A DNA stretch of 64,000 bases from a virus. The notes below the pieces were generated by a model. It was not told the DNA's origin. It did no database searches and was given only the letters and a program-made list of their open reading frames with translations. The translations under genes were made by a program, and so were the position numbers. The stretch is from IMG/VR virus record IMGVR_UViG_3300043464_002284, positions 62,001-126,000 of that record; one strand, given 5' to 3'. Each line of letters begins with the position of its first letter. The stretch's first letter is position 1. Shown here in pieces: positions 1-64,000 of this stretch.

Positions 1-599
1 GTTGTTGTGCTTATTAGGGGTGTGGTATCTATTAGAGTTGGAGGAAAAGACTCGCCACTAGGTATAGTGTCAGTATATGTCAAAGAAGATGTTGATTTAA
101 TCAGTGTTCCATTGGGAATATCTGTCAAAAGATAAGTGGAACTTGATGGTATATCGTTGGGTTTGTACCAAAATAATAGTCCATATTCTGCATATGCTGT
201 TGGAATAATAGATGTAATATACCAATTTGTCACCATATTAGCAGATGAGGCATTCCCATTTGTATCTAATATGTCCCAGTTTTTAAACGAAGCTGGGAAG
301 GATAGTGCTGACTCAATACCAAGTATAGTATTGGTGATATTTTGTTTATTAAAGAGAGGCTTATTAGATACATAATTTTCATTTGACACTATAGCGGGAG
401 TCCATACTCCAGCAGTAGAGCCACTTTCAATAAAAGAGTTGATATTAGAACTACTAATAGAAATTGTGCTATTACTAGTCGAGCCAACATATCTCATGTA
501 TGTAGAAGAGCTATCTTGATCAATAGTATAATCTACTAGGTCATGACACAATAATGAATTATAGATAATGCAATTTTTTTTATTGTTTATGGTATACAT
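1..599 (-). CDS. Partial virion structural protein (N-terminal part, runs off left edge)
   Basis: An open frame starts with ATG at 599-597 and stays open to base 1, giving about 199 residues of an incomplete protein. The start lies 5 bases after the stop of the hub-like gene, the same tight spacing as the other late genes. The visible part is rich in Ser, Thr, Asn, Ile and Tyr, as in neighbouring tail-fibre and tail-tip proteins. It reads like a beta-rich lectin or LamG-like region, with stretches such as WYITSIIP and YGLLFWYKP. No Shine-Dalgarno sequence is clear. I infer a distal tail or fibre protein from position and composition only. No family is recognised and the C-terminus is unseen. 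Confidence 0.75.
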   Translation of the reverse strand, partial: MYTINNKKNCIIYNSLLCHDLVDYTIDQDSSSTYMRYVGSTSNSTISISSSNINSFIESGSTAGVWTPAIVSNENYVSNKPLFNKQNITNTILGIESALSFPASFKNWDILDTNGNASSANMVTNWYITSIIPTAYAEYGLLFWYKPNDIPSSSTYLLTDIPNGTLIKSTSSLTYTDTIPSGESFPPTLIDTTPLISTT

Positions 600-604
600 T
601 TATA

Positions 605-3600
605 TTACTTGCTGGTAGTCAATGTCCATTTACCATTGATATATGTGAATAGTCCTGCTCCTCCGGCTGTTGATAAACCGAAGGGATTTTCGTAGCTAAT
701 TACCATAGTCGGATAATTTTCTCCCCTTCTCTTGCCTTGAACATAAGACATTTCTATGCTAGCTTGAGTAGTTCCAGGAACCAAAGTTCCTTTAACTATA
801 TATGTTGGTTTACTTATTGGCTCATAAAAACCGAATTCATTATCGTATCGACATAAGATTTTAGCTCCTCTAGGAGCGGTATACCCACAACGATCTTTAA
901 CAAAAACCAATCTTCTAGCACCAGAAGGCATGGGTTGTGCCGAAAAATCTAAGTCGTCCAAAAATCCTCTGGCTGGGTAGGTCTCATCTAAATCGTTGTG
1001 CTTAGTTAAGTCTTCTTCCAGTGTTATATGCATCATCTTATAGGGGGTTGGGGTATTTGCCGTCCAGACTTTTCTAGATTCGTCCCATCTTAGATCTATT
1101 GGACCAACAGGCCATAATTCCGGATGTTCTCCCCAATTCAAATAAAATTCCTTTAGTTTTTGTTTGGGTGTCCATTTACCCCCTATATCCTTTTGTGTTT
1201 TACTAACAATCGATCCTTTGTATGTTGCTAGGGGCTCAATACCAGCACGCGTTAAATCGTCTTTATAGACCACCTTTTGAACAGGGGATGTTGCTGTAAC
1301 AGTACCAGTATTGTATCCGACTGTATTTTGTATATTTAAATTTAAAGCTTTTATCATTTCTGCTGATACATCAGTGTTAGAAGTTAAAACAAATACATCC
1401 CCAACAGATAATTTATCCCAAGTTGTAGCGGTTTCTAACGTTCTAGTAACGGCAAATCGTTTAGGCCTACCACGTTCATCAACCTCAAGAGGCTCGTCAG
1501 CAGCATTAGGTACGGGATATCCTTCTTGATCATATCCCCAGCCATGTATTACTAATGGTCCCCTTAAACCAATAAATCTTTGGTTCATATCATAGTCTTG
1601 GTTCGTTCTATCTAATGTCTTAACGTTATTAATTAAGGCTATGTCTTTATGGAAATAATCAGCTTGATATTTAGATGTTGATCCTGTTGGATAAGTCAAT
1701 ATAAATTTTGAATTATCAAGATTATTATGAATTTCTATTGAATTTTGATGTACTGCAGATCTACCTACTATACTAATACTGTGTCTAGATCTATCAATAA
1801 AATTACGTCCCTTGCTATTAAGTGATAGTGCCGAATGAAAACCGTCTGGGTGTTGTCCAGTATAATTCTGTATATTCGGATTTTTAAATTCACTATATGG
1901 AACAATCAGTGGCTGTAAACTAATAAGATTAATAGGAATATTTTGACCAATTGTTCCTTTTGTTCTATTTATTTTTTTAGTAAATGAGGTTATGGAGGAA
2001 AAATCTGATCCAGAAGTTATTACGTATGGCGGCAGTCTTTCTCCTTGCGAAGACTGTGTTTTAGAGCTGTAATCTAGTGAAGCATTTAATTTCTGGTGAT
2101 TATCACAGCACGCTTCGCATAAAATATCATAATTGCCAGTAGATCCTACAATGGTTCCAGTAGAAAATTTACGGTATATCAAAGTTCTTCTTCCTGTACC
2201 ATTACATACCGGACAATTAAGGCGATGGTATTTAGAAAAAGGAAATGTTGATAAGTTATTTGTTGGATAAAAAGACACAGGAGAAAAAATACCATCTAGA
2301 CTCATTACTGATTTAGTGCCATAGTCCTGAGATATAAAGTCTCCGAGTTCTGTACGCTGATATATTTGGGCTGTTGTACGAATACGTGCTCTGTTAGCCA
2401 AGGTTGGAATCTGAGTCATATCATCTGAGAAACCATCAGTAAACATTCCTGTTGTTCCAATATCAGAATCCACAGGTAAGCTAAATGTTGCACTAGTGGC
2501 GGCAGTCGAGCTACCGCTAGGCATAGATTGACTATTATATTGTTCAATATATTCTGGTGATCTAGTTGGTTCTTGCAGATAACCTCCAGCAGAGGCAACA
2601 ATAACTTCCACAGGACTCCAAGCAACCAACTTACTTGACATTTCTCCTTGGCTTATGGTTTTGGCTCTTTGTTCCAGAATAGTTAGGTTGTCTGTGTCTA
2701 CATTATTAGAAATTTGTTGATCTATTTTAGATAATTCTTTTTGTCTACTAAGATTATCTTTAGTGAATCTCTTGATTTTATCTGAATATTCTTTATTGAA
2801 TAAAGATAGTTTTCTAGTATATGTTCTAAACATATAGGTACTTTTAATACCATTCTGCCCAACATCAACGCCGATACTACTAACAATTGGTCCCTCTAGA
2901 GCATTTGCGTGGTATGGTAATCTAATTGTATTATATGTCAGGGTTCCACTAACGTATGTTAAACGATCAATATAGTTTAATTTATTGCTGTCCGTAATGG
3001 CAATACCAGCCACTAATGGATCAGTTGTTCTTTTTGTATCTACAAAAGTAAAAATATCGTAATACACTCCACTAATAGGCAATGTATTATTCAGTGTGAC
3101 GCTATTGAATGATCCACCCAAATTAAATATGGGTAATCCAGCCATTTCTATTGATGCTGTCTCAATAATTGGCTGATAATTAACTTTGCTTTTGATTTCT
3201 CTAATAGCAATATCGTCTAGATATGACATTCCTCCATAATTCCAAGGAACAAATTCTGGATTAACAGTTACTGTTGTTGGATATATCCAATTATCAATAG
3301 CTCTTTTTGCCTCTGTGTCGCCGTATCCAACAGTTCCTGTGGTGGGAGTTAAAGGAAATTGTCTGTAATCTAACTTGACAAAAACCCCAGTGGGTAAAAT
3401 ATCATCTTGGCTGGCAGGATAATCAAAATAAGGATAGTTTGTCCATGGACCATAGCTGAAGCGGTTTGATTTGATCGGTATTCCAGCAAAGAAAGGATGT
3501 AGCATCTTAGGCTTAAGAGAAACGTTCTGTGCAGTAGTGTTTTTAGATAAACCAGAATATGCTCCAAATAAATAGCCTTTGGGACCGGCCATTTCAACAT

Positions 3601-6600
3601 ACGAACTTAACATATCAAGAAAGTCAGTATCCCACGATGAAGGATCATTAGAACGTAAATAAACAGCCGCATCTTCTACAGCTATTGTAGCAAGTACGGT
3701 GGTGTTTGGGTCTTTTTGATAAGAACGACTACTGCTATTAATAGGTAATCCAGGGGCACTAATAATAATTCTTGCGTCTTCTAAATTTTCAGGATCTAAA
3801 AAGGTAAATTTTTCTTGAACATCAGTAATATAGAACAGTTTTTTTCTATCAAAAGGAACGTCTATGCCAAAAGCGTTGGGTTCTGGTATTCCTGCGCCCA
3901 ATATACCGCTATTAAATGCTTTGAATGATGATGTCACAGCATCAAAACTGTTAACGGTAGATACCTGAGGCTTTACCACAACATATCTTGTTGGGTCAGA
4001 TAATGATCCTATGTCTACTGTTGGAAAAGAAAAGTCTTCCTTGTTACAGTTTGTATCTGATTTGTCTACCTTTAGTCTGGACCACTGATTATTTTGAAAG
4101 GCTGGACTAAGTTTTTGAGATAATTCTGCATTGCTAATAGTTTGTTGGCATAAGTTATATGATACATGGTCGAACCTGTCGGTAACATTATATCCAACTA
4201 TGGGTTTTATGAGTCCCTGATCATCACTTAGATTTAACCAAAACTTACTACCAACAGCTATGCAGTCATCTATAATATTGCCATATTCTTCCCAAGCTCC
4301 TTGATTAGTGGGTTCATAACTAAATTTTAATTTATTATCGCCTCTAAAAACATAAGCATATCCAGCTTCTGTTGGTAGCTGAATATCTGCAAAGCTTAGA
4401 TTTCTTCTGGTTCCCAAATAAGGGGCCTGAACCATGTATTTTTTCCCATAATATTGATCAGCAACTTTCTTGATGAATCTTTGCACCAATTCAAAATCTC
4501 TACGTACTTCTTCCTGAATATTTTCAGCACCCGGAGACTTATCTGGAGCTACTGCTGTTGGGGATAAATGCTGATTGGCTATATTTGCTTGTTTAAGTCT
4601 CCAGTGCCAATTGCAGTCGTCTTTTGCTTTTTCTTGGGCTGCGGCAGCATCTCCTCCATTTGTTCTAGTATATAGATTTTTATAGTGGTTAACATAAGCC
4701 TGATTCATCATCAAATAAATATCTGTTTTATATGATTTGGCGCAATTATATATTAAAAATTCATCAGGACCCATCATAGCAGCGCGCATCTCTGACTCTG
4801 TTACTATAAAGAGGTATTCTTTTGGTGAGGCTGAGCTTTCGAAATTAACGGTTCCTGTAGGAGCTGGACTTCCTGGTGTTCTTCCCGTACCCGAACTGCC
4901 GGTACCTCCTGTCCCGCCAGTCCCACCGCCAGTACCGCCACCGCCAGTACCGCCACCGCCAGTACCGCCACCGCCAGTACCGCCACCGCCAGTACCGCCA
5001 CCGCCAGTACCGCCACCGCCAGTACCGCCACCACCAGTTCCGCTTCCTGTTGAAGGGCTTGCTGCAGTACTAGTTGTTGAACGAGACATAGGATTAAAAG
5101 CATATAAAGAAGCTACTCTTTGTAGGCCAGATGTACCTCCATACAAACCCTCCAAGTCTACTCTAGTAACTGGTAGTTCAGAAGCTCTAAAAATGACACA
5201 AATCTGACCAGTCCAAGTATCAAAAAATACTGGTCTTGGACGTCTAAAATCAGCACTATTAGTAGATTTAGTTGTATCAATATCGTATTCATTATCCATT
5301 AAATATCCAAAAAACGGACTAATAACATCTTTGTATAGGGGAAAATATCTTTCTTTACGAATTTGTTTAGCTCCTCCGTAAGCAACATCTCTAACAGTTA
5401 AACTAAGATAAGATTTGGTTGATGATATGCCCCAATTACCAGTAGTAGGATAGTCTCCTTTTTGAGCTTTCTCATAATTGCCACACTGTTTATTTGCTGC
5501 TGCGGTGCCTATAATCTGATGATCTGGCCATACGTCATCTGCGGTAGAGAAATCTATACCATCAACAGCATTACGTATTGTTCCTTCGTCAACTAACAAG
5601 CCACTAAATCCTGAACTTACAATATTATTAAGTCTAGTATTTCTAGTGGATAAAAACGAAGGAAATTTAATTTTACCATAACCAAAATTAGGATAACTAG
5701 AGTTTTTGGCAGTTCGAGTAAGGGAGCTTGTCCCGACATCAATAGAACCTAAACCTATATAGTCTACAAATTTTTTATTTCTAGCATCATAAATAATATT
5801 ACATTGAGTATATCCTAATCTATATGATTTAGCTTGTAACAGCCTTTGTTGTTTTCCTCCAACAATAACAGCTCGTGATGGTGATTCGTTTTTTTCTTTA
5901 CCCATGGTGCTAGAGCTAATATTATATCCACTAGCATATAAGGTTTTAACAGTATTAGAGATTTGATTTGGCGTAGTTTGTTTGCGCCTAGAAATAGTCT
6001 TAATTTTGATTACATTATAGATTCTGCCATTACCAACAACGGGCAATAAATCCACAGTATAATCATATCCCAAAGCTTCTGTTGTTTGATTGAGAAAATC
6101 GCTTATGGTAACTACTGGACCTTTGATACGAAAATCGTCTGGAGGATTTGGGATATCGGATAAGTCAAGTAAAAATTCACAATATTCTTTGCCATCTTCT
6201 AGATTGGTTTGAGGAGGTATAATGCCTAATCTTTTAAAATCTTTGGTGATTTTTGTAAATGTAACATTTTCTTGCAAACATTTTGTGAGAATACGCCCAT
6301 ATGGAGAAAAGGCTGTTTTAGGACCAAATGCACTATTAGTAGTAGCTGCTCTATCTTTGAGCCTTTTTGCTGTGGTAACCGTGGATGGACCCTCTATAGT
6401 GGCGGTCATTATTCTTAAAGCGCCTAGTATTTCTTTAGCTGATAGTCCATCTTCAGTATGGTTTGATCCTCCGAAACTTTCTGGGGCTGAAGATTCTAGA
6501 AAACCATAAACATTAAAAACATTAGGAATATTACCTTGAGTTATGGTGCCTTCATATTTAAGTTTATTTCCAGTATAGTTTTTGGGTGATCCATATGTGG

Positions 6601-7303
6601 TGTTAGAGTCGTTAATAGAAAAAATTGATCCTGAATATTCTCCTACTATAATATGGCAATTATTTAAAACCGCCTGCATTCCTTCTACCGTAACTTTGTA
6701 TTGTCCACCTCCGCTACCAAAATTTTCTTCCCAAGATTGTACTATGCCTCCGAAAGTAAAATTACCCATTTTAAAATAAACAGGAGTACCAATAAGATCA
6801 TAACCGCTACTTACAACGCCAGTAGTATAACTAAAAACTCCAGCATTACTTAGTCTATTAGGATTACCTAAAAAACCAGGGTCGGGATAATAATAGTATT
6901 TAGAAACAAAAGGATCATAAGAAGTAGATGGTACCCCAGCATTAAATTCATAGTATACTTTACCAGGAAGCATTTTATCATCGGCATATATGGTTGAACC
7001 ATCCTGACGAGTCTTTCCAATATTACCACTAGCCCATGCGCTACCATCTCTATCTACATAGCAAGCATCTCCAGAACAGCTATAATAATAGTTATCATTA
7101 TCAACACCATTAAGTGCTGTAGTAGGAAACTGTCTATTAAAGTTACAGGGAAAACCAGGATTCAAAGGAAGATCATCAGCTAGTTGAACAGTGAGTTGGG
7201 ATGGCTGTCCAGACCAACCCATATTACAACTAAAACTGCTAACGCTAGATCCTAAAAACATTGTTTGGGGAATAAGCTTATTGTCTGTTGAGCATGTGTC
7301 CAT
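605..7303 (-). CDS. Giant tail hub / tail-tip protein with Gly-Thr linker and DnaJ-like Cys motif
   Basis: This 2,232-residue protein starts 2 bases after the preceding gene. The N-terminal ~230 residues (FLGSSVSSFSCNMGW, then a segment around LIGTPVYFKMGNF) resemble the opening domain of phage tail hub or tip proteins; that is inference from pattern, not a search. Residues ~753-801 form a GGGGT repeat linker. Around residues 1697-1733 there is a CPVCNGTGRR motif followed by CEACC, which looks like half of a DnaJ-type zinc-binding module and may hold a structural metal. A coiled coil (KELSKIDQQISNN) precedes it. The size suggests the main tail-tip organiser, placed downstream of the tape measure as in siphoviruses. 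Enzymatic function is unknown. Confidence 0.8.
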   Translation of the reverse strand: MDTCSTDNKLIPQTMFLGSSVSSFSCNMGWSGQPSQLTVQLADDLPLNPGFPCNFNRQFPTTALNGVDNDNYYYSCSGDACYVDRDGSAWASGNIGKTRQDGSTIYADDKMLPGKVYYEFNAGVPSTSYDPFVSKYYYYPDPGFLGNPNRLSNAGVFSYTTGVVSSGYDLIGTPVYFKMGNFTFGGIVQSWEENFGSGGGQYKVTVEGMQAVLNNCHIIVGEYSGSIFSINDSNTTYGSPKNYTGNKLKYEGTITQGNIPNVFNVYGFLESSAPESFGGSNHTEDGLSAKEILGALRIMTATIEGPSTVTTAKRLKDRAATTNSAFGPKTAFSPYGRILTKCLQENVTFTKITKDFKRLGIIPPQTNLEDGKEYCEFLLDLSDIPNPPDDFRIKGPVVTISDFLNQTTEALGYDYTVDLLPVVGNGRIYNVIKIKTISRRKQTTPNQISNTVKTLYASGYNISSSTMGKEKNESPSRAVIVGGKQQRLLQAKSYRLGYTQCNIIYDARNKKFVDYIGLGSIDVGTSSLTRTAKNSSYPNFGYGKIKFPSFLSTRNTRLNNIVSSGFSGLLVDEGTIRNAVDGIDFSTADDVWPDHQIIGTAAANKQCGNYEKAQKGDYPTTGNWGISSTKSYLSLTVRDVAYGGAKQIRKERYFPLYKDVISPFFGYLMDNEYDIDTTKSTNSADFRRPRPVFFDTWTGQICVIFRASELPVTRVDLEGLYGGTSGLQRVASLYAFNPMSRSTTSTAASPSTGSGTGGGGTGGGGTGGGGTGGGGTGGGGTGGGGTGGGGTGGGTGGTGGTGSSGTGRTPGSPAPTGTVNFESSASPKEYLFIVTESEMRAAMMGPDEFLIYNCAKSYKTDIYLMMNQAYVNHYKNLYTRTNGGDAAAAQEKAKDDCNWHWRLKQANIANQHLSPTAVAPDKSPGAENIQEEVRRDFELVQRFIKKVADQYYGKKYMVQAPYLGTRRNLSFADIQLPTEAGYAYVFRGDNKLKFSYEPTNQGAWEEYGNIIDDCIAVGSKFWLNLSDDQGLIKPIVGYNVTDRFDHVSYNLCQQTISNAELSQKLSPAFQNNQWSRLKVDKSDTNCNKEDFSFPTVDIGSLSDPTRYVVVKPQVSTVNSFDAVTSSFKAFNSGILGAGIPEPNAFGIDVPFDRKKLFYITDVQEKFTFLDPENLEDARIIISAPGLPINSSSRSYQKDPNTTVLATIAVEDAAVYLRSNDPSSWDTDFLDMLSSYVEMAGPKGYLFGAYSGLSKNTTAQNVSLKPKMLHPFFAGIPIKSNRFSYGPWTNYPYFDYPASQDDILPTGVFVKLDYRQFPLTPTTGTVGYGDTEAKRAIDNWIYPTTVTVNPEFVPWNYGGMSYLDDIAIREIKSKVNYQPIIETASIEMAGLPIFNLGGSFNSVTLNNTLPISGVYYDIFTFVDTKRTTDPLVAGIAITDSNKLNYIDRLTYVSGTLTYNTIRLPYHANALEGPIVSSIGVDVGQNGIKSTYMFRTYTRKLSLFNKEYSDKIKRFTKDNLSRQKELSKIDQQISNNVDTDNLTILEQRAKTISQGEMSSKLVAWSPVEVIVASAGGYLQEPTRSPEYIEQYNSQSMPSGSSTAATSATFSLPVDSDIGTTGMFTDGFSDDMTQIPTLANRARIRTTAQIYQRTELGDFISQDYGTKSVMSLDGIFSPVSFYPTNNLSTFPFSKYHRLNCPVCNGTGRRTLIYRKFSTGTIVGSTGNYDILCEACCDNHQKLNASLDYSSKTQSSQGERLPPYVITSGSDFSSITSFTKKINRTKGTIGQNIPINLISLQPLIVPYSEFKNPNIQNYTGQHPDGFHSALSLNSKGRNFIDRSRHSISIVGRSAVHQNSIEIHNNLDNSKFILTYPTGSTSKYQADYFHKDIALINNVKTLDRTNQDYDMNQRFIGLRGPLVIHGWGYDQEGYPVPNAADEPLEVDERGRPKRFAVTRTLETATTWDKLSVGDVFVLTSNTDVSAEMIKALNLNIQNTVGYNTGTVTATSPVQKVVYKDDLTRAGIEPLATYKGSIVSKTQKDIGGKWTPKQKLKEFYLNWGEHPELWPVGPIDLRWDESRKVWTANTPTPYKMMHITLEEDLTKHNDLDETYPARGFLDDLDFSAQPMPSGARRLVFVKDRCGYTAPRGAKILCRYDNEFGFYEPISKPTYIVKGTLVPGTTQASIEMSYVQGKRRGENYPTMVISYENPFGLSTAGGAGLFTYINGKWTLTTSK
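2105..2215 (-). other. DnaJ-like zinc-binding Cys cluster inside the hub protein
   Basis: The frame encodes CPVCNGTGRR and, about 25 residues later, CEACC. CxxCxGxG is the signature spacing of the DnaJ Cys-rich domain. Only two half-sites are present instead of the four of a full DnaJ domain, so a single structural zinc site is the likely reading. A second CPVCxGxG-type motif occurs in the neck protein at 45490-46035. Confidence 0.6.
4903..5045 (-). repeat. 15-bp tandem repeat encoding GGGGT linker
   Basis: About seven near-perfect copies of a 15-base unit (plus strand GTACCGCCACCGCCA) encode a run of Gly4-Thr pentapeptides, flanked by GGTGGTG and GSGTGG variants. The block is far more GC-rich than its surroundings. 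It is expected to be a flexible interdomain linker and prone to copy-number change by slippage. The opposite-strand open frames over it are by-products of the repeat. Confidence 0.85.
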
Positions 7304-7305
7304 TT

Positions 7306-9279
7306 TTATGTGTCCAGATAAAGTTTATCGTTATTGCATTGCTGATATACCCATGCGGCTTTTCTTGTGTATCTACCTTCTGTTGGATTCCAACTTTGAC
7401 TATTTTCTGTTTGATATACTTGTCCGTTAGGTGGTGTACGAGCAGTAAAACCTACAGAAGCATCTCTATTACCAAAAGGTTTTAAACCTTCTAGTATTTT
7501 TTCAATAGTATTATAAGCATTTCCTCCAGTAAACATAGGACAGTTGGCGTTGGTCATAAAATACTGATCAATGCCGGTAACTGGCATAACCGTAATATCA
7601 ATATTAACACTACGTTTAGCAGAGGTTTTAGCAGATAAGGACTGTAGGATAGGGCCAAGTCTGCGACCAATCACAAAAACTTCTGCTACCACGTCGGTCG
7701 GGCCGGTATCGTCTATGTTAATACTTTCACTAATTACACCACTGATCATTGTAAATTTATTATTGAATTCATATCCGTATGTAATAATGCCTTTTCTCGG
7801 ATCGTGAGCTTCACTAGTGGACCATGGTATGACATTTAATAAACTGTCTTTTGAGTAGGTGGGGTTATTGAGTGGGGTAGTTCTACTGTAACTACTAGGC
7901 ACATATGTATTAGTGTATCTGGGGGCATTAAGTGCCGAACTGGCTCTTCGATATAAAAATGGCTTAACTCCGCTATGCCAGCCCATTAATGCATTTTCAT
8001 ATCTATTAGCTCTATTTGTAGTAGACGTTCCTGAGTCCATACTGTATCCAACAGTGCCAGTCTGACCAAGCTGATTATAGGTAGATAAAGCTAATTTGCC
8101 ATCTCCGCTTGGCATTAGATTAGCGCTGTCTTTGACTAGTGCTGTTGGGGCAATTCTAAGTCCTTTAATAGTTCCGTTAACTTTAACAGTTTTAACAAAT
8201 TTTTCATCAGTACTAACATCAATAGTATAGTCCTCTATATGAGTTATTCCTGTTGGCATGGCCAACCAAGTATCATTAACTTCATATGAGCCTTCGGTTA
8301 CACTAAAACTCGTAGCCCTAATATGATTGTATAGAAATAAGTTGTTGGTAGTCATTGCTGCTGCGGTAAAATCTCCACCAAAATAAATTCCACTAGCATT
8401 ATTTGCTTGCCAAGGCGTGGCGAGTCTTTCGGCAACCCAATGCTTTGCACTTAAACAAGCATTGTGATAACCTGATCCTGTTCCACAAGTGCTTTCATAT
8501 AAAACACCTCTTGCACTTAATTTTCTAGATATTTTATATTGAGGAATTTGATTAACCTGCAATGAGCTATGAGTCTGAGGAGAGGTTGCTGAAGGATTTC
8601 CTCCGTAAGGATTATGGTATTCTGGCCTAGTACTAATAGCTAATGCAAATGTTTCATAGATATAATCATCTGCTACTGGTTCAATATTCCATGTATCTGA
8701 TGCTGAAACAACGTGAGCTCCATTATTACTTCCTGATGTTTCCACACTTTCTAAATCAATAGTATATCCTATACTTTTAGTTAAAAAGTCTTGACTATTT
8801 TCAGTAGAAATGCTAAGAGCGCGAACTCCGGTAAAAGCTACAACCAATGTTCCATTATTATTTCCTGTGCATCCACATTTTACTTCTAGTGTATTAATAG
8901 GACAATTAAAAAATAAGTTTTTGAGATCTTTTTCCTTCCCCAGTACATAATCTATACCTGTTGAGCTACTCTGTCTATCATAAATTTTACCACTAAGGTT
9001 TATCTTGTTTGTAACGCTTAATAGCATACCAGCTTCTGTTCTATTGAAGGTATGTCCCAAAGTTATCATGGGAGTTGTGCCGCAAATCTGATGAAGTCCA
9101 GTTCCGTTATAAATAATTTGAACACTAGGGGTGTAAGACGATCCTGAGCCAGTTCCGGTAGAAGGTCCCGACAAAATTCCAGCATAAGATGAATCGTCAT
9201 TTAATATGTTTGAGGTCTGAGACGAAGATTCGTCTAGAGGCATAAAAAAAATCGGATTTATGAACGGTCCTCTATTCAT
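7306..9279 (-). CDS. Tail-associated structural protein, unknown family
   Basis: This is a 657-residue protein rich in Thr, Ser, Asn and Gly and predicted beta-rich. It lies between a putative lectin-like protein and the giant hub, with a 2-base gap to the latter. I recognise no catalytic motif and no signal peptide or membrane segment. A Gly/Ser/Thr-rich stretch occurs near residues 35-50 (SGPSTGTGSGSSYTPS). The C-terminus (SWNPTEGRYTRKAAWVYQQ) is more charged. It probably belongs to the tail-tip complex, by context only. Confidence 0.75.
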   Translation of the reverse strand: MNRGPFINPIFFMPLDESSSQTSNILNDDSSYAGILSGPSTGTGSGSSYTPSVQIIYNGTGLHQICGTTPMITLGHTFNRTEAGMLLSVTNKINLSGKIYDRQSSSTGIDYVLGKEKDLKNLFFNCPINTLEVKCGCTGNNNGTLVVAFTGVRALSISTENSQDFLTKSIGYTIDLESVETSGSNNGAHVVSASDTWNIEPVADDYIYETFALAISTRPEYHNPYGGNPSATSPQTHSSLQVNQIPQYKISRKLSARGVLYESTCGTGSGYHNACLSAKHWVAERLATPWQANNASGIYFGGDFTAAAMTTNNLFLYNHIRATSFSVTEGSYEVNDTWLAMPTGITHIEDYTIDVSTDEKFVKTVKVNGTIKGLRIAPTALVKDSANLMPSGDGKLALSTYNQLGQTGTVGYSMDSGTSTTNRANRYENALMGWHSGVKPFLYRRASSALNAPRYTNTYVPSSYSRTTPLNNPTYSKDSLLNVIPWSTSEAHDPRKGIITYGYEFNNKFTMISGVISESINIDDTGPTDVVAEVFVIGRRLGPILQSLSAKTSAKRSVNIDITVMPVTGIDQYFMTNANCPMFTGGNAYNTIEKILEGLKPFGNRDASVGFTARTPPNGQVYQTENSQSWNPTEGRYTRKAAWVYQQCNNDKLYLDT

Positions 9280-9301
9280 TAGCTATAATCCTAGGATGAG
9301 A

Positions 9302-10714
9302 TCAACTGGTTTTCTTAATACCAAACTTGCCGTCATTAATATCCGAGAATGTCCAATCAGCATTAGTAATTGGATTAGTTAAGAGATACTGGTTCTTGTA
9401 TTCATATTGATTATTTGTTACAGCAAAATTTGAACCAATATTACTCACGTTGTTACCTGTTCCCCACACATTAATGAACGAGGTGTCCTTATTCGACTTT
9501 CTTACACTATTAGTAATCTTAATACCTCCAATAGCATAATTAGGATCGCTTGGAATATTTGCCATATCCATAGCAAGAATAGCCCCACTGGTCTCAGTAT
9601 AAACATAAGACCTATCTCCGTTACTATCCTTAAGATTCTCTTCAATTCCAGTATTAGTATTCCACTGTAAATTAAATGCTTGCCAACTACTATTAGGATT
9701 TACTGTAGATCCAGCTATTGGAGTAATATTGAATACTTTGGTAGTAGGACCTAAGAAACATTCTTGATCTGATGTTCCTCCAATCACATAAATATTATCT
9801 AAATATGTGTGGTACATATACTGCTGATTGTAGCTACCACTCCAATAGTTGAGCGGGTCAGAACTATCGCTTCTAGGTACTCTAGCTCCATAAAAAGTCA
9901 TAGAGTCAAAAAACTTGGTTCCAGTATTGAAATTGTCTTTTAAATAGATTTTTTTATCAGTAACGGTGCCGTACTTAGTTAGATGCATACCATTAACCTT
10001 AATTTGTATAGCATATGTCTTATTTGAGTCGCCAGGATCTGTTTCTGTTGTAACACAAATCTCAACATATAATCCACCATACTTATAATCATAAGCATTA
10101 ATAGTTCTTTGGAGTGCTGTTGAAACAGTATTGGGATTTTGTTCAGTATACCATGGAGCGCCCCAAACATTGAATGTAAATGTTCCCATATCCTCATATG
10201 AGGAACCGTTATACTGCCATACCTTTATTCCTGTTTCTGGATTGGTAATCGCAGGACTGGTAGGATATCCGTTAGTTGGTAGATGAACAGTCTCAAACTT
10301 CAAAACATCCACAGGACTACTACTAACAGTAGTGTGTAATGTTAAAAATTTAGAAGCATAGTTGCTTCCGCTATTTGTGTTTGGTCGATCTTTTGAGTCT
10401 GTAGAAAGCTTGTTAATAAAAAAACCTATACCAAAAGCTGTATTGCCAGCAGAAAAGGTTGTTGGGAAATTTTTAGCTTTTAGATATGATAAGTCAGCAT
10501 CTTGTAGATAACTATTGAGCTTGACAGTAGCTCCGAAGGTATGGCCCATAAAATCCGTACCATTTAGGGTACCATTAACTGTACTATTGGATCTGTCTGT
10601 TCGGTATTCGCTCAGACTCACATTAGAACTCTTGTCCCAGAATAATGGATCAATTTCTCCCACATGTTCACCACCCCATGGACCGAAACCGTCGAAAAAA
10701 ATTGTGGATACCAT
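9302..10714 (-). CDS. Putative tail fibre / lectin-like structural protein
   Basis: This 470-residue protein starts at an ATG preceded by AAGGAG and by the widest gap in the distal tail region, which carries a promoter candidate. The N-terminus (FFDGFGPWGGEHVGEID) and the many Tyr/Trp/Asn-rich strands resemble concanavalin-like or LamG-like lectin folds found in phage tail proteins (WVKNG-like stretches such as IQIKVNGMHLTKYG). I infer a receptor- or glycan-contacting tail component. No catalytic residues are evident. It begins a new transcription unit after the 1,833-residue protein, which would allow its own expression level. Confidence 0.7.
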   Translation of the reverse strand: MVSTIFFDGFGPWGGEHVGEIDPLFWDKSSNVSLSEYRTDRSNSTVNGTLNGTDFMGHTFGATVKLNSYLQDADLSYLKAKNFPTTFSAGNTAFGIGFFINKLSTDSKDRPNTNSGSNYASKFLTLHTTVSSSPVDVLKFETVHLPTNGYPTSPAITNPETGIKVWQYNGSSYEDMGTFTFNVWGAPWYTEQNPNTVSTALQRTINAYDYKYGGLYVEICVTTETDPGDSNKTYAIQIKVNGMHLTKYGTVTDKKIYLKDNFNTGTKFFDSMTFYGARVPRSDSSDPLNYWSGSYNQQYMYHTYLDNIYVIGGTSDQECFLGPTTKVFNITPIAGSTVNPNSSWQAFNLQWNTNTGIEENLKDSNGDRSYVYTETSGAILAMDMANIPSDPNYAIGGIKITNSVRKSNKDTSFINVWGTGNNVSNIGSNFAVTNNQYEYKNQYLLTNPITNADWTFSDINDGKFGIKKTS

Positions 10715-10770
10715 GCTAGTTAGACTCCTTAAGTGTTCAGATAATTATGGCCTATTTGTCATATCTTAAT

Positions 10771-10804
10771 ATAATAAGACTGTTCCTTATAAAATCAATA
10801 CACC
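10771..10804 (-). promoter_or_regulatory. Candidate promoter upstream of the 470-residue tail protein
   Basis: On the minus strand a GGTGTA element (10804-10799) is followed at once by TTGATT (10798-10793), a 16-base spacer and TATTAT (10776-10771). This is a sigma70-like layout. The same TTGAYT-N16-TATTAT arrangement is found at 63.3 kb. It lies 57-90 bases upstream of the start at 10714. The TAAATATTGAC 11-mer at 10845-10835 is also shared with the 63.3-kb region. Function is inferred. Confidence 0.45.
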
Positions 10805-10847
10805 AAGTTATAAGTTGATACTACTAAAAAACGGGTCAATATTTATA

Positions 10848-13800
10848 TTATTGTGAGCTAGGGGTTGGGGTAGGAGTTGGGGTAGATGATAGTGATGGGA
10901 CTGGTGTAAATTCTATGATATGGTCTATAACTTCTCTTCTTCCATCATATCCTGGAGACCAGAACATTACGATCTGCTCGTCTGCTCCATAGGCCACTAA
11001 ATACTGTGGAGCATCTGGTACGGATATTCTGCCGGGAGTAGGAGTAAATGATGGGGTGGGAGTAAGAGTTGGTGTTGGTGTTGGAGTTGGGGTCGGGGTT
11101 GGGGCATATACTGTTAGTGTGATGAAATTGCTAGTAACATCTGTTGCTCCTTTGGTGGCTCTTATTACAACCCTATATTTATTTCCATTATTATTAAGTT
11201 GTATATTTTCTAGCACTAATTGGTTTGTTGTCTCTCCTAAAACAGGTTGGTAGATTCCCGAATTATTAGCTTTTTCCCATTGGTAAGATAATGCAGCATC
11301 CAGCGTTACTTCTGCCTGTACGCTTAGGGTTATAGTATTATTTATTCCAACTTCAAGAGTAATGGCTTGATCTGTTGGAGATTGAGTAATAGTAATAACT
11401 GGAGTCGGAATAATAACAAATAGTTCGTTATTTTGTGCAGAGCTGATGATGTCGTCTGGTTCTGATACTCGTAGAATCTGCTGACTTAATAAAGACTCTG
11501 CTATCTGTTCAGAATCAGATGATATATGAGATATCAAACCAATTGTGTGTTCTGAACTGCTTAGTGGTTCTGTTTTTGATCCTGGGTCATTAATAGCATA
11601 GAAAATATTTACGTTCTGGTTGGAGTCAATCAACCCAGAATTTTCTGTCTCTCTATATGACCATATATTATTATTGTTATTACTAAATGCTAGTTTGTCA
11701 GAAATAGTTGATTCGTATCGTATAATGTTTTTAAATATGTTTGAATCTATAAGATGATCAAGAACAGTATTTCTTCTATAGATCATATCCTCTCTAATAT
11801 GATCATCTATTAGGTGATTAAGAATATTAGATCTTTGTTCAAAGTTTTCTACAGTAATAACAGTGTTTATAATAAGACTTGTGATGTTTTCTGGTTCTTT
11901 GTATCTTAAGATATCATCTCTAATGTGATCATTTATTAAGGTATAATTATCAGTTACCCTTTCGCGTAAAATATCATTCCCGTGGAAGGAGTGGTTAGAA
12001 ATATTCTCCGGTACATCTCTTTGCCTCAAGACATCATTATCTTGGAAAGAATGATTAGAAATATTTTCTGGTATACCTCTTATATAGAAATTAGCATGTC
12101 TAATCAAGCTATCTATTAAAATTGTGTTATTAACGTGTTCTGATATGGTTTGAGAATTTGCGTGAGAAGAAACTATCGCAACATCGCTTGTTTTAAGATT
12201 AAGAAGGTCATTGTTATTGATGCTAGAATATAAGAATTGGTTAATTAGTGTCTTCGTATATAACAGATCTTCATTCATTGATGTGTATCTGAAATATTCA
12301 TATGGGCCAATATGGGAAGTAATAGCTTCACATCCCATAAGAGGATTAATGATTTTGGATATGGATTCTTGATAAGATAGCGATTCCTCAGATAGGTAGT
12401 TTTCTACTAATCTCTTATTTTCGTTCACATATAACACTTGCTCATCAAGCTTATTATGAAGCGTATACATATTACTATCTAGAGATAAAATATCATTAGC
12501 TAAATATGATTCTAAAACATTATTAGGTATTCTACTGGTAGACGGAGTAATAGTTGGAGTAGGAGTAACTGTTGGTGTTTCTGTTGGTGTTGGTGTTCTA
12601 GTAGGAGTTGCTGTTGATGTCGCGGTATTGGTGGTAGTATTTGTTGGCGTAGGACTATTGGTGGGGGTTGTTGTTGATGTAGCTGTATTTGTAGGAGTGT
12701 TAGATGGAGTTAGTCCAGGAGTACGAGTAGATGTAGCGGTATTTGTGGGGCTGTTGGTCACGGCAAATCGAGTGCTGGTAGTCGTTGGTGTTTTGGTTTG
12801 TGTTCTTGTTACGGTAGGGGTTGGGGTGCTGGTGGGAGTAGTCGTAGGAGTATTGGTGCTTGTAGGCGTAACAGTCGGGGTTTTGGTTGGGGTTCTTGTT
12901 GCTGTACGAGTAAAATTAATAGTTGGGGTCTTAGTGGGAGTTCGTGTTAGTGTTGGACTTAATCCAGGAGTAACTGTAGGAGTAGCTGTGGCAGTATTAG
13001 TCGGTGTTGCTGTTGGAGTTGGTTTTTGAGTGCGTGTCTGTGTGGGTGTTTCTGTTGTTGTTGGTGTTGTCTCAAATTCTAAAGTAGGTGTTTGAGTTGG
13101 AGTTTCTGGAGGAGTGGGTGTGGGACTACTCCAGTCTATATTGGTTGGTGTGGGTGTGGGAGTTGGTGTTGGGGTAGGTGGAGGACAGAGTAATGGTCTA
13201 TAAACCATCCTGTCCAATCCCCCCATAAATCCATTAATAGAAGAATAGCTAAAAACAGTAGCTGGAGGATTACCAAGCTCATCAAAAATATAATCATCAT
13301 CATGGACTATCATTGTCATGTCACCAAAATAGAAGTTATAATTATCTTCTTCTATGTTTCCATTAATGGAATTATTGCCACCATATTCTACGAAATACTC
13401 AAATGCTGCCCCACCATTTAGAATAGCTAGAGGATAGTCTGTTGGAATATTCTTAAATACATAAGTTCCAGGACCAAAACCCAATTTTTGATTACTGTCA
13501 TTGGGATTAAAAACCTGATCAGATCCAACCATAGAGAATAAATAATTTTGTCCGTCATCGTCTACTGAAACATTTATTTCTTCAGTTAGACAAATCACAG
13601 TACCCGTAAAATTATCTTCAGACCAAGTTAGCGGTCCTCCCGGTTTATCTCCTCCTCCTGGTCCTGGCCCCGGTCCTGGCCCCGGTCCTGGTCCTGGCCC
13701 CGGTCCTGGCCCCGGTCCTGGCCCCGGTCCTGGCCCCGGTCCTGGCCCCGGTCCTGGCCCCGGTCCTGGTCCTGGCCCCGGTCCGCCGCCATTATTATCT

Positions 13801-16349
13801 CCTACTGTTTCTCTATCGGGATTAACAGTATTACAATCATAGGTAGCAAAATCTTTAATTTTTAAAATACCACGACCATTAGAATTGTCTTCGGTAGAAA
13901 TATAAAAACCGAAAACATCTCCCGGATAAACCCTAATAGATTGAACAGAGCCTGAGTGGGGTAAGGATTCGTAGGGGTCTCCATTATCCAGCTCTGTATA
14001 TAAGTCATTAACAAAATATCCACAAGCATCCCATCTAGCGGCATCTGTGGTGATATAAGACCAAGAGAAAAATACATAGGTATCTTTTGGTATAATGATT
14101 GATAATTTAGTAATGCCGTATTGATCAAGATAGTTTACGTCGTTACCTCCATAAAGTCTGCACTCCCAAGGTAATGTGTTTTCTTCAAATTCGTCTACAA
14201 GACTCAAATATCCGTCTGCATTGGTATTAGATAATGTCCAGTTTGAAGGAGACTTTAGATCATAATAGCAACTAAATTGACAGCAAGGAACTGATGCTGT
14301 TGGAGTAACAGTAGGAGTATTGGTTGGAGTTAACGATATCGTTGGAGTTATGCTAGGGGTTATAGACGGCGTTATAGTAGGTGACGGTGTGTTAGTCGGT
14401 GTTTCAGTCGGAGTGGCTGTAAGGGTTTCTGTTGGTGTTGATGTTGGGGTGTTTGTTGGGGTTTCTGTAACAGTCGGGGTATTGGTAGGAGTCTCAGTGT
14501 TTGTTGGTGTGGGGCTCGGTATAAATCCAAAACTAACAGTAGGAGTATTTGTAGGCGTACTGGTAGGAGTTTCGGTTACTGTAGGAGTATTGGTGGGTGT
14601 TTCTGTTGGAGTTATTGATGGAGTAGGACTATTTGTTGGAGATGTTGTGGGTGTGGTAGTCGAGGTTGGCGAATTTGTTGGGGTGATGGTTGGCGTAGCC
14701 GTATTTGTCGGAGTTATAGAGGGAGTTACCGTTGGTGTGGGAGTATTTGGTTCTCTCGGAGGGGGAGGTAATTGTTCCCAAGGCCAAACATTGCCTCCTT
14801 CTCCTGACCCCGGTCCTGGCCCCGGTCCTGGCCCCGGTCCTGGCCCCGGTCCTGGCCCCGGTCCCGGTCCTGGCCCCGGTCCTGGTCCGCCTCCAGTATT
14901 TTCCCAAGGTAACTTCGCTGGACAAATAGGACCATCAATAAAAGAAACATCATTAGACAGAGTAAACTCATCGGATTTAGAGTAGTTTGCTGAGTCTCGA
15001 TTTTCTAAGTAAAGCTTATATCTTTGTGTTTCGTTTTGAGGATATAAAGTAATAACTATAAAACCTTTAGAGATTATTCTAAAACTAGCTAACCGAAAAT
15101 AGGTTCCATTATCATAACTAGCTTCAATAACTATATGACTAAAATTATTTGTTGGAACATAATCCCAATGCAATCTTCCTCTTTTTATCTTTTTAGAAGC
15201 ACTATAAGTATTGGGAATTTCACAAGCATACAATTTGATAGATGGATTGAAAAACTGTTGTCCCGGTGGTGGTGGTGGGGGTGGTGGTCCCGGTGGAGGC
15301 CCAGGCGGGCCGGGAGGCCCAGGTGGTCCGGGAGGCCCACCAGGAGGCCCAGGCGGTCCGGGAGGCCCAGGTGGTCCCGGCGGAGGAGGAGGAGGAGGCG
15401 GTGGTCCTGGCGGTCCAGGTGGTCCTGGCGGTCCGGGTGGTCCCGGCGGAGGCGGAGGAGGCGGCGGTGGTCCTGGCGGTCCGGGTGGTCCCGGCGGAGG
15501 CGGAGGAGGCGGCGGTGGTCCTGGCGGTCCGGGTGGTCCCGGCGGAGGAGGAGGAGGCGGCGGTCCAGGTGGTCCTGGCGGTCCGGGTGGTCCCGGAGGA
15601 GGCGGAGGAGGAGGGGGTGGTCCTGGCGGTCCGGGTGGCCCAGGAGGTCCGCCACCTGAGTTTTTAGGAATAAAATTATTAGTATTGCCAGAAAATACTG
15701 CGCCGGTCCCGTTGTTCTGATTACCTTTGGTTACCCAAGGTATGGATGTAAAATTGTTACCAGGATTACTAATTTCATAGTCTAGAATTTTCCCGTTATC
15801 ATCTACTTCTTTAACCCTGATTTCTCCACCAGAACCATTATTATTATCTGTTACATTAAAAGTATCTCCTACTTCATATCCACTTCCTCCATCGACTAAA
15901 GATATAGAATTTTTTGAGATACCATAGGTGATTGTGGATGGGGTGGGTGTTCTAGTTGGTGTCCTAGTTGGTGTTAGTGTTGGTACTGCTGTAGCTCTTG
16001 GCTGCCCCTCTACAGAACATAAATTACCACAATCTATATGAGCATAATCTGAATATGTTTCTAAATTAGTTTCCAGATCTATCACAGTTAGTTTAATAAT
16101 ACAATTACTAGAATTATCTAAAGTATAATTAGTTCTTATTCTTACAAACGTATGTATATCAATAAATTCTCTAGATGGAGTAATCACCTGATTGCGAGGA
16201 TTTATAACAACCGTAGTTCTTTTAGGGATTCTTGCGATATCCTCAACAATAATCTGATAGCTTTTTTTTGTATCTACTCTAACTTTAGAAAAAGTAAGAG
16301 CAAATCCCTGAAAAGCTACGGCAGAGTCTATGGATTTTTTAAATGGCAT
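10848..16349 (-). CDS. Giant multidomain fibre-like protein with Pro-Thr, Gly-Pro-Pro and Gly-Pro linkers
   Basis: This protein has 1,833 residues. The order is: N-terminal Ig-like domain ending in a HIDCGNLC motif (~1-115); short TPT linker; beta domain; collagen-like GPP and polyproline block (~232-364); domain; GP-repeat (~486-518); long PT repeat (~533-683); Cys-containing beta domain; second GP-repeat (~852-900); domain ending NGFMGG; long PT repeat (~1051-1270); helical repeat region with PENISNHSF copies (~1276-1633); Ig-like domain (~1650-1745); PT linker; and an FN3-like start ([16 protein letters not shown]) that stops early in a final [10 protein letters not shown] tail. The N-terminal domain is paralogous to that of the 228-residue neighbour. 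It is probably a long, extended tail-tip fibre or adhesin. There is no enzymatic motif. Confidence 0.8.
11450..12520 (-). repeat. Degenerate helical protein repeats (PENISNHSF region)
   Basis: Within the 1,833-residue protein this region has recurring units of about 20-25 residues. One is PENISNHSF followed by NDVLRQR or NDILRER; others are DHIRDDILR and DHIREDMIY. The units are charged and predicted helical. No family is recognised. The copies are clear at protein level and weaker at DNA level. Confidence 0.6.
12540..13195 (-). repeat. Pro-Thr-rich repeat (TPT linker, copy 2)
   Basis: This is the longest PT tract, about 220 codons of [12 protein letters not shown] and TATPT units. It separates the NGFMGG-ending domain from the helical repeat region. 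The unit sequence is degenerate, which suggests older expansion than the near-perfect GP and GGGGT repeats. Confidence 0.85.
13650..13793 (-). repeat. Gly-Pro dipeptide repeat (copy 2)
   Basis: This is a longer (GP)n tract, about 23 dipeptides, with the same CCCCGGTCCTGG-type unit as the tract 1.1 kb away in the same gene. Recombination between the two would delete the domain between them. Confidence 0.85.
14295..14752 (-). repeat. Pro-Thr-rich repeat (TPT linker, copy 1)
   Basis: About 150 codons of degenerate (P/T/N/S)-T-P-T units, for example [13 protein letters not shown]. The DNA is GT-rich on the plus strand (GTTGGTGTTTC-type words). Known proteins of this kind form extended, often glycosylated, stalks. 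Similar tracts occur in two neighbouring genes. Confidence 0.85.
14795..14892 (-). repeat. Gly-Pro dipeptide repeat (copy 1)
   Basis: A 12-bp-type unit (plus strand CCCCGGTCCTGG) encodes (GP)n, roughly 16 dipeptides, within the 1,833-residue protein. It links a beta domain to a Pro-Thr region. It is GC-rich and shares its repeat unit with the copy at about 13.7 kb. Confidence 0.85.
15258..15655 (-). repeat. Collagen-like GPP / polyproline coding repeat, GC-rich island
   Basis: About 130 codons of (GPP)n interspersed with runs of 7-9 Pro are encoded by a 9-bp-type repeat. The plus strand is extremely G-rich, with repeated GGTGG and GGCGGAGG runs, and could form G-quadruplexes. The block contrasts sharply with the AT-rich surroundings. 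Spurious open frames occur in all other frames. At protein level it could form a collagen-like trimer stalk, as known for Gly-X-Y repeats in phage fibres. Confidence 0.85.
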
Positions 16350-16426
16350 AACATATAGTCCTAAGATTGAATAATTATGTTAGCCAAAATATAATAGATA
16401 AAGATAATACCATAATATTAATTATT

Positions 16427-17113
16427 TCAAGGTCCTGTTGTTTCTGGTTCCGGTGTGATGCTAGGGGTCGGCGTGTTAGTTGGTGTTTCTGTGGGTGTTG
16501 GCGTATTAGTTGGTGTTTCGGTTGGTGTTTCGGTTGGGGTTGGCGTGTTAGTAGGTGTTTCGGTTGGGGTTGGCGTGTTAGTAGGTGTTTCGGTTGGGGT
16601 TGGCGTACTTGTATTAGATAGACTTGGCGTAATGGTCGGAGTAACAGTGATAGTAGGAGTTGGAGTTCTTGTTGGTGTGTTTGTAGGAGTAACGCTAGGC
16701 AATCTAGCAAAAAACTCCTGGCTATAGTTTGGTAATCCACTTGGTCCACAAAGATTACCGCACTTAATATGCCTTCTTTCCCGATACAAAGGAATGTCAT
16801 TAGTAGTGAAAATATTTTGATTATTAGCATCGTAAATAGATAATTCAATAATATTACTAGTGGAATTATCTAAATTATGGTTTGTCAAGAATTGTCCATA
16901 AGTAGAAACCGTAACACCTTCTGTCTCCTCATTCATTGGTTTAAGAAAGTAGTATGGAGGATTAAGAATAATATAACCAGAAGGAATTGAATTGATAGGA
17001 TAAAAAGAAACAAAATACCTATTATTTGGTTTTAATAGTGTTAGTCCAGAAAAAGATATAAGTACTCCACTCTCGCAAAAATTAGGCGGGTATTGTACTT
17101 TTAGTGTAGGCAT
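16427..17113 (-). CDS. Small fibre-like protein, Ig-like domain plus Pro-Thr tail
   Basis: The protein has 228 residues. The first ~135 residues form an Ig-like domain that parallels the N-terminus of the 1,833-residue protein. Shared features are [11 protein letters not shown] versus [11 protein letters not shown], and HIKCGNLC versus HIDCGNLC, followed by GxP. The C-terminal ~80 residues are a Pro-Thr repeat with [13 protein letters not shown] units and end at ETTGP. It looks like a duplicated or shortened version of the larger protein's beginning. It may be a tail-tip decoration. A 77-base AT-rich gap follows before the large paralogue. Confidence 0.75.
16440..16680 (-). repeat. Pro-Thr coding repeat at C-terminus of the 228-residue protein
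   Basis: Near-identical 24- to 36-base DNA units (plus strand GGCGTGTTAGTAGGTGTTTC type) encode [13 protein letters not shown] copies. The copies at 16545-16605 are almost perfect, suggesting recent expansion. Confidence 0.8.
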
Positions 17114-17125
17114 TAAAATAACTCC

Positions 17126-17629
17126 TTATGATGTACAATTAGCACAACAGACAGCTTTTATATTTTCAGATAATACTATGCCATCTTTTAGAACGCTAAA
17201 TTTTATAAGAGCATTGTACTGTACACTACTAACACTTATATTGATAGAAACCTGTCTGCTAGAGCTGCTAATAGGCGACATTGTACCATTAAGTACGCTA
17301 AAATAAGTAGTAGAATTTACAACCATATCACTAACCTGATATGTATAATTATTATCAACCAATAAATTATCAACAGTTATAGTGATAGTGTCTCCATTGC
17401 AACAAAAGCCTGTTGTATCAGAAAATCTAATAATAGGAACAAATGTTAGTAGATCATTACCTGGAGAATTATCGTCTATGGGAATAGATAAAAAGCGTAC
17501 AATCTTACCGTCTGTTCTTTTGCTATACAAAATACCTGTCTTAGCATTGATTTTTAATTCTCCAATACCTATTTGATTATCTGCTGGAGCATTATTGGTA
17601 GTAATATCTCGTTGGAAAAAATAGCTCAT
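17126..17629 (-). CDS. Small tail structural protein, Ig-like
   Basis: The protein has 167 residues. Residues ~1-45 (INAKTGILYSKRTDGKIV) resemble the short beta leader seen in fibre-attachment proteins. The rest is an Ig-like or PKD-like fold with paired cysteines (GFCCNGDTITITVDN) and an ending CCANC that echoes the CGNLC ending of the two adjacent paralogues. It lies 12 bases upstream of the 228-residue protein and 10 bases downstream of the 513-residue one. It is likely part of the same tail-tip assembly and possibly a third diverged member of that family. Confidence 0.7.
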   Translation of the reverse strand: MSYFFQRDITTNNAPADNQIGIGELKINAKTGILYSKRTDGKIVRFLSIPIDDNSPGNDLLTFVPIIRFSDTTGFCCNGDTITITVDNLLVDNNYTYQVSDMVVNSTTYFSVLNGTMSPISSSSRQVSINISVSSVQYNALIKFSVLKDGIVLSENIKAVCCANCTS

Positions 17630-17639
17630 TGGTTATCTC

Positions 17640-19181
17640 CTAAATTCCCGCTAGTGTTGGCGTTGGTGTTGGTGTTGGTGTTGAAGTTGAGGTCGGTGTA
17701 GGAGTAACGCTAGCGGTTATGGTGGGTGTCGGACTTATAGTTGCTGTGAGTGTTGGTGTTGTTACTGGACTATTGTCAGATGATAGTCCACTAAAAACTA
17801 CTATGCCTCCATCAAGATCTAATTCGCTTAATCTAATTGGACCACTAATAATAACTCCAGAAGAAGAAAGGTCAATGGAAGAATTGCCAATAGCGACAGA
17901 AAATCTATTCGGACTAATAAGCATAACTTCGTTTTGTTGACCATTATTTTCCAAAGAAACAACTAATTGTCCCTGAGTAGAGTTAATAGTAGAATTTAAA
18001 ATTTTTGATTTTAATTGAACATAATTAACTTGGTTATTTACAGAATTTTTACCAGAAAGATTAATAACAGCAGCAACTGAATTAGCTAGTGGTACAGTGG
18101 AAGGTCTATGAAATAATGTAAGGGTAGCTGGATAGCAACTGTTTTTATTATCTAGTCTTATGCCATCAACACATCCATTATTATTAATGTGTAGGGCAGC
18201 AGCTGGTTGTAGTCCTGATGGTATATTGATACCTAGTTTACCAGCAGGGTCGAAATGTAGGTTTTTTGTTGGTAAGCCACGAACAATAAAATTACCAGAT
18301 CCATTTAGATTGTTAAAAATGGTGTCACTATGATTAGATAATGGAATAATATCTAAGGCAGTATTGACTGTATTTCCTCCAATTAATAAATTGGGTTCAA
18401 CATAATATGCAGATAATCCATCAAAACCAGATATGGCATTAAATTGTAACGATAATGGATCTCCTCCTGGATAGCCTTGTGGTCCGATACTAAGAGGCAT
18501 CATTCTTCTGGGTATTGACTTGGAAGATCTAGGTTCTTTATCTTCTTGTATTGTGACCATATTATTAACTAACTCTATCCAGCCATAGCCAGTAGAGGCT
18601 AATCTGGTATATGGTTTAGCAGAAGAGAGGAGGAGATGGTCTTGACCGTCGATAGAATCGTTTACCGATGGATAAACAACCACCAAGTTATTGGAGTCTA
18701 TGGTTTTAAATTCAACAATCAGTCCTTGGTTATCAGCTGCTAAAGGAAGATTAGCAACAACATCATTGAGTGTATTATCAATATAATATGTTGTTTTAAT
18801 TGTGTCTACATCAAAATCACTGTTTTTTGTTATGATATTATTAAAGCCGGTATGAAAATTATACTGATTAGGTATAACACAAAAGGATGGATCTGATAGA
18901 TTGGAGAAAGCTACGGTTTCATTCTGGTTAGAAGAGGATAAGACCTTTTCTCTGCGAACAATTAGGAAGCTATCAACTGCAAAAACCTGTCCTATTCCAA
19001 TTTCCCATTCTGAATCTAAGTTTTTATTGATGTTTCGAGCCAAGTAAGAAATTGTTTTACCAACATCTGATGACGATAAGGAGTTGTATCCCCCTATGCC
19101 TGCGCCAATCACAAAATCATTATTAACACAATGAAATTTGCAATATACATTATCAATTATATTAATGGGATTATTTATCAT
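17640..19181 (-). CDS. Tail-tip / fibre protein with C-terminal Pro-Thr repeat
   Basis: The protein has 513 residues. Residues ~130-205 resemble a beta-helix or shaft module of phage fibres (SVNDSIDGQDHLLLSS followed by a GYGWIELVNN-type end). The middle part (HFDPAGKLGINIPSG, AALHINNNG) looks like the shaft leading to an intramolecular-chaperone-type tail fibre, although no complete chaperone domain is evident. The last ~45 residues are TPT repeats. It is the first gene after the tape measure (19-base gap), the usual place for distal tail proteins. Exact role is unknown. Confidence 0.7.
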   Translation of the reverse strand: MINNPINIIDNVYCKFHCVNNDFVIGAGIGGYNSLSSSDVGKTISYLARNINKNLDSEWEIGIGQVFAVDSFLIVRREKVLSSSNQNETVAFSNLSDPSFCVIPNQYNFHTGFNNIITKNSDFDVDTIKTTYYIDNTLNDVVANLPLAADNQGLIVEFKTIDSNNLVVVYPSVNDSIDGQDHLLLSSAKPYTRLASTGYGWIELVNNMVTIQEDKEPRSSKSIPRRMMPLSIGPQGYPGGDPLSLQFNAISGFDGLSAYYVEPNLLIGGNTVNTALDIIPLSNHSDTIFNNLNGSGNFIVRGLPTKNLHFDPAGKLGINIPSGLQPAAALHINNNGCVDGIRLDNKNSCYPATLTLFHRPSTVPLANSVAAVINLSGKNSVNNQVNYVQLKSKILNSTINSTQGQLVVSLENNGQQNEVMLISPNRFSVAIGNSSIDLSSSGVIISGPIRLSELDLDGGIVVFSGLSSDNSPVTTPTLTATISPTPTITASVTPTPTSTSTPTPTPTPTLAGI

Positions 19182-19200
19182 AATATTTTACCTTGGTTAG

Positions 19201-22200
19201 TTATGCGTCACCTGTTCTATCCATCCATTGTTTCTTTGAGTCTTGTCTTGCTCCTTCTCGACCCATTTGTCCAGCAGACTGGGCTATTGGCATCATACCA
19301 GCCAAACTTTGTTCGATAACTTGATTAGCATTGCCAATATTAACATTACCTCCAAGAGTTAGCGTAGGTTGGGCATTTGCGATGTCTTGTCCAGCAGATG
19401 ATATTGTATTAGCGCCTTCTACCACTCTTGATGCTCCTTGATTAAATACGGCCCCGCTCTGTTCAAGTCTACTAGCAAATTCATCAACCCAGGCCGGTTT
19501 AGCCATAACTGGCTGACTCTGATTTGCTGATGTACTGGTTAATACACCGCTCTGAGACGACATATTAGTTATATTATTATTAACCATTCCAGCGTCTTTC
19601 AGATACTTAGGTTGAACAATTCCTCCATCGGCCAGATACTTTACTACTCCTCCATGAGCATAATGGCCACTATTAATAGCATTTAATACTGGCATAAATC
19701 TCTGGGCTGATTGGCGATTAACAACAAATTCTCCGGGTGTTAGCATTGCTGGAACACTATCGCTACCAAACTGTTTAGCTTCTATTAGGGCTCCATTACT
19801 AGCATAAACTATACCTCCAGAAGCTTTGTTTTGTGGTGTTTTTTCTTTGTTTGGGAATGCATAGTTATAGCCAGCTGGTAATCCTGCTCCTGTCGCCAAG
19901 GTAGTCAAGCCTTTTTTGGTTCCTAGCACAGAACCAAGAAACCTAGAAACTGGTCGAACTAGTGGTACATTATCTCCAATAAATTGTCCATAACTTGCTA
20001 CTTTTTCTGCTGTCTCTTTTGATAATTTACCTCCTCCTAACTTAACACCTCCTACTGTAACTTCTCCAGAAGATATGCTATCCAACCAAGCTGCAACTTT
20101 TTTACCAGCTACACGAGCATTTGTTTTTGTCTTTGGTGTCTTTGCTGCTGCTGTTGTCACTTTTGGTACTGTTGCCGTCTTTGCTGCTGTTGCCGTTGTT
20201 GGGGTTGCTGGAGAAGGGACGGGTATTGTTGTTGCTCCTGTCGTGGAAGTAACAGAAGATGGTACTGGTTGACTAAGAAATGTTGGGGAAAGATCAGCAG
20301 GTAATTCTATAGGAGCACCAAATGGCTGGTCATTGCTCATAAGGTTTCTGGTCTGTAATTCATTTAACTGAGTCGTAGTAGGGCCTGATGGTGGCTGTGA
20401 AGCACCATTCCATGATGACGGCTTTGTAGGATTATTAAATCCTGTTGGACTTGTACCTACTAGTCTGGTTCCGTTACCTCCTGTTGGAATATCCATCAAT
20501 GTTGTTGGTTGCTGAACAGCAGATGGTGAGGTTACTGGGGGTTTTGGTGGAAATTCTCCTACTATTGATCGACTAAGTCCTTGGTATTCAGGTTTTCCAT
20601 TTAATACATTATCAACTCTGCGATTATTATATGCAAATTTATTATTCTCTGTGGTACTAAATTTTCTTACATTAGGCTTGCTAGTGAATAATCCAAAACC
20701 AATTTCTTCGAAAGCTGCCATAGTAGCTGCTGTATATGTTGTCTGAGACAAGTTTTCTGCTCTTTCGTAACTTGTTCCTAGGCCAGGAGCTAAATCTTCA
20801 GCTTGTTCTTTTTGTTTTTGGAAAGTAGTATCAAATTGTTGTTGTTGAGCTTGTTGTTGAGTAGCATAAAAGGTTGACTGAGGAGAACTTTCTCCATAAG
20901 TCATAGCTAGGGCTGGATCTACTATATTTTTACCAACTCCTCTCGCTGCTCCTAGCTGAACTTGAGTAAGTCCTAAATTGGCTGTTTCGAGAGCGGAATC
21001 TCCAAAAGCTCGTAACATAGCTTGTCCTTCGGACCCTGGTAGCGTAATCGCTGATGCTCCATGAGCTATGACTCCAACAGTTGTGCCTGCTGCTGCTTTA
21101 GCAGTTCCGGTAACAACCTCTCCTGTTCCTATGGCTGTTTCTTTTGCTCTGTCTGCATAAGCACTAGATTCTTTAGTCAAAACTGTTCCTAATGTTGCTC
21201 CTTCTTCAAAAGCTCCGGGTAAAGACTCAACATATTGTGAACTACCTAGCAATGGGAGACTCTGATTTCTCATATCCATCATTTTTGCGGCAGTAGAATC
21301 GGTCTTTGCCTTGGTAGGTATTTCAACATCTGTCTCATAACCTCTTGGTATAACTTCTCTTTGCTGTACTGGAACACCTAAAGATTTCTGAAAATAATCT
21401 AATCTTGCATAATCTTTTGCGCCCATCCCTTTCTGCGCGCGTTTTCTTAATCTTAGATATTCTTTTTGTTCTGTTTCGGGCAGTTCCATGTATGCTACTT
21501 GTGCTTTGTCTCCAACATTGCCTCCAAAAATATTCTGATCTGCTCCTATCAATTTTCTTTTTTCGTCTTCGGCTAATCTAGCATCAGCACCTAAGGCTTC
21601 TCTGTTTTCTTTTAATTTTTTGTCCATCTCTGGTCCACTACCAGATCTAAGAACAGTAGCAGCTCCAGCGACGGTTTCGGTAATAGGTAATACAACTCCA
21701 GTCATTACCTGGTCGGCAGCTTTATCTATTGCTCCAGGCAATCCAGGAGCATATGGTCCTTTTACTTCTCTATCTTTTTCTTTCTTTGCTTGTTTATCTT
21801 TATATTCTGGACTTTGAGTATAATGTGTGGAGGGGGCAGCTGCATCCTTCCATTGTCTACGAGAATATGTTGGATCTCTATCCATTAATTCTTTTTCTAT
21901 AGCTCTTCTAAAATCTTCTGTTTTCCATCTTTCTTTTGTCGGCGTTCCAGATTTCATTAATCTACGATAAGCAGAATCATAAGCATTAACATCCCAAGCT
22001 CCTTCTCTAGCTATAGTCTCCAAAAGTTTTTCTTTTCTCATTTCCGCTCTATCTGCGTATGCCAAATCTAATTGGCGTTGTCTTTCTCTCTGTAGACCAG
22101 CAGCTGTTGGTGTTGGTCCTCTATAGGTCGTAGAATCTGTGGCTGGTGCGGGTTTTACTTCTTTTTGTTCTGTAGCTTCTTTTTCTTTCTTTGTGTCTGA

Positions 22201-25200
22201 TGCTTCTTGATTAGGCGTGGGTGTTACTGGCACAGGTACTGTGGCACTGGTTCTGGATTCAACTCTTGAGGCATTTTCTGTTTCTTTAGTGGTCTCAGCT
22301 TCGTTTTTAGCTGTGGCTGTTGTTGGAGTGGTATTTCTTCCTAGTGCTTTGTCCAATAAATCTTTAACCATAGAACCAGCTTTAGCGATATATGCTTTTC
22401 CATTTTGAGCGAGGTGCTTGCCAAGTTCCTGATCTCTGGTTAACATTGCTAGTTGTGCTTTTATGTTTTCCTCAGAAGCTTTAGTTTTTGCTTCATGTCT
22501 AGCTAAGAACGCTACGTCTTGTGGAGATAATGAGTCTTCGCCTTTTAATTTTAGTCTATCTTTTAATGTTTCATATTTCTTATTATTTATCTGAGTCATC
22601 GCCCGCTCTCTGATAGCATACATATCAGGAGACATTAATTGTTTAGCCATTTCTTCTTTTTTATCAGGATCAGAAATAGTTCCTAAAATTCTTCTGTCTT
22701 TCATGGACAAAGATCTAAGACTTCTAGTTACATCTGCTGAATTTCTCTCAGTATCGCTTATTTTACCATCAAGATTAGGATCATAATTAACTCCGTCAAT
22801 AGTTGAGCTGGCTAAGGCTTCCATACTAGATTGGTATGAATTTGCCATGCTTTGTTGAGCCATCATATTCGCTTCACCAACAGGATATCCTTGTCTTAAA
22901 GCATTTTCTCTGGCACGAAAACCCTCTCTACGAGCAGCTGCAATTGCATCTCTCTGCTGTTTCCTTTCTCTATATTCGTCTTGTCTCTGTTCCTTGGCTT
23001 GTGCAAGATATTCCTCTCTTGCTGCTTTTCTTTGCTGAAATTGCGCTTGTCTTTCTTCTTTAGTCTGTTGTTGAGCCATACCACCACCAGCTAAATAAAC
23101 CACACCACCTTCACTAAAACCCTTAATTCCTCCATTGTTAATGGCTTCTAGTAGGGGAAGATGCTCTTGTGTGGCTCGTCTGTTTATAACAAATTCGCCA
23201 GGGGTAAGCATTGCAGGAACAGTGTCAGTACCCCTAGGCTCAAAATTAACTAAGGTTCCTTGTGAAGCATAGATCATACCTCCGGTTTGTCTATATAAAG
23301 GGGCCTTGTCTTTATAGTAATCAAAGTCTGGTAAATCAGTATTAAATTTTTCTTTTCCTCCAATGTGCTTATATCCTGCGCTAGCATCTTGATATAAAGC
23401 ATCGTTCTTTACGGCTTCTAGTTCGGTTAATCTGGTATCATAAGATTTTGGTTCGCCAGAAGCGGCGTCAGTAACATCTGCTGTGCCCTGTTCTGTTAAA
23501 TAGTCAGAACCAAGCCATCCACCGCGTCCTCCACCATACCAGCTCTGCAAATCAGTTAAAGCAGTACCAAACATGGCTCCGGTTTGAGGACCAAATAATA
23601 ATGAGTTTGTACCAGGATCTCTTGCTGTTGGTACAGCACTAATGAATTCTTGAATTAGCCCTTTTCTAGAATCTCTATTAGGAAATTCATTATATGGATT
23701 AATGGCTAGATTAAATAGTTCTTGATAAGTTTTAGGTAACTGTTCTGGACTTATTTCTTTAGTCTCATTGGAGCTAGAACCATCATTATTGATTTTAACT
23801 CCCTTTAGCTCGTTTTCTCTTTGTCTTTTTTGGTCTTTGGTAAATTGTTCAGTACCAACACCTGCCATTCTAACACCCATACCCAAAGACTGGAAAAGCT
23901 CGATTGCTTTTCTATTCATTGCAGGATCGCCTTGAGGAGTTTGATTTTGGAAATCTGCTTTACCAAAAAGACCCATTAAGGAACTAGTATCTCCATCAGA
24001 AATAGCTTTGAATGCGTTAGTTGCTCCATACAGATTAGTTAATCCTGCAACTGCTTGATCTCTATAGGAGTCGGGAATTCTGCTCATTACCTGATTTATT
24101 CTTTGTACTTTGCTATCAAACACCTGGGATAAATTACCCATGTATGCTCTTAAAGTACCCAAGTCTACATCATATATGCTCTTATACTGACTATCAAGAG
24201 TAGGATGAAACCATCCATTACCAAGAATGTCTGGTAACTCAAATTGACCACCAGAGCTAAATAAGCTTTGAGCACCCAGTATCATAGCCAAAGAAGCACC
24301 AGGATATTGTTTATCCTCTAACGATTCTGCATCGTTTGTGCTATTCTTCATTTTCTTCTTGGCTTGATCTTTAGAGTCCTTATTTAATTTACTACTAATT
24401 GCTTTAGCAGACGATCTTAGGTAGTCTCCTATTCTCAATGAAATTGTACCGTTATAAGCTTCTCTGAAAGAAGTAAAATCTCCGAACGCTGTGGGCTTAA
24501 GGAAATCTGCTCTTATATCTACTGTTTTGTCATTTATTCCTGTTTCCAGTGCCTTTGTTCTAGAGTCTTCTATGCCGTATTGCTTTAATGAGTCAAAATA
24601 TTTATTAACAGCAGGATCAGCATTCAAAAGATCCCTAACCTGACTAATAGGCTCATTATTTTTCATCCCAGCATCTCTTATAAATAATTTGCTGGCTTTT
24701 TCTTTTAGGTTTGCAAAAACAGACAACTCACTCTCCACAGGCTGAACCCAATATACCTTTTCATTTGGAGCAATGCTTGATGAGCCACCAACACCAGCAC
24801 TATTAGTATATTCTAAGTATGATAAATCGTATGGTAATTTTACATCTGGTTGTTGTAGTAAAATTTTGCCAGTATTTTGTTTACTAGATCCTACTCCACC
24901 TAGCTTGTCTTTATTCTGTTCGACCTCTGCGTTCATGGCCTTTTGAGCTGATTCTGCAAATTCAAAATCTCCTCCGCCTATCCAAGCAAATTCTTTAGTT
25001 GGTCCAGTTAGTAGTCCATTTTCTTCTGGGGTAATATTAATGGCTCTCTTAGCTGGGTCTTTACCGAAATATTCTAAATCTCTAAATTTGTCGGTATGTT
25101 TGGTCATGTCTTCAATATCTTTAATATACTTATTATTCCAATTATCTAAAGAAGTACTATAAACTACTAATGCGTCTTCTGATGTGAAAGGCTCTAAATC

Positions 25201-28200
25201 TATAGAGTCTCCCTTAAATACTTCTGATACTATTGTTCCTTTGTATATCTTGTCTAGTTTAGCATAGAATGATGCCGCTTCTATATCTTTATCAGACTTA
25301 CTCTTTGCCTGATCTGTAAGAAGATTCTTTTTGGCCGTTTTTACACGATCAAATATCTGGAAAAGTCTATTTACATAATCTTGTTGATCTGTTATCGGTA
25401 AAGCAAATGGGTTTACGCCAAGAGAAGCTCTTATAGAAGACATTTTTGAAGAAGTTTCGCCAACATTAGAAGCAAATAAACTTTTATAAATACCACCCTC
25501 TATATAATAGTCTGGAAGACTTTGCTGATTAACGTCCTTATCAATATCTCCATAGAACGGACCAAATTTAGCATCAGATAGCGAATGAGCCAAAGAATCA
25601 AATTGAAGCTGAGCTGTATATCCTCCAGCTGTAGTATTAGTAACAGTGACCTTGGGTTTAAAATTACCACTAAGCTGTTTGGCTTTTTGCATGGTCGGAT
25701 AAAAAATGGGACCATCGCCCATATTGTAGAAATCGTCCTTAACCTCAAAAGAAGAAGGCAAGTTAGATTCCAGCTCCTCTAGTCTCTTCTGGTATGCTTC
25801 TATCTTATTCTTTTCTATTTCTTTACTTTGTTGTCTTAATACATCCGCTTCAGCATTATCGGCATCAACAACAGTCATCATACTAACTGGTCTTACAGAC
25901 CCAGGCGATCCAGAAGACGACGAATAAAGCCTATTATCCGCACCTCCAGAAACTCGAAGTGTTTTAGTAGTAGCAGATATTGGCTGTCCTGCTCCTAACA
26001 TATAACTATCTGTAGAAAATTCTTTAGAGCTTCCTTTTTTGTATGAGAAAGAATTATTAGCAAGTTCCGAAAGAGGGAATGATTGTTTGGTTTGGAAAAA
26101 TGGCATAACCTGAACATTATCATATCCAATCATCATTTTGGTGTTATTCCATGTTCCAAGTACCGGGTATTCTTTATCTGTTACTGTTGTACCAGAAGAA
26201 CCAAAATCAGATTTAGAAATATTGGAGACATACCCACCATCAGCATAATAACTTGTTTTACCACTATTAATACTATGTAATAATCCTAAATTGTTTGCTG
26301 TTGCTGTTCTATTAACAACAAATTCGCCAGGAGTTAACATAGCAGGAACGGTATCTGTTCCCTGTGGCTTGAAATCAACCATAGTGCCAGCAGCTGCGTA
26401 TATTACTCCTCCTAATGCTTTTGGTTCAGCAACTGTTACTGGAGCGCGAACGCCTTTGGCAATATCGTCTAATTGTTCTTTATTAAAATTAAGAGTTACG
26501 CCAGTTAAGGCAGTCTTAATCGCATCCGCTGTTGTCTTAGCAATATCATTAGCTAGTTCACTATTAATTTGAGCTAGCATCTCGTTAGCTTGAGTTTGAA
26601 CATCAATAGCTTGTTGATAAACTTTAATAGCTTGCTGGGTTTCATTATCAGATTCAGGATTGCGCAAGGCGTTGAGTATTTCTTTAAATTGAGTACTGAC
26701 TCCCACACCACTATCTTTTAACATGGACTCTAATACATTAGCTTTGATATTATTAGCTTGTTTACCGTCTCCTAATAATGGAGTAATATCATTTAGTGTG
26801 CTGAGAGTGTCTCTTCTTTCTTCTGCTGTTTGTGGTACAACTTGTCCAGCACTCATTCTTTGCAAACTAGTAAGAGACTTATTAAAGTTAAATAGCTCTT
26901 CTGGTCCACTAGTAACTAGTTTTTCAATTAGTCCTACTTTGCCCTGTTGTTTACGTTGAGCCTCTTGAATTGCGTTTAAAGCAGCTGATGCGGCAGATCC
27001 CGATTCTGCCAAAACTTTTAGTGCTGCACCAGTTTGTCTTAGTTGAACATTTGTTTGTTTTAGTGCGTTTTCATTATTAATAACGTTTTGAATAGCATTC
27101 TTATTTCCGCCAACACTCTCATTTTTAGATAATTTAACTTCTGCTTCTTGTCTTTGTCTCTGACTATTAAGATCATCCATGCGATTACGAATATCTGTTG
27201 GACTAGTTAGTCCTCCGGTCATGCCCCCAACTTTCTGGTCCCTTAATTTAGTCCCAATATCTGCTCCATAATTTTTACCCAAAGCTTGTCCTAAGCTCAT
27301 AGCTCCTTCTATAGCAATATCATTAGCTTTTCTTCTTAAATCAGCAGCTTGCATTTCCATATCAGCTGATCTATTTAATGCTTCAGCATAATTGTTTAGA
27401 TTATTTTGCCAGTTTTGTAGAGCTGCAACAGAAGCGTTTTGTGCATTTTTAGCAGAGTCGATGGCATTCTTAAGTCCGGGTATTCTGTCTGTTAATTGAT
27501 CAATATCAATCTTTTTTGTTCCTTCTTTCCTAAGATCTCCAACAGCGGAGGCTATTTCTTTAGTAAGTTGTTTTGATAGATCTTTTGGTAAAGATAATCC
27601 ACTAACTTGATCTCCTATTGACTTTTCAAGATCCATAACGATTTTAGTATCGCTAGCTCCAGGATTTTTGGATATGGTGGAGTTGATCGAAGACAATAGT
27701 GATGTTTCTAATTTTTCTCCTAATCCAGACAAACCGGATACGATTTGAGAATCAAAACCGAAAATGGATCCTGCCTTATTATTGGCTGAATCGACACGCT
27801 CTTGAGAATAAGCTTTGGGATTTTTAAGGACTTCGAGTGATTCAAGTTCGGTGTTGGTGCTATTCTTGCCACTTCCTGTCATAGCAGCAACATTAGAATC
27901 TAAAGCATTATTAAATTTTGCAAGTTCGGCATTGGTTCTATTTACAGAAGCTTCCATATTCTCAAATAGTCTCTTAAAGCTCATGGTAAAAGATCTAGAG
28001 GTTTTTTCTAGATCAGCAGCTGCTCTGGCCCTATCCGATGCTAGCATCATCTTAGATATTTCTTTATCTGCATGAGCTCTTATAATAGCTTCTTTAGCTG
28101 CTTCTCTATCTGCAGCTGTTCTGTAGGATGTAGAGTTATCGATAGCTAATATTTGTTCTTGAACAGCAATATTAGATAATGCTATATTTTTAGCGAGGCT

Positions 28201-31200
28201 CGCGTACTCTGGGGATGCTTTAACGTCAGAAAATGTTTGTCCGGCTCGCCCCTTAACTTCAATTAATTGTTTTGACTGAGTAGCTATTTCTGAGTATTGT
28301 TTGGCGTTAGTTTGTGCTTGTTCTGGTATCATAGCAGCAGTATATGCTCTTCTTTGAGAGGTTCCACCAAAAACATCTAAAGAACTCAGATATGCTAATG
28401 TTCCTTCTTTTTCTAAAATCTTAGATCTATCGACAGAGTCTTTTCCTCCACCCATAATACCCATACTATCAAGTAAATTAACAAAAAAAGCTTTTGGTAC
28501 AGTTTGATCTATATTGGTGGATGCTTCGGCTTCTTTACCAGCAGTTACTAATTTTTCTGATACTTGTCTTTGAGCTGCTAAATCTTTGGCATCTCTTCCT
28601 AGGGCCTCAAATCCTGAAGCTGTACCTTCTAAAGCTCTTTGTATATTTTGACTTCTTAGATTTTTCTCAAATTCTATAAAAGCGTTTCTTCCATCTTTGA
28701 ATGCGGTAGCTAAAGCGGCTACAGCAGCACCGGCCGCTACGAAAGGAGCAAAAGGGCCCGTCTTGGCAGCAAGTTGTAGTCCTGCGCCAAGAGTAGATGC
28801 TGCTCCTTGAGCGCCAGCATAAGTTGCTGCTCCTTGAGAAGATGTTGGATCTCCCATGGCTTTTTGTACTAATCCAGGAGCTGCTGCAATACCCATATTA
28901 AGGGTGGTCATGCCTCCCATTTTAGCAAATGCTTGGCTATATGCTCCTCCCTTGCCACTTATAAAGTCAGAAACATTGCCTCCAAATTTTCCAGCACGGC
29001 TTTCTGAAAATCGCTTAGCAAGATCTGGGGCCATTTCCGCCATAACTCCAAATCTTTGACCTTCTCTACTTGCTATAAATTTTTGACGGTCTAGTGTTTT
29101 TGCTCCAGCACCACTACCAAACTCTCTTTCTAAAGTGCCAACGTCAACACCAAGCTGATCAGCCATTCTTTGCATTGCTATTTTCATAGCCTCCGCTTCT
29201 TCTGGAACATCTCCCAAAGATTCTATCATCTTCTTTTGTGCGGCATCTAGATCTCCAGCAGCAAGAGCGTTAGCTACGGCTCTGGCATTTTCGTCCACGT
29301 TTTCTAATGTTGGATTCAAATCCCTCATGCTTTTAGCAATAGCTTCAACTTCTGCATCTAATCTACTTGTAGCATCGGCTAGTCTTGTGTTGGCAGCATC
29401 TGCTTCAGGAGTACCGGCTGTGGTAGCAGCTACATCAGCTTTAGCTTGCTCTAGAGTATTACCCAGACCAGATAACTTATTTCTTTTTGTAGATAAATCA
29501 TAAGCCATTTCCTGCTTTCTACCAGCATATTGATCTTTGTCTTGAATTTGGTATGCTGACTGACCCAATTGTTTAGCCAATCCATACTTATATGAAGCTG
29601 TTGTTGTTCCTTCTTTTCTTCCTTTATATTCAAAGAATTTATCGTCTTGTTGTCTTTTATCCTGTAGTTCTGCTGAGGTCAATGATCTATTCTTAACGTC
29701 TTGTGTGGTTTTAGCATCTCCAAATTTTGCTGATTTATCTGTCTCAGCCTCTTCTTTAACTCTGGTTGCTGTATCCAGCTTTCCCTGGGCTCTTCTAATG
29801 GCTTTATTTTCAGTTTCAAAACGATCCTTACCTGTAGAAGTAGTATAGTCTCCCTTTTGTGCTTTTTCAATAACCTGTTGTTTTTGACTATCATTTAGAT
29901 CTTCAAATTTTGTACCTCCAAATGAATAGCCTTTTAGCTTATCAACTAAGTTTACTTGAGCGGCATTTAAAGTGTCTTGTCTTTGTTTTTGTGCTTTAGA
30001 TGCGTCATCTACGGTCTTAGACAAATCGGTAAACTCTTTACTAGCTGTTTCTATCTCTTTATCAAGATCCTCTAATGTTTTTTCTACTGCTTTAATTTTT
30101 GATTCTAATAATACTTTAGCTGATCCTGTCTCTGTAGAAGCTTGTTTTTTGAGCGTATCCAGTTCTGCTGTTTTGGTTTCTTTTTCTTCTTTCTTACTAA
30201 TAATATAGTCTGTAGCAGTTCCTCCTGTGGCAAATTTTTGAATCCCAACAGATCCACCAGAACTAAAGCCCAAAGCTTTTGTTGCAGCTTCGCGGATAAT
30301 AAAGCTACCAACTGGTAAGGTCACAGGGATGCTATCGCTGGTACCAGTTCCTGGTCCCTTAAATACACTGATTCCTCCATCAGAGAATCTACTCATTCCA
30401 TTACGATCAGCTTGATTCATGCGATTTAATGTACTGTAACCAATTCTCTTAGCTACTGTTGGTGGAACATAAGCTTCGCCATTACTGACTAAAGCTGGGA
30501 CAGTGCCTCCGCTAGCAAATTTTGGAGTGCGAGCACTAAAGTAAGATAATGCCATTGCTCTAGAGTCTGGCTTAGTTGAAGGTCTAACAACATCTGGACC
30601 ATTTATTAAATTAGGACTCTTACTATAGCCAGACTGTAATATCCATGCTGGATCAGTAGCTGGTGGCCATGTCTCTTCTTTGCCATATAATTTGGGATCT
30701 ATTAAAGAATCATTGCGGGTCCATTCTGATGGTTTTAATGGAGTTTTCTTTACATCTGATCTATTATTAAAATAATATTCCCATACTTTTTTAGCGTCTC
30801 CACTTACCATAGATCGATCTGATGTTAGCATTGCTCCTTTTTCAGTAGCAGCTTCCATTAACACATCATATAGTCTGGGTCCATAACCACTAGTAGCACT
30901 AGATAAGCCAACATAGTATAGATTATCTCTCATCTTATATGCTGTAGCATAACCTGATCTAGTATTATCCTTAAAGTATCCAGCATTAATCATTGTACCA
31001 TCTTCGGTGATACTAATTTTACCGTACTTTTTTTCTTTTTTCTGTTCAGGTTCAGCAACTCCGCCAATAGCAAGTCCTCTAGCATTTTTTATATCAGTTC
31101 TTGCTTGAGCTATCACTTCTAAAGCAGAGGGTCTATAGCCTATGTCGTTATTTTTATCTCTTAATGAATCAGCTAATGCTCTCAGGTCTGGTCTTAATGG

Positions 31201-34200
31201 CTTGGTCTGTGGCATTAACTGCTTTGCCATATCAGAAGGATTTGTTTTGATTCGAGCTTTTTGTTCTTCAAGCATTCTTCTTCGAGCTAAATCTTTTTCA
31301 AATTCTTCCCTGGTGAAATCCATCATCTTAGCGTATTCGTAGGCTTGTTGAAATTGACCACGACTTAAACCACTACTTTTTTCTAAATCATATACCTCTG
31401 GTCCCAACTTTTTGGAGATAACCTTATCCTTAAAAGGACTCTGAGTTGGATTTTCCATAAACTCTTTATCAACATCAACTCCTCTTGAAGGCCTACCACC
31501 AGCGCCAAATTTTTGTATTAATCCACCTAAATTATATCCTCTGTTTTTACGCCATTCTTTTTCGTCTCTGGTACGGCCTTCATAATCTCTAACTATACGA
31601 CCGTCTTTTCTTAACGCGCTTGCAATTCTATCCTCTCTGGCCATTTGTGCACCGGCGAACTTATCCTGAATAGCAGATGGGGGCGCTTTATATGGCTTTA
31701 ATAATGGGGGCATAGGAATAGAACCTTCGCCCATTCCACCAATTTGCCACTGTTCGCCATAACCCCCAGGAACAGGGATTTGTTTCATAAACTGTTCTTC
31801 AGTAAAGCCAGCTTTAATAATGTCCTCTAAATTGTACTTAAAGCCACCTCTCTGAATCAGCTTGGGGGCTTGATCTGGAGATCCCCCTTCGGACAATCTG
31901 ACCATACCACCCATAGCATATTTTTGTCTTTGAATTCCAGCACCAGCTAATAGTTCAGTTAAGGTAGAATCTAAAATCCCTTGTAAATTTTGATCCAGCT
32001 GTGGTGCTTTTTCTATTAGGGTTGTTAAGAATTCTTCTTTACCATTATCTTCCATTCTATTAATTTTTTCTTGAGTTATCCCAAACTTTTCACCTGATTG
32101 GAGTAAAGCTTCGTTTACTTTAGGATTTATTGGCCTATACTCTCTGGCTCTTTTAGCAGCTGTGCTTTGGGTATTTAAAACAGCAAGATTTTTTGTTAAA
32201 TCTTCAGGAATAGGAGTAGCACCCCTAGAAGAATCAAGATTCTGACGATAATAACTTGAAAGTACTTGACTTAAATTGTTTGACTTATAACTTCTTCCAT
32301 ATACAACATCAGCACTAGTATATCCACCTCCCGCTGTCAAGGAGTCAAAAGCATCGGCTAAATCGTCATTATCTCCAGAAAATAAAGAAGATACTCGACT
32401 TCTATATTTATCAAAACTTTCTGCTGATCTTGTTCTTAATCCTTCAAATAACTGATGGGTCATTTCATGATATAGTGTGCTATTCTTGGTATCACTGGAG
32501 TATCCCATAGAAGGAGCAAAACTAACAGTTCCACGACCAGTAGCTGAAGAAACACTATTTTGTTCAGTAAGTGCTGACTTTTCTGCTTCACGTTTTAGGT
32601 CTTTTAATCTAAAGAATCTATTTTTAAGACTATCTAACTCAATATAAGCTTTCTGAAATGCATCGCTATCAAAAGAGAAACTACCATCATCAAAAGTTTC
32701 AGTAGGAGTTTTTCTAATCTTTTTTATTTCTTTTTCTTTGGCTGTTATCAGTTTGTCTAATCCATAAACTTCTTGCTTTTCTTTTTCTCCATAGCCAAAT
32801 TTGGAAAGATCATAACCTTCGTATGGCCTAACTCCAGCTGCTCCTTTTGAGAATTCAGCGGCGGCAAACATCCCGAGACCTCCTCCTCTTTTACTTGCTC
32901 CAAAATCCAGTTGTAATGGTAGCGCCGTAGCTAAGTCTTCTTGTGGTAGTCCTACAAACTTAGCAAAATCTGACATTCTCGCAAATAAAGAGTCGCGACT
33001 AATTTTTTCTTTGAATGATGACGCAAATCTTTCTCTGTCGAACGGCTGTTGAAAAGACTCTTTTACTTTCTCATCATCAATCATTATCCTTTCATCTTTA
33101 GGATTTTTGTCCCATGCTAATTTAGCTCTTGATCTTTCACTAGCTGAATATTCTTCTTCAGCATATTTTTTTGATATTCTTGATGGAAATGTTGTTTCTC
33201 CAGTTCCAAAAACTTCTTTTGGTTTTTTGGTTTTGGCTGCTTTTGGTTTCCTGGCTTCGTCTGCTACTCCACCAGCCATAAAGTTTTGTACTTCGCCACC
33301 TTCAGCTAATGCTTTAACAACTTCTTTTTGAGTTTTTGCTTCTTTTAATTGTTTTGGCTCTGGTACTCCGTTGATAAGTCTAAAATATCTTTGAAATTCT
33401 TCGATAGCATCACTCCTACTATCGCTATTAATTGTTCTTTTAACTTCCGTGGGCATGGTTGGAGATATACCAGGAAATAGTTCAGCAGATTCTCCCAGAC
33501 CATCTGGATAGTCTATTGGTCGGGTTCTAGTACTAACATTGTCTAAGTTAGCCCATAGTCTAGCTAGAGCCTGTTCAATATATGCTCCTTCAATATTACC
33601 CTGGCCTAATGTTTCGAGTTGGTCTTTGGTAAGAGACCTTAAAGATACCGGCCCTGTTTTGGTTTTAGATGCTAATCCAGAAGCCAAGAGTTCTGATCCT
33701 TGTTCGGCATGTCTCTGAGCTGCCTTAATCTCTTCTTCGTATTTTTTACCCAAGCCTCTTTCTAAAATAGAAGCAGTAACAGAAACATCTTCGCCAGCAG
33801 CATTTTTACCCAACATCCATGTAAATGGGCCAGATAGTCTTTCGTGTCCGATTGGCAACATACCAACTAATCCAACCATTTTGGATTCTTGAATAGCCTG
33901 AGACAGCTCTTCCGTTTTAGCTCCAGTACGAGCATTGTATTGTGTTTCTAGCCATTCTTTTACAGCAATATATCCTGCTGTTTTATCTTCTGATAGTCCA
34001 GGATACGTTTGTCTCCAAACCTTTTTTACTATACCTGGATCTATAGTTTTACCTGCGAAAATACCAAATGTTGGATCAGAGGGGATTGGTAGATTTAGGA
34101 AGGCTCTAGTGATTGTCTTGGAATCTGTTGGTAATGTGCCAGAACCCTTTGGCGCTGCTAATTGTTTAGTTACATTTTGTTTAATGCTCTCTAATAGAGA

Positions 34201-37200
34201 AGATTCTGGTGCTTCCGTACCTTCTGGTAATAATGACTTTACTCTATCTCCAATATGAGATCTAGCGTCTTCTGCTGATATGGTAGCAGCCGTTGTTGCT
34301 GATCTGCGAGAAGGATCAATACCATAAATTTCAGGATAGGTGCTCGCTAATTGACGAATAATACTGTGTGATTTAGCTCCAGAAGCAGACTTCTTAAAAG
34401 CGTCTCTATCGTCTCTAATTGCTTTAACTTGTGCTGCAATCTCTGGGTGTTCTGCTTTTAGTTTTTTCGTAATATTAGTATATGGACCACCAGGAGCATT
34501 AGCCAATATATCGTCTGCTTTTTGATTAGCTAAAATTTTATTAATTTCAGCTATTTTATTAATTTCTTCTAATAAAACAGGAACCATTACTGATCTATTT
34601 TTAAGTTGAGGCTGATTGCCTTTCAGTATAGCTCCAATTTCAGGATTAACTATTTTATCAAGTTCGGCATAATTTTGACTAAATAATAATTCTCTTACTG
34701 TAGTAGCACTAATATCTTCTATTCTTGGAATATCAGTAACCTCAATTCCTGCTCTATCGTATTTTCCTAAAGCTCCCTGTTCTTTCCCAGAAGTAATAGC
34801 CATAGCTCCTTTTAGTCTAGCAAATTTTCTACGATTATTTTTACTAGGAACTTCCATGACCTTAGGGAGTATTCCGCCGGTAGGCTGAGTATCACTAGAT
34901 ATCATTGCTCCTTTAAAATTAATATCTGCTAATAATGATCTAAAATCAGCATCAAAAATACCATATCTAGCAGCATGGGCTAGACCTTCTTTTCCTTCAA
35001 CCATAGCAACATTAGGAGCTACTGAGACTAAAATGTCTTCTATCGTTGCATTTGGATTTTTAGCCATTACATTTTCTAGTAATGTATCAAAAGCTCCTCT
35101 ATGACCCCTAGTAGGAGGAGAAAAACCTCCAGTATAAAAACCTTCTGCTTGTACTATTTCTGGTAATTCATCTCCTCTTTTTCTTCTAAATCTATTTGTA
35201 AGATTACCTTGAGCATCTTCTTTTCTTCCTAGTACAACATTTTTTGATCCTAGTTCATCCATTAAAGTTGCTTGCTCTATACCAAAGTCGGTAGAAACAC
35301 CCTTTGTTCTTCCTGGTTCCCTGTCATATAATAATTTTCCAGTAATATCTCTAGAATCTTTATTATCCGCCACAAGATTTTGTTCAGCCTTAGTGTCTGA
35401 TGAGATTGTGTAGGTTCTGTCTGCGTCTCTAAGATAAGCCTCTAATTTCGCATCACTAACATTGGCTGTTATTGTTAAAACCTCATCTACATTATCTAGA
35501 TCTTGTGGGGTTATTATATGGGATCTGATGGTTTGTCGTAAAGTAGCGTTATCGTTAGCGGACACACCAGTAGCTAAACTACTCTTTCCGCTACCAGCAG
35601 CACCAGCAATAACTCTAAATTTTTTGAGGTCACCGGATTTTCTTTTTTGTACGCCTAGTTTAGCTAGTTGTATAGTATAGTCTTTGATGCTCTCTGAGCC
35701 TATTAATTTCATTCCTTCAGCAACTTTATCAGCATTAACTGTTTGTCTTAATACGTCACTATCAATAATTCCTATTCTTCTAATAGCTTTTGCTTCTCCT
35801 CCTATATCGAATTTTTGTATCATTCCACCAGAAGCTAGTTGCTGAACATCTAAATTAACTTTTTCTTTCATTAAAGAACTACCAGGACGAACAGCAGACT
35901 GACTTTGTTCTGTTTTTAAAACTTTAAATTTAGAATTTGGAGGTAATATAAATTCTTTTTCTAGATCATAGTCTGTATTTACTCGTTTATTAGTGTCTAT
36001 GCCTTTTCTCTTGGAATTAGTCAAAATAGTCAAAAGTCCTTGACGAGCAAATTCTATTGCAATAGAACTATCTGAGCTGGTAGATAAAAATCCAGGTAAT
36101 GAAAATGTTTTACCTTTTGATTCTTGCCACTTGTCCCCAACCTGGTTTTTAATAATATTGAGTCTATTTTCTCCAATACCAGAATATAATTGTTTTGGTA
36201 ATTTGTCTGTTGTTTGTTTTTTTAAATCTTTAACATTTTTTTGTTCTTCTTTAGTTAATGGAGTTCCAAGCATTAAGCTTCTATTAAGTTTCATAGAGCT
36301 TGCTTTATATGTCGATATGGCGTCAGGACTTCCACCGATACCGAATTTTTGAATAATACCGCCATCAGATTTATTTTTTTTGGGCATCGATATTAAATTA
36401 ATAATATTTTTATTACCACTAATATATTTACTATCTCCAATTGCTGATACCGCTTTTCTTGCAAAATACCCGGCTCCTTCGTCGGGTAAATTTTCGGCCT
36501 GAGATCTTCTTATTCTCATGCCTTCTTCTATAGATTTTAAATTTGTAGGAATATCTTTGAATTCCGGATATACATAAGTAATAGAACCAGGATCTTGAAA
36601 ATCGTCTCTCTCTGGTCTTGTGGTTTTGCCAAGAAATTTTGATAATTTAATTGTTTTGTTAGACTGATTGTATTTAAAACCGCTATCTGTTTGCTCTAGT
36701 CTATGAGACAGCGCCTTAAGAGCAGCGTCTCTCTCTTTAAATCCAGATTCGGGTCTAAATTTAGCGTCATATAATTTTTTCCCTTTGATCAAATCAATTG
36801 GGTAATTGGGATCTTGTTCATTTAGTCTTGTAGCACCCAATACTTGTGCTGCTATATTTTCCCAAGTCTCGAAAGATTTAGGATTATTATAAATCAAATT
36901 ATTTACATCTGAAACATCTATTAATTTTCTATCAGCTCTAAATTTTTTATCTTTTTTATTATAGACTATTTTAATAATTTTTTTGTCTGCATTAATATTA
37001 TAAAAGTCGTTTTCAAATCCAACATTAGTATTATCTTTACCTTTAATAACTGTGGTAGTGGCTGGAACACCGCCTATCTGAGTTACTATATTGCCTCCAG
37101 CATATTTATTTATACGTTTTACTTGGCTCTGCTGCGCAGCTGCCAGACCTCCTTGATTCATGGTTCTTAAATTATCTGCTCCAATACTGCTAACGGCACT

Positions 37201-38883
37201 CTTTCTCATAACAAACTCGCCAGGAGTTAATCTGGCATTAACAGAATCGCTATTTCCACTCCCAGGAACCAGACCACCAGTAGCAAAATACCTAACAGGA
37301 CCCCCTTGAGCAAATCCCCCGGATTTATTGTCTGGACCTTTCCTAATACCGGTATATAAACCAGATCCAAACTTTATAAGAGAATCTAATCCTTTTGATA
37401 TTCCCAGAACAGCTAATACTGGCAATACTCCCTTAACAGCGTCTGCTACCTTTACTATGGCCCTCACAACCTGTAAAGCTCCAGTAGCCATGTTCTGGAA
37501 TGTGTTTGAGGCACCTATCTCTCTAAATAAAGCTAAAAACTCTTCTCTGACTTTCGATATTTGGTTAGCTAAAGATAACTGTGCTTTAACAGCGTCTGTG
37601 GTCAAAGAATTCTGACCAGACTGAGCAACCGATAATGCCTGTTGGGCTGTTCCAAATTCTTGGATCAAAGGAATAACTTTACCGATCTGTCGGAATCCAC
37701 CAAGCTCTTCTACGATTCTAGAAAATTTCAAATCTCTTGGATCTATACTATTAAGACCCTTAGATAATAACTCTACTGCTTTATATGCTCCAACGAACTT
37801 TCCATTTAAATCTGTAAGATTAACACCGTATTCTTTTAGAGCATCAATAGTTCCTTCTCTTTGGACTCTGGTAAAAATCGTTCTCAAACCCGTGGCGATA
37901 GTCTCTGCGCTTTCACGGGTTGTGGCACGAACGCTCGTAAACACAGCAACGAATTCATTTAATGCCTGAGTACCTTCACTTACACCCTTACTAGCAGAAG
38001 CAAACACACCACCGGTTCTCTGAATAGCAGAAATAATATCGCTAGCTTCAACAGCAAACTTAGCAGCAACAGCATTAACAGAACCAAGAGCTTTTGTAAG
38101 ATCTCCTGCTCCAATACCGAATTGTCTCATTAATGCAATACTTCCTTCTACTGTTTCGTTCATACTATCAAATGACGGAGCTAGTGAGCTTAAAGCTAGT
38201 GCTTTTAGCGCTTTTTCTGTATCTCTAGCACTCAAGCCAGCTTGTGCTAATGTAGAAGAAACGTTCAATAATTCAGCAGAGCCTACGCCTAAATTAGTCG
38301 ATAGAGATGTTATAGTATTTTGTAAAAAGCTTAAGCCAGATGCTGATTCTCCAGTAACCTGCTGTAATCTAACTAGTTCTTTATCAAAGTCAATAAAAGC
38401 AGAAATACCTTTGCTTACTGAATTTGTAACACCAAAGATCACACTAGTAACAGCACTAAAAGCTGCAAATCTTCTTACTGCCAATCCGGCCTGTTTACCA
38501 AACTCTTCCATCTCTGACGAGGAAGTACTTATAGCTTTTGCCGTTTGAGCCTGTGATTGTCCCAACTTTTGTGTTGCTGTTATTGAAGAATTAATATTAT
38601 TTTGATAAGATGAAATTTTTGTATTTCCAACAGCAGCATTAAATTGAGCAATAGCTGTTGCTGCGCTGGTGGCACTAGCCTGTACATTTTTGAATGTTTG
38701 GTTTAAAGCTTGAAGTCCATTGTTTAATTGAGTAACATTTTTAGCAGCGTTGGCTGATATTGTCACATTGAGGTTAGCATTAATGCTTCCTATTTGTTTC
38801 TTGATATCAGCAACCACAACCCCAATATTGCTGGGGCCACGTAAATTAATTTGTGCTGTTAAGTTAAATCCATTTGCGGCCAT
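19201..38883 (-). CDS. Giant tape measure protein with embedded enzyme-like cassettes
   Basis: One uninterrupted 6,560-residue frame; ATG at 38883 is preceded by AAAGGA. Residues ~160-490 match the TP901-type tape measure core (DFDKELVRLQQVTG, GLRTIFTRVQREG). It sits between tail tube and tail-tip genes. Residues ~530-2880 contain cassettes set off by GG-rich linkers: ADP-ribosyltransferase-like (850-1015), P-loop plus HxGH nucleotidyltransferase-like (1022-1430), possible PD-(D/E)XK (1760-1820), HEMTH metallopeptidase-like (1870-2325) and GNAT-like (2605-2780). Residues 2880-4170 are long coiled coils with a hydrophobic stretch (~3375). Residues 4215-5200 are an unrecognised region. The C-terminal third is basic and low complexity. 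Six PGEF-type repeats punctuate it. At 0.15 nm per helical residue the full length would span about 1 micrometre. Tape role is confident; cargo role is inferred. Confidence 0.93.
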   Translation of the reverse strand: MAANGFNLTAQINLRGPSNIGVVVADIKKQIGSINANLNVTISANAAKNVTQLNNGLQALNQTFKNVQASATSAATAIAQFNAAVGNTKISSYQNNINSSITATQKLGQSQAQTAKAISTSSSEMEEFGKQAGLAVRRFAAFSAVTSVIFGVTNSVSKGISAFIDFDKELVRLQQVTGESASGLSFLQNTITSLSTNLGVGSAELLNVSSTLAQAGLSARDTEKALKALALSSLAPSFDSMNETVEGSIALMRQFGIGAGDLTKALGSVNAVAAKFAVEASDIISAIQRTGGVFASASKGVSEGTQALNEFVAVFTSVRATTRESAETIATGLRTIFTRVQREGTIDALKEYGVNLTDLNGKFVGAYKAVELLSKGLNSIDPRDLKFSRIVEELGGFRQIGKVIPLIQEFGTAQQALSVAQSGQNSLTTDAVKAQLSLANQISKVREEFLALFREIGASNTFQNMATGALQVVRAIVKVADAVKGVLPVLAVLGISKGLDSLIKFGSGLYTGIRKGPDNKSGGFAQGGPVRYFATGGLVPGSGNSDSVNARLTPGEFVMRKSAVSSIGADNLRTMNQGGLAAAQQSQVKRINKYAGGNIVTQIGGVPATTTVIKGKDNTNVGFENDFYNINADKKIIKIVYNKKDKKFRADRKLIDVSDVNNLIYNNPKSFETWENIAAQVLGATRLNEQDPNYPIDLIKGKKLYDAKFRPESGFKERDAALKALSHRLEQTDSGFKYNQSNKTIKLSKFLGKTTRPERDDFQDPGSITYVYPEFKDIPTNLKSIEEGMRIRRSQAENLPDEGAGYFARKAVSAIGDSKYISGNKNIINLISMPKKNKSDGGIIQKFGIGGSPDAISTYKASSMKLNRSLMLGTPLTKEEQKNVKDLKKQTTDKLPKQLYSGIGENRLNIIKNQVGDKWQESKGKTFSLPGFLSTSSDSSIAIEFARQGLLTILTNSKRKGIDTNKRVNTDYDLEKEFILPPNSKFKVLKTEQSQSAVRPGSSLMKEKVNLDVQQLASGGMIQKFDIGGEAKAIRRIGIIDSDVLRQTVNADKVAEGMKLIGSESIKDYTIQLAKLGVQKRKSGDLKKFRVIAGAAGSGKSSLATGVSANDNATLRQTIRSHIITPQDLDNVDEVLTITANVSDAKLEAYLRDADRTYTISSDTKAEQNLVADNKDSRDITGKLLYDREPGRTKGVSTDFGIEQATLMDELGSKNVVLGRKEDAQGNLTNRFRRKRGDELPEIVQAEGFYTGGFSPPTRGHRGAFDTLLENVMAKNPNATIEDILVSVAPNVAMVEGKEGLAHAARYGIFDADFRSLLADINFKGAMISSDTQPTGGILPKVMEVPSKNNRRKFARLKGAMAITSGKEQGALGKYDRAGIEVTDIPRIEDISATTVRELLFSQNYAELDKIVNPEIGAILKGNQPQLKNRSVMVPVLLEEINKIAEINKILANQKADDILANAPGGPYTNITKKLKAEHPEIAAQVKAIRDDRDAFKKSASGAKSHSIIRQLASTYPEIYGIDPSRRSATTAATISAEDARSHIGDRVKSLLPEGTEAPESSLLESIKQNVTKQLAAPKGSGTLPTDSKTITRAFLNLPIPSDPTFGIFAGKTIDPGIVKKVWRQTYPGLSEDKTAGYIAVKEWLETQYNARTGAKTEELSQAIQESKMVGLVGMLPIGHERLSGPFTWMLGKNAAGEDVSVTASILERGLGKKYEEEIKAAQRHAEQGSELLASGLASKTKTGPVSLRSLTKDQLETLGQGNIEGAYIEQALARLWANLDNVSTRTRPIDYPDGLGESAELFPGISPTMPTEVKRTINSDSRSDAIEEFQRYFRLINGVPEPKQLKEAKTQKEVVKALAEGGEVQNFMAGGVADEARKPKAAKTKKPKEVFGTGETTFPSRISKKYAEEEYSASERSRAKLAWDKNPKDERIMIDDEKVKESFQQPFDRERFASSFKEKISRDSLFARMSDFAKFVGLPQEDLATALPLQLDFGASKRGGGLGMFAAAEFSKGAAGVRPYEGYDLSKFGYGEKEKQEVYGLDKLITAKEKEIKKIRKTPTETFDDGSFSFDSDAFQKAYIELDSLKNRFFRLKDLKREAEKSALTEQNSVSSATGRGTVSFAPSMGYSSDTKNSTLYHEMTHQLFEGLRTRSAESFDKYRSRVSSLFSGDNDDLADAFDSLTAGGGYTSADVVYGRSYKSNNLSQVLSSYYRQNLDSSRGATPIPEDLTKNLAVLNTQSTAAKRAREYRPINPKVNEALLQSGEKFGITQEKINRMEDNGKEEFLTTLIEKAPQLDQNLQGILDSTLTELLAGAGIQRQKYAMGGMVRLSEGGSPDQAPKLIQRGGFKYNLEDIIKAGFTEEQFMKQIPVPGGYGEQWQIGGMGEGSIPMPPLLKPYKAPPSAIQDKFAGAQMAREDRIASALRKDGRIVRDYEGRTRDEKEWRKNRGYNLGGLIQKFGAGGRPSRGVDVDKEFMENPTQSPFKDKVISKKLGPEVYDLEKSSGLSRGQFQQAYEYAKMMDFTREEFEKDLARRRMLEEQKARIKTNPSDMAKQLMPQTKPLRPDLRALADSLRDKNNDIGYRPSALEVIAQARTDIKNARGLAIGGVAEPEQKKEKKYGKISITEDGTMINAGYFKDNTRSGYATAYKMRDNLYYVGLSSATSGYGPRLYDVLMEAATEKGAMLTSDRSMVSGDAKKVWEYYFNNRSDVKKTPLKPSEWTRNDSLIDPKLYGKEETWPPATDPAWILQSGYSKSPNLINGPDVVRPSTKPDSRAMALSYFSARTPKFASGGTVPALVSNGEAYVPPTVAKRIGYSTLNRMNQADRNGMSRFSDGGISVFKGPGTGTSDSIPVTLPVGSFIIREAATKALGFSSGGSVGIQKFATGGTATDYIISKKEEKETKTAELDTLKKQASTETGSAKVLLESKIKAVEKTLEDLDKEIETASKEFTDLSKTVDDASKAQKQRQDTLNAAQVNLVDKLKGYSFGGTKFEDLNDSQKQQVIEKAQKGDYTTSTGKDRFETENKAIRRAQGKLDTATRVKEEAETDKSAKFGDAKTTQDVKNRSLTSAELQDKRQQDDKFFEYKGRKEGTTTASYKYGLAKQLGQSAYQIQDKDQYAGRKQEMAYDLSTKRNKLSGLGNTLEQAKADVAATTAGTPEADAANTRLADATSRLDAEVEAIAKSMRDLNPTLENVDENARAVANALAAGDLDAAQKKMIESLGDVPEEAEAMKIAMQRMADQLGVDVGTLEREFGSGAGAKTLDRQKFIASREGQRFGVMAEMAPDLAKRFSESRAGKFGGNVSDFISGKGGAYSQAFAKMGGMTTLNMGIAAAPGLVQKAMGDPTSSQGAATYAGAQGAASTLGAGLQLAAKTGPFAPFVAAGAAVAALATAFKDGRNAFIEFEKNLRSQNIQRALEGTASGFEALGRDAKDLAAQRQVSEKLVTAGKEAEASTNIDQTVPKAFFVNLLDSMGIMGGGKDSVDRSKILEKEGTLAYLSSLDVFGGTSQRRAYTAAMIPEQAQTNAKQYSEIATQSKQLIEVKGRAGQTFSDVKASPEYASLAKNIALSNIAVQEQILAIDNSTSYRTAADREAAKEAIIRAHADKEISKMMLASDRARAAADLEKTSRSFTMSFKRLFENMEASVNRTNAELAKFNNALDSNVAAMTGSGKNSTNTELESLEVLKNPKAYSQERVDSANNKAGSIFGFDSQIVSGLSGLGEKLETSLLSSINSTISKNPGASDTKIVMDLEKSIGDQVSGLSLPKDLSKQLTKEIASAVGDLRKEGTKKIDIDQLTDRIPGLKNAIDSAKNAQNASVAALQNWQNNLNNYAEALNRSADMEMQAADLRRKANDIAIEGAMSLGQALGKNYGADIGTKLRDQKVGGMTGGLTSPTDIRNRMDDLNSQRQRQEAEVKLSKNESVGGNKNAIQNVINNENALKQTNVQLRQTGAALKVLAESGSAASAALNAIQEAQRKQQGKVGLIEKLVTSGPEELFNFNKSLTSLQRMSAGQVVPQTAEERRDTLSTLNDITPLLGDGKQANNIKANVLESMLKDSGVGVSTQFKEILNALRNPESDNETQQAIKVYQQAIDVQTQANEMLAQINSELANDIAKTTADAIKTALTGVTLNFNKEQLDDIAKGVRAPVTVAEPKALGGVIYAAAGTMVDFKPQGTDTVPAMLTPGEFVVNRTATANNLGLLHSINSGKTSYYADGGYVSNISKSDFGSSGTTVTDKEYPVLGTWNNTKMMIGYDNVQVMPFFQTKQSFPLSELANNSFSYKKGSSKEFSTDSYMLGAGQPISATTKTLRVSGGADNRLYSSSSGSPGSVRPVSMMTVVDADNAEADVLRQQSKEIEKNKIEAYQKRLEELESNLPSSFEVKDDFYNMGDGPIFYPTMQKAKQLSGNFKPKVTVTNTTAGGYTAQLQFDSLAHSLSDAKFGPFYGDIDKDVNQQSLPDYYIEGGIYKSLFASNVGETSSKMSSIRASLGVNPFALPITDQQDYVNRLFQIFDRVKTAKKNLLTDQAKSKSDKDIEAASFYAKLDKIYKGTIVSEVFKGDSIDLEPFTSEDALVVYSTSLDNWNNKYIKDIEDMTKHTDKFRDLEYFGKDPAKRAINITPEENGLLTGPTKEFAWIGGGDFEFAESAQKAMNAEVEQNKDKLGGVGSSKQNTGKILLQQPDVKLPYDLSYLEYTNSAGVGGSSSIAPNEKVYWVQPVESELSVFANLKEKASKLFIRDAGMKNNEPISQVRDLLNADPAVNKYFDSLKQYGIEDSRTKALETGINDKTVDIRADFLKPTAFGDFTSFREAYNGTISLRIGDYLRSSAKAISSKLNKDSKDQAKKKMKNSTNDAESLEDKQYPGASLAMILGAQSLFSSGGQFELPDILGNGWFHPTLDSQYKSIYDVDLGTLRAYMGNLSQVFDSKVQRINQVMSRIPDSYRDQAVAGLTNLYGATNAFKAISDGDTSSLMGLFGKADFQNQTPQGDPAMNRKAIELFQSLGMGVRMAGVGTEQFTKDQKRQRENELKGVKINNDGSSSNETKEISPEQLPKTYQELFNLAINPYNEFPNRDSRKGLIQEFISAVPTARDPGTNSLLFGPQTGAMFGTALTDLQSWYGGGRGGWLGSDYLTEQGTADVTDAASGEPKSYDTRLTELEAVKNDALYQDASAGYKHIGGKEKFNTDLPDFDYYKDKAPLYRQTGGMIYASQGTLVNFEPRGTDTVPAMLTPGEFVINRRATQEHLPLLEAINNGGIKGFSEGGVVYLAGGGMAQQQTKEERQAQFQQRKAAREEYLAQAKEQRQDEYRERKQQRDAIAAARREGFRARENALRQGYPVGEANMMAQQSMANSYQSSMEALASSTIDGVNYDPNLDGKISDTERNSADVTRSLRSLSMKDRRILGTISDPDKKEEMAKQLMSPDMYAIRERAMTQINNKKYETLKDRLKLKGEDSLSPQDVAFLARHEAKTKASEENIKAQLAMLTRDQELGKHLAQNGKAYIAKAGSMVKDLLDKALGRNTTPTTATAKNEAETTKETENASRVESRTSATVPVPVTPTPNQEASDTKKEKEATEQKEVKPAPATDSTTYRGPTPTAAGLQRERQRQLDLAYADRAEMRKEKLLETIAREGAWDVNAYDSAYRRLMKSGTPTKERWKTEDFRRAIEKELMDRDPTYSRRQWKDAAAPSTHYTQSPEYKDKQAKKEKDREVKGPYAPGLPGAIDKAADQVMTGVVLPITETVAGAATVLRSGSGPEMDKKLKENREALGADARLAEDEKRKLIGADQNIFGGNVGDKAQVAYMELPETEQKEYLRLRKRAQKGMGAKDYARLDYFQKSLGVPVQQREVIPRGYETDVEIPTKAKTDSTAAKMMDMRNQSLPLLGSSQYVESLPGAFEEGATLGTVLTKESSAYADRAKETAIGTGEVVTGTAKAAAGTTVGVIAHGASAITLPGSEGQAMLRAFGDSALETANLGLTQVQLGAARGVGKNIVDPALAMTYGESSPQSTFYATQQQAQQQQFDTTFQKQKEQAEDLAPGLGTSYERAENLSQTTYTAATMAAFEEIGFGLFTSKPNVRKFSTTENNKFAYNNRRVDNVLNGKPEYQGLSRSIVGEFPPKPPVTSPSAVQQPTTLMDIPTGGNGTRLVGTSPTGFNNPTKPSSWNGASQPPSGPTTTQLNELQTRNLMSNDQPFGAPIELPADLSPTFLSQPVPSSVTSTTGATTIPVPSPATPTTATAAKTATVPKVTTAAAKTPKTKTNARVAGKKVAAWLDSISSGEVTVGGVKLGGGKLSKETAEKVASYGQFIGDNVPLVRPVSRFLGSVLGTKKGLTTLATGAGLPAGYNYAFPNKEKTPQNKASGGIVYASNGALIEAKQFGSDSVPAMLTPGEFVVNRQSAQRFMPVLNAINSGHYAHGGVVKYLADGGIVQPKYLKDAGMVNNNITNMSSQSGVLTSTSANQSQPVMAKPAWVDEFASRLEQSGAVFNQGASRVVEGANTISSAGQDIANAQPTLTLGGNVNIGNANQVIEQSLAGMMPIAQSAGQMGREGARQDSKKQWMDRTGDA
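19714..19775 (-). repeat. PGEF repeat 6
   Basis: Encodes SDSVPAMLTPGEFVVNRQSA, preceded by GGIVYASNGALIEAKQFG. It lies about 180 residues from the C-terminus. Confidence 0.85.
22745..22800 (-). other. EF-hand / dockerin-like calcium loop in the tape measure (residue ~5369)
   Basis: The sequence DPNLDGKISDTE fits the DxNxDGxIxxxE calcium-binding loop exactly. Only one loop is seen, so it may be structural or fortuitous. Confidence 0.45.
23182..23245 (-). repeat. PGEF repeat 5
   Basis: Encodes TDTVPAMLTPGEFVINRRAT, preceded by GGMIYASQGTLVNFEPRG. High similarity to repeat 4 at both DNA and protein level suggests recent duplication or conversion. Confidence 0.85.
23286..26240 (-). other. Unrecognised ~1,000-residue region of the tape measure (residues ~4215-5200)
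   Basis: This region lies between two near-identical PGEF repeats. It is less coiled-coil-like than its flanks, with many Tyr, Phe, Pro and Trp residues (VPVESELSVFANL-like and GNGWFHPTLDSQ segments), so it probably includes globular folds. No motif is recognised. Confidence 0.5.
26306..26370 (-). repeat. PGEF repeat 4
   Basis: Encodes TDTVPAMLTPGEFVVNRTAT, preceded by GGVIYAAAGTMVDFKPQG. It is nearly identical to repeats 5 and 6. Confidence 0.85.
30220..30262 (-). repeat. GG-SVGIQKF-GG linker before the coiled-coil region
   Basis: Encodes GGSVGIQKFATGG (residue ~2880). It marks the change from the cassette-bearing part to the long coiled-coil part. Confidence 0.75.
30289..30345 (-). repeat. 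PGEF repeat 3 (degenerate)
   Basis: Encodes SDSIPVTLPVGSFIIREAAT, with PVGSF in place of TPGEF. It is the last repeat before the long coiled-coil region. Confidence 0.65.
30466..30515 (-). repeat. PGEF repeat 2 (degenerate)
   Basis: Encodes GGTVPALVSNGEAYVPPTVA, a diverged copy in which PGEFV has become NGEAYV. It follows the GNAT-like cassette. Confidence 0.65.
30540..31080 (-). other. GNAT acetyltransferase-like cassette (residues ~2605-2780)
   Basis: The order is GKISITEDG, YYVGLSSATSGYGPRLYDVL, then TEKGAMLTSDRSMVSGDAKK and VWEYYFNN. GYGPRLYDVLMEAA resembles the GxGxGxxL acetyl-CoA loop and helix of GNAT enzymes, and the rest fits the following strand and helix. The P-loop equivalent is degenerate, so catalytic competence is uncertain. 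Confidence 0.5.
31495..31530 (-). repeat. GG-LIQKF-GG linker
   Basis: Encodes GGLIQKFGAGG (residue ~2456). It opens a helical segment that leads to the GNAT-like cassette. Confidence 0.75.
31880..31911 (-). repeat. GG-MVRLSE-GG linker after the metallopeptidase-like cassette
   Basis: Encodes GGMVRLSEGG (residue ~2328), the most diverged member. It is followed by SPD, as after the linker at 36330. Confidence 0.6.
31911..33276 (-). other. HExxH metallopeptidase-like cassette (residues ~1870-2325)
   Basis: STLYHEMTHQLFEGL (~2131-2145) is a textbook HExxH zinc-binding helix, preceded by a GTVSFAPSMG strand and followed by DDLADAFDSLTAGGGY, which may supply the third ligand. Long flanking helices carry many charged residues. 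GG linkers lie at both ends (GGEVQNFMAGG and GGMVRLSEGG). HExxH metallopeptidases are common modules of phage polyvalent proteins. Confidence 0.65.
33270..33303 (-). repeat. GG-EVQNF-GG linker before the metallopeptidase-like cassette
   Basis: Encodes GGEVQNFMAGG (residue ~1866). The hydrophobic-Q-x-F core is kept. Confidence 0.7.
33430..33603 (-). other. Possible PD-(D/E)XK nuclease motif (residues ~1762-1818)
   Basis: GAYIEQALARLW is an N-terminal acidic helix, followed by RPIDYPDG and then PTEVKRT. The E...D...ExK order and spacing fit the PD-(D/E)XK nuclease fold. These motifs are short and common, so this is only a suggestion. Confidence 0.3.
34594..35820 (-). other. P-loop kinase-like plus HxGH nucleotidyltransferase-like cassette (residues ~1022-1430)
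   Basis: A Walker A motif, GAAGSGKSS (~1093), follows strand FRVIA. About 160 residues later comes GGFSPPTRGH (~1254), the nucleotide-binding motif of the cytidylyltransferase/NMNAT superfamily, here (T)RGH. About 140 residues further on is ISATTVRELL (~1393), the ISSTxxR motif of the same fold. Two signature motifs in the right order make the nucleotidyltransferase call fairly firm. The substrate is unknown. A Walker B residue was not assigned. Confidence 0.68.
35797..35830 (-). repeat. GG-MIQKF-GG linker between ART-like and kinase/nucleotidyltransferase-like cassettes
   Basis: Encodes GGMIQKFDIGG (residue ~1021), nearly the same as the linker 500 bases upstream in the reading direction. 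Confidence 0.75.
35839..36336 (-). other. ADP-ribosyltransferase-like cassette (residues ~850-1015)
   Basis: Visible motifs are LYSGIGENR (~899), a PGFLSTSSDSSIA segment (~930) matching the STS motif, and DLEKEFILPPNSKFKV (~975) matching the ExE signature and following strand of R-S-E clade ARTs. The first-position Arg of the usual LYRG motif is Ser here, so activity is uncertain. The cassette is bracketed by two GG-IQKF-GG linkers. Known relatives transfer ADP-ribose from NAD to host proteins, and virion-borne phage ARTs are well established (T4 Alt). Confidence 0.7.
36330..36363 (-). repeat. GG-IIQKF-GG linker upstream of the ART-like cassette
   Basis: Encodes GGIIQKFGIGG (residue ~846), one of a family of short linkers that mark cassette boundaries. 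The other clear members are at 35797-35830, 33270-33303, 31880-31911, 31495-31530 and 30220-30262. Confidence 0.75.
37200..37262 (-). repeat. PGEF repeat 1 of the tape measure
   Basis: Encodes SDSVNARLTPGEFVMRKSAV, the first of six related segments. It is preceded by GGLVPGSGN, and GGPVRYFATGG lies just before that. This motif type recurs in tape measures of many siphoviruses. Confidence 0.8.
37414..38406 (-). other. TP901-type tape measure core domain (residues ~160-490)
   Basis: The segment contains the conserved helical core seen in siphovirus tape measures: an FDKELVRLQQVTG start, LSTNLGVGSAELLNVSSTLA, AAKFAVEASDIISAIQRTGG, RATTRESAETIATGLRTIF and LGGFRQIGKVIPL. It ends in a hydrophobic VKGVLPVLAVLGISKG stretch. 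This is the main evidence that the gene is a tape measure. Confidence 0.88.
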
Positions 38884-38897
38884 TAATTATCCTTTGT

Positions 38898-38934
38898 AAA
38901 AAGAAATCCCCTAGCAGTTGTAGCTGATAGGGGA
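38898..38934 (-). terminator. Terminator-like hairpin just upstream of the tape measure gene
   Basis: On the minus strand TCCCCTA pairs with TAGGGGA (7 bp), with an inner CAG/CTG pairing and a 6-base loop, followed by ATTTCTTTTT. This is intrinsic-terminator form. It lies 15 bases before the tape measure ATG and just ahead of its ribosome binding site, so it probably lowers tape measure transcription relative to the upstream tail genes. Confidence 0.65.
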
Positions 38935-38970
38935 CTCTTAGGAAAAAGAACAGATATAAAGTTTACCAAA

Positions 38971-39852
38971 CTAAGCTGGAGTGGCTGGTTGTGGTGCAGG
39001 TTCTGTTGTTGGCTGAGGTGTTGCTGTGGCGACAGTTGCATCAGTTTTTGTATCCTCCTCCAAAACAATTGGATTACCGTTATCATCAAGGAATGGTTTT
39101 GATTCAACAACATACTCTCCCTGCTCATCTACCATATTGCCAAACTTATCCACAAAGCGACCCTGGTCATCTATGTATCTTCCATTCTCATCAACTAGCC
39201 TTCCTTCGCTGTCGATGAGGCGTCCTTTCTTGTCTACAAAACGTAGCTTATCGTCAACAAATTTATATTTCTTCAAAAACTTGTTTTCTGGTAAGGTACC
39301 TTCGTAGTCATTATCCAAACCGTATAGCATATTGGCCAAATTTTGTGCCGCAAGAGCGGATACTTCTTCACCAGCACGGTTGAGATAGTCTTCCATGTTG
39401 ATGAAATAGGTCTGCTTTGTATCATTATACACCAAACATGCTGCTACAAGATAGTTAAATCTAGCATTATCGGCTTGACCTTCTGCACTATGATTATCTA
39501 GAGACGTTCTAACACTAATTAGTTCTCTGATATCCTCTCTTAGGCTGCGCATTTTAACGGCGAGATCCTTGGCTTCATTTAAACCAAATCCTCCCTTTGC
39601 TAATTTCTTTTCGCCTTCCAGTAACTCTCTTTGTAGGGCGGTGAATTTAGCCTGTTTTTCATCATTCCATAGTCCTTGATCTTGTAAAAGATCGTCTAAT
39701 TTAGCTCGTACAACACTCTTAGACTTAACAGCATCTGTGAATGCCTGATTATAAATCTTTTGAGCCTCTCTTTGATCATTGAGAGATGGGCTACGAACAA
39801 GAAATTCCTTCTCTACTCCGTCTACTGTGGCTTTAAATAGCTTTGTCTTCAT
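38971..39852 (-). CDS. Putative tail assembly protein with 7-residue repeat
   Basis: The 293-residue protein is the last gene before the tape measure, where tail assembly chaperones usually lie, and overlaps the upstream gene by 4 bases. Residues ~1-190 are helical and charged (GDPSLNDQREAQKIYNQAF-like region). Residues ~205-265 consist of a strict 7-residue repeat, R-hydrophobic-hydrophobic-D-x-x-G, in units such as RLIDSEG, RLVDENG, RYIDDQG and RFVDKFG, seven to eight copies. The C-terminal ~25 residues are Thr/Pro/Ala/Gln-rich. The repeat suggests a small beta-solenoid or metal-binding stack. A chaperone role is inferred from position only. A +1-frame open frame continues over its 3' end to the tape measure start. 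Confidence 0.72.
   Translation of the reverse strand: MKTKLFKATVDGVEKEFLVRSPSLNDQREAQKIYNQAFTDAVKSKSVVRAKLDDLLQDQGLWNDEKQAKFTALQRELLEGEKKLAKGGFGLNEAKDLAVKMRSLREDIRELISVRTSLDNHSAEGQADNARFNYLVAACLVYNDTKQTYFINMEDYLNRAGEEVSALAAQNLANMLYGLDNDYEGTLPENKFLKKYKFVDDKLRFVDKKGRLIDSEGRLVDENGRYIDDQGRFVDKFGNMVDEQGEYVVESKPFLDDNGNPIVLEEDTKTDATVATATPQPTTEPAPQPATPA
39055..39260 (-). repeat. 21-bp repeat encoding RhhDxxG heptads
   Basis: Seven to eight 21-base units encode LRFVDKKG, RLIDSEG, RLVDENG, RYIDDQG, RFVDKFG, NMVDEQG, EYVVESK and PFLDDNG in direct succession. The codons vary, so it is an old expansion conserved at protein level. Confidence 0.85.
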
Positions 39853-40157
39853 GTTTGATCTCCATTGTTAAAATAGAACTTATATCTGTACTTTTCCCTG
39901 AAATTCGACCTAGGCTCCTTAGCATTAGCAATAAAATGAGAGGATAATTCATCTAAAGCTAATCTAATCTGATTGTTTCCATTATTTAATATAGCGTTAC
40001 GGGCTTGATCCCACAACCTTTCATACTCTAATCTTTTACTATTATCGTCTTCCCATAAATGACCAAAGTATTCTTCGAATTTAGCCAAAGATCCTATCAT
40101 GGTTGTTTTTATTCTTGTCTCTATATCTTTTAGCATATCATAGTCGTCGTTATTCAT
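39849..40157 (-). CDS. Small tail-region protein, unknown
   Basis: A 102-residue, mainly helical, charged protein with no recognised motif. It overlaps the next gene by 4 bases (ATGA type) and begins one base after the preceding one ends, so translational coupling is likely. The location between tail tube and tape measure suggests a tail assembly role. Aromatic residues cluster near the C-terminus (FREKYRYKFYFN). Confidence 0.7.
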   Translation of the reverse strand: MNNDDYDMLKDIETRIKTTMIGSLAKFEEYFGHLWEDDNSKRLEYERLWDQARNAILNNGNNQIRLALDELSSHFIANAKEPRSNFREKYRYKFYFNNGDQT

Positions 40158-40158
40158 A

Positions 40159-41211
40159 TTAAGATTTCCTTTGTTTTAGCGCCATGCTTAGATGGCTTCT
40201 TGCTTCTCTCTGAACATCTGGTAAGTCTAGGTCGCTTATTTCCGCTTCATTTGCTCTATTAATAAATTCAAACTTCTCTCTCATTCTGTGCAAAGCTTCT
40301 CCACTATTTAACGATAAGATTTCTTCTGCATCTGCTTCGTCAGCAGACATCACAAAAACTTCTTGTGCTTTTTTCAGATTCGGATTATTGCTATCTATCG
40401 ACGACTGTTTCTTGATCTGTTTGATCTTTTGTTTTTGAGCAATTAACCAACCATCTAGAGCATCATCATCATCTATAATAGCTTCCTCTGGACATTCCGT
40501 ATGCTCATATATATTATCATACATTTTTGTAATGTTGATTAAACTTCTTTGTTCGTCTGTCCAGTCTATAACTTGCTCTTTAAGTATGTTGTTTTTGTTG
40601 CAATTCCAGAAAGATCTCCAGCTTCCGCTTCTTGCAATAGCTTTAAAGATTTTGATACTAATAGTATGCTGATTAATTTCATTCACTAGATTATTAAAAT
40701 ATTGATAAGACGCATTGTTTTTTGCATTATCAATATTGAATACTAGTTTATTGTTTTTGTAAAGAGTATTACAAACAATAAATTCATGCTTAATAGAAGA
40801 AGCATATCCTTCTAAAGTATTCGAAGAAAATTCATTCTTAATATTTAACATCCTATTTAGCTGGTCCTCTGTTGATCTTAAATTAGTCCTAATTTTTTCT
40901 CTTGTTGATGATATGGTGAAGTTTTTGTATATGTCTAATTTTAGATTATCTACTCTCTTTTCGAATTGTCCTATAACTTTTTCGGTATCCCTGTCCCATA
41001 GTCCTAACATTATCAATACCCTGTTTAAATTTTCCTGTCTAATCCAATCACCGTATTTTTCATCATTCATTATGTTATTATAAAGAAGATTTGCTTCATA
41101 TTTTAGCTGATTTGATGGATATCTCAGCTCATATCTTTCTCCGCTATAGAAGAAAATAAGATATCCACATAAAATCCTAGTAATATAAAAGTCGATTTCC
41201 GCATCATTCAT
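40159..41211 (-). CDS. Tail-region protein, unknown (350 residues)
   Basis: This is a helical, charged protein with many Asn, Lys, Glu and Ile residues. The C-terminal third is acidic (AIIDDDDALDGWL, SADEADAEEIL) with a basic segment between. No catalytic motif is seen. Its start overlaps the stop of the small coiled-coil gene upstream by 8 bases. It lies where tail assembly chaperones are found in siphoviruses, but its length is greater than theirs and no slippery sequence was identified. Function is unknown. Confidence 0.7.
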   Translation of the reverse strand: MNDAEIDFYITRILCGYLIFFYSGERYELRYPSNQLKYEANLLYNNIMNDEKYGDWIRQENLNRVLIMLGLWDRDTEKVIGQFEKRVDNLKLDIYKNFTISSTREKIRTNLRSTEDQLNRMLNIKNEFSSNTLEGYASSIKHEFIVCNTLYKNNKLVFNIDNAKNNASYQYFNNLVNEINQHTISIKIFKAIARSGSWRSFWNCNKNNILKEQVIDWTDEQRSLINITKMYDNIYEHTECPEEAIIDDDDALDGWLIAQKQKIKQIKKQSSIDSNNPNLKKAQEVFVMSADEADAEEILSLNSGEALHRMREKFEFINRANEAEISDLDLPDVQREARSHLSMALKQRKS

Positions 41212-41356
41212 TCATATCTTTAGACTGTTTAAGTCTGGCGATTTCCTGGTCTTTTTCTTTATTTTGTTGCTGTATTACTTCTATAATTTTTTGACTATTG
41301 TATACATCAACGTATAATTTTCCTATTATTGCAAAAATATTTTCTAGATCATTCAT
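41204..41356 (-). CDS. Small coiled-coil protein (50 residues)
   Basis: This short frame fills most of the gap between tail tube and the 350-residue gene. ATG is at 41356-41354 with AGGAATTAGGAA just upstream. The product begins MNDLENIFAIIGKLYVDVYN and ends in a charged heptad-like helix (QQQNKEKDQEIARLKQSKDM). It ends at 41204, overlapping the next start by 8 bases, a coupling typical of this operon. Codon use and overlap support a real gene. Function is unknown; a small assembly factor is plausible. Confidence 0.65.
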   Translation of the reverse strand: MNDLENIFAIIGKLYVDVYNSQKIIEVIQQQNKEKDQEIARLKQSKDMNE

Positions 41357-41409
41357 TTCCTAATTCCTAATAGAGTCCTCGAACCACATCTTTTTATAAT
41401 TAACTAATT

Positions 41410-42483
41410 TCAGGCAGAGGCTGGTACAGTACCAAAAGAACCAGTAACACTAACGGCCAGATAATTGAATGTCTGGAAGCTATATGTGATAGTAGCATTG
41501 GCACCCCCAGTATCTCCTCCGGTGTAGTTAACACTGGTGAGTTTATTCTTGGGACCAAGATCAACAGTCATCTCGTCACCAGTACCACTACCACAAATCT
41601 TCAAAGTGATAGTCTTATCTACAAGATTGCTATAGTTGTTACCGCAACCAGTTACACTAGCAAAGTCTTTGGCGTCAACATAGTCTCCATCACTAGCCAT
41701 TACGTTAAATTCAGAGGTGATTTCTAAGGGGAACTTAACATAACGGAAGTATGGTGACATTCTTCCTAGTTCATTGATGGCTTCTCTACCAAGATTAGCC
41801 TTAACACTAATGCTCTGGAAGTATGGAGCGGAATTAAAGTCAGTTCTTCCGCTTGGTGCTCTGATGCCAGCAGTACCTGTTGGTAAAGTGGACCCACCGA
41901 TATTAACATTTACTCTACGAACAGGACTCTTGGCAGTTAAAGCCGTGGCGCTATTAAAAGCTGTTGTCGAATGAGCACCTAGTGCTGTTGAAGAACCCCA
42001 GACCTTACTATTGCCAACAAGAGTCACGTCTTCTGTAGCAAATCCATCTAATGGGAAAGAGTAACCAACACTAGATAAATACATACCACTGCAAGAAACT
42101 GTGTGTGTAGCTGTGCCACTAGATTTAGTAGCAGTGTCGTTATAAACACCGAGCTGAAAGTGAACACGATTGGTTGATAACTCAGCAATTTGCTTGCCGC
42201 TACCAAAACCTGACTCGACGCCACCCATACATAATAGATATAAAGGTAAAGTGCCGTCTAAATTCTTTTGAATGGTTACTTCAACTTCAGGTGTTCCGTC
42301 AACGTTATCATATAGCTCTTGTTGACCGAGAGTAAACATCTGTGTTAGATTAAAGTTGGTGGTCATCCCAACGCTCTGAACACCTAGTGGAGTATACCAT
42401 GATGAAGTACCGTCGCAGTCTGAGTTCTGGGGCTGAAGACGGATTGCCTGTGTGGCGTAGTAAATTCTCTTATTTGCTGCCAT
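41410..42483 (-). CDS. Major tail tube protein (probable)
   Basis: The 357-residue, beta-rich, Gly/Thr/Ser-rich protein has its own promoter-like motif 63 bases upstream and a GGAG ribosome binding site. It sits between the neck genes and the tape measure, the standard position of the tail tube gene. Stretches such as MFTLGQQELYDNVDGTPEVEVTIQKNL are typical of tail tube proteins, in which the subunit contributes to a beta-barrel ring. No sheath gene accompanies it, which argues for a non-contractile tail. The call rests on order and general fold character. Confidence 0.65.
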   Translation of the reverse strand: MAANKRIYYATQAIRLQPQNSDCDGTSSWYTPLGVQSVGMTTNFNLTQMFTLGQQELYDNVDGTPEVEVTIQKNLDGTLPLYLLCMGGVESGFGSGKQIAELSTNRVHFQLGVYNDTATKSSGTATHTVSCSGMYLSSVGYSFPLDGFATEDVTLVGNSKVWGSSTALGAHSTTAFNSATALTAKSPVRRVNVNIGGSTLPTGTAGIRAPSGRTDFNSAPYFQSISVKANLGREAINELGRMSPYFRYVKFPLEITSEFNVMASDGDYVDAKDFASVTGCGNNYSNLVDKTITLKICGSGTGDEMTVDLGPKNKLTSVNYTGGDTGGANATITYSFQTFNYLAVSVTGSFGTVPASA

Positions 42484-42545
42484 GTGAATATCTCCAGTAT
42501 TTAAGATAACCTATTGTTTTATGAAGTAAAGGACTTATAGTAATT

Positions 42546-42551
42546 TACACC
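42546..42551 (-). promoter_or_regulatory. GGTGTA late-promoter-like motif upstream of tail tube
   Basis: Minus-strand TTTTGGTGTAAAT, 63 bases before the start at 42483. The 13 bases TTTTGGTGTAAAT are identical to those at 63.34 kb. It is one of six exact GGTGTA sites found 40-85 bases before late gene starts. Confidence 0.45.
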
Positions 42552-42563
42552 AAAAAAAATGAA

Positions 42564-44852
42564 TCAAGGAAAAATTTCTAGCGTCCAACGAACAATACCA
42601 TTATATAGTGTAGTGCTAAATTGATTGAGTTCAGACAATGTACTATTTTTAACGTAGCACTGCCTATAAAAATAGCTCGGATCTGTTACTAATTGACCAT
42701 AATTTAGGCCATTTATGTTTTTTTCTCCACGATAATTTAGGCCGTATACGTCATCTGCTATAACCTTATTCAAGTCATATAGTATGAGTCCTTTGTCTTT
42801 TTGAGATAATAATATATCAATAAGATTAGATCGTTGAGATGGATTTCTGGTAAAAACATGAAATAAGATATCTTGGTCTAAAATATTGCTAGAATTTCCT
42901 ATCTCATAAGGAATCTGGTTATTTCTAGCTATAGTTTCTATCATAATAAATGGTGGCTGTAATTTATGTTCAGCTAATAATTGATTAGTAAAAGTGCTAT
43001 CATTAAAAGCGCCGTAGTTGTTTTTTTGAATTTCTTTCCACCATGAAGCATCTTCCGACTTATAAATCTGTACCTGTCTATAAGAATACTCTAGTTTTAC
43101 AGAGCTTTTTGAGTTTACTGGTTTATCAAATACCACTCTACCCAATGGATAGTTAATATGATAGCCGTAATTTCCGCTGCCTGTTGGAGCTGGTAAAAAA
43201 GTATTATTTAAATAGACTCCCGAAATACCAATTGGACTTGGTATTCCTTTATTACATAGAGTATAGGACCCTTCCCAGTTACCAGATGGAGTGGGTCCGC
43301 ATATATTTAATGATCCGCTGCCCTGAGGTAAACAACTGCTATATAAAACAGATCCTGAGGAATCTTTAAGCCGAATCCAGGTAATTCCCTCGTGGGGCTG
43401 TGGGTTCTGCGGATGAGGGATTATACTAATATTAAGACTATTATTTCCAGAAGCAAAAATTTGTTGAGAAAGACCAGAAGATATAACCACCGAAGAATAT
43501 CTATCATGAGACGAAGAACCTATTCCGTCATCTGTCAGCAAAGGAGGACCATTGTCTGGTACTCCAATATTATTTAGATTAGCCTCTAAAACAAAAACAT
43601 TATTCAATAGAATATTAAATCTAGCTCTATTGCAGACATGGCCACCAAAACAGGGAGGAACGGGATCTGTTGGATCGGGGGATAGTTCGTGCTTATATAT
43701 AGCTTCTAATGTACTATTTGTTAGATTAATTGATTGGCTATAATTGTGCTCTGTATTAGTAAATAGAAACAACTTGCCATATTCAGTTAAGTGATCATCA
43801 TGATAGTTGTCTCCAACATTAAACCTAAAACCTTTACCTATTCTTCCTTGTAGTGCTACCCCATTACTGTTATTTGTTTCGCAGGTTGTGCACTGCAGAG
43901 GAATAACGCAAACATTATCTATCATTGCTCCAAAGCATGTGGTTTTGGGAGAAATAGACTCGAAAGAAATTTTAGTATGGCTGGAGGTCGCAACGAAAGT
44001 CATGTTTTTTGGTACCCATCCCATGCTTGAATAGGTGCTAACATCCATAATACCTGTACAATCAAATGAAAAATCTTGTGAAACATTACCAGCTTTTACT
44101 TTGCATGTTTTATTGTAGTAAATATTATCTTTTCTTGTTCCTCCTTGACAAGGTAAATCTGGCCTACATCCGCAATTGCCAGACAGCATAAATGAAAGCA
44201 CATATGTGGCACCCGGGACGGTTTTTATAGTTTGAGATATAGAACCGGCTGTACAAGAATTTAAGTCTACAAAAACATTTTTTGGAGAAGAGAACCCCGT
44301 TATATCAACATTTTTCACACTCCAATAAGGAGCAATGCCTCCATCTACTAATGGTTCTGTCATTTCGAAATTGCCATTATATATTAAATTCGTACAGCCA
44401 CTAGAAGAGAAGATGTCGCCACTACTAGGATTTAGTCCATGTGTCCCACTAGCAAGTATAGAAAGAGAGTAAAATCCGCGTTTAGCTTCTGGTATATCTA
44501 ATATGGGAATTTCTCCGCTAGGAACACAGTCTGGCTTGGGCTGTCTCCAGTCAGTAAGAAACGGCACACTAAAAGCACCAGTAGTACAAATTTCAGAAGG
44601 AAATTCGTCGCATATCCAGTCTTTGAAAGGGCCTTCCCAGGCTGTACTAGATTGTGATACTGTTCCAGATGCGGATACGCTATGGAGGGTATATATCTGT
44701 GGGTTAACTCCAGAAACAATATTAACATTATTATAAGCATATATGTTTAAGAATGACCAATCCATAAAATCTTTGAGATTTGTTTCTATCTGAGAATACA
44801 AACCCTTTTGATTAAAATTAACGATATTATTAAAATGAGTATGATCTGTCAT
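42564..44852 (-). CDS. Surface protein with choice-of-anchor C / DUF642-type domain
   Basis: The protein has 762 residues. Residues ~155-320 begin with NLIYNGNFE and contain FVDLNSC, GSISQTIKTVPGATYVLSF, an MGWVPKNMTFVATS stretch and AMIDNVCVIP. This order matches choice-of-anchor C (DUF642) domains, jelly-roll modules that bind carbohydrate. Residues ~380-500 form a further beta domain, and a YSYRQVQIYKSEDASWWKEI segment near residue 600 leads into a conserved-looking C-terminal region. It overlaps the upstream neck gene by 4 bases. Placement before the tail tube suggests a neck, collar or whisker-like appendage that may bind glycans. The anchor C call is fairly firm; the location is inferred. 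Confidence 0.72.
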   Translation of the reverse strand: MTDHTHFNNIVNFNQKGLYSQIETNLKDFMDWSFLNIYAYNNVNIVSGVNPQIYTLHSVSASGTVSQSSTAWEGPFKDWICDEFPSEICTTGAFSVPFLTDWRQPKPDCVPSGEIPILDIPEAKRGFYSLSILASGTHGLNPSSGDIFSSSGCTNLIYNGNFEMTEPLVDGGIAPYWSVKNVDITGFSSPKNVFVDLNSCTAGSISQTIKTVPGATYVLSFMLSGNCGCRPDLPCQGGTRKDNIYYNKTCKVKAGNVSQDFSFDCTGIMDVSTYSSMGWVPKNMTFVATSSHTKISFESISPKTTCFGAMIDNVCVIPLQCTTCETNNSNGVALQGRIGKGFRFNVGDNYHDDHLTEYGKLFLFTNTEHNYSQSINLTNSTLEAIYKHELSPDPTDPVPPCFGGHVCNRARFNILLNNVFVLEANLNNIGVPDNGPPLLTDDGIGSSSHDRYSSVVISSGLSQQIFASGNNSLNISIIPHPQNPQPHEGITWIRLKDSSGSVLYSSCLPQGSGSLNICGPTPSGNWEGSYTLCNKGIPSPIGISGVYLNNTFLPAPTGSGNYGYHINYPLGRVVFDKPVNSKSSVKLEYSYRQVQIYKSEDASWWKEIQKNNYGAFNDSTFTNQLLAEHKLQPPFIMIETIARNNQIPYEIGNSSNILDQDILFHVFTRNPSQRSNLIDILLSQKDKGLILYDLNKVIADDVYGLNYRGEKNINGLNYGQLVTDPSYFYRQCYVKNSTLSELNQFSTTLYNGIVRWTLEIFP

Positions 44853-45505
44853 ATATTTTTCAGTATGTTGTTTTCAAAAATTTTTGGTAGTTGACTATCT
44901 ATTCTTGATATGGCTCTTGTTGTCCAGTTGTTCTTTTCGCTTCCTGCGAATTCTGGCGGTACTCTCCAGTTCTTATTAGATTCAACCATAATACCCATAC
45001 CTGTGCGAGAATTAGGGTTTGGACCTATTTTAACTTCATAATTTCTGATTATTGGCTGGTTGGATTGAAACAATAGCCATTCAAGCCACGGTAACCTATG
45101 TCCTTTTTGACTATCCGTAACTATAGCTGGGTCGGTATTAACAATACCATTAATGTCATCTGACTTTATCATTGTCATTTCGAATCCTCCGCTAAGACCG
45201 AAATTATTAACCTTAATAGGTTTTTTTGTTACGTGTAGGGTTTCGGTCATCATCTCTATGATTTGATCAACAGCATTAGTGTCTGGAATACCAAACTCAA
45301 TTCTTAAAGTGCCACTAATCAACGATTGATACTCTGGCTCTGCTCTAAGCGATGATGCAACAAGCATTTTTATTTCTGAAGAAATGGAATCGATAGATAG
45401 GTTTAGGGCTCGTTCTACGTGTTCCTTAATGGAATCTAGTATCATTTGCCTTATATAGCTATCGCTTTCTAGAATTTTTAGAGTGAGTATCATTTGCGTT
45501 TCCAC
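44849..45505 (-). CDS. Neck / tail-completion-type protein
   Basis: The protein has 218 residues with a helical N-terminal half. The C-terminal half contains RLPWLEWLLFQS, VKIGPNPNSRTGMGIM and RVPPEFAGSEKNNWTTRAI, a pattern I associate with small neck or tail-completion proteins of environmental phages (HK97 gp10-like in role). It overlaps both neighbours (16 bases upstream, 4 downstream), indicating co-translation. Its role at the head-tail joint is inferred from order: after the connector genes and before the tail tube. Confidence 0.6.
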   Translation of the reverse strand: METQMILTLKILESDSYIRQMILDSIKEHVERALNLSIDSISSEIKMLVASSLRAEPEYQSLISGTLRIEFGIPDTNAVDQIIEMMTETLHVTKKPIKVNNFGLSGGFEMTMIKSDDINGIVNTDPAIVTDSQKGHRLPWLEWLLFQSNQPIIRNYEVKIGPNPNSRTGMGIMVESNKNWRVPPEFAGSEKNNWTTRAISRIDSQLPKIFENNILKNI

Positions 45506-46035
45506 ATAGTTATTATGTATCTATTGGAGCCAAATCCACATGGTTCTGGGTCGCCAGATCTTTCGTAAGAATAATCTCCATATGGCTGGAGTGATCTGTC
45601 CATAATTAAGTAGCTGGCATTTTTAAGTTTTATTAGATATTCTATACTGCAGATAGTCTGGATGGAACCGTCTGGAATATTAACTGAAGATCTAAGTTTG
45701 ATAAAGTGCTTACTATCAGATATTACTGCTAAATCAATATTTTCTTCTGTGATATTGTCTTCATTAAGATTGTTTGTAAATCCACCACCCAAACATACTG
45801 GGCATGATGTATTTTCAAAAAACACCGGACCACTACCATTATAGATGTTAGACGACAATTTACTGATAGGATCAAAGATGCAGTTATTACATAATTGTGT
45901 GGTTTTTTGTGGTTCTGTTTTATATACTAATTTACATGGAGTAACTAAACCAGTCGGGGACAATATAGCGTCTATAGCTTGGTCGAAAACGTTTTTAAAT
46001 TCTGGAGTAATAATATTATTGAAAGGATTAGTCAT
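45490..46035 (-). CDS. Putative neck protein with CxxC...CPVC zinc-type motif
   Basis: The 181-residue protein has CNNC near residue 49 and SCPVCLGGGF near residue 78, a four-cysteine arrangement likely to bind zinc. CPVCLGGG resembles the DnaJ-type CxxCxGxG knuckle also seen in the hub protein. The rest is beta-rich and ends in a positively charged IITMWKRK. It lies among connector and completion genes. It could be a head-closure protein stabilised by a metal site. No family is recognised. Confidence 0.6.
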   Translation of the reverse strand: MTNPFNNIITPEFKNVFDQAIDAILSPTGLVTPCKLVYKTEPQKTTQLCNNCIFDPISKLSSNIYNGSGPVFFENTSCPVCLGGGFTNNLNEDNITEENIDLAVISDSKHFIKLRSSVNIPDGSIQTICSIEYLIKLKNASYLIMDRSLQPYGDYSYERSGDPEPCGFGSNRYIITMWKRK

Positions 46036-46042
46036 ATAATTA

Positions 46043-46270
46043 TTAGTATTTAATAGGTATGAATTCGTCTATTGTAATAGATTTGAACGGCATGGTTTCG
46101 TCCAAAGCGAAATTGATTCTATTAATATTTTTGTATTTTCTGATTGTTGCTGTTTCTTTGTGTGTATTTCCAATCTGACTAGAATCCACGTTTATAGAAT
46201 AGAACAAATTTGACAACGTTACTAGTAGGCTCTTGCTGAATGAAAAACGCTCACCTGTAAAAATTTTCAT
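46043..46270 (-). CDS. Small unknown neck-region protein
   Basis: A 75-residue protein between the zinc-motif neck protein (7-base gap) and the P-domain protein (1-base gap). It has a Ser/Phe-rich N-terminal part and a short beta-like C-terminus (MPFKSITIDEFIPIKY). No motif is recognised. The close packing supports a real gene in the head-tail joint cluster. Confidence 0.6.
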   Translation of the reverse strand: MKIFTGERFSFSKSLLVTLSNLFYSINVDSSQIGNTHKETATIRKYKNINRINFALDETMPFKSITIDEFIPIKY

Positions 46271-46271
46271 A

Positions 46272-47276
46272 TTATTCTTCAGCTTCCTTATAGGTAATAA
46301 CTAGTTTCCATGAGTCTATTATTCCTGTTCCTCCGGTGTCGTTGTCTTGCACATATAGCGACCAATCGCCAGAGGACGGAATATATCCCTTAAGATGGTC
46401 AAAAGAACTTAATAGATTTTCATTATTTAAAACCGACACTGCTGGGCTAGGAGTTTCTACGCATTGGTTATTAGTGCAAGTAATAAGAGGGAGTCCGTTG
46501 TTAAACCTAACACTATTAGTTTTATTTACTATTCTACAAATTCCACCATCTATAACATTATTAAGGGTGGATGTTGATAAAGCTCTATCAGATAACATGT
46601 AACTAAAACCGGGTCGATAGTTCCTTATTTTATTATTAGAAGACAAAAGTATCTTATCTCCAGACGGGGGAGCAAGAAACATATTGAGATCGTATGGATT
46701 AGGATGATTTAATCCATTAATTGCTATTTCCACATAGTCTATAGCTCTATTGTCTTGTACATTTAAAGTATTAATAGTAGTTTTATTATCTTGTATTTGT
46801 AGAGACGATCCGTTGTAGATAGAGGAATAAAAGGAAGAACAATGAATACTGCAAGCGTCTACTATTGGGGAACTATTAATAACGGCATTAGACTCATTAA
46901 TTGTGATGGGTATGTTTCTTTTAATAATACCAATTGTTCCTTGAGATAGTCTATATCTTTTAAGTCCACTACCAATATACCGTTCATTAGGTTCTTGAAC
47001 ATCTAGATCATAAACAGCAAAATCAAAACTATAAGTATTAGTAATGCGTGCTGGTATAAGTAATGTTATTTGTCCAAGACTATCGGTAATTAGACGATAA
47101 TCAGCGGTTTGTGTAACATTATCAAATGTGTATGTTTGATTAGTATTAGTAATTGCTACTAATGAGACATAGTAATTAGTTAAATTAACAAATGTATTAT
47201 TTTCGTCTATGTATTGAAACACAACTTCTAAGTCAGAACCCTGTTCAATATTAAAATTGTATGTTGCTGCTGGCAT
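46272..47276 (-). CDS. Ig-like (BppU-N-type) protein with C-terminal proprotein-convertase P domain
   Basis: The protein has 334 residues. Residues ~1-115 (MPAATYNFNIEQGSDLEVVF, DFAVYDLDV, LSQGTIGII) match a small beta-sandwich domain that occurs again in the 134-residue protein at 51374-51778. The C-terminal part contains VEIAINGLNHPNPYDLNMFL, APPSGDKILL, SGDWSLYVQDNDTGGTG and IIDSWKLVITY, the signature order of the P/Homo B domain. That domain stabilises subtilisin-like proteases, but here no protease is attached. It may serve as an adhesion or stabilising module on the neck or head surface. Confidence 0.7.
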   Translation of the reverse strand: MPAATYNFNIEQGSDLEVVFQYIDENNTFVNLTNYYVSLVAITNTNQTYTFDNVTQTADYRLITDSLGQITLLIPARITNTYSFDFAVYDLDVQEPNERYIGSGLKRYRLSQGTIGIIKRNIPITINESNAVINSSPIVDACSIHCSSFYSSIYNGSSLQIQDNKTTINTLNVQDNRAIDYVEIAINGLNHPNPYDLNMFLAPPSGDKILLSSNNKIRNYRPGFSYMLSDRALSTSTLNNVIDGGICRIVNKTNSVRFNNGLPLITCTNNQCVETPSPAVSVLNNENLLSSFDHLKGYIPSSGDWSLYVQDNDTGGTGIIDSWKLVITYKEAEE

Positions 47277-47300
47277 GTTTTCCTCTATTTTACTAAAAAA

Positions 47301-47816
47301 TTATGAGTAAAAATCTCTTGATCTATCAGAGCTATAACGTATTGCATTTGGGTCAAATTGATTGCCAACAAAGGGACTAAGAACAGCGCGTATAGCACTA
47401 GCTTCTCTAACATCCCAATGAGAGGTTAGTTCCTCATATGCTGCGCATGGTCCTGCATCGATAATTAATTTAATTCCAGCTAAACTGCCAGCTACACTTA
47501 ATTGAGCCGGTCCTAGAGAAGCCCTGATGCCTTCTGTTGCGGCTTTTGTCCTTAAGACGCTTTGGTCTATAAGACATGCTGTTTTCAAAGAAACTAAGCT
47601 AATGAAGATACTATCATTATCAACTGTTGGGTCTGGAGTAATGGTGGGATTGACAACATTAATCGTATACTGATGATCTAAGACAACGTCAAATTGGACG
47701 TATTTAGCAGCAACCGATATGACCTGTAAAATTCGTTCATCTGAATAGGTTGGGGTATCAGATAGATCATTAATAAGAGTTCTAACAATAATAGGAATTT
47801 CTTTTTTCCAGCTCAT
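47301..47816 (-). CDS. Head-tail connector / adaptor-type protein
   Basis: A 171-residue protein with a helical first part (MSWKKEIPIIVRTLINDL, TYSDERILQVISVAAKYVQ) like the gp6/gp15-type connector adaptors that bind under the portal, followed by SIFISLVSLKTACLIDQSVLR and a C-terminal helix. A promoter-like GGTGTA element lies 40 bases upstream. It opens the neck gene cluster. Fold assignment is inferred from helix pattern and order. Confidence 0.62.
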   Translation of the reverse strand: MSWKKEIPIIVRTLINDLSDTPTYSDERILQVISVAAKYVQFDVVLDHQYTINVVNPTITPDPTVDNDSIFISLVSLKTACLIDQSVLRTKAATEGIRASLGPAQLSVAGSLAGIKLIIDAGPCAAYEELTSHWDVREASAIRAVLSPFVGNQFDPNAIRYSSDRSRDFYS

Positions 47817-47855
47817 ATTTTGACCCTTTATATAGATAGTATGTCTAGTCTTTAA

Positions 47856-47861
47856 TACACC
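47856..47861 (-). promoter_or_regulatory. GGTGTA late-promoter-like motif upstream of the connector gene
   Basis: Minus-strand CACTATAAGGTGTATTAAAG lies in an 80-base gap, 40 bases before the start at 47816. It is another copy of the recurrent GGTGTA element. Confidence 0.45.
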
Positions 47862-47896
47862 TTATAGTGAAGGGTCTAGAATTTAAAATTAAGTGG

Positions 47897-48412
47897 CTAA
47901 TAAATAATTTGTTCTAAATCTTCTATAGAAATTGCATTGTTGACAAGCTCTCTTTTGAATGCGTCTTGTGAGCTTAGTTGTGATCTAAATTGACCATATT
48001 GTAACATTAGAATGGTCATGTCTTGTAATGATAGTTCGTGTGACTTTCCGTCCATATCAATAATTGTTCCTGTAGTAGACAAGCCCATATTGTTTGCTTC
48101 CTTGGCTAATATGAAAGCCCCCGTTAATAGTGTCACGTCTTGATTATCTGTTCCAAGCTTCCATCCATAAGGAGTTGTCCAGCCATTGCTCATGGTGGTC
48201 TTCCAAGATAGGTCTACTTGTTCTAATTTTTCTAGTTTAGCTTTATTTAAAGGCCATTCTGATATGATATTATTAATTTGCTCTAACTGTTCTGAGTTTG
48301 GTTCACTTAGATATTCTATTTGAAATGTATTATTTCCAAGGTCTTGAACCCCCTCAATACTAACTATAGAGTTAATTTGCTCATGCAATTTGGATAGATA
48401 AATCATAAACAT
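47897..48412 (-). CDS. DUF4376-like fibre accessory protein
   Basis: The 171-residue protein has residues ~80-150 that follow the DUF4376 pattern found in tail-fibre-linked proteins: GWTTPYGWKLGTDNQDVTLLTG followed by AFILAKEANN and a SLQDMTILMLQYGQF segment. The N-terminal part is a short alpha-beta segment. It lies 10 bases after a fibre protein gene, in keeping with a role in fibre attachment or folding. The match is by eye. Confidence 0.6.
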   Translation of the reverse strand: MFMIYLSKLHEQINSIVSIEGVQDLGNNTFQIEYLSEPNSEQLEQINNIISEWPLNKAKLEKLEQVDLSWKTTMSNGWTTPYGWKLGTDNQDVTLLTGAFILAKEANNMGLSTTGTIIDMDGKSHELSLQDMTILMLQYGQFRSQLSSQDAFKRELVNNAISIEDLEQIIY

Positions 48413-48422
48413 ATCCTTGATT

Positions 48423-49697
48423 TTAACATGTTATTGAGGCTGTTAAGTATACGTTATTGAATGTTGCGCCGGTAGCGCCATACTGTGTAATTGCAAGATA
48501 ATGATATCCCTGGTCTGAAAAATAGCAATCTGAAGCTCCCGCTCGCAATGTAGAGGTATCCACATTGTTAACAACTGCTATACTATTAGCCGAATTGGCG
48601 TCTATGCCAATGCCCACTGGTATGGATGAGGCTGGATTAACTTGAGAACTAACAGTTATAGACATATTTACCATAGTATATTTATCTAAACCAGTTATGA
48701 ATTCAACAATATTAGCACTTTGATTTCTATACAAACGGAAGGCTCCAGTTGCGTAGGTGTGGCTTGTAGTGTCCGTTACCTCCATTTTTTTACTCACTCT
48801 ATTGTACATGTTCCACAAGAATCTTTGGTCTGGTCCGTCAGATATAACTCCTGCTGTAGCATTTGTTCTTACCGTTCCTAAGTATCGTTTATTTGGCGAG
48901 CCGCTTTTAACGTGTACGCCGTTTAGTACTGCTAAAGCCGTGGCCCTAATGCTAGATAGGGCGTTTGGAGTAGAAAACCCTCCCGGTGTTGCTCCCCATG
49001 ATGTTAATTCTAACGTTTTAGTACCGGCATTGTCAAAAATAAATACGTCATACATAGTATTAGCAGCATAACCTGACGCTAAAGATATAGAAATTTCTGA
49101 AAATGTATGAATTTGCCATCTACTATTAGTAGTATCATATAATGATATTCTATTACCGTTAAAGGGCGTAAAATATAGTACGTTACTAAAAGTGTTACCT
49201 ATTTCTACTGGCACGGGGCTTCCTTGAGAAATAGTTAATCTTCCATCTACAACACTATTTAAGGCAGCATTTCCAGCAATACTATTAGCAACAACAGTCC
49301 CACTAAAAGTTGCTCCACTCAAAGGAGCGTATACTCCATTAACTAATCCACTAACCGCAGTGTTAAAATCTGTTATATTAGAAGAAGCGTGTGTATGACT
49401 AGTTAACGAATAACTACTGCTCGCCTGAGTAGCCATAGTTCCTAATCCCAATGATGTTCTTTGAGCTGCTGCATCAGCTCCAGTAAGCAATGCTCGACCA
49501 GCTATGGTGCTGTCGCTAATATTGACACTAGAATGATTATGATTAGAGAGAGAATTCCAAGCTGTTGTTCCATCTCCAATTTTTAAAATCTTATTAGTCA
49601 GATCAAACCCGAGCTCGCCGCTAGCTAGGACCGGATTTTGGGTTGACCAATCTGTAGATATGCCCTTGCGAGCCTGTATATTTGTGATCCTTGGCAT
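48423..49697 (-). CDS. Fibre protein with Mtd-N-type domain
   Basis: The 424-residue protein begins MPRITNIQARKG and contains GELGFDLTNKILKIGDGTTA, the same N-terminal attachment domain as the next gene upstream and as major-tropism-determinant-type fibre proteins. A beta-rich shaft follows (NHNHSSVNISDSTIAG, TSHTHASSNITDFNTAV). The C-terminal half (~170-424) has a jelly-roll-like character. The location directly after the capsid genes suggests a head fibre or neck fibre rather than a distal tail fibre. Likely trimeric, by family knowledge. Confidence 0.7.
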   Translation of the reverse strand: MPRITNIQARKGISTDWSTQNPVLASGELGFDLTNKILKIGDGTTAWNSLSNHNHSSVNISDSTIAGRALLTGADAAAQRTSLGLGTMATQASSSYSLTSHTHASSNITDFNTAVSGLVNGVYAPLSGATFSGTVVANSIAGNAALNSVVDGRLTISQGSPVPVEIGNTFSNVLYFTPFNGNRISLYDTTNSRWQIHTFSEISISLASGYAANTMYDVFIFDNAGTKTLELTSWGATPGGFSTPNALSSIRATALAVLNGVHVKSGSPNKRYLGTVRTNATAGVISDGPDQRFLWNMYNRVSKKMEVTDTTSHTYATGAFRLYRNQSANIVEFITGLDKYTMVNMSITVSSQVNPASSIPVGIGIDANSANSIAVVNNVDTSTLRAGASDCYFSDQGYHYLAITQYGATGATFNNVYLTASITC

Positions 49698-49735
49698 AAT
49701 ATTCTGTCCTCGTATTATAATATTCTATATTAGAA

Positions 49736-51001
49736 TCAAGGAGTACCGCCGTCAACTGTTAAGATAGTAATATCAGCGGATCCGTTAAAACTAGTACCGT
49801 TAATGGTTCTGGCTGTTTGTAGTGTTGTTGCTGTGCTAGCATTACCAGTTAAAGCTGCTGTAATAGTTCCAGCAGTGAAATTGCCGCTAGCATCACGAGA
49901 TACTATTGCCGAAACCGTATTGAGATTAGTTGCTGTAGTAGCACTATTAGAGACCTTGCCAGCAGTACTAATAGTAGCAAGTTTAGTATCAGCTATAGCT
50001 GCCGTAGCACTAATGTCTGCATTAACGATACTACTTCCAAGACTTAGTTTGCTGTATACAATAGCTGCTCCAGCAGCAATATCAGCATTAAGAATACTAG
50101 AAGCTAGATTGAGTTTACTATAGGCTATAGCTCCTGTTGCAGCAATGTGGGTGTTGTTAATAACTCCTGTGGCTATAGTGGTAGCATTACCAACGCTAGT
50201 AACTGGACCAGTTAGATTAGCATTAGTTGTAACTGTATCAGCATTACCAGCGGTTGCTGCCTTGCCAGTATAATTACTAGCACTTAATACTTGAGTACCT
50301 GCAATTCTTAAAACTTTACCACTAGCAAGATCTAAATTTTCACTACTTGTCCAACTGCTTGTGCTACTAATCCAGTTAAAAGTTTTATCTGTAGTTCCCT
50401 TAACTGTGATACCAGCACCATCTGCAGTAACATCTGTTGGGCTTGCGACAGATCCTAATTCAAGATTTTTATCATCAACAGAAACGGTTGTACTATTAAT
50501 AGTTGTTGTAGTACCATTAACTGTTAAGTTTCCACCCACCACTAGATTAGAACTTATAGTACCACCACCACTAATTGATAAAACAGCACCAGTAAGAGTT
50601 CCCGATGCAGTAACATTATTAAATCCTGTAATATTATTTAAACTATCAACAACCACTACTCCAGAAGACTTAATAGTACCGGCTATGACTCCTGCTAGTC
50701 TATTTACTTCACCTGCTGTCGCAGTAACGTCTGTTATTCCAGACAGTGTACTTGTTACTCCGGTATTATTAATGGTATATCCACTAGCTCCAGTAGAGAT
50801 ACTAATACCTGTTCCGGCTATAAGCTCCGCAGGAAGCACTGTGGCCCATGGTAAACTTCCCCATAAACTGGTACCGTCACCTATCTTATATTTCTTTACT
50901 GTTGTATCATAACCTAACTCTCCTTGAGCCAAGGCATTGGTAGAAGCAGCCCAGAGGGTTGACGAACCTCTTCTTAATTGGATTGTTGTTAATGCTGGCA
51001 T
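49736..51001 (-). CDS. Fibre protein with Mtd-N-type domain and shaft repeats
   Basis: The 421-residue protein starts MPALTTIQLRRGSSTLW and has the GELGYDTTVKKYKIGDGTSL motif. The rest is a repetitive shaft: TSLG-like YSKLNLASSILNADI and YSKLSLGSSIVNADI copies, then GNASTATTLQTARTING and a final DGGTP ending. Such Ala/Thr/Ser/Asn-rich shafts are typical of phage fibre trimers. It is paralogous in its first ~60 residues to the 424-residue protein. Probable head or neck fibre from position. Confidence 0.72.
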   Translation of the reverse strand: MPALTTIQLRRGSSTLWAASTNALAQGELGYDTTVKKYKIGDGTSLWGSLPWATVLPAELIAGTGISISTGASGYTINNTGVTSTLSGITDVTATAGEVNRLAGVIAGTIKSSGVVVVDSLNNITGFNNVTASGTLTGAVLSISGGGTISSNLVVGGNLTVNGTTTTINSTTVSVDDKNLELGSVASPTDVTADGAGITVKGTTDKTFNWISSTSSWTSSENLDLASGKVLRIAGTQVLSASNYTGKAATAGNADTVTTNANLTGPVTSVGNATTIATGVINNTHIAATGAIAYSKLNLASSILNADIAAGAAIVYSKLSLGSSIVNADISATAAIADTKLATISTAGKVSNSATTATNLNTVSAIVSRDASGNFTAGTITAALTGNASTATTLQTARTINGTSFNGSADITILTVDGGTP

Positions 51002-51035
51002 GTTCTGTCTCCGAATTTAATGGTGTAAGTTTGTC

Positions 51036-51386
51036 TTATGGGGTTCCGCAATCGAAGGAGTAATTGTCAAGATAATGGTCTAAATTTTCAATTCTAGAAA
51101 CATCAATATTTCCAGTAATTTTAGTAAAAGGTAGGTCCGGAAGATCACTAATCCTAATAAGATTAGATCCAGTTAGTATCTCTATTGTCGGACTTGCAAA
51201 TCTTTCAATCTCTACTAGTCCTACATTTTCTACAAAACTAGTTTCAATTGACAAAGTGTTCGGACCAAGACTTTCAATTATTACGGTAAAATCACTATTT
51301 TTGTTAGGGATCAGAGTAGAATCTACTGTAATATTGTTTGGTTCTAAATTTTCTATACTAACAATAGAATCGCTCATGTTTGACAA
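51036..51386 (-). CDS. Short repetitive fibre-associated protein
   Basis: The 116-residue protein has three diverged ~24-residue units (VSIENLEPNNITVDST, VIIESLGPNTLSIETS, VEIERFASPTIEILTG). It ends in FDCGTP, resembling the DGGTP ending of the adjacent fibre protein. It overlaps the upstream gene by 13 bases. It may be an adaptor between capsid surface and fibre. No family is recognised. Confidence 0.6.
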   Translation of the reverse strand: MSNMSDSIVSIENLEPNNITVDSTLIPNKNSDFTVIIESLGPNTLSIETSFVENVGLVEIERFASPTIEILTGSNLIRISDLPDLPFTKITGNIDVSRIENLDHYLDNYSFDCGTP

Positions 51387-51778
51387 TCCAAAAGGGTATT
51401 ATTTTCACTAAATCTATGAGTAATTTTAATTGTTCCAAATACTAATCTCACAATCTCTTTGCCTCCGCCAGGATACATTTCTTGTGGACTTTCTAGTTCA
51501 AGATCATATTTGGCTTTGTCAAAAGTAAATTGATTTGTGGTATTGGCTGATATCTGAAGCAATAACTTTCCTTCGGCACCTATAATGTCGAATTTATATA
51601 TTGAATAATCGGTATTATTCGTGGTAAAAATTTGAATGGCATCAGTGTCTGTTGTCCAAATTAATCTAGCACACCAATTTGTTATATCTATAGGAATTTT
51701 ATTCGAATCTTTGTAAATTAATGACAGTTTAAAGGATGTTCCCTGCTCTATAGAAAAATCGTATTTACTTGCAGGCAT
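51374..51778 (-). CDS. Ig-like (BppU-N-type) structural protein
   Basis: The 134-residue single-domain protein is paralogous to the first 115 residues of the P-domain protein: MPASKYDFSIEQGTSFKLSL versus MPAATYNFNIEQGSDLEVVF, and KAKYDLELESPQEMYPGG versus FAVYDLDVQEPNERYIGS. Both end in a beta strand with FGTIKI or QGTIGI. This beta-sandwich type is common in phage surface and baseplate proteins. It opens a transcription unit after the capsid terminator and has a GGTGTA motif 50 bases upstream. Confidence 0.68.
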   Translation of the reverse strand: MPASKYDFSIEQGTSFKLSLIYKDSNKIPIDITNWCARLIWTTDTDAIQIFTTNNTDYSIYKFDIIGAEGKLLLQISANTTNQFTFDKAKYDLELESPQEMYPGGGKEIVRLVFGTIKITHRFSENNTLLDCQT

Positions 51779-51827
51779 GGTGTGGTATCCTATTTAAAAT
51801 AAATATTATAGTATAGATATAATATAG

Positions 51828-51833
51828 TACACC
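51828..51833 (-). promoter_or_regulatory. GGTGTA late-promoter-like motif after the capsid terminator
   Basis: Minus-strand GCTATAGGTGTACTATATT, with TATAAT exactly 17 bases after GGTGTA. It is 50 bases before the start at 51778 and directly downstream of the capsid terminator, the arrangement expected for a restart of transcription. Confidence 0.5.
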
Positions 51834-51840
51834 TATAGCT

Positions 51841-51875
51841 AAAAAAGCAGGGCCGGGTTTTTAGGCCCAGCCCTG
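51841..51875 (-). terminator. Strong intrinsic terminator downstream of the major capsid gene
   Basis: On the minus strand CAGGGCTGGG pairs with CCCGGCCCTG (10 bp, one G-T wobble) around an 8-base loop, followed by CTTTTTT. It lies about 40 bases after the capsid stop codon. It would separate abundant head mRNA from the fibre and neck genes. Confidence 0.85.
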
Positions 51876-51912
51876 ACTTTCATAGCTGATTAGGTTAAGT
51901 TAACTAACTTGA

Positions 51913-52911
51913 TTAGAGAGCACCAAGTAGAACTCTACGGTTATCGAGAACAGCAAAGCCTTGCTCGGCCCAGCCATAGAAACCAGCTCTCTTCTGACGA
52001 TGTAGTGTCTCGTCTTCAAAGATCTGAACTTCTTGGCGAACTGGCATAATGAAACTGTCTCTCTTGCGTAGATCAAGACCAACCACAACTTCACCCTTAC
52101 CACTTGGTAGTGTGCCGCTGAGAGTATTGGTATAGAATAGTTGATATTCTTGTCCAACACCTAGTTCGTCTCTGTCGTGCAAGTTGATTCCGAAGATTCT
52201 ATTAAGAGTACCGTCGGCAGCGGTATAGATCTCACGACGAGTAATTTCGTCAACAATATCAATACCCCAGTTACGGATGTCTTCCATAGCTTCTGGAGAA
52301 ACATAAAGATCAGTTAGAATACCACGGTTGGTACTAGCAGAGTTACCACCACCGTTTCTACGCATAACTGTCTTCATGAGACTGACTAGTCTCTTTGTAA
52401 ACTGATTAGCATTGGCGTCACTGTCGTATACTACGATGTTACGATCAACAGCAGCGGCCATTAGTGTGTGCCAGCCGTCGTCGTTCATCTTCTTAACGAA
52501 TGAAGCCTCAAGGACTTCCATAGCACGACCAACAACGTCCCAGCGAGCATCACGGGCATACTTCAAGAGATAGTCGATTGAAGCACCGATGTCATAGGTT
52601 GGAACCATGACGTAATCGCTTTCAACGTGACGCTCTGGAATATATCCATGATTTGGTACAGTATAGGCTACGAAGTCCTTTTCTGTGCCTGGGGCGATAA
52701 AGTCTAATGGAAATTCTGGAGTAGCACTTTGAGCCAATTGAATTGGTTCGAAAATGTTATCAAGAATGTTACCACTAAGTAAACCTTGACGAAGGGGTAG
52801 TTCTAAAGCCTTAGCAAACTCCCTATTAGCTGCTAAAGCTACCTCTCTGTTTGACGAACCAGAACGAACCAAGAGGTCTGTTACTTCTGGTGTTGGTTGA
52901 AATTTCGACAT
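51913..52911 (-). CDS. Major capsid protein (HK97-type)
   Basis: The 332-residue protein follows the decoration protein in the classical portal, protease, decoration, capsid order and precedes a strong terminator. The N-terminal helix (PEVTDLLVRSGSSNREVALA), YIPERHVESDYVMVPTYDIG and the RNIVVYDSDANANQFTKRL spine region, plus a C-terminal beta segment (QIFEDETLHRQKRAGFYGWA), fit an HK97 fold. A clean start lies behind GGGAGAGC. Its mature N-terminus would be set by the protease encoded upstream. Identity is secure from context, with family inferred. Confidence 0.85.
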   Translation of the reverse strand: MSKFQPTPEVTDLLVRSGSSNREVALAANREFAKALELPLRQGLLSGNILDNIFEPIQLAQSATPEFPLDFIAPGTEKDFVAYTVPNHGYIPERHVESDYVMVPTYDIGASIDYLLKYARDARWDVVGRAMEVLEASFVKKMNDDGWHTLMAAAVDRNIVVYDSDANANQFTKRLVSLMKTVMRRNGGGNSASTNRGILTDLYVSPEAMEDIRNWGIDIVDEITRREIYTAADGTLNRIFGINLHDRDELGVGQEYQLFYTNTLSGTLPSGKGEVVVGLDLRKRDSFIMPVRQEVQIFEDETLHRQKRAGFYGWAEQGFAVLDNRRVLLGAL

Positions 52912-52932
52912 GTTTATTGCTCTCCCTTAAAA

Positions 52933-53388
52933 TCAGGTAATGTTGACATCTAGTTTAACGTAACCGTCTGCATCTTTACTGCTTAAGAATGTACCAATCT
53001 TGGCAGCATTTGTACTACTTGTTCCAACGAGACCATTTGCCCCAACATAAGCACTAGTGCCAGCTGTTGGAGTGATACCGCCGACAAGCATATTTGTGGT
53101 TACTTGTCCTTGACGAAGTAGTGTAACCTTGCCACCAACCTGCACCTCATCTTTATACCAGTTGATATGCTGTCTGGTTAAGTCAATGTTTACAACGTCG
53201 TTAAGTAAAATACCCATTGGTACAGCGCCTGAGACTGCTGAGGCATAGCCAACAACTGCGTTGGCATCGTCCATAGCAACTCCGGCACCGCCTGTAACTA
53301 CAGAGACTACGCCGCCTCTTTCAGCAACGGTATTCATGAAAAACGAGATATCTGTACGAGCTTCGATACGATCTGGTTTAAGAGCCAT
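52933..53388 (-). CDS. Capsid decoration / stabilisation protein (DUF2190-like)
   Basis: The 151-residue protein is Gly/Val/Ala-rich and beta-rich (GYASAVSGAVPMGILLNDVV, VGGKVTLLRQGQVTTNML, SKDADGYVKLDVNIT). This pattern and the position between protease and capsid gene are typical of head decoration proteins. The 21-base gap to the capsid gene indicates co-expression, needed for near-stoichiometric amounts. No catalytic function is expected. Confidence 0.72.
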   Translation of the reverse strand: MALKPDRIEARTDISFFMNTVAERGGVVSVVTGGAGVAMDDANAVVGYASAVSGAVPMGILLNDVVNIDLTRQHINWYKDEVQVGGKVTLLRQGQVTTNMLVGGITPTAGTSAYVGANGLVGTSSTNAAKIGTFLSSKDADGYVKLDVNIT

Positions 53389-53413
53389 TTCAGTTTCTCC
53401 CTATTAAGGTATG

Positions 53414-54160
53414 TTATTTCTTGCCTAATCTGCTACTAACAAATGCTACTAATTCTGCTCTGGTGGTATCTACTGATGACTCAGCGTCTCCACCAATGCC
53501 AAGATTCACTTCTTGTTCAACTTCGACTGTTTCTAAAACGTCTGTGTCAGCAGAAGTTTCAGATGCTTTCTTTTTTTCTTTGGTTTTTGTATCTTCTTGG
53601 TCTTCGTCTTTCTTGATTTTTTCCAACCATGGTGGCATCTTACCAGCAAACAAGCTAGTCATAGCCTCAAAAGCATCATCAGCCATAGTTTCAAATTTTT
53701 CTACAACGGTTTCTGCTGATTCAGCGTCAACGCCATTGTCTACTAAAGAAGCTTTTCTTTTCATCTTCTTTTCTTTTTTGGCCATTTCTTCTTCTTTCAT
53801 CTTGTATCCAGCAATGGCTTCTAGAGCAGCCTCTAGTTCAGATTTGACCTTTTTCATTTCTTCGTCTTTTTTAGTCATTTCTTCTTTTGTTTTTTTAGCT
53901 GCTTCTTCTTTTTCTGTCTCTTCTTCGTCTTCTGTTTGTTTTTTCTTAGCAGCTTCTTCTTTTTCTGTCTCTAATAGTTTGATTGTCTCTAGTTGACTAG
54001 CAACTTGTGTTTCGAGCTCAACAACTCTTTGTGATAGTGACTCTAGATTAGCTTCTGTTTCTGAAGGGGTAGTAACAGATGTATCTACTGTTGTCTCTAC
54101 TGTTGTATTTTCAACGGCCTCGGTGACTGTCTCTTCTGCCTTGGTTTCGTTTGAACTCAT
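53414..54160 (-). CDS. Nested scaffold protein from internal start (predicted)
   Basis: ATG at 54160-54158 is in the same frame as the protease gene and is preceded by GGAGAA (54173-54168) with a 7-base spacer. The product would be 248 residues starting MSSNETKAEETVTEAVEN and would contain the coiled coil without the protease. Such products serve as internal scaffold in phages with fused protease/scaffold genes. No experimental proof is available here. Confidence 0.6.
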   Translation of the reverse strand: MSSNETKAEETVTEAVENTTVETTVDTSVTTPSETEANLESLSQRVVELETQVASQLETIKLLETEKEEAAKKKQTEDEEETEKEEAAKKTKEEMTKKDEEMKKVKSELEAALEAIAGYKMKEEEMAKKEKKMKRKASLVDNGVDAESAETVVEKFETMADDAFEAMTSLFAGKMPPWLEKIKKDEDQEDTKTKEKKKASETSADTDVLETVEVEQEVNLGIGGDAESSVDTTRAELVAFVSSRLGKK

Positions 54161-54991
54161 AGTATTATTCTCCACATTTAAGGTTGCCTGAATATCAAAT
54201 ACACCTATATTTGATAAATCTGAAAAATTTTCTATATTATCGGTAACAGGATCTTTAATAAAATCATTTTTAGTAAATATTATACTATCTGGATTAGCTG
54301 GTTTGTCAACAAATCCTTTGCCAGAAAATGTTATATTTCGTAATACTCTCCCGACTTTATAGTTATCGTGTTCGCCTAATCCTCCATATGCTCTAAGATG
54401 TTTAGTCAAAAAAGCTGTTTCGGAATTACGATTTAAAATTTTGAATTCGCCAGTTGATTTATTTAATAGTCCGTAATCAAAACCCTTAAAGAAACACTCC
54501 ATACTCACATATTTAGTTCCAGTTTCTATTTCTGCAATGAGTGTCTGGGTACGCTCTACGAGACTAGGAGAAGAAAAACCTCTATAAACTACTGAGCCTG
54601 TTAAAATATGAAATTTATTTGGTAGATTTTCTACTGGGGTATTTGGGTCAATCAATACCGAATCGTCAGTAATCGGCCAATTAGAAGTTATATGACCTAC
54701 TATAACGCCCTCATCATGATTTAGATTGGTGGGCTTATCTTCTGGAGTGTTCTTAGCTGCCCAAACCTCTTCTTTATCAAAAATATCGTCATTTTTATTC
54801 CAATTAGATGTAACTAAAATAGACTGTACATAATATAAGTCTGTATCTGTTAAAGAAGCTAGACTTTTAATATGCTTAATATTATGGTTAGTTTTATTTG
54901 AAGGCTCAACAATAGAGGCGTAAGTGATGGATGCGCAAGACTTTAATTGGTCTGCTAATCCGTCCTTAATCTCATGTTCAAAAATTTGCAT
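53414..54991 (-). CDS. Prohead protease fused to scaffold-like coiled coil
   Basis: The protein has 525 residues. The N-terminal ~250 residues carry NLNHDEGVIVGHI (His near residue 92) and KYVSMECFF (Ser near residue 160), consistent with the serine protease fold of prohead proteases. Residues ~280-470 form a Lys/Glu-rich coiled coil (KEEAAKKTKEEMTKKDEEM) like a scaffold protein, and the last ~60 residues are acidic. An in-frame ATG at 54160 with a perfect GGAGAA site should give a separate scaffold-only product. This protease-plus-nested-scaffold layout is known from lambda C/Nu3. A promoter-like GGTGTA motif lies 40 bases upstream in the end of the portal gene. Confidence 0.8.
   Translation of the reverse strand: MQIFEHEIKDGLADQLKSCASITYASIVEPSNKTNHNIKHIKSLASLTDTDLYYVQSILVTSNWNKNDDIFDKEEVWAAKNTPEDKPTNLNHDEGVIVGHITSNWPITDDSVLIDPNTPVENLPNKFHILTGSVVYRGFSSPSLVERTQTLIAEIETGTKYVSMECFFKGFDYGLLNKSTGEFKILNRNSETAFLTKHLRAYGGLGEHDNYKVGRVLRNITFSGKGFVDKPANPDSIIFTKNDFIKDPVTDNIENFSDLSNIGVFDIQATLNVENNTMSSNETKAEETVTEAVENTTVETTVDTSVTTPSETEANLESLSQRVVELETQVASQLETIKLLETEKEEAAKKKQTEDEEETEKEEAAKKTKEEMTKKDEEMKKVKSELEAALEAIAGYKMKEEEMAKKEKKMKRKASLVDNGVDAESAETVVEKFETMADDAFEAMTSLFAGKMPPWLEKIKKDEDQEDTKTKEKKKASETSADTDVLETVEVEQEVNLGIGGDAESSVDTTRAELVAFVSSRLGKK
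54168..54173 (-). promoter_or_regulatory. Internal ribosome binding site for nested scaffold
   Basis: Minus-strand GGAGAA, 7 bases before an in-frame ATG, inside the protease gene. It is stronger than most start-site signals in this operon. Confidence 0.65.
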
Positions 54992-55005
54992 ATTAAATCC
55001 CCGTT

Positions 55006-57210
55006 TTATTGGTTTGTTAGTAAAGAATTATACACCATAGAATAGAAAGAAGACCTTAATTGTTTAATTTCGTCCACAGTTAAGTCCCTGTTTATCTGGC
55101 TCTTTATGGGTTTGAGCCAGTTGTTGTAACTATTAACTACCGTTGTATGGTCTTGTGATTGAATATTTGCGAACACTTGGCCAATGGAAGAATCGTCTAT
55201 TGTGCAGAATGGTTGTAGACTTAGAAGTATTTTTGTTTTGATGATGTCCATCTCCTTAGCCTCTGCTTTAGATAAACTTCTGAGATTTTTCTTATTATAG
55301 AAATCTAATAGGATGGGGTTGATGGTGCTATTAATTTTGTCTTGTGCTTCATTAGCCCATAACATCAGGTGGGCTCCTGTTTGCGGGGAAAACTTTTTTG
55401 TTTTTCTTTGTTCGGAATCTTTGCTTAGTTTCGGTCTTCCTTGGCCTGAAATACCTGGCAATGATTCTGGCGAATCATTTGCCAACTTCGTTGAAGGACC
55501 TTGCTGAGCAGTCTTTTGTTCCATCGCTGTTTTTTCGCCACCCTTCTTTTTTTCAAGATCAAGACCCACTTGGCTTGGCGTTACTATACCTGTTTGTAAA
55601 GCTATCTTCTTAAGAGCATTTTCTACTTGTGGATCATTCCAAGGTCCTGCTTTTGGAACCATTCTATCAGAAGCCCTTTCTCTTGTTTCTCTATTGAGCC
55701 TGCTCTTTTCCATATCGGGATCAAGACCAAATTTTACTTGAAGTAATTCATCGCTAATTAGATTTCTATCTGCTAATTGAATTAATAGAGCTTTTTCAGA
55801 ATCTTCGTTACTAAGATCCATCCTATCAAATTCTAGTTTAGCTGAATACTTGAATCCCATAGCCTTCTGTACTAATTCCATTTCTTGTTCCCAGAAAGAG
55901 ATTAGAAGCTCTCTTCCGTACTGAAGTCTTTGGGTTAGTGTTTTAAGAGAGATAAAATTATTAGTTGTTCCAGCAGCACCGAATGTTCCCGTGAGTGTTG
56001 GAGGAATACCCAGTCCTGCATAAACTGAATTTAAGTGTGGAATATATTTACCTTCGCCAAGAAATTGATGAACAGAGGTTTTAGATTCTAATAGTTCAAT
56101 ATCTGGACCCCAAACTAAATCCATGGTACCGCCACCTACATTGTTACCTAAAATACTTGCTAGTTTGGCTGTGGCTGCTTTGGTAGGGGCAATTTTATGT
56201 TCTAGACTTCCTAGTTTAAAAATACGAATATTAGATATAGCCCCATCAAGAGCTGCCATATCAGCGAGTTTTAACTTTTCAATTACCGTAATATCATCCA
56301 TGATTGAGTAGACCATCGGATAGGCCCAACTCTGCCAATCGTCTTTTTTATAGTGAAAAACTAGTGTCTTGTCTGGGTCTAATGGATATGGTTTTTTTGT
56401 TTTAGCTGCTTCAAGAATCTGTGATGGTAGTTCATTGATAATTGCTCTTTCGGCATCGTTCTGAGGCGAGTTAATAGTTTTTCTTAAAATAGCTGGTAAT
56501 ATTAATTCATATCTTTTATTCATTACGAATGAAGATAAAGCGCCTGCTGAAACTTCAACAAATGTGGGATCAATAAAAGTATATCTCCAAGGTATCTCTC
56601 TTTTTTCTGTTGGAATATTATTAAGTTCATTGATTTGGAGGTCAGCAGCAGCGTTGGCCTTGTATAGTTGTTCGGAAACCTTTAGACTAATCTTTCCTGT
56701 TTGTCTATGTATAACAACATTACCTGTTCTATATACATTATTGAGTAGTCTTTCGCTTCTTTCTTTTCCTCCTATTTTCTTAAACCATCTTCGATAAAAT
56801 CTTTCTATTCTCTTGTTCCTGTGAGTAAGTCTGATTCCCTGAGATGCAAAATCACCCATTAAATCAATTACATTCTTAACCAAACCAACCTTCTGATAAA
56901 TTTCATCAGCTCTGCGGATGATCTCTTTAATTCTTTTCGGTACTGCTTCGTCCGGTCGGAAAAAGTCATAATCTGATCTGGTTAGTCCAGGTCTACTTCC
57001 GGTCTGCCCATCTAGATTAGAGTAGTCTACCCTGTAAAATCTACCAGCCTGTGCTCTCTGTACTAAAGTAAATTCGTCCAAAGACTCAGATGAAGTATTT
57101 AAAGCTTGCTGTTTACTGGCTAAATCGTCTCCCCATGTGACATACGCTTGTTCTGAAATGTGGGGAGATGCGTCTTGAATGATTGGATTTTTAGGTTCTT
57201 TTTTAGCCAT
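55006..57210 (-). CDS. Portal protein
   Basis: The protein has 734 residues. The N-terminal part (DYDFFRPDEAVPKRIKEIIR), the VKNVIDLMGDFASQGIRLTH crown region and SVYAGLGIPPTLTG with the TLTQRLQYGRELLISFWEQE helix are typical of portal proteins. The C-terminal ~130 residues are an extra helical domain (SKAEAKEMDIIKTKILLSL). It lies between large terminase and protease genes as expected. The dodecameric ring forms the DNA channel and docks the terminase. The length exceeds many portals because of the C-terminal extension, whose function is unknown. Confidence 0.88.
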   Translation of the reverse strand: MAKKEPKNPIIQDASPHISEQAYVTWGDDLASKQQALNTSSESLDEFTLVQRAQAGRFYRVDYSNLDGQTGSRPGLTRSDYDFFRPDEAVPKRIKEIIRRADEIYQKVGLVKNVIDLMGDFASQGIRLTHRNKRIERFYRRWFKKIGGKERSERLLNNVYRTGNVVIHRQTGKISLKVSEQLYKANAAADLQINELNNIPTEKREIPWRYTFIDPTFVEVSAGALSSFVMNKRYELILPAILRKTINSPQNDAERAIINELPSQILEAAKTKKPYPLDPDKTLVFHYKKDDWQSWAYPMVYSIMDDITVIEKLKLADMAALDGAISNIRIFKLGSLEHKIAPTKAATAKLASILGNNVGGGTMDLVWGPDIELLESKTSVHQFLGEGKYIPHLNSVYAGLGIPPTLTGTFGAAGTTNNFISLKTLTQRLQYGRELLISFWEQEMELVQKAMGFKYSAKLEFDRMDLSNEDSEKALLIQLADRNLISDELLQVKFGLDPDMEKSRLNRETRERASDRMVPKAGPWNDPQVENALKKIALQTGIVTPSQVGLDLEKKKGGEKTAMEQKTAQQGPSTKLANDSPESLPGISGQGRPKLSKDSEQRKTKKFSPQTGAHLMLWANEAQDKINSTINPILLDFYNKKNLRSLSKAEAKEMDIIKTKILLSLQPFCTIDDSSIGQVFANIQSQDHTTVVNSYNNWLKPIKSQINRDLTVDEIKQLRSSFYSMVYNSLLTNQ
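55031..55036 (-). promoter_or_regulatory. GGTGTA late-promoter-like motif in the portal 3' end
   Basis: Minus-strand TTCTATGGTGTATAATTC, 40 bases before the protease start at 54991. It lies inside coding sequence, so it could be fortuitous, but spacing matches the other sites. Confidence 0.35.
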
Positions 57211-57262
57211 AATATTTTACATTCGTATTGTGATTGGATTACATTACTATTATAGAAATAAA

Positions 57263-57268
57263 TACACT
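57263..57268 (-). promoter_or_regulatory. AGTGTA variant of the late motif upstream of the portal gene
   Basis: Minus-strand ACAATAGTGTATTTATTTC, 53 bases before the portal start, with TATAAT 8 bases after AGTGTA. It differs by one base from GGTGTA. It overlaps the terminase stop codon. Confidence 0.3.
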
Positions 57269-59300
57269 ATTGTCTGTAAATTCCTGTATATATATCATCA
57301 TTAGCTCCGGCAGTAAACCAAGATGGGCCTTTATAAAGTTGCCCATTTGATTTTTCTATATCTCGAAGATTATTGCCAATTACTTCATACTCTATTGGCT
57401 GTAACGATCTTTGTGCTTGTCTGGCTAACATATTTGCTATTACTAATGAGCTATATCTATCTTTTCTTAATCTTCCCTTTTTTCCTTGTTGTAGCTTAAT
57501 CTCCGGGGTGTCCCAGCGATCTCTAGCATTTGGTCCTTGGCTAGTTTGTGTCATTACTATTGTTGTTAGCTCATTTTTTAGTTCTTCAATCTCTAGAATA
57601 CATTCGCTTAGATTATCATAAATAGGATTAAGGTCAGCTTCTAAAATATCTCTACCTTCTTTATCTATAGCTAAACCTAAAGTTAAATTATCGAAGCGAG
57701 GAAATAGTAAAATTTTATCTTCAAAGTCTTTGCGTAATCCGTGATTTGCCTGACTGGTCCATTCTGCTTTTGCGAATTGAATAAGTTCTAGTATATGTAA
57801 TCCTGATTGATCATCTGTGTCTCTGCTCTTATTGGGATCGATAACGGGCCAAATTAAAGCTTCTTCCTTTTCGAGTTTTGATGGATCATGTAGAGCTTCT
57901 TCAATTGCTACTCCTCCTCCTTGGGCATCCATACCTATTCTATTACATGGAAATACTTTCATTAAGTTGCGTATTTTACGAGCACAAAAACCATAGAAGT
58001 CATGTTCTTTAACGAGTCCTGTTTTTTGTCTATCTTTAAAGTTGGTACGATTAGTCGTCCAACAATAAACTATTCTGGTATGGTCTGGTTGGACTTCTAG
58101 TATAACGATACTAAAGTTGTCTTGTTCACTTGCTGGGTCTATCCCATAGATGTATTGACATTTAGGATCTCCAACAATACGAGCATCAAAGAAGACTGGT
58201 TTCTCTCGAATTATAATGGGTTTTGTCTCTGACACTACACATCCCTCTATGAGACTTCTCTTAAAAAATCCCTCACTGTCGCTAATAAAACATGCTGCAT
58301 ATTCCATATTATAAATACCGCTATGGATAGTCGCCTTCGCTCTACTGACCTGTTTATCGTCCATGAATCCCTTAGGAATTAATTCATAAGGAATACGTAT
58401 TATACTATAGTCTCTCCAGTTAAAACTATCTGGTACTTCTCCCTGAAACATTTCTTGTAGCTTGCCTATATCTCCTTTGCTCTCGATTATGGTTTTGTAT
58501 CTTCTCCAGTACTGAGCAAAATGTTTAAAGCTATAGTCTGCTGTTCCTGATATAATTGCTTGATTGCCCATTTTTTGTGAGAGTGTTTCTAGATCCTCGT
58601 TCCAAACTCCTGCCTCACTCATTGCTAGTTTTTTAGCTTGCTCTTTAACATTTTGGATAGGACTTGCTGATACTGCTGCGAACCCTGAGACTACGGTTTC
58701 GTATATTTCAGGACTAATGGATGCAAATTCGTCAGCGATAATAATGTGTGCACGTAAACCTCTAATTTTACTACCGTCACCCATTGGAATAGCTATAGTC
58801 CAGCTATCCCCTAACCTCATAGTACATCTATCAACGTCTTTTCTTGGTCCGTCATCATTACCACTAAAAATACTTCGTAAAATAGGACTATTGCGCCAAA
58901 TAGTTTCCATGTATTCAAAAATAATTTTGCTTTGACGAAACGCAGCACCAACTACTACGATCTTAGTTCCTGGATAAAAAACACAACGCAAAACACAATA
59001 GAGAGCTAATAAGAAACTTTTACCCCAACCTCGACTAGCAATATACATAGGAAAGGGACGAATCCAAAATTCTTGCAAAATAGCCATTTGTATAGGATGT
59101 AGCTCAATATTAAATAAGAGCTTACAGGTGGCACCTATATATTTAGGATTTCTTAATAGTTTCATGAGATGAAGATCGGGATTTTCAATCTCTATCTTAC
59201 TTCTATGAATCATAGGATTATCTAACGTTGTGACCTGAGATAGGTCACCTAACCCTAGCCAAGCATCTTCATAGATCTTTTGATCTCTGGACTTTTTCAA
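57267..59300 (-). CDS. terL: Terminase large subunit
   Basis: The 677-residue ATPase-nuclease has Walker A at ASRGWGKSFLL (~90), Walker B at HIIIADEF (~187), and nuclease acidic residues in YGIDPASEQDN (~389) and GMDAQGGGVAIEE (~458). It pumps DNA into the prohead through the portal and cuts it. The predicted start is TTG at 59300 behind AAGGTG, overlapping the ERCC4-type nuclease gene by 32 bases. An internal ATG at about residue 30 is an alternative. It is next to the portal gene. Confidence in the function is very high. Confidence 0.95.
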   Translation of the reverse strand: MKKSRDQKIYEDAWLGLGDLSQVTTLDNPMIHRSKIEIENPDLHLMKLLRNPKYIGATCKLLFNIELHPIQMAILQEFWIRPFPMYIASRGWGKSFLLALYCVLRCVFYPGTKIVVVGAAFRQSKIIFEYMETIWRNSPILRSIFSGNDDGPRKDVDRCTMRLGDSWTIAIPMGDGSKIRGLRAHIIIADEFASISPEIYETVVSGFAAVSASPIQNVKEQAKKLAMSEAGVWNEDLETLSQKMGNQAIISGTADYSFKHFAQYWRRYKTIIESKGDIGKLQEMFQGEVPDSFNWRDYSIIRIPYELIPKGFMDDKQVSRAKATIHSGIYNMEYAACFISDSEGFFKRSLIEGCVVSETKPIIIREKPVFFDARIVGDPKCQYIYGIDPASEQDNFSIVILEVQPDHTRIVYCWTTNRTNFKDRQKTGLVKEHDFYGFCARKIRNLMKVFPCNRIGMDAQGGGVAIEEALHDPSKLEKEEALIWPVIDPNKSRDTDDQSGLHILELIQFAKAEWTSQANHGLRKDFEDKILLFPRFDNLTLGLAIDKEGRDILEADLNPIYDNLSECILEIEELKNELTTIVMTQTSQGPNARDRWDTPEIKLQQGKKGRLRKDRYSSLVIANMLARQAQRSLQPIEYEVIGNNLRDIEKSNGQLYKGPSWFTAGANDDIYTGIYRQ

Positions 59301-59751
59301 TATAATGCACCTTTTTTAGAATGAACTCGGCTGTTTTTTCAGCATTGGATGGAGAACCACAGAACATAATTTTGATATTGTGATTAAGTTGTAACTCTAG
59401 GATATGTTTCATAATAAAGGCTGGAGTAATCTTGATTTTGCCCCAAAGCCTTCTTGGAAGATTAGAGCCAATAGGATAGTTGAGTACTTGTTCTAGATTA
59501 AATTCCAATAATATAAAAGCATATTTAAATTTGCTCATTCTATCTACAACATCTATAAATCTAGATTCTGTAATATTGTTAGCTATTTCATTTATACTTT
59601 TTTTACGCTCTATACAAATAACATCTTCCAGTCCTTCAATACTATAATCTCCAGTGTCCAATTTACGATTAGCCGTAGTGTAGTGTTCAAAACTCCACGG
59701 TTGTTGCTCTCTGGTGTCTATAATTATAGTAAAGTCATCGTGCTTAGTCAT
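59269..59751 (-). CDS. ERCC4-type nuclease
   Basis: The 160-residue protein carries IIDTREQQPW (~9-18), TGDYSIEGL (~32) and VICIERKKSINE (~43-54), which together are the GDx..ERKxxxD-type core of the ERCC4/XPF nuclease family. The fourth acidic position is replaced by N-E, so metal binding may differ. Stand-alone phage members cut branched or flap DNA. Its overlap with the terminase gene suggests a part in resolving branched DNA before packaging. That is inference. It overlaps the gene upstream by 8 bases. Confidence 0.8.
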   Translation of the reverse strand: MTKHDDFTIIIDTREQQPWSFEHYTTANRKLDTGDYSIEGLEDVICIERKKSINEIANNITESRFIDVVDRMSKFKYAFILLEFNLEQVLNYPIGSNLPRRLWGKIKITPAFIMKHILELQLNHNIKIMFCGSPSNAEKTAEFILKKVHYIEKVQRSKDL

Positions 59752-60331
59752 CTTCCCCCACAGGCAGATTAGCCTTCAGCTTACGAGATCTATTAATAGC
59801 CCTCTGAACCATAGCCTTACCGACCATATCAATAAATGGCAATCCTCTCTTCTTTGCTTCATCTCTAAGCCAAGATAGAATAGTTTCCATGTTTTGTTCG
59901 CACCAATCTGGTCCTTGATCATTCATTTCTAGGGCGTGACGACGACAAGAGCAAGTCGAAGAAGAGCTAATACCAAGGGTCTTGATCATTCCTGTTAAGA
60001 TAGATCCCGGGCCATTTGGGTCTTGCTCAAGAGTTCTTGGATACATTGCCTGAAGACTAGCTTGAATATCGTCTCCTAGTCTGGCCTTTAATGCGGCTTC
60101 TGCTTGTGCCTGAGTCCAATCTCCCATAACATCATACTGATCTCCTGTGAACAAATAGATATGTGCTGGAGTATTGTCGATTCTTGCTACTACGCTTTTT
60201 TCATGAGGAGTATCTATATACGATATTTTTAGCTCGTTTAAAATAATCGGTTCTGGAGTAACAACCTTGTTTGTGCTGTTGTCTGTGTAAGGAGGAGGGT
60301 TTAGCGTAATTGGCGAGTTTAATGTAATCAT
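59744..60331 (-). CDS. Unknown protein with Cys-rich CxCR motif
   Basis: The 195-residue protein has residues ~120-185 containing STCSCRRHALEMND, a following WCEQNMETILSWLRDEAKKR helix and RAINRSRKLKAN. A C-x-C ... C pattern followed by this helix recurs in my memory of environmental phage and planctomycete proteins of unknown role; that is a weak recollection. The N-terminal half is Pro/Thr-rich with a short beta-alpha fold. It sits between two nuclease genes and overlaps both (8 and 4 bases). Function is unknown. Confidence 0.65.
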   Translation of the reverse strand: MITLNSPITLNPPPYTDNSTNKVVTPEPIILNELKISYIDTPHEKSVVARIDNTPAHIYLFTGDQYDVMGDWTQAQAEAALKARLGDDIQASLQAMYPRTLEQDPNGPGSILTGMIKTLGISSSSTCSCRRHALEMNDQGPDWCEQNMETILSWLRDEAKKRGLPFIDMVGKAMVQRAINRSRKLKANLPVGEDD

Positions 60332-60621
60332 GGTTTTTTCCTTTTGTTGTCTTTGATAAATTTTTTAGATGTTAGAATCTGCAAGAATGAATAACTATAA
60401 TCTTCTTCCATCCCTTTAATAAGGTCATGATGTTGTTTACACAAGGTAATTCCATTATTGATTTCAAATCTTAGTCCAGGGAATTGTGCCCAAGTTTTGA
60501 TATGGTGAGCATTAAGTCTTTTTTTACATCCGCAATTAGGCCATTGACACTTATATTCATCTCTTTCGTAAACTGCTTTACGCCATTTTTTATATTGAGG
60601 ATCTCCAAAATTTCTAAACAT
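60328..60621 (-). CDS. HNH endonuclease
   Basis: The 97-residue protein has zinc cysteines CQWPNCGC (25-32), the LNAHHIKTW catalytic His pair (39-40), an Asn pair (55-56) and LCKQHHD (60-66), a complete HNH core with CxxxxC/CxxH metal site. HNH proteins next to terminase are common in cos phages, where they assist terminase cleavage (HK97 gp74). The terminase neighbourhood here suggests the same. A homing role is less likely because there is no intron context. It overlaps both neighbours. Confidence 0.88.
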   Translation of the reverse strand: MFRNFGDPQYKKWRKAVYERDEYKCQWPNCGCKKRLNAHHIKTWAQFPGLRFEINNGITLCKQHHDLIKGMEEDYSYSFLQILTSKKFIKDNKRKKP

Positions 60622-61669
60622 GAGCTAGTCCTGGTGGTGGTCCTCCCAAAACAAAATTAAGATGTCTAGCCGTTTGATTGGCCGATTCAAAATCTGAATA
60701 CACCATATCAGAAACCAAGTCTTTAAAAGATATTTGTGGTTCCCATCCTAAAGAATCTCTTGCTTTAGTAGAATCCCCTTTAAGATAATCTACTTCTGCT
60801 GGCCTGTATAAGTTAGGATCTATTTCTAGATAATCTTCGTAGTTAAGATTAAATAGTCCAAAACTAATCTCAAGAAATTCTTTTACTGTGTGTGTTAATC
60901 CTGTAGCCACAACAAAATCTTTGGGAGAATCTTGCTGAAGCATCATGTGCATTGCTCGAACAAAATCCTTGGCGTGTCCCCAGTCTCTATTAGAATAAAT
61001 ATTTCCTAATTTTAAAGGACGATAATGAGAGCTATGTAAAAATCCATTTAATAATTGTGCTATATATTTTGTTATCTTACGAGTAACAAAGTTTTCTCCT
61101 CTTCTTGGACTTTCATGATTAAATAGAATACCACAGCAAGCATAGAGTCCATAACTTTCTCTATATATTTGAACCATTCTGTGGCTAGCTAGTTTTGCTA
61201 CGGCATATGGACTCTGAGGAGCAAATGGAGTATCTTCGTTTTGGTATTTTCCGTCATTTCCAATAGTATAGTTTTCTCCAAACATTTCGCTTGTGCTAGC
61301 TTGATAAAATTTAGTTTTTGGAGATCTAACTTTGAGTGCTTCTAATAGATTTATTACCCCTGTTGCATTAATCTCAAAAGTTGTGGAAGGCTGTTTGAAA
61401 CTAGTGCCAACATGGCTCTGTGCTGCTAAGTTATAAAACTCGTCTGGAGTATGTTTTTCTAGAACTCTAGAGCAATCGCTCGGATCTGTAATATCAAATT
61501 CTTCTAGTTTAAAGTTTGGATGTTCTAGAAGATGTTGTATCCTTTCAAAACTATTTGTGCTGCTTCTTCGATGTAGTCCAACAACGGTATATTCTTTTTC
61601 TATTAGTAGATCGGATAGATACGATCCATCTTGTCCTGTTATGCCAGTAATTAGTGCTGTTTTGCTCAT
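60614..61669 (-). CDS. gmd: GDP-mannose 4,6-dehydratase
   Basis: The 351-residue short-chain dehydrogenase/reductase converts GDP-mannose to GDP-4-keto-6-deoxymannose, the entry step for GDP-fucose, GDP-rhamnose and related sugars. GITGQDG (9-15) binds NADP. STSEMFG (~126) and SPYAVAK (~152-158) carry the Thr/Ser-Glu-Tyr-Lys catalytic set. NFVTRKIT and RDWGHAKDFVRAMH are characteristic of the family. Length is normal, with a slightly long C-terminal tail ending GGPPPGLAHV. It stands alone, without a reductase, inside a packaging-gene operon. It may modify host surface glycans or decorate virions; that is inference. Confidence 0.93.
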   Translation of the reverse strand: MSKTALITGITGQDGSYLSDLLIEKEYTVVGLHRRSSTNSFERIQHLLEHPNFKLEEFDITDPSDCSRVLEKHTPDEFYNLAAQSHVGTSFKQPSTTFEINATGVINLLEALKVRSPKTKFYQASTSEMFGENYTIGNDGKYQNEDTPFAPQSPYAVAKLASHRMVQIYRESYGLYACCGILFNHESPRRGENFVTRKITKYIAQLLNGFLHSSHYRPLKLGNIYSNRDWGHAKDFVRAMHMMLQQDSPKDFVVATGLTHTVKEFLEISFGLFNLNYEDYLEIDPNLYRPAEVDYLKGDSTKARDSLGWEPQISFKDLVSDMVYSDFESANQTARHLNFVLGGPPPGLAHV

Positions 61670-61672
61670 AAG

Positions 61673-62491
61673 TTATTCCACACTGTCCGGAGTTAAAAAT
61701 GGTTTATCTACTACTTTATCTTCGTACGAATGATATTCTTCTAATTTTGATTTATACTTATCTGTTGCCATGGATAGAATTTCCATTTCTCTACCTTCTT
61801 TTTCTCTTAGTGCTTCGTCTTCTAGCATTCTGATTAGTCCTACCCAAGAGCTTTTTCCATCTTCTATTCTTTTAATTCTTTGTTCTCGTGTTGCTTTTAA
61901 GTCTTTGCTGATCTTTTGTTGCTCATTTAAAAGCTTAGTATATTCATTAGTATAGTTCGCAATACTATTGCGAGCAAAGCTCAGTTGTGTTTCTAAGTTA
62001 GCTAATTTTGGAATATCTCTGTCACTTTCAGGTTTCTCGTATTCTCTATCTACTTGTTTTTGTAGTTTTTCTGTTTCTGCTATGTGTCTCTTACGTTCTT
62101 TCATGCTTCTATTAATTAGTATGTCTATGGTAATAAATTGCTTTATTTGCAGTTCTTCTGCTGGTAGAACGTCTTCTCTAAACTGCTTAATAAGTCCTAT
62201 CCATGTGTCTTCAAAATATCTTAGTTCCCCAGTGTCTTCATCAAATTGTCTGAGGATTTCTTGCCAGAAGGTTTTAGAGTGTAGCTTTCTGCGCAGTGTC
62301 TCGTCATCATTCTTGTCTTCGTCAGAAACTAAGAGTCTATTCTCTTCTATATATCTTTGAATAGGAGGAGGATTTCGATTAAGAGACGACGCAATCTCAG
62401 CCACAGAGAGAGTCTCAAAATGTTCTCTTATGAACTGTTCTTCGTCGAGACTTAATTGTCCTCGTTTTCTTGGTACTCGTTTAGATTCCAC
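61673..62491 (-). CDS. Putative terminase small subunit (HTH plus coiled coil)
   Basis: The 272-residue protein has an N-terminal helix-turn-helix (EEQFIREHFETLSVAEIASS, then NRNPPPIQRYIEENRL) like those of terminase small subunits. A long charged coiled coil occupies residues ~120-215 and the acidic tail ends at DSVE. It overlaps the sigma-like gene by 40 bases. The packaging-module position supports a DNA-recognition role in packaging. A transcription regulator is the alternative. No clear oligomerisation domain is visible. Confidence 0.55.
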   Translation of the reverse strand: MESKRVPRKRGQLSLDEEQFIREHFETLSVAEIASSLNRNPPPIQRYIEENRLLVSDEDKNDDETLRRKLHSKTFWQEILRQFDEDTGELRYFEDTWIGLIKQFREDVLPAEELQIKQFITIDILINRSMKERKRHIAETEKLQKQVDREYEKPESDRDIPKLANLETQLSFARNSIANYTNEYTKLLNEQQKISKDLKATREQRIKRIEDGKSSWVGLIRMLEDEALREKEGREMEILSMATDKYKSKLEEYHSYEDKVVDKPFLTPDSVE

Positions 62492-63150
62492 TGGTTATCC
62501 TTTAATAGTTCTTGAATGTGTTTTTGAAGCTTAACTAATTGTTGTTTAGGAATTTTGGTTCCATGTTTCAGTTTTAAGTAACTCTCACGAAATTCTGCTT
62601 GTATGTTCTGATCTAGGAATTTAATGATTTCTTGGTTCTGTATATTAATAAATAGTTTGTCTTTAATCAAAGACTGATGAATATTTTCTTGATCGTTAAT
62701 ATACGAGGGTTGCATAATATTCTTTTTAGAATCATTACGGGTTGCCCAAGCAGCATATAGTTCACAATCCTGTTTATTAGTAAATTTGGAGCATTGATTA
62801 GATGAGCACTTGTATGTTTTATCAAAAAGAGGACAGGTCAAGCATGGCTTATCTGGTCTTTGATAGTTATTCCTCTTGTAATTAAAAAGACGATTTCTTA
62901 CGTGTGTCCATAAAAAATTCTCTAGTGGTCTTTTATGGTCGTATCTTTCAAGGCCTTCCAAAGCAAAAATCGCTGCTTGCTGTTTCATATCATCGAAATC
63001 ATGGTATCCGAATTTAAACTTATTCGCTAATCTTCTACTTATATTATCTAGTACGATTAAAAATTCTTCTTCTGAAACACCATGTAAATTAGGGATATTC
63101 TTTTTGCTTTTCTTAGTCCTTATTTGTATCTTCTTCTTCTTGTTTGGCAT
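62452..63150 (-). CDS. Sigma-70-region-2-like factor with Cys-rich insertion
   Basis: The protein has 232 residues. Residues ~45-95 (HDFDDMKQQAAIFALEGLER, then ENFLWTHVRNRLFNYKR) match sigma region 2, including the core-binding and -10-binding helices. It is followed by a cysteine cluster (CLTCPLFDKTYKCSSNQC) likely to bind zinc, then a helical C-terminal part that lacks an obvious region 4. This resembles minimal phage late sigma factors such as T4 gp55, which also has no standard -35 recognition. Its location at the head of the late operon suggests it directs late transcription. It overlaps the flanking genes. Confidence 0.72.
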   Translation of the reverse strand: MPNKKKKIQIRTKKSKKNIPNLHGVSEEEFLIVLDNISRRLANKFKFGYHDFDDMKQQAAIFALEGLERYDHKRPLENFLWTHVRNRLFNYKRNNYQRPDKPCLTCPLFDKTYKCSSNQCSKFTNKQDCELYAAWATRNDSKKNIMQPSYINDQENIHQSLIKDKLFINIQNQEIIKFLDQNIQAEFRESYLKLKHGTKIPKQQLVKLQKHIQELLKDNQWNLNEYQENEDN

Positions 63151-63271
63151 CTATTAGTTCTGCTATTGTTTTGGTTTGAACACATTCAAAGTCCGCCGAT
63201 ACGTCCTGTATGCTGCCAACAGCTTTGACTTCCAATATGGAGTCTGTAATATTAATTTCAGGATTTATCAT
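63113..63271 (-). CDS. Small acidic protein, first gene of the late operon
   Basis: A 52-residue protein (MINPEINITDSILEVKAVGS, ending QEEEDTNKD). The start at 63271 is chosen because AAGGAGA lies 4 bases upstream (63282-63276). A longer reading from 63334 would have to start within the promoter region. It overlaps the sigma-like gene by 38 bases. It is highly acidic at the C-terminus. It may be an accessory or inhibitor of the sigma-like factor, but that is only positional inference. Confidence 0.62.
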   Translation of the reverse strand: MINPEINITDSILEVKAVGSIQDVSADFECVQTKTIAELIDAKQEEEDTNKD

Positions 63272-63303
63272 ATTTTCTCCTTGCACAAAACTTGTCAATA
63301 TGT

Positions 63304-63344
63304 AGTATAATAGAGTTATATAGTCTTTAGTCAATATTTACACC
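63304..63344 (-). promoter_or_regulatory. Candidate late-operon promoter (divergent region)
   Basis: On the minus strand GGTGTA (63344-63339) is followed by TTGACT (63334-63329), a 16-base spacer and TATTAT (63312-63307). It is about 40-70 bases before the start at 63271. The same combination is seen at 10.8 kb. On the plus strand TTGTCA (63292) with TATATA (63317-63322) could drive the opposite HTH gene from the same region. Confidence 0.45.
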
Positions 63345-63359
63345 AAAAGGAACCATTTT

Positions 63360-63593
63360 ATGGCTAATTATAAAAAGTGGACAGACGCTGAATTAAAGTT
63401 CATTAACGAAAACCAAAAACTTCTTAGCGATGACGAATTGGCCAATAAACTTAGCCAAATGACTGGTCAAAATGTTACTACAAGCATGATTCGTAGACAA
63501 AGACGAAAGCTAGGAATTAAGAAGGCTAAGGGTCGAAGGCCTAAGATTAGGGTTGTTGAAAGTCCTGAGGAAAATAACACACAGAATGTTTGA
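63360..63593 (+). CDS. Small HTH DNA-binding protein, divergent from late operon
   Basis: The 77-residue protein begins MANYKKWTDAELKFINENQK and has a homeodomain-like or Myb-like helix-turn-helix: LLSDDELANKLSQM, then TTSMIRRQRRKLGI, followed by a basic tail (KKAKGRRPKIR) and an acidic end. It is the only plus-strand gene in the window. AAAGGAA precedes its ATG. A terminator follows. Its divergent position over the late-operon promoter makes it a candidate regulator of that promoter. The target is not shown by sequence. Confidence 0.85.
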   Translation: MANYKKWTDAELKFINENQKLLSDDELANKLSQMTGQNVTTSMIRRQRRKLGIKKAKGRRPKIRVVESPEENNTQNV

Positions 63594-63625
63594 CTTACTA
63601 ATAATGGTGAATAAATAATAAATTA

Positions 63626-63655
63626 GGGATAGCCGTAGTGGGCTGTCCCTTTTTT
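63626..63655 (+). terminator. Intrinsic terminator after the HTH gene
   Basis: GGGATAGCC pairs with GGCTGTCCC (9 bp, one G-T pair) around a 6-base loop GTAGTG, followed by TTTTTT. It lies 33 bases after the HTH gene stop and just after the end of the convergent minus-strand gene, so it may act for both, though the minus-side T-run is weak. Confidence 0.85.
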
Positions 63656-64000
63656 ATTGAACGTTCTTTAAGCCTCGTGTAAAAACAAACCTGCGACCAG
63701 AACCAGAAGAAGACGCAGAAGAAAATCCCATTCTTTCTTGTTTGGTATGTTGAGTTGAAGATGTGTCTATTACAACCCTATTTGGATTGTGTATGTTCGG
63801 TCTTGCTTTATTTATCAATCCTATAAAAGATGTATCTTCTATAGATGGATAGACAGAATCGATATGTTCTTTGTGTTGTTTTGGGGCCCATGTAATAGTA
63901 TCTAATAATTGAATTTCAATGTATGGATAGATTAGCACTGGAATTTGATATAATCCATTATGAAATTGATAAAGAATACGGTGTCCGTAATTATAGTAAG
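63654..64000 (-). CDS. Partial unknown protein (C-terminal part, runs off right edge)
   Basis: The frame ending at TAA 63656-63654 is open to the right edge, about 114 residues. The frame stays coding-like upstream of the first GTG at 63938 (a YYNYGHRILYQFHNGLY segment), so the true start lies outside the window. The C-terminus is Ser/Gly-rich and basic (GFSSASSSGSGRRFVFTRG). It converges with the HTH gene. No family is recognised. It could belong to another operon upstream. Confidence 0.7.
   Translation of the reverse strand, partial: YYNYGHRILYQFHNGLYQIPVLIYPYIEIQLLDTITWAPKQHKEHIDSVYPSIEDTSFIGLINKARPNIHNPNRVVIDTSSTQHTKQERMGFSSASSSGSGRRFVFTRGLKNVQ

What the first reader, a model, noticed from the sequence alone, without database searches (positions are those of the whole stretch)
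19201..38883. 6,560-residue tape measure protein carrying a string of enzyme-like cassettes
A single open frame of nearly 20 kb combines a tape measure core with ART-, kinase/nucleotidyltransferase-, metallopeptidase- and GNAT-like modules. Polyvalent proteins (multi-enzyme proteins delivered with phage or plasmid DNA) are known, and long tape measures are known (about 5,000 residues in Thermus phage P74-26). A tape measure with such a cargo region would be a virion-delivered effector package built into the tail. If helical throughout it would span roughly 1 micrometre; without the folded cassettes, nearer 0.6 micrometre.
Basis: partly seen in the sequence, partly recalled or inferred. Interest (0 to 1): 0.92.

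Follow-up and report, generated by a model that had tools for sequence, protein, structure and literature searches.

The report
Tape measure protein carrying swappable enzymes
A family of uncultured large bacterial viruses builds its tail-length ruler as one giant protein with a set of interchangeable enzyme-like modules inside it, which suggests that the ruler doubles as a package of effectors fired into the host cell at infection.

Summary
Window 19201-38883 (-) is one open frame of 6,560 aa in a 237,915-bp virus record. It has a TP901-type tape measure core (aa 151-490), then a cargo zone (about 590-2790), then the helical region. Six enzyme-like units could be assigned: a PD-(D/E)XK-like nuclease, an ART, a P-loop kinase joined to a HIGH-superfamily adenylyltransferase, a second PD-(D/E)XK-like nuclease, an HExxH zincin and a GNAT. 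Relatives add a HAD phosphatase.

The frame is not an assembly accident. 93 dereplicated relatives (complete ones 3,071-7,794 aa) carry these cassettes in about 38 combinations and several orders, always C-terminal of the core. Homology breaks at short K-F-x-x-G-G linkers. Cassettes move independently of the core: two records with 92% identical cores have 32% identical nucleotidyltransferases. They are under purifying selection and mostly keep catalytic motifs. 33,134 cassette residues contain no cysteine, as in the ejected phage N4 virion RNA polymerase (0 of 3,500).

Best reading: a modular tape measure that delivers polyvalent effectors through the tail. Delivery and enzyme activity are inferred, not shown. 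The cassettes searched had no match in 50,697 deposited phage records.

The parts
19201..38883 (-). 6,560-aa tape measure protein frame
   Evidence: zero Cys
37414..38433 (-). Tape measure N-terminal core (aa 151-490, TP901 family)
   Evidence: TIGR01760 6.9e-28, PF10145 3.2e-22
37072..37329 (-). LTPGEFV-type repeat 1 (aa ~519-604)
36649..36903 (-). PD-(D/E)XK-like nuclease cassette 1 (aa 661-745; E675, P695-x-D697, D706-x-K708)
   Evidence: 15 family members; E, P, D and K invariant or nearly so; motif only
36331..36348 (-). K-F-x-x-G-G linker (aa 846-851)
   Evidence: breakpoint test
35911..36225 (-). ADP-ribosyltransferase-like cassette (aa 887-991; STS 934-936, ExE 975-977)
   Evidence: PF03496 E 2.1e-6, above cut-off; alignment; canonical first-motif Arg absent
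35797..35814 (-). K-F-x-x-G-G linker (aa 1024-1029)
35152..35787 (-). P-loop kinase cassette (aa 1033-1244; Walker A 1094-1101)
   Evidence: alignments; model pLDDT mostly 85-98; zeta-toxin fold hits prob 0.69-0.80
34570..35142 (-). HIGH-superfamily nucleotidyltransferase cassette (aa 1248-1438; TxGH 1258-1261, ISxT..R 1391-1397)
   Evidence: PDB profile hits: MJ0951 2.3e-5, NaMNAT 3.6e-4, NMNAT 7.5e-4; NadM fold hit prob 1.00; PF16581 in 3 relatives
33382..33612 (-). PD-(D/E)XK-like cassette 2 (aa 1758-1834; D1791 ... TEVKR)
   Evidence: 45 hits among the frames searched; alignments; motif only
33268..33285 (-). N-F-x-x-G-G linker (aa 1867-1872)
32284..32676 (-). HExxH zincin-like metallopeptidase cassette (aa 2070-2200; HExxH 2139-2143)
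   Evidence: motif in 17/17 relatives down to 44% identity; model of this part poor
31495..31512 (-). K-F-x-x-G-G linker (aa 2458-2463)
30580..31041 (-). GNAT acetyltransferase-like cassette (aa 2615-2768; GYG 2666-2668)
   Evidence: model pLDDT mostly 86-97; the six best Foldseek hits are of the acetyltransferase fold; alignment
28696..28761 (-). Hydrophobic segment in the helical tape region (aa 3375-3396), possible membrane segment
   Evidence: hydropathy scan
26224..26412 (-). LTPGEFV repeat 2 (aa ~4158-4220)
23077..23286 (-). LTPGEFV repeat 3 (aa ~5200-5269)
22747..22782 (-). EF-hand-like Ca-binding loop (aa 5368-5379)
   Evidence: pattern match; EF-hand Pfam hits in 6 of 14 frames
19615..19824 (-). 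LTPGEFV repeat 4 (aa ~6354-6423)

Best explanation
The gene encodes the phage's tail tape measure protein, and its cargo zone is a string of exchangeable enzyme domains joined by short K-F-x-x-G-G linkers. The protein is laid into the tail tube during assembly (inferred). At infection it leaves through the tube ahead of the DNA, in unfolded or locally unfolded form, which would explain the exclusion of cysteine (inferred). Once across the envelope the domains fold in the cytoplasm and modify host targets: ADP-ribosylation, acetylation, nucleotide/NAD-type metabolism by kinase + adenylyltransferase, and nucleic-acid cleavage (inferred from folds and motifs). The zincin may cut the domains apart, as proposed for polyvalent proteins (speculative). 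Phages of this group swap cassettes by recombination, as expected of effectors under host-defence pressure. Shown here: the single frame, the domain homologies, conserved catalytic motifs, purifying selection, cassette swapping, linker junctions and cysteine exclusion. Not shown: enzyme activity, presence in virions, entry into cells.
For: Tape measure core. Enzyme folds and motifs. Conserved architecture: 79 of 93 dereplicated frames carry at least one cassette, in about 38 combinations. In the sample chosen by core alone, 31 of 33 do. All 243 cassettes counted lie C-terminal of the core. Swapping: G022 and G023 cores are 92% identical but KIN 48% and NT 32%, while G022 cassettes are 77-99% identical to those of G000, whose core is only 65% identical. 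G000/G022 kinase/NTase/nuclease 2/zincin dS is 0.4-0.8 against about 3 for the core, with dN/dS 0.08-0.22 over all pairs tested. Linkers: 36 of 84 homology breakpoints lie within 15 aa of a linker, against a mean of 9.3 and a maximum of 35 in 10,000 circular shifts. Cysteine: 0 in 33,134 cassette residues and 16 in 318,586 family residues; window background 0.98%; N4 gp50, an enzyme known to be ejected, 0 of 3,500. Precedent: T4-type Alt ARTs show weak profile similarity to the ART cassette, and ART and GNAT domains occur in injected polyvalent proteins (PMC7824862).
Against: There is no experiment on any member and no cultured relative. Foldseek E-values do not pass 1e-3, possibly because the queries are long and multi-domain. 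The zincin and both nucleases are motif calls. The ART lacks the canonical Arg of its first motif, and the nuclease 2 Lys is replaced in some members, so part of the cargo may be inactive or changed in function. Some other virion proteins of this window are also cysteine-poor (0-0.4%), so part of the depletion may be general to virions. Breakpoint counts are not phylogenetically independent. Processing that removes the cargo before tail assembly is not excluded.
Confidence: 0.66

Rival explanations
1. The cassettes are cut out of the tape measure before or during tail assembly and act late in the producing cell, for instance in host takeover or in assembly, so they are not delivered with the virion.
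For: An HExxH zincin sits in the cargo and linkers separate the domains. Processing of tape measure proteins is known for lambda (general knowledge).
Against: Only 17 of 93 frames show the zincin. Cysteine exclusion extends over every cassette, which a cytoplasmic enzyme would not need. A late enzyme need not be fused to a tape measure protein.
Confidence: 0.15
2. The domains are decayed enzymes kept as spacers or structural modules that lengthen the tape or interact with the tube or tail tip.
For: The ART lacks its first-motif Arg, some nuclease 2 copies lack the Lys, and tape measure proteins tolerate length change.
Against: Catalytic motifs are mostly retained: zincin 17/17, HAD 39/41, NT 26/27, KIN 25/27. 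dN/dS is 0.08-0.22. The same enzyme set recurs in changing order.
Confidence: 0.14
3. The cassettes act in the periplasm or at the envelope to help tail and DNA passage, as peptidoglycan hydrolase domains of other tape measures do.
For: Peptidoglycan hydrolase motifs in tape measures are known (Piuri and Hatfull 2006, cited in PMC13277306). A zincin could act there.
Against: ATP-, NAD- and acetyl-CoA-dependent folds are not expected to find substrates in the periplasm. No muralytic domain was found in this protein.
Confidence: 0.04
4. The frame is an assembly or annotation artefact that joins a tape measure gene and separate enzyme genes.
For: None found.
Against: Uninterrupted frames in dozens of records from different metagenomes, and cassettes in different order between the same core and helical regions.
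Confidence: 0.01

Closest known systems
Polyvalent proteins of phages and conjugative elements (Iyer et al. 2017, PMC5512222)
   Same: Many enzyme domains in one polypeptide, including ART, GNAT and metallopeptidase kinds; zeta-toxin-like kinases are also described; strong domain shuffling; predicted delivery with the DNA.
   Different: The main text of that paper does not mention tape measure proteins. The cassettes here did not match any PolyVal-named Pfam family. Here the carrier is the tail ruler itself.
Tape measure proteins with added activities (TM4 peptidoglycan hydrolase motif; P74-26 tape measure)
   Same: Same carrier protein; no cysteine in P74-26.
   Different: Known additions act on the cell wall. 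Here there are nucleotide-, NAD- and acetyl-CoA-type enzymes, up to seven cassettes per protein in the family, and lengths up to 7,794 aa against 5,006.
Tape-measure-related effectors of contractile injection systems (Tme, Sle1; PMC13277306)
   Same: A tape measure-like backbone plus a variable functional domain; the functional domains differ between natural homologues.
   Different: Those are effectors of bacterial injection machines with one functional domain. This is the tape measure of a virus with terminase and portal genes nearby.
Phage N4 virion RNA polymerase gp50 and T4 Alt
   Same: Enzymes packaged in the virion and injected; N4 gp50 is a giant cysteine-free protein (0 of 3,500).
   Different: They are separate proteins, not part of a tape measure.
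MuF polymorphic toxins of temperate phages (PMC5576092)
   Same: A virion-associated phage protein with variable effector domains.
   Different: The MuF carrier is a head-associated protein with a C-terminal toxin domain; no MuF domain is present here.

Membership tests
Phage tail tape measure protein | TP901/PhageMin_Tail core homology | tested here: met
   TIGR01760 6.9e-28, PF10145 3.2e-22, tape measure PHROGs
Phage tail tape measure protein | Lies within a structural gene block | tested here: met
   Same strand as the terminase large subunit (57267-59300) and portal (55006-57210) and a tube-like protein (41410-42483, by reading only)
Phage tail tape measure protein | Length sets tail length | not testable with these tools
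   No virion image
Polyvalent proteins | Several enzymatic domains in one polypeptide | tested here: met
Polyvalent proteins | Metallopeptidase that could separate the domains | tested here: inconclusive
   HExxH cassette conserved 17/17, fold not confirmed, absent from many relatives
Polyvalent proteins | Domains belong to the described PolyVal-named Pfam families | tested here: not met
   No such hit in Pfam scans
Polyvalent proteins | Delivered into the host with the DNA | not testable with these tools
   Inferred from the tape measure fusion and cysteine exclusion
R-S-E class ADP-ribosyltransferases | Arg, STS and ExE motifs | tested here: inconclusive
   STS largely kept and ExE kept; Arg position reads S, T or A; PF03496 above cut-off
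HIGH-superfamily nucleotidyltransferases | (T/H)xGH and ISxTxxR motifs on a Rossmann-like fold | tested here: met
GNAT acetyltransferases | GNAT fold with acetyl-CoA loop (GxG) | tested here: met
   Foldseek prob 0.96 but E above 0.001
PD-(D/E)XK nucleases | E...(P)D...(D/E)xK | tested here: inconclusive
   Motif conserved in cassette 1, mostly in cassette 2; no fold hit
MuF polymorphic toxins | MuF domain | tested here: not met
   No Pfam hit
Contractile injection system effectors of the tape measure type | Part of a bacterial injection-system gene cluster | tested here: not met
   Virus record with terminase and portal; no Pfam sheath hit

The most novel reading that the evidence does not exclude
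The tape measure of a large, so far uncultured phage group is a general delivery backbone. Swappable enzyme effectors are plugged between its core and its helical region at standard linkers and threaded unfolded through the tail into the host, under a sequence rule (no cysteine). This would be a phage counterpart of modular toxin delivery that had not been recognised in tailed phages.
Probability: 0.6. Interest if true: 0.93.

Novelty: new variant of a known kind. Interest (0 to 1): 0.88.

Why it matters
Tape measures are present in long-tailed phages generally and are thought of as rulers and membrane conduits. If they also carry interchangeable enzymes, the first proteins to enter a cell at infection would include pre-made effectors acting before any phage gene is expressed, which bears on early host takeover and anti-defence. 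The family offers a natural test of how folded domains pass through a tail tube and whether cargo counts toward tail length: relatives differ 2.5-fold in tape length. The linker and no-cysteine pattern is a candidate rule for finding tail-delivered proteins elsewhere.

Tried and rejected
Assembly join: rejected. A programmed frameshift pair upstream of the tape measure (81-aa ORF 38883-39128): rejected, because the gap before the tape measure holds a terminator-like hairpin and the 81-aa ORF looks spurious. Sequence search of the PDB with single slices gave nothing useful; profiles worked only for the nucleotidyltransferase, with Walker A matches alone for the kinase. Profiles of HAD, zincin and nuclease 1 found no convincing structural relative by sequence. 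Relatives of the GNAT cassette in 85,462 prokaryote genomes: none. Core relatives in genome bins sit in MAGs of many phyla and do not reveal a host. Contractile tail: no Pfam sheath or T4-type tube match in four records, so the tail type stays open. A first long alignment for folding misplaced the ART rows and was replaced. Segments aa 2321-2600 of the cargo and the parts beyond aa 4230 stay unassigned.

Full report
The observation. The frame at 19201-38883 on the minus strand is real: 6,560 codons from ATG to stop. The window is bases 62001-126000 of a 237,915-base virus record with terminase and portal genes on the same strand. Residues 151-490 match the TP901 tape measure model at E 6.9e-28, PF10145 matches at 3.2e-22, and several tape measure PHROGs agree. 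A second record, G001, carries the identical frame; it may be the same population, so the wider family is the better control.

The family. Searches in IMG/VR found many relatives; one scan with the core alignment reported 368 encoding loci, of which 80 were kept. Twenty complete tape measures range from 3,071 to 7,794 aa. In 50,697 deposited phage records only remote tape measure cores and the LTPGEFV repeat match. The cassettes tested individually (kinase-nucleotidyltransferase, GNAT, HAD with nuclease 2, ART) have no match at E 0.01. This looks like an uncultured group.

What the modules are. The ART matches PF03496 above its cut-off, E 2.1e-6, and some family members weakly match T4-type ART PHROGs. 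Its STS is largely kept and its ExE motif is conserved, but the expected first-motif Arg reads Ser, Thr or Ala, so activity is uncertain. The kinase and nucleotidyltransferase always occur together (27 of 27 frames). Their model is confident (pLDDT mostly 85-98). The nucleotidyltransferase profile finds nicotinate and nicotinamide mononucleotide adenylyltransferases and MJ0951 in the PDB, and the fold search puts NadM first with probability 1.00, though at E 1.3e-3. The kinase has an invariant Walker A lysine in the alignment and zeta-toxin-like fold hits. The GNAT model has pLDDT mostly 86-97 and its six best fold hits are of the acetyltransferase fold. The zincin (HExxH) and two PD-(D/E)XK-like domains rest on conserved motifs only. 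Relatives carry a HAD phosphatase-like cassette with DxDxT, Lys and DD motifs.

Modularity. Local profiles were run on 93 dereplicated frames: 79 have at least one cassette, 45 at least three kinds, in about 38 combinations. Some of these were found by searching for cassettes; among frames found by the core alone with at least 2,500 residues visible, 31 of 33 have a cassette and 17 at least three kinds. All 243 cassettes counted are C-terminal of the core, within 2,270 residues. Order changes: for example KIN before ZNMP in eight and after it in four; ART before FNUC in five and after it in six. Breakpoints of similarity fall at K-F-x-x-G-G linkers: 36 of 84 within 15 residues, against a mean of 9.3 and a maximum of 35 in 10,000 circular shifts; these breakpoints are not fully independent.

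Exchange and selection. G022 and G023 have cores 92% identical, yet their kinases are 48% and nucleotidyltransferases 32% identical. G022 instead resembles the window's protein in its cassettes (77-99%) although the cores are 65% identical. For the window and G022 the synonymous distance of the kinase, nucleotidyltransferase, nuclease 2 and zincin cassettes is 0.4-0.8 (GNAT 1.2), against about 3 for the core; dN/dS over all cassette pairs tested is 0.08-0.22. Cassettes are therefore exchanged and kept under purifying selection.

Cysteine. The protein has none. The family has 16 in 318,586 residues, and the eight cassette families none in 33,134. The window's other proteins have 0.98%; several virion proteins are lower, 0-0.4%, so the contrast with structural proteins is smaller but still large. 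The 5,006-residue P74-26 tape measure and the 3,500-residue N4 virion RNA polymerase, an ejected enzyme, have none. I take this as a mark of passage through the tail tube; this is inference.

Mechanism and rivals. The best-supported reading is a tape measure that doubles as a carrier of effectors which fold and act after ejection. Rivals are early excision of the cargo, structural spacers, and action at the envelope. Motif retention and purifying selection weigh against spacers, cofactor-dependent folds against the envelope, and cysteine exclusion against excision. None of these is settled without virion proteomics.

Known context. Polyvalent proteins (PMC5512222) combine similar enzyme kinds, but that paper does not mention tape measures. 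Tape measures with cell-wall hydrolase motifs and tape-measure-derived effectors of bacterial injection systems are known (PMC13277306), as are MuF toxins of temperate phages (PMC5576092). P74-26 is described as the virus with the longest tail, almost a micron (PMC10034513). No paper describing a multi-enzyme tape measure was found in nine full-text searches; most subscription literature is not covered. I therefore rate it a new variant of a known kind: a tape measure protein combined with polyvalent cargo.

Noticed in passing
window 19201-38883, aa 519-604, 4158-4220, 5200-5269, 6354-6423: Repeated module with the motif DTVPAMLTPGEFVVNR, also present in several PHROG tape measure families; the short K-F-x-x-G-G linkers look like its edges. 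A text search for TPGEF found no phage paper.
   Followed up: partly
window 22747-22782 and C-terminal parts of relatives: EF-hand-like calcium loops in the C-terminal part of the tape measure; Pfam EF-hand hits in 6 of 14 frames scanned.
   Followed up: no
window 38895-38945 (-): Terminator-like hairpin (-18 kcal/mol, z -3.9) with a U-run directly before the tape measure start, which may tune its expression.
   Followed up: partly
window 10848-16349: 1,833-aa protein from a gene with G/C-rich short tandem repeats that look collagen-like; ORFs 16427-17113 and 17640-19181 end in Thr-Pro-rich tails.
   Followed up: no
window 60614-61669 and 62452-63150: GDP-mannose dehydratase/epimerase-like gene (E 8e-117) and a sigma-70 region 2-like protein (just below cut-off) close to the terminase gene.
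   Followed up: no
window 48423-49697: Protein with a major tropism determinant N-terminal domain (Mtd_N, E 1.6e-11); a diversity-generating system was not looked for.
   Followed up: no
L124:5347-6465: Stand-alone 372-aa protein carrying the GNAT cassette in a 320,934-base viral contig, the only copy seen outside a tape measure frame.
   Followed up: partly
G002 (L038, L039): A 7,794-aa tape measure with nine LTPGEFV-type motifs and two ART cassettes, longer than any tape measure I know of.
   Followed up: partly
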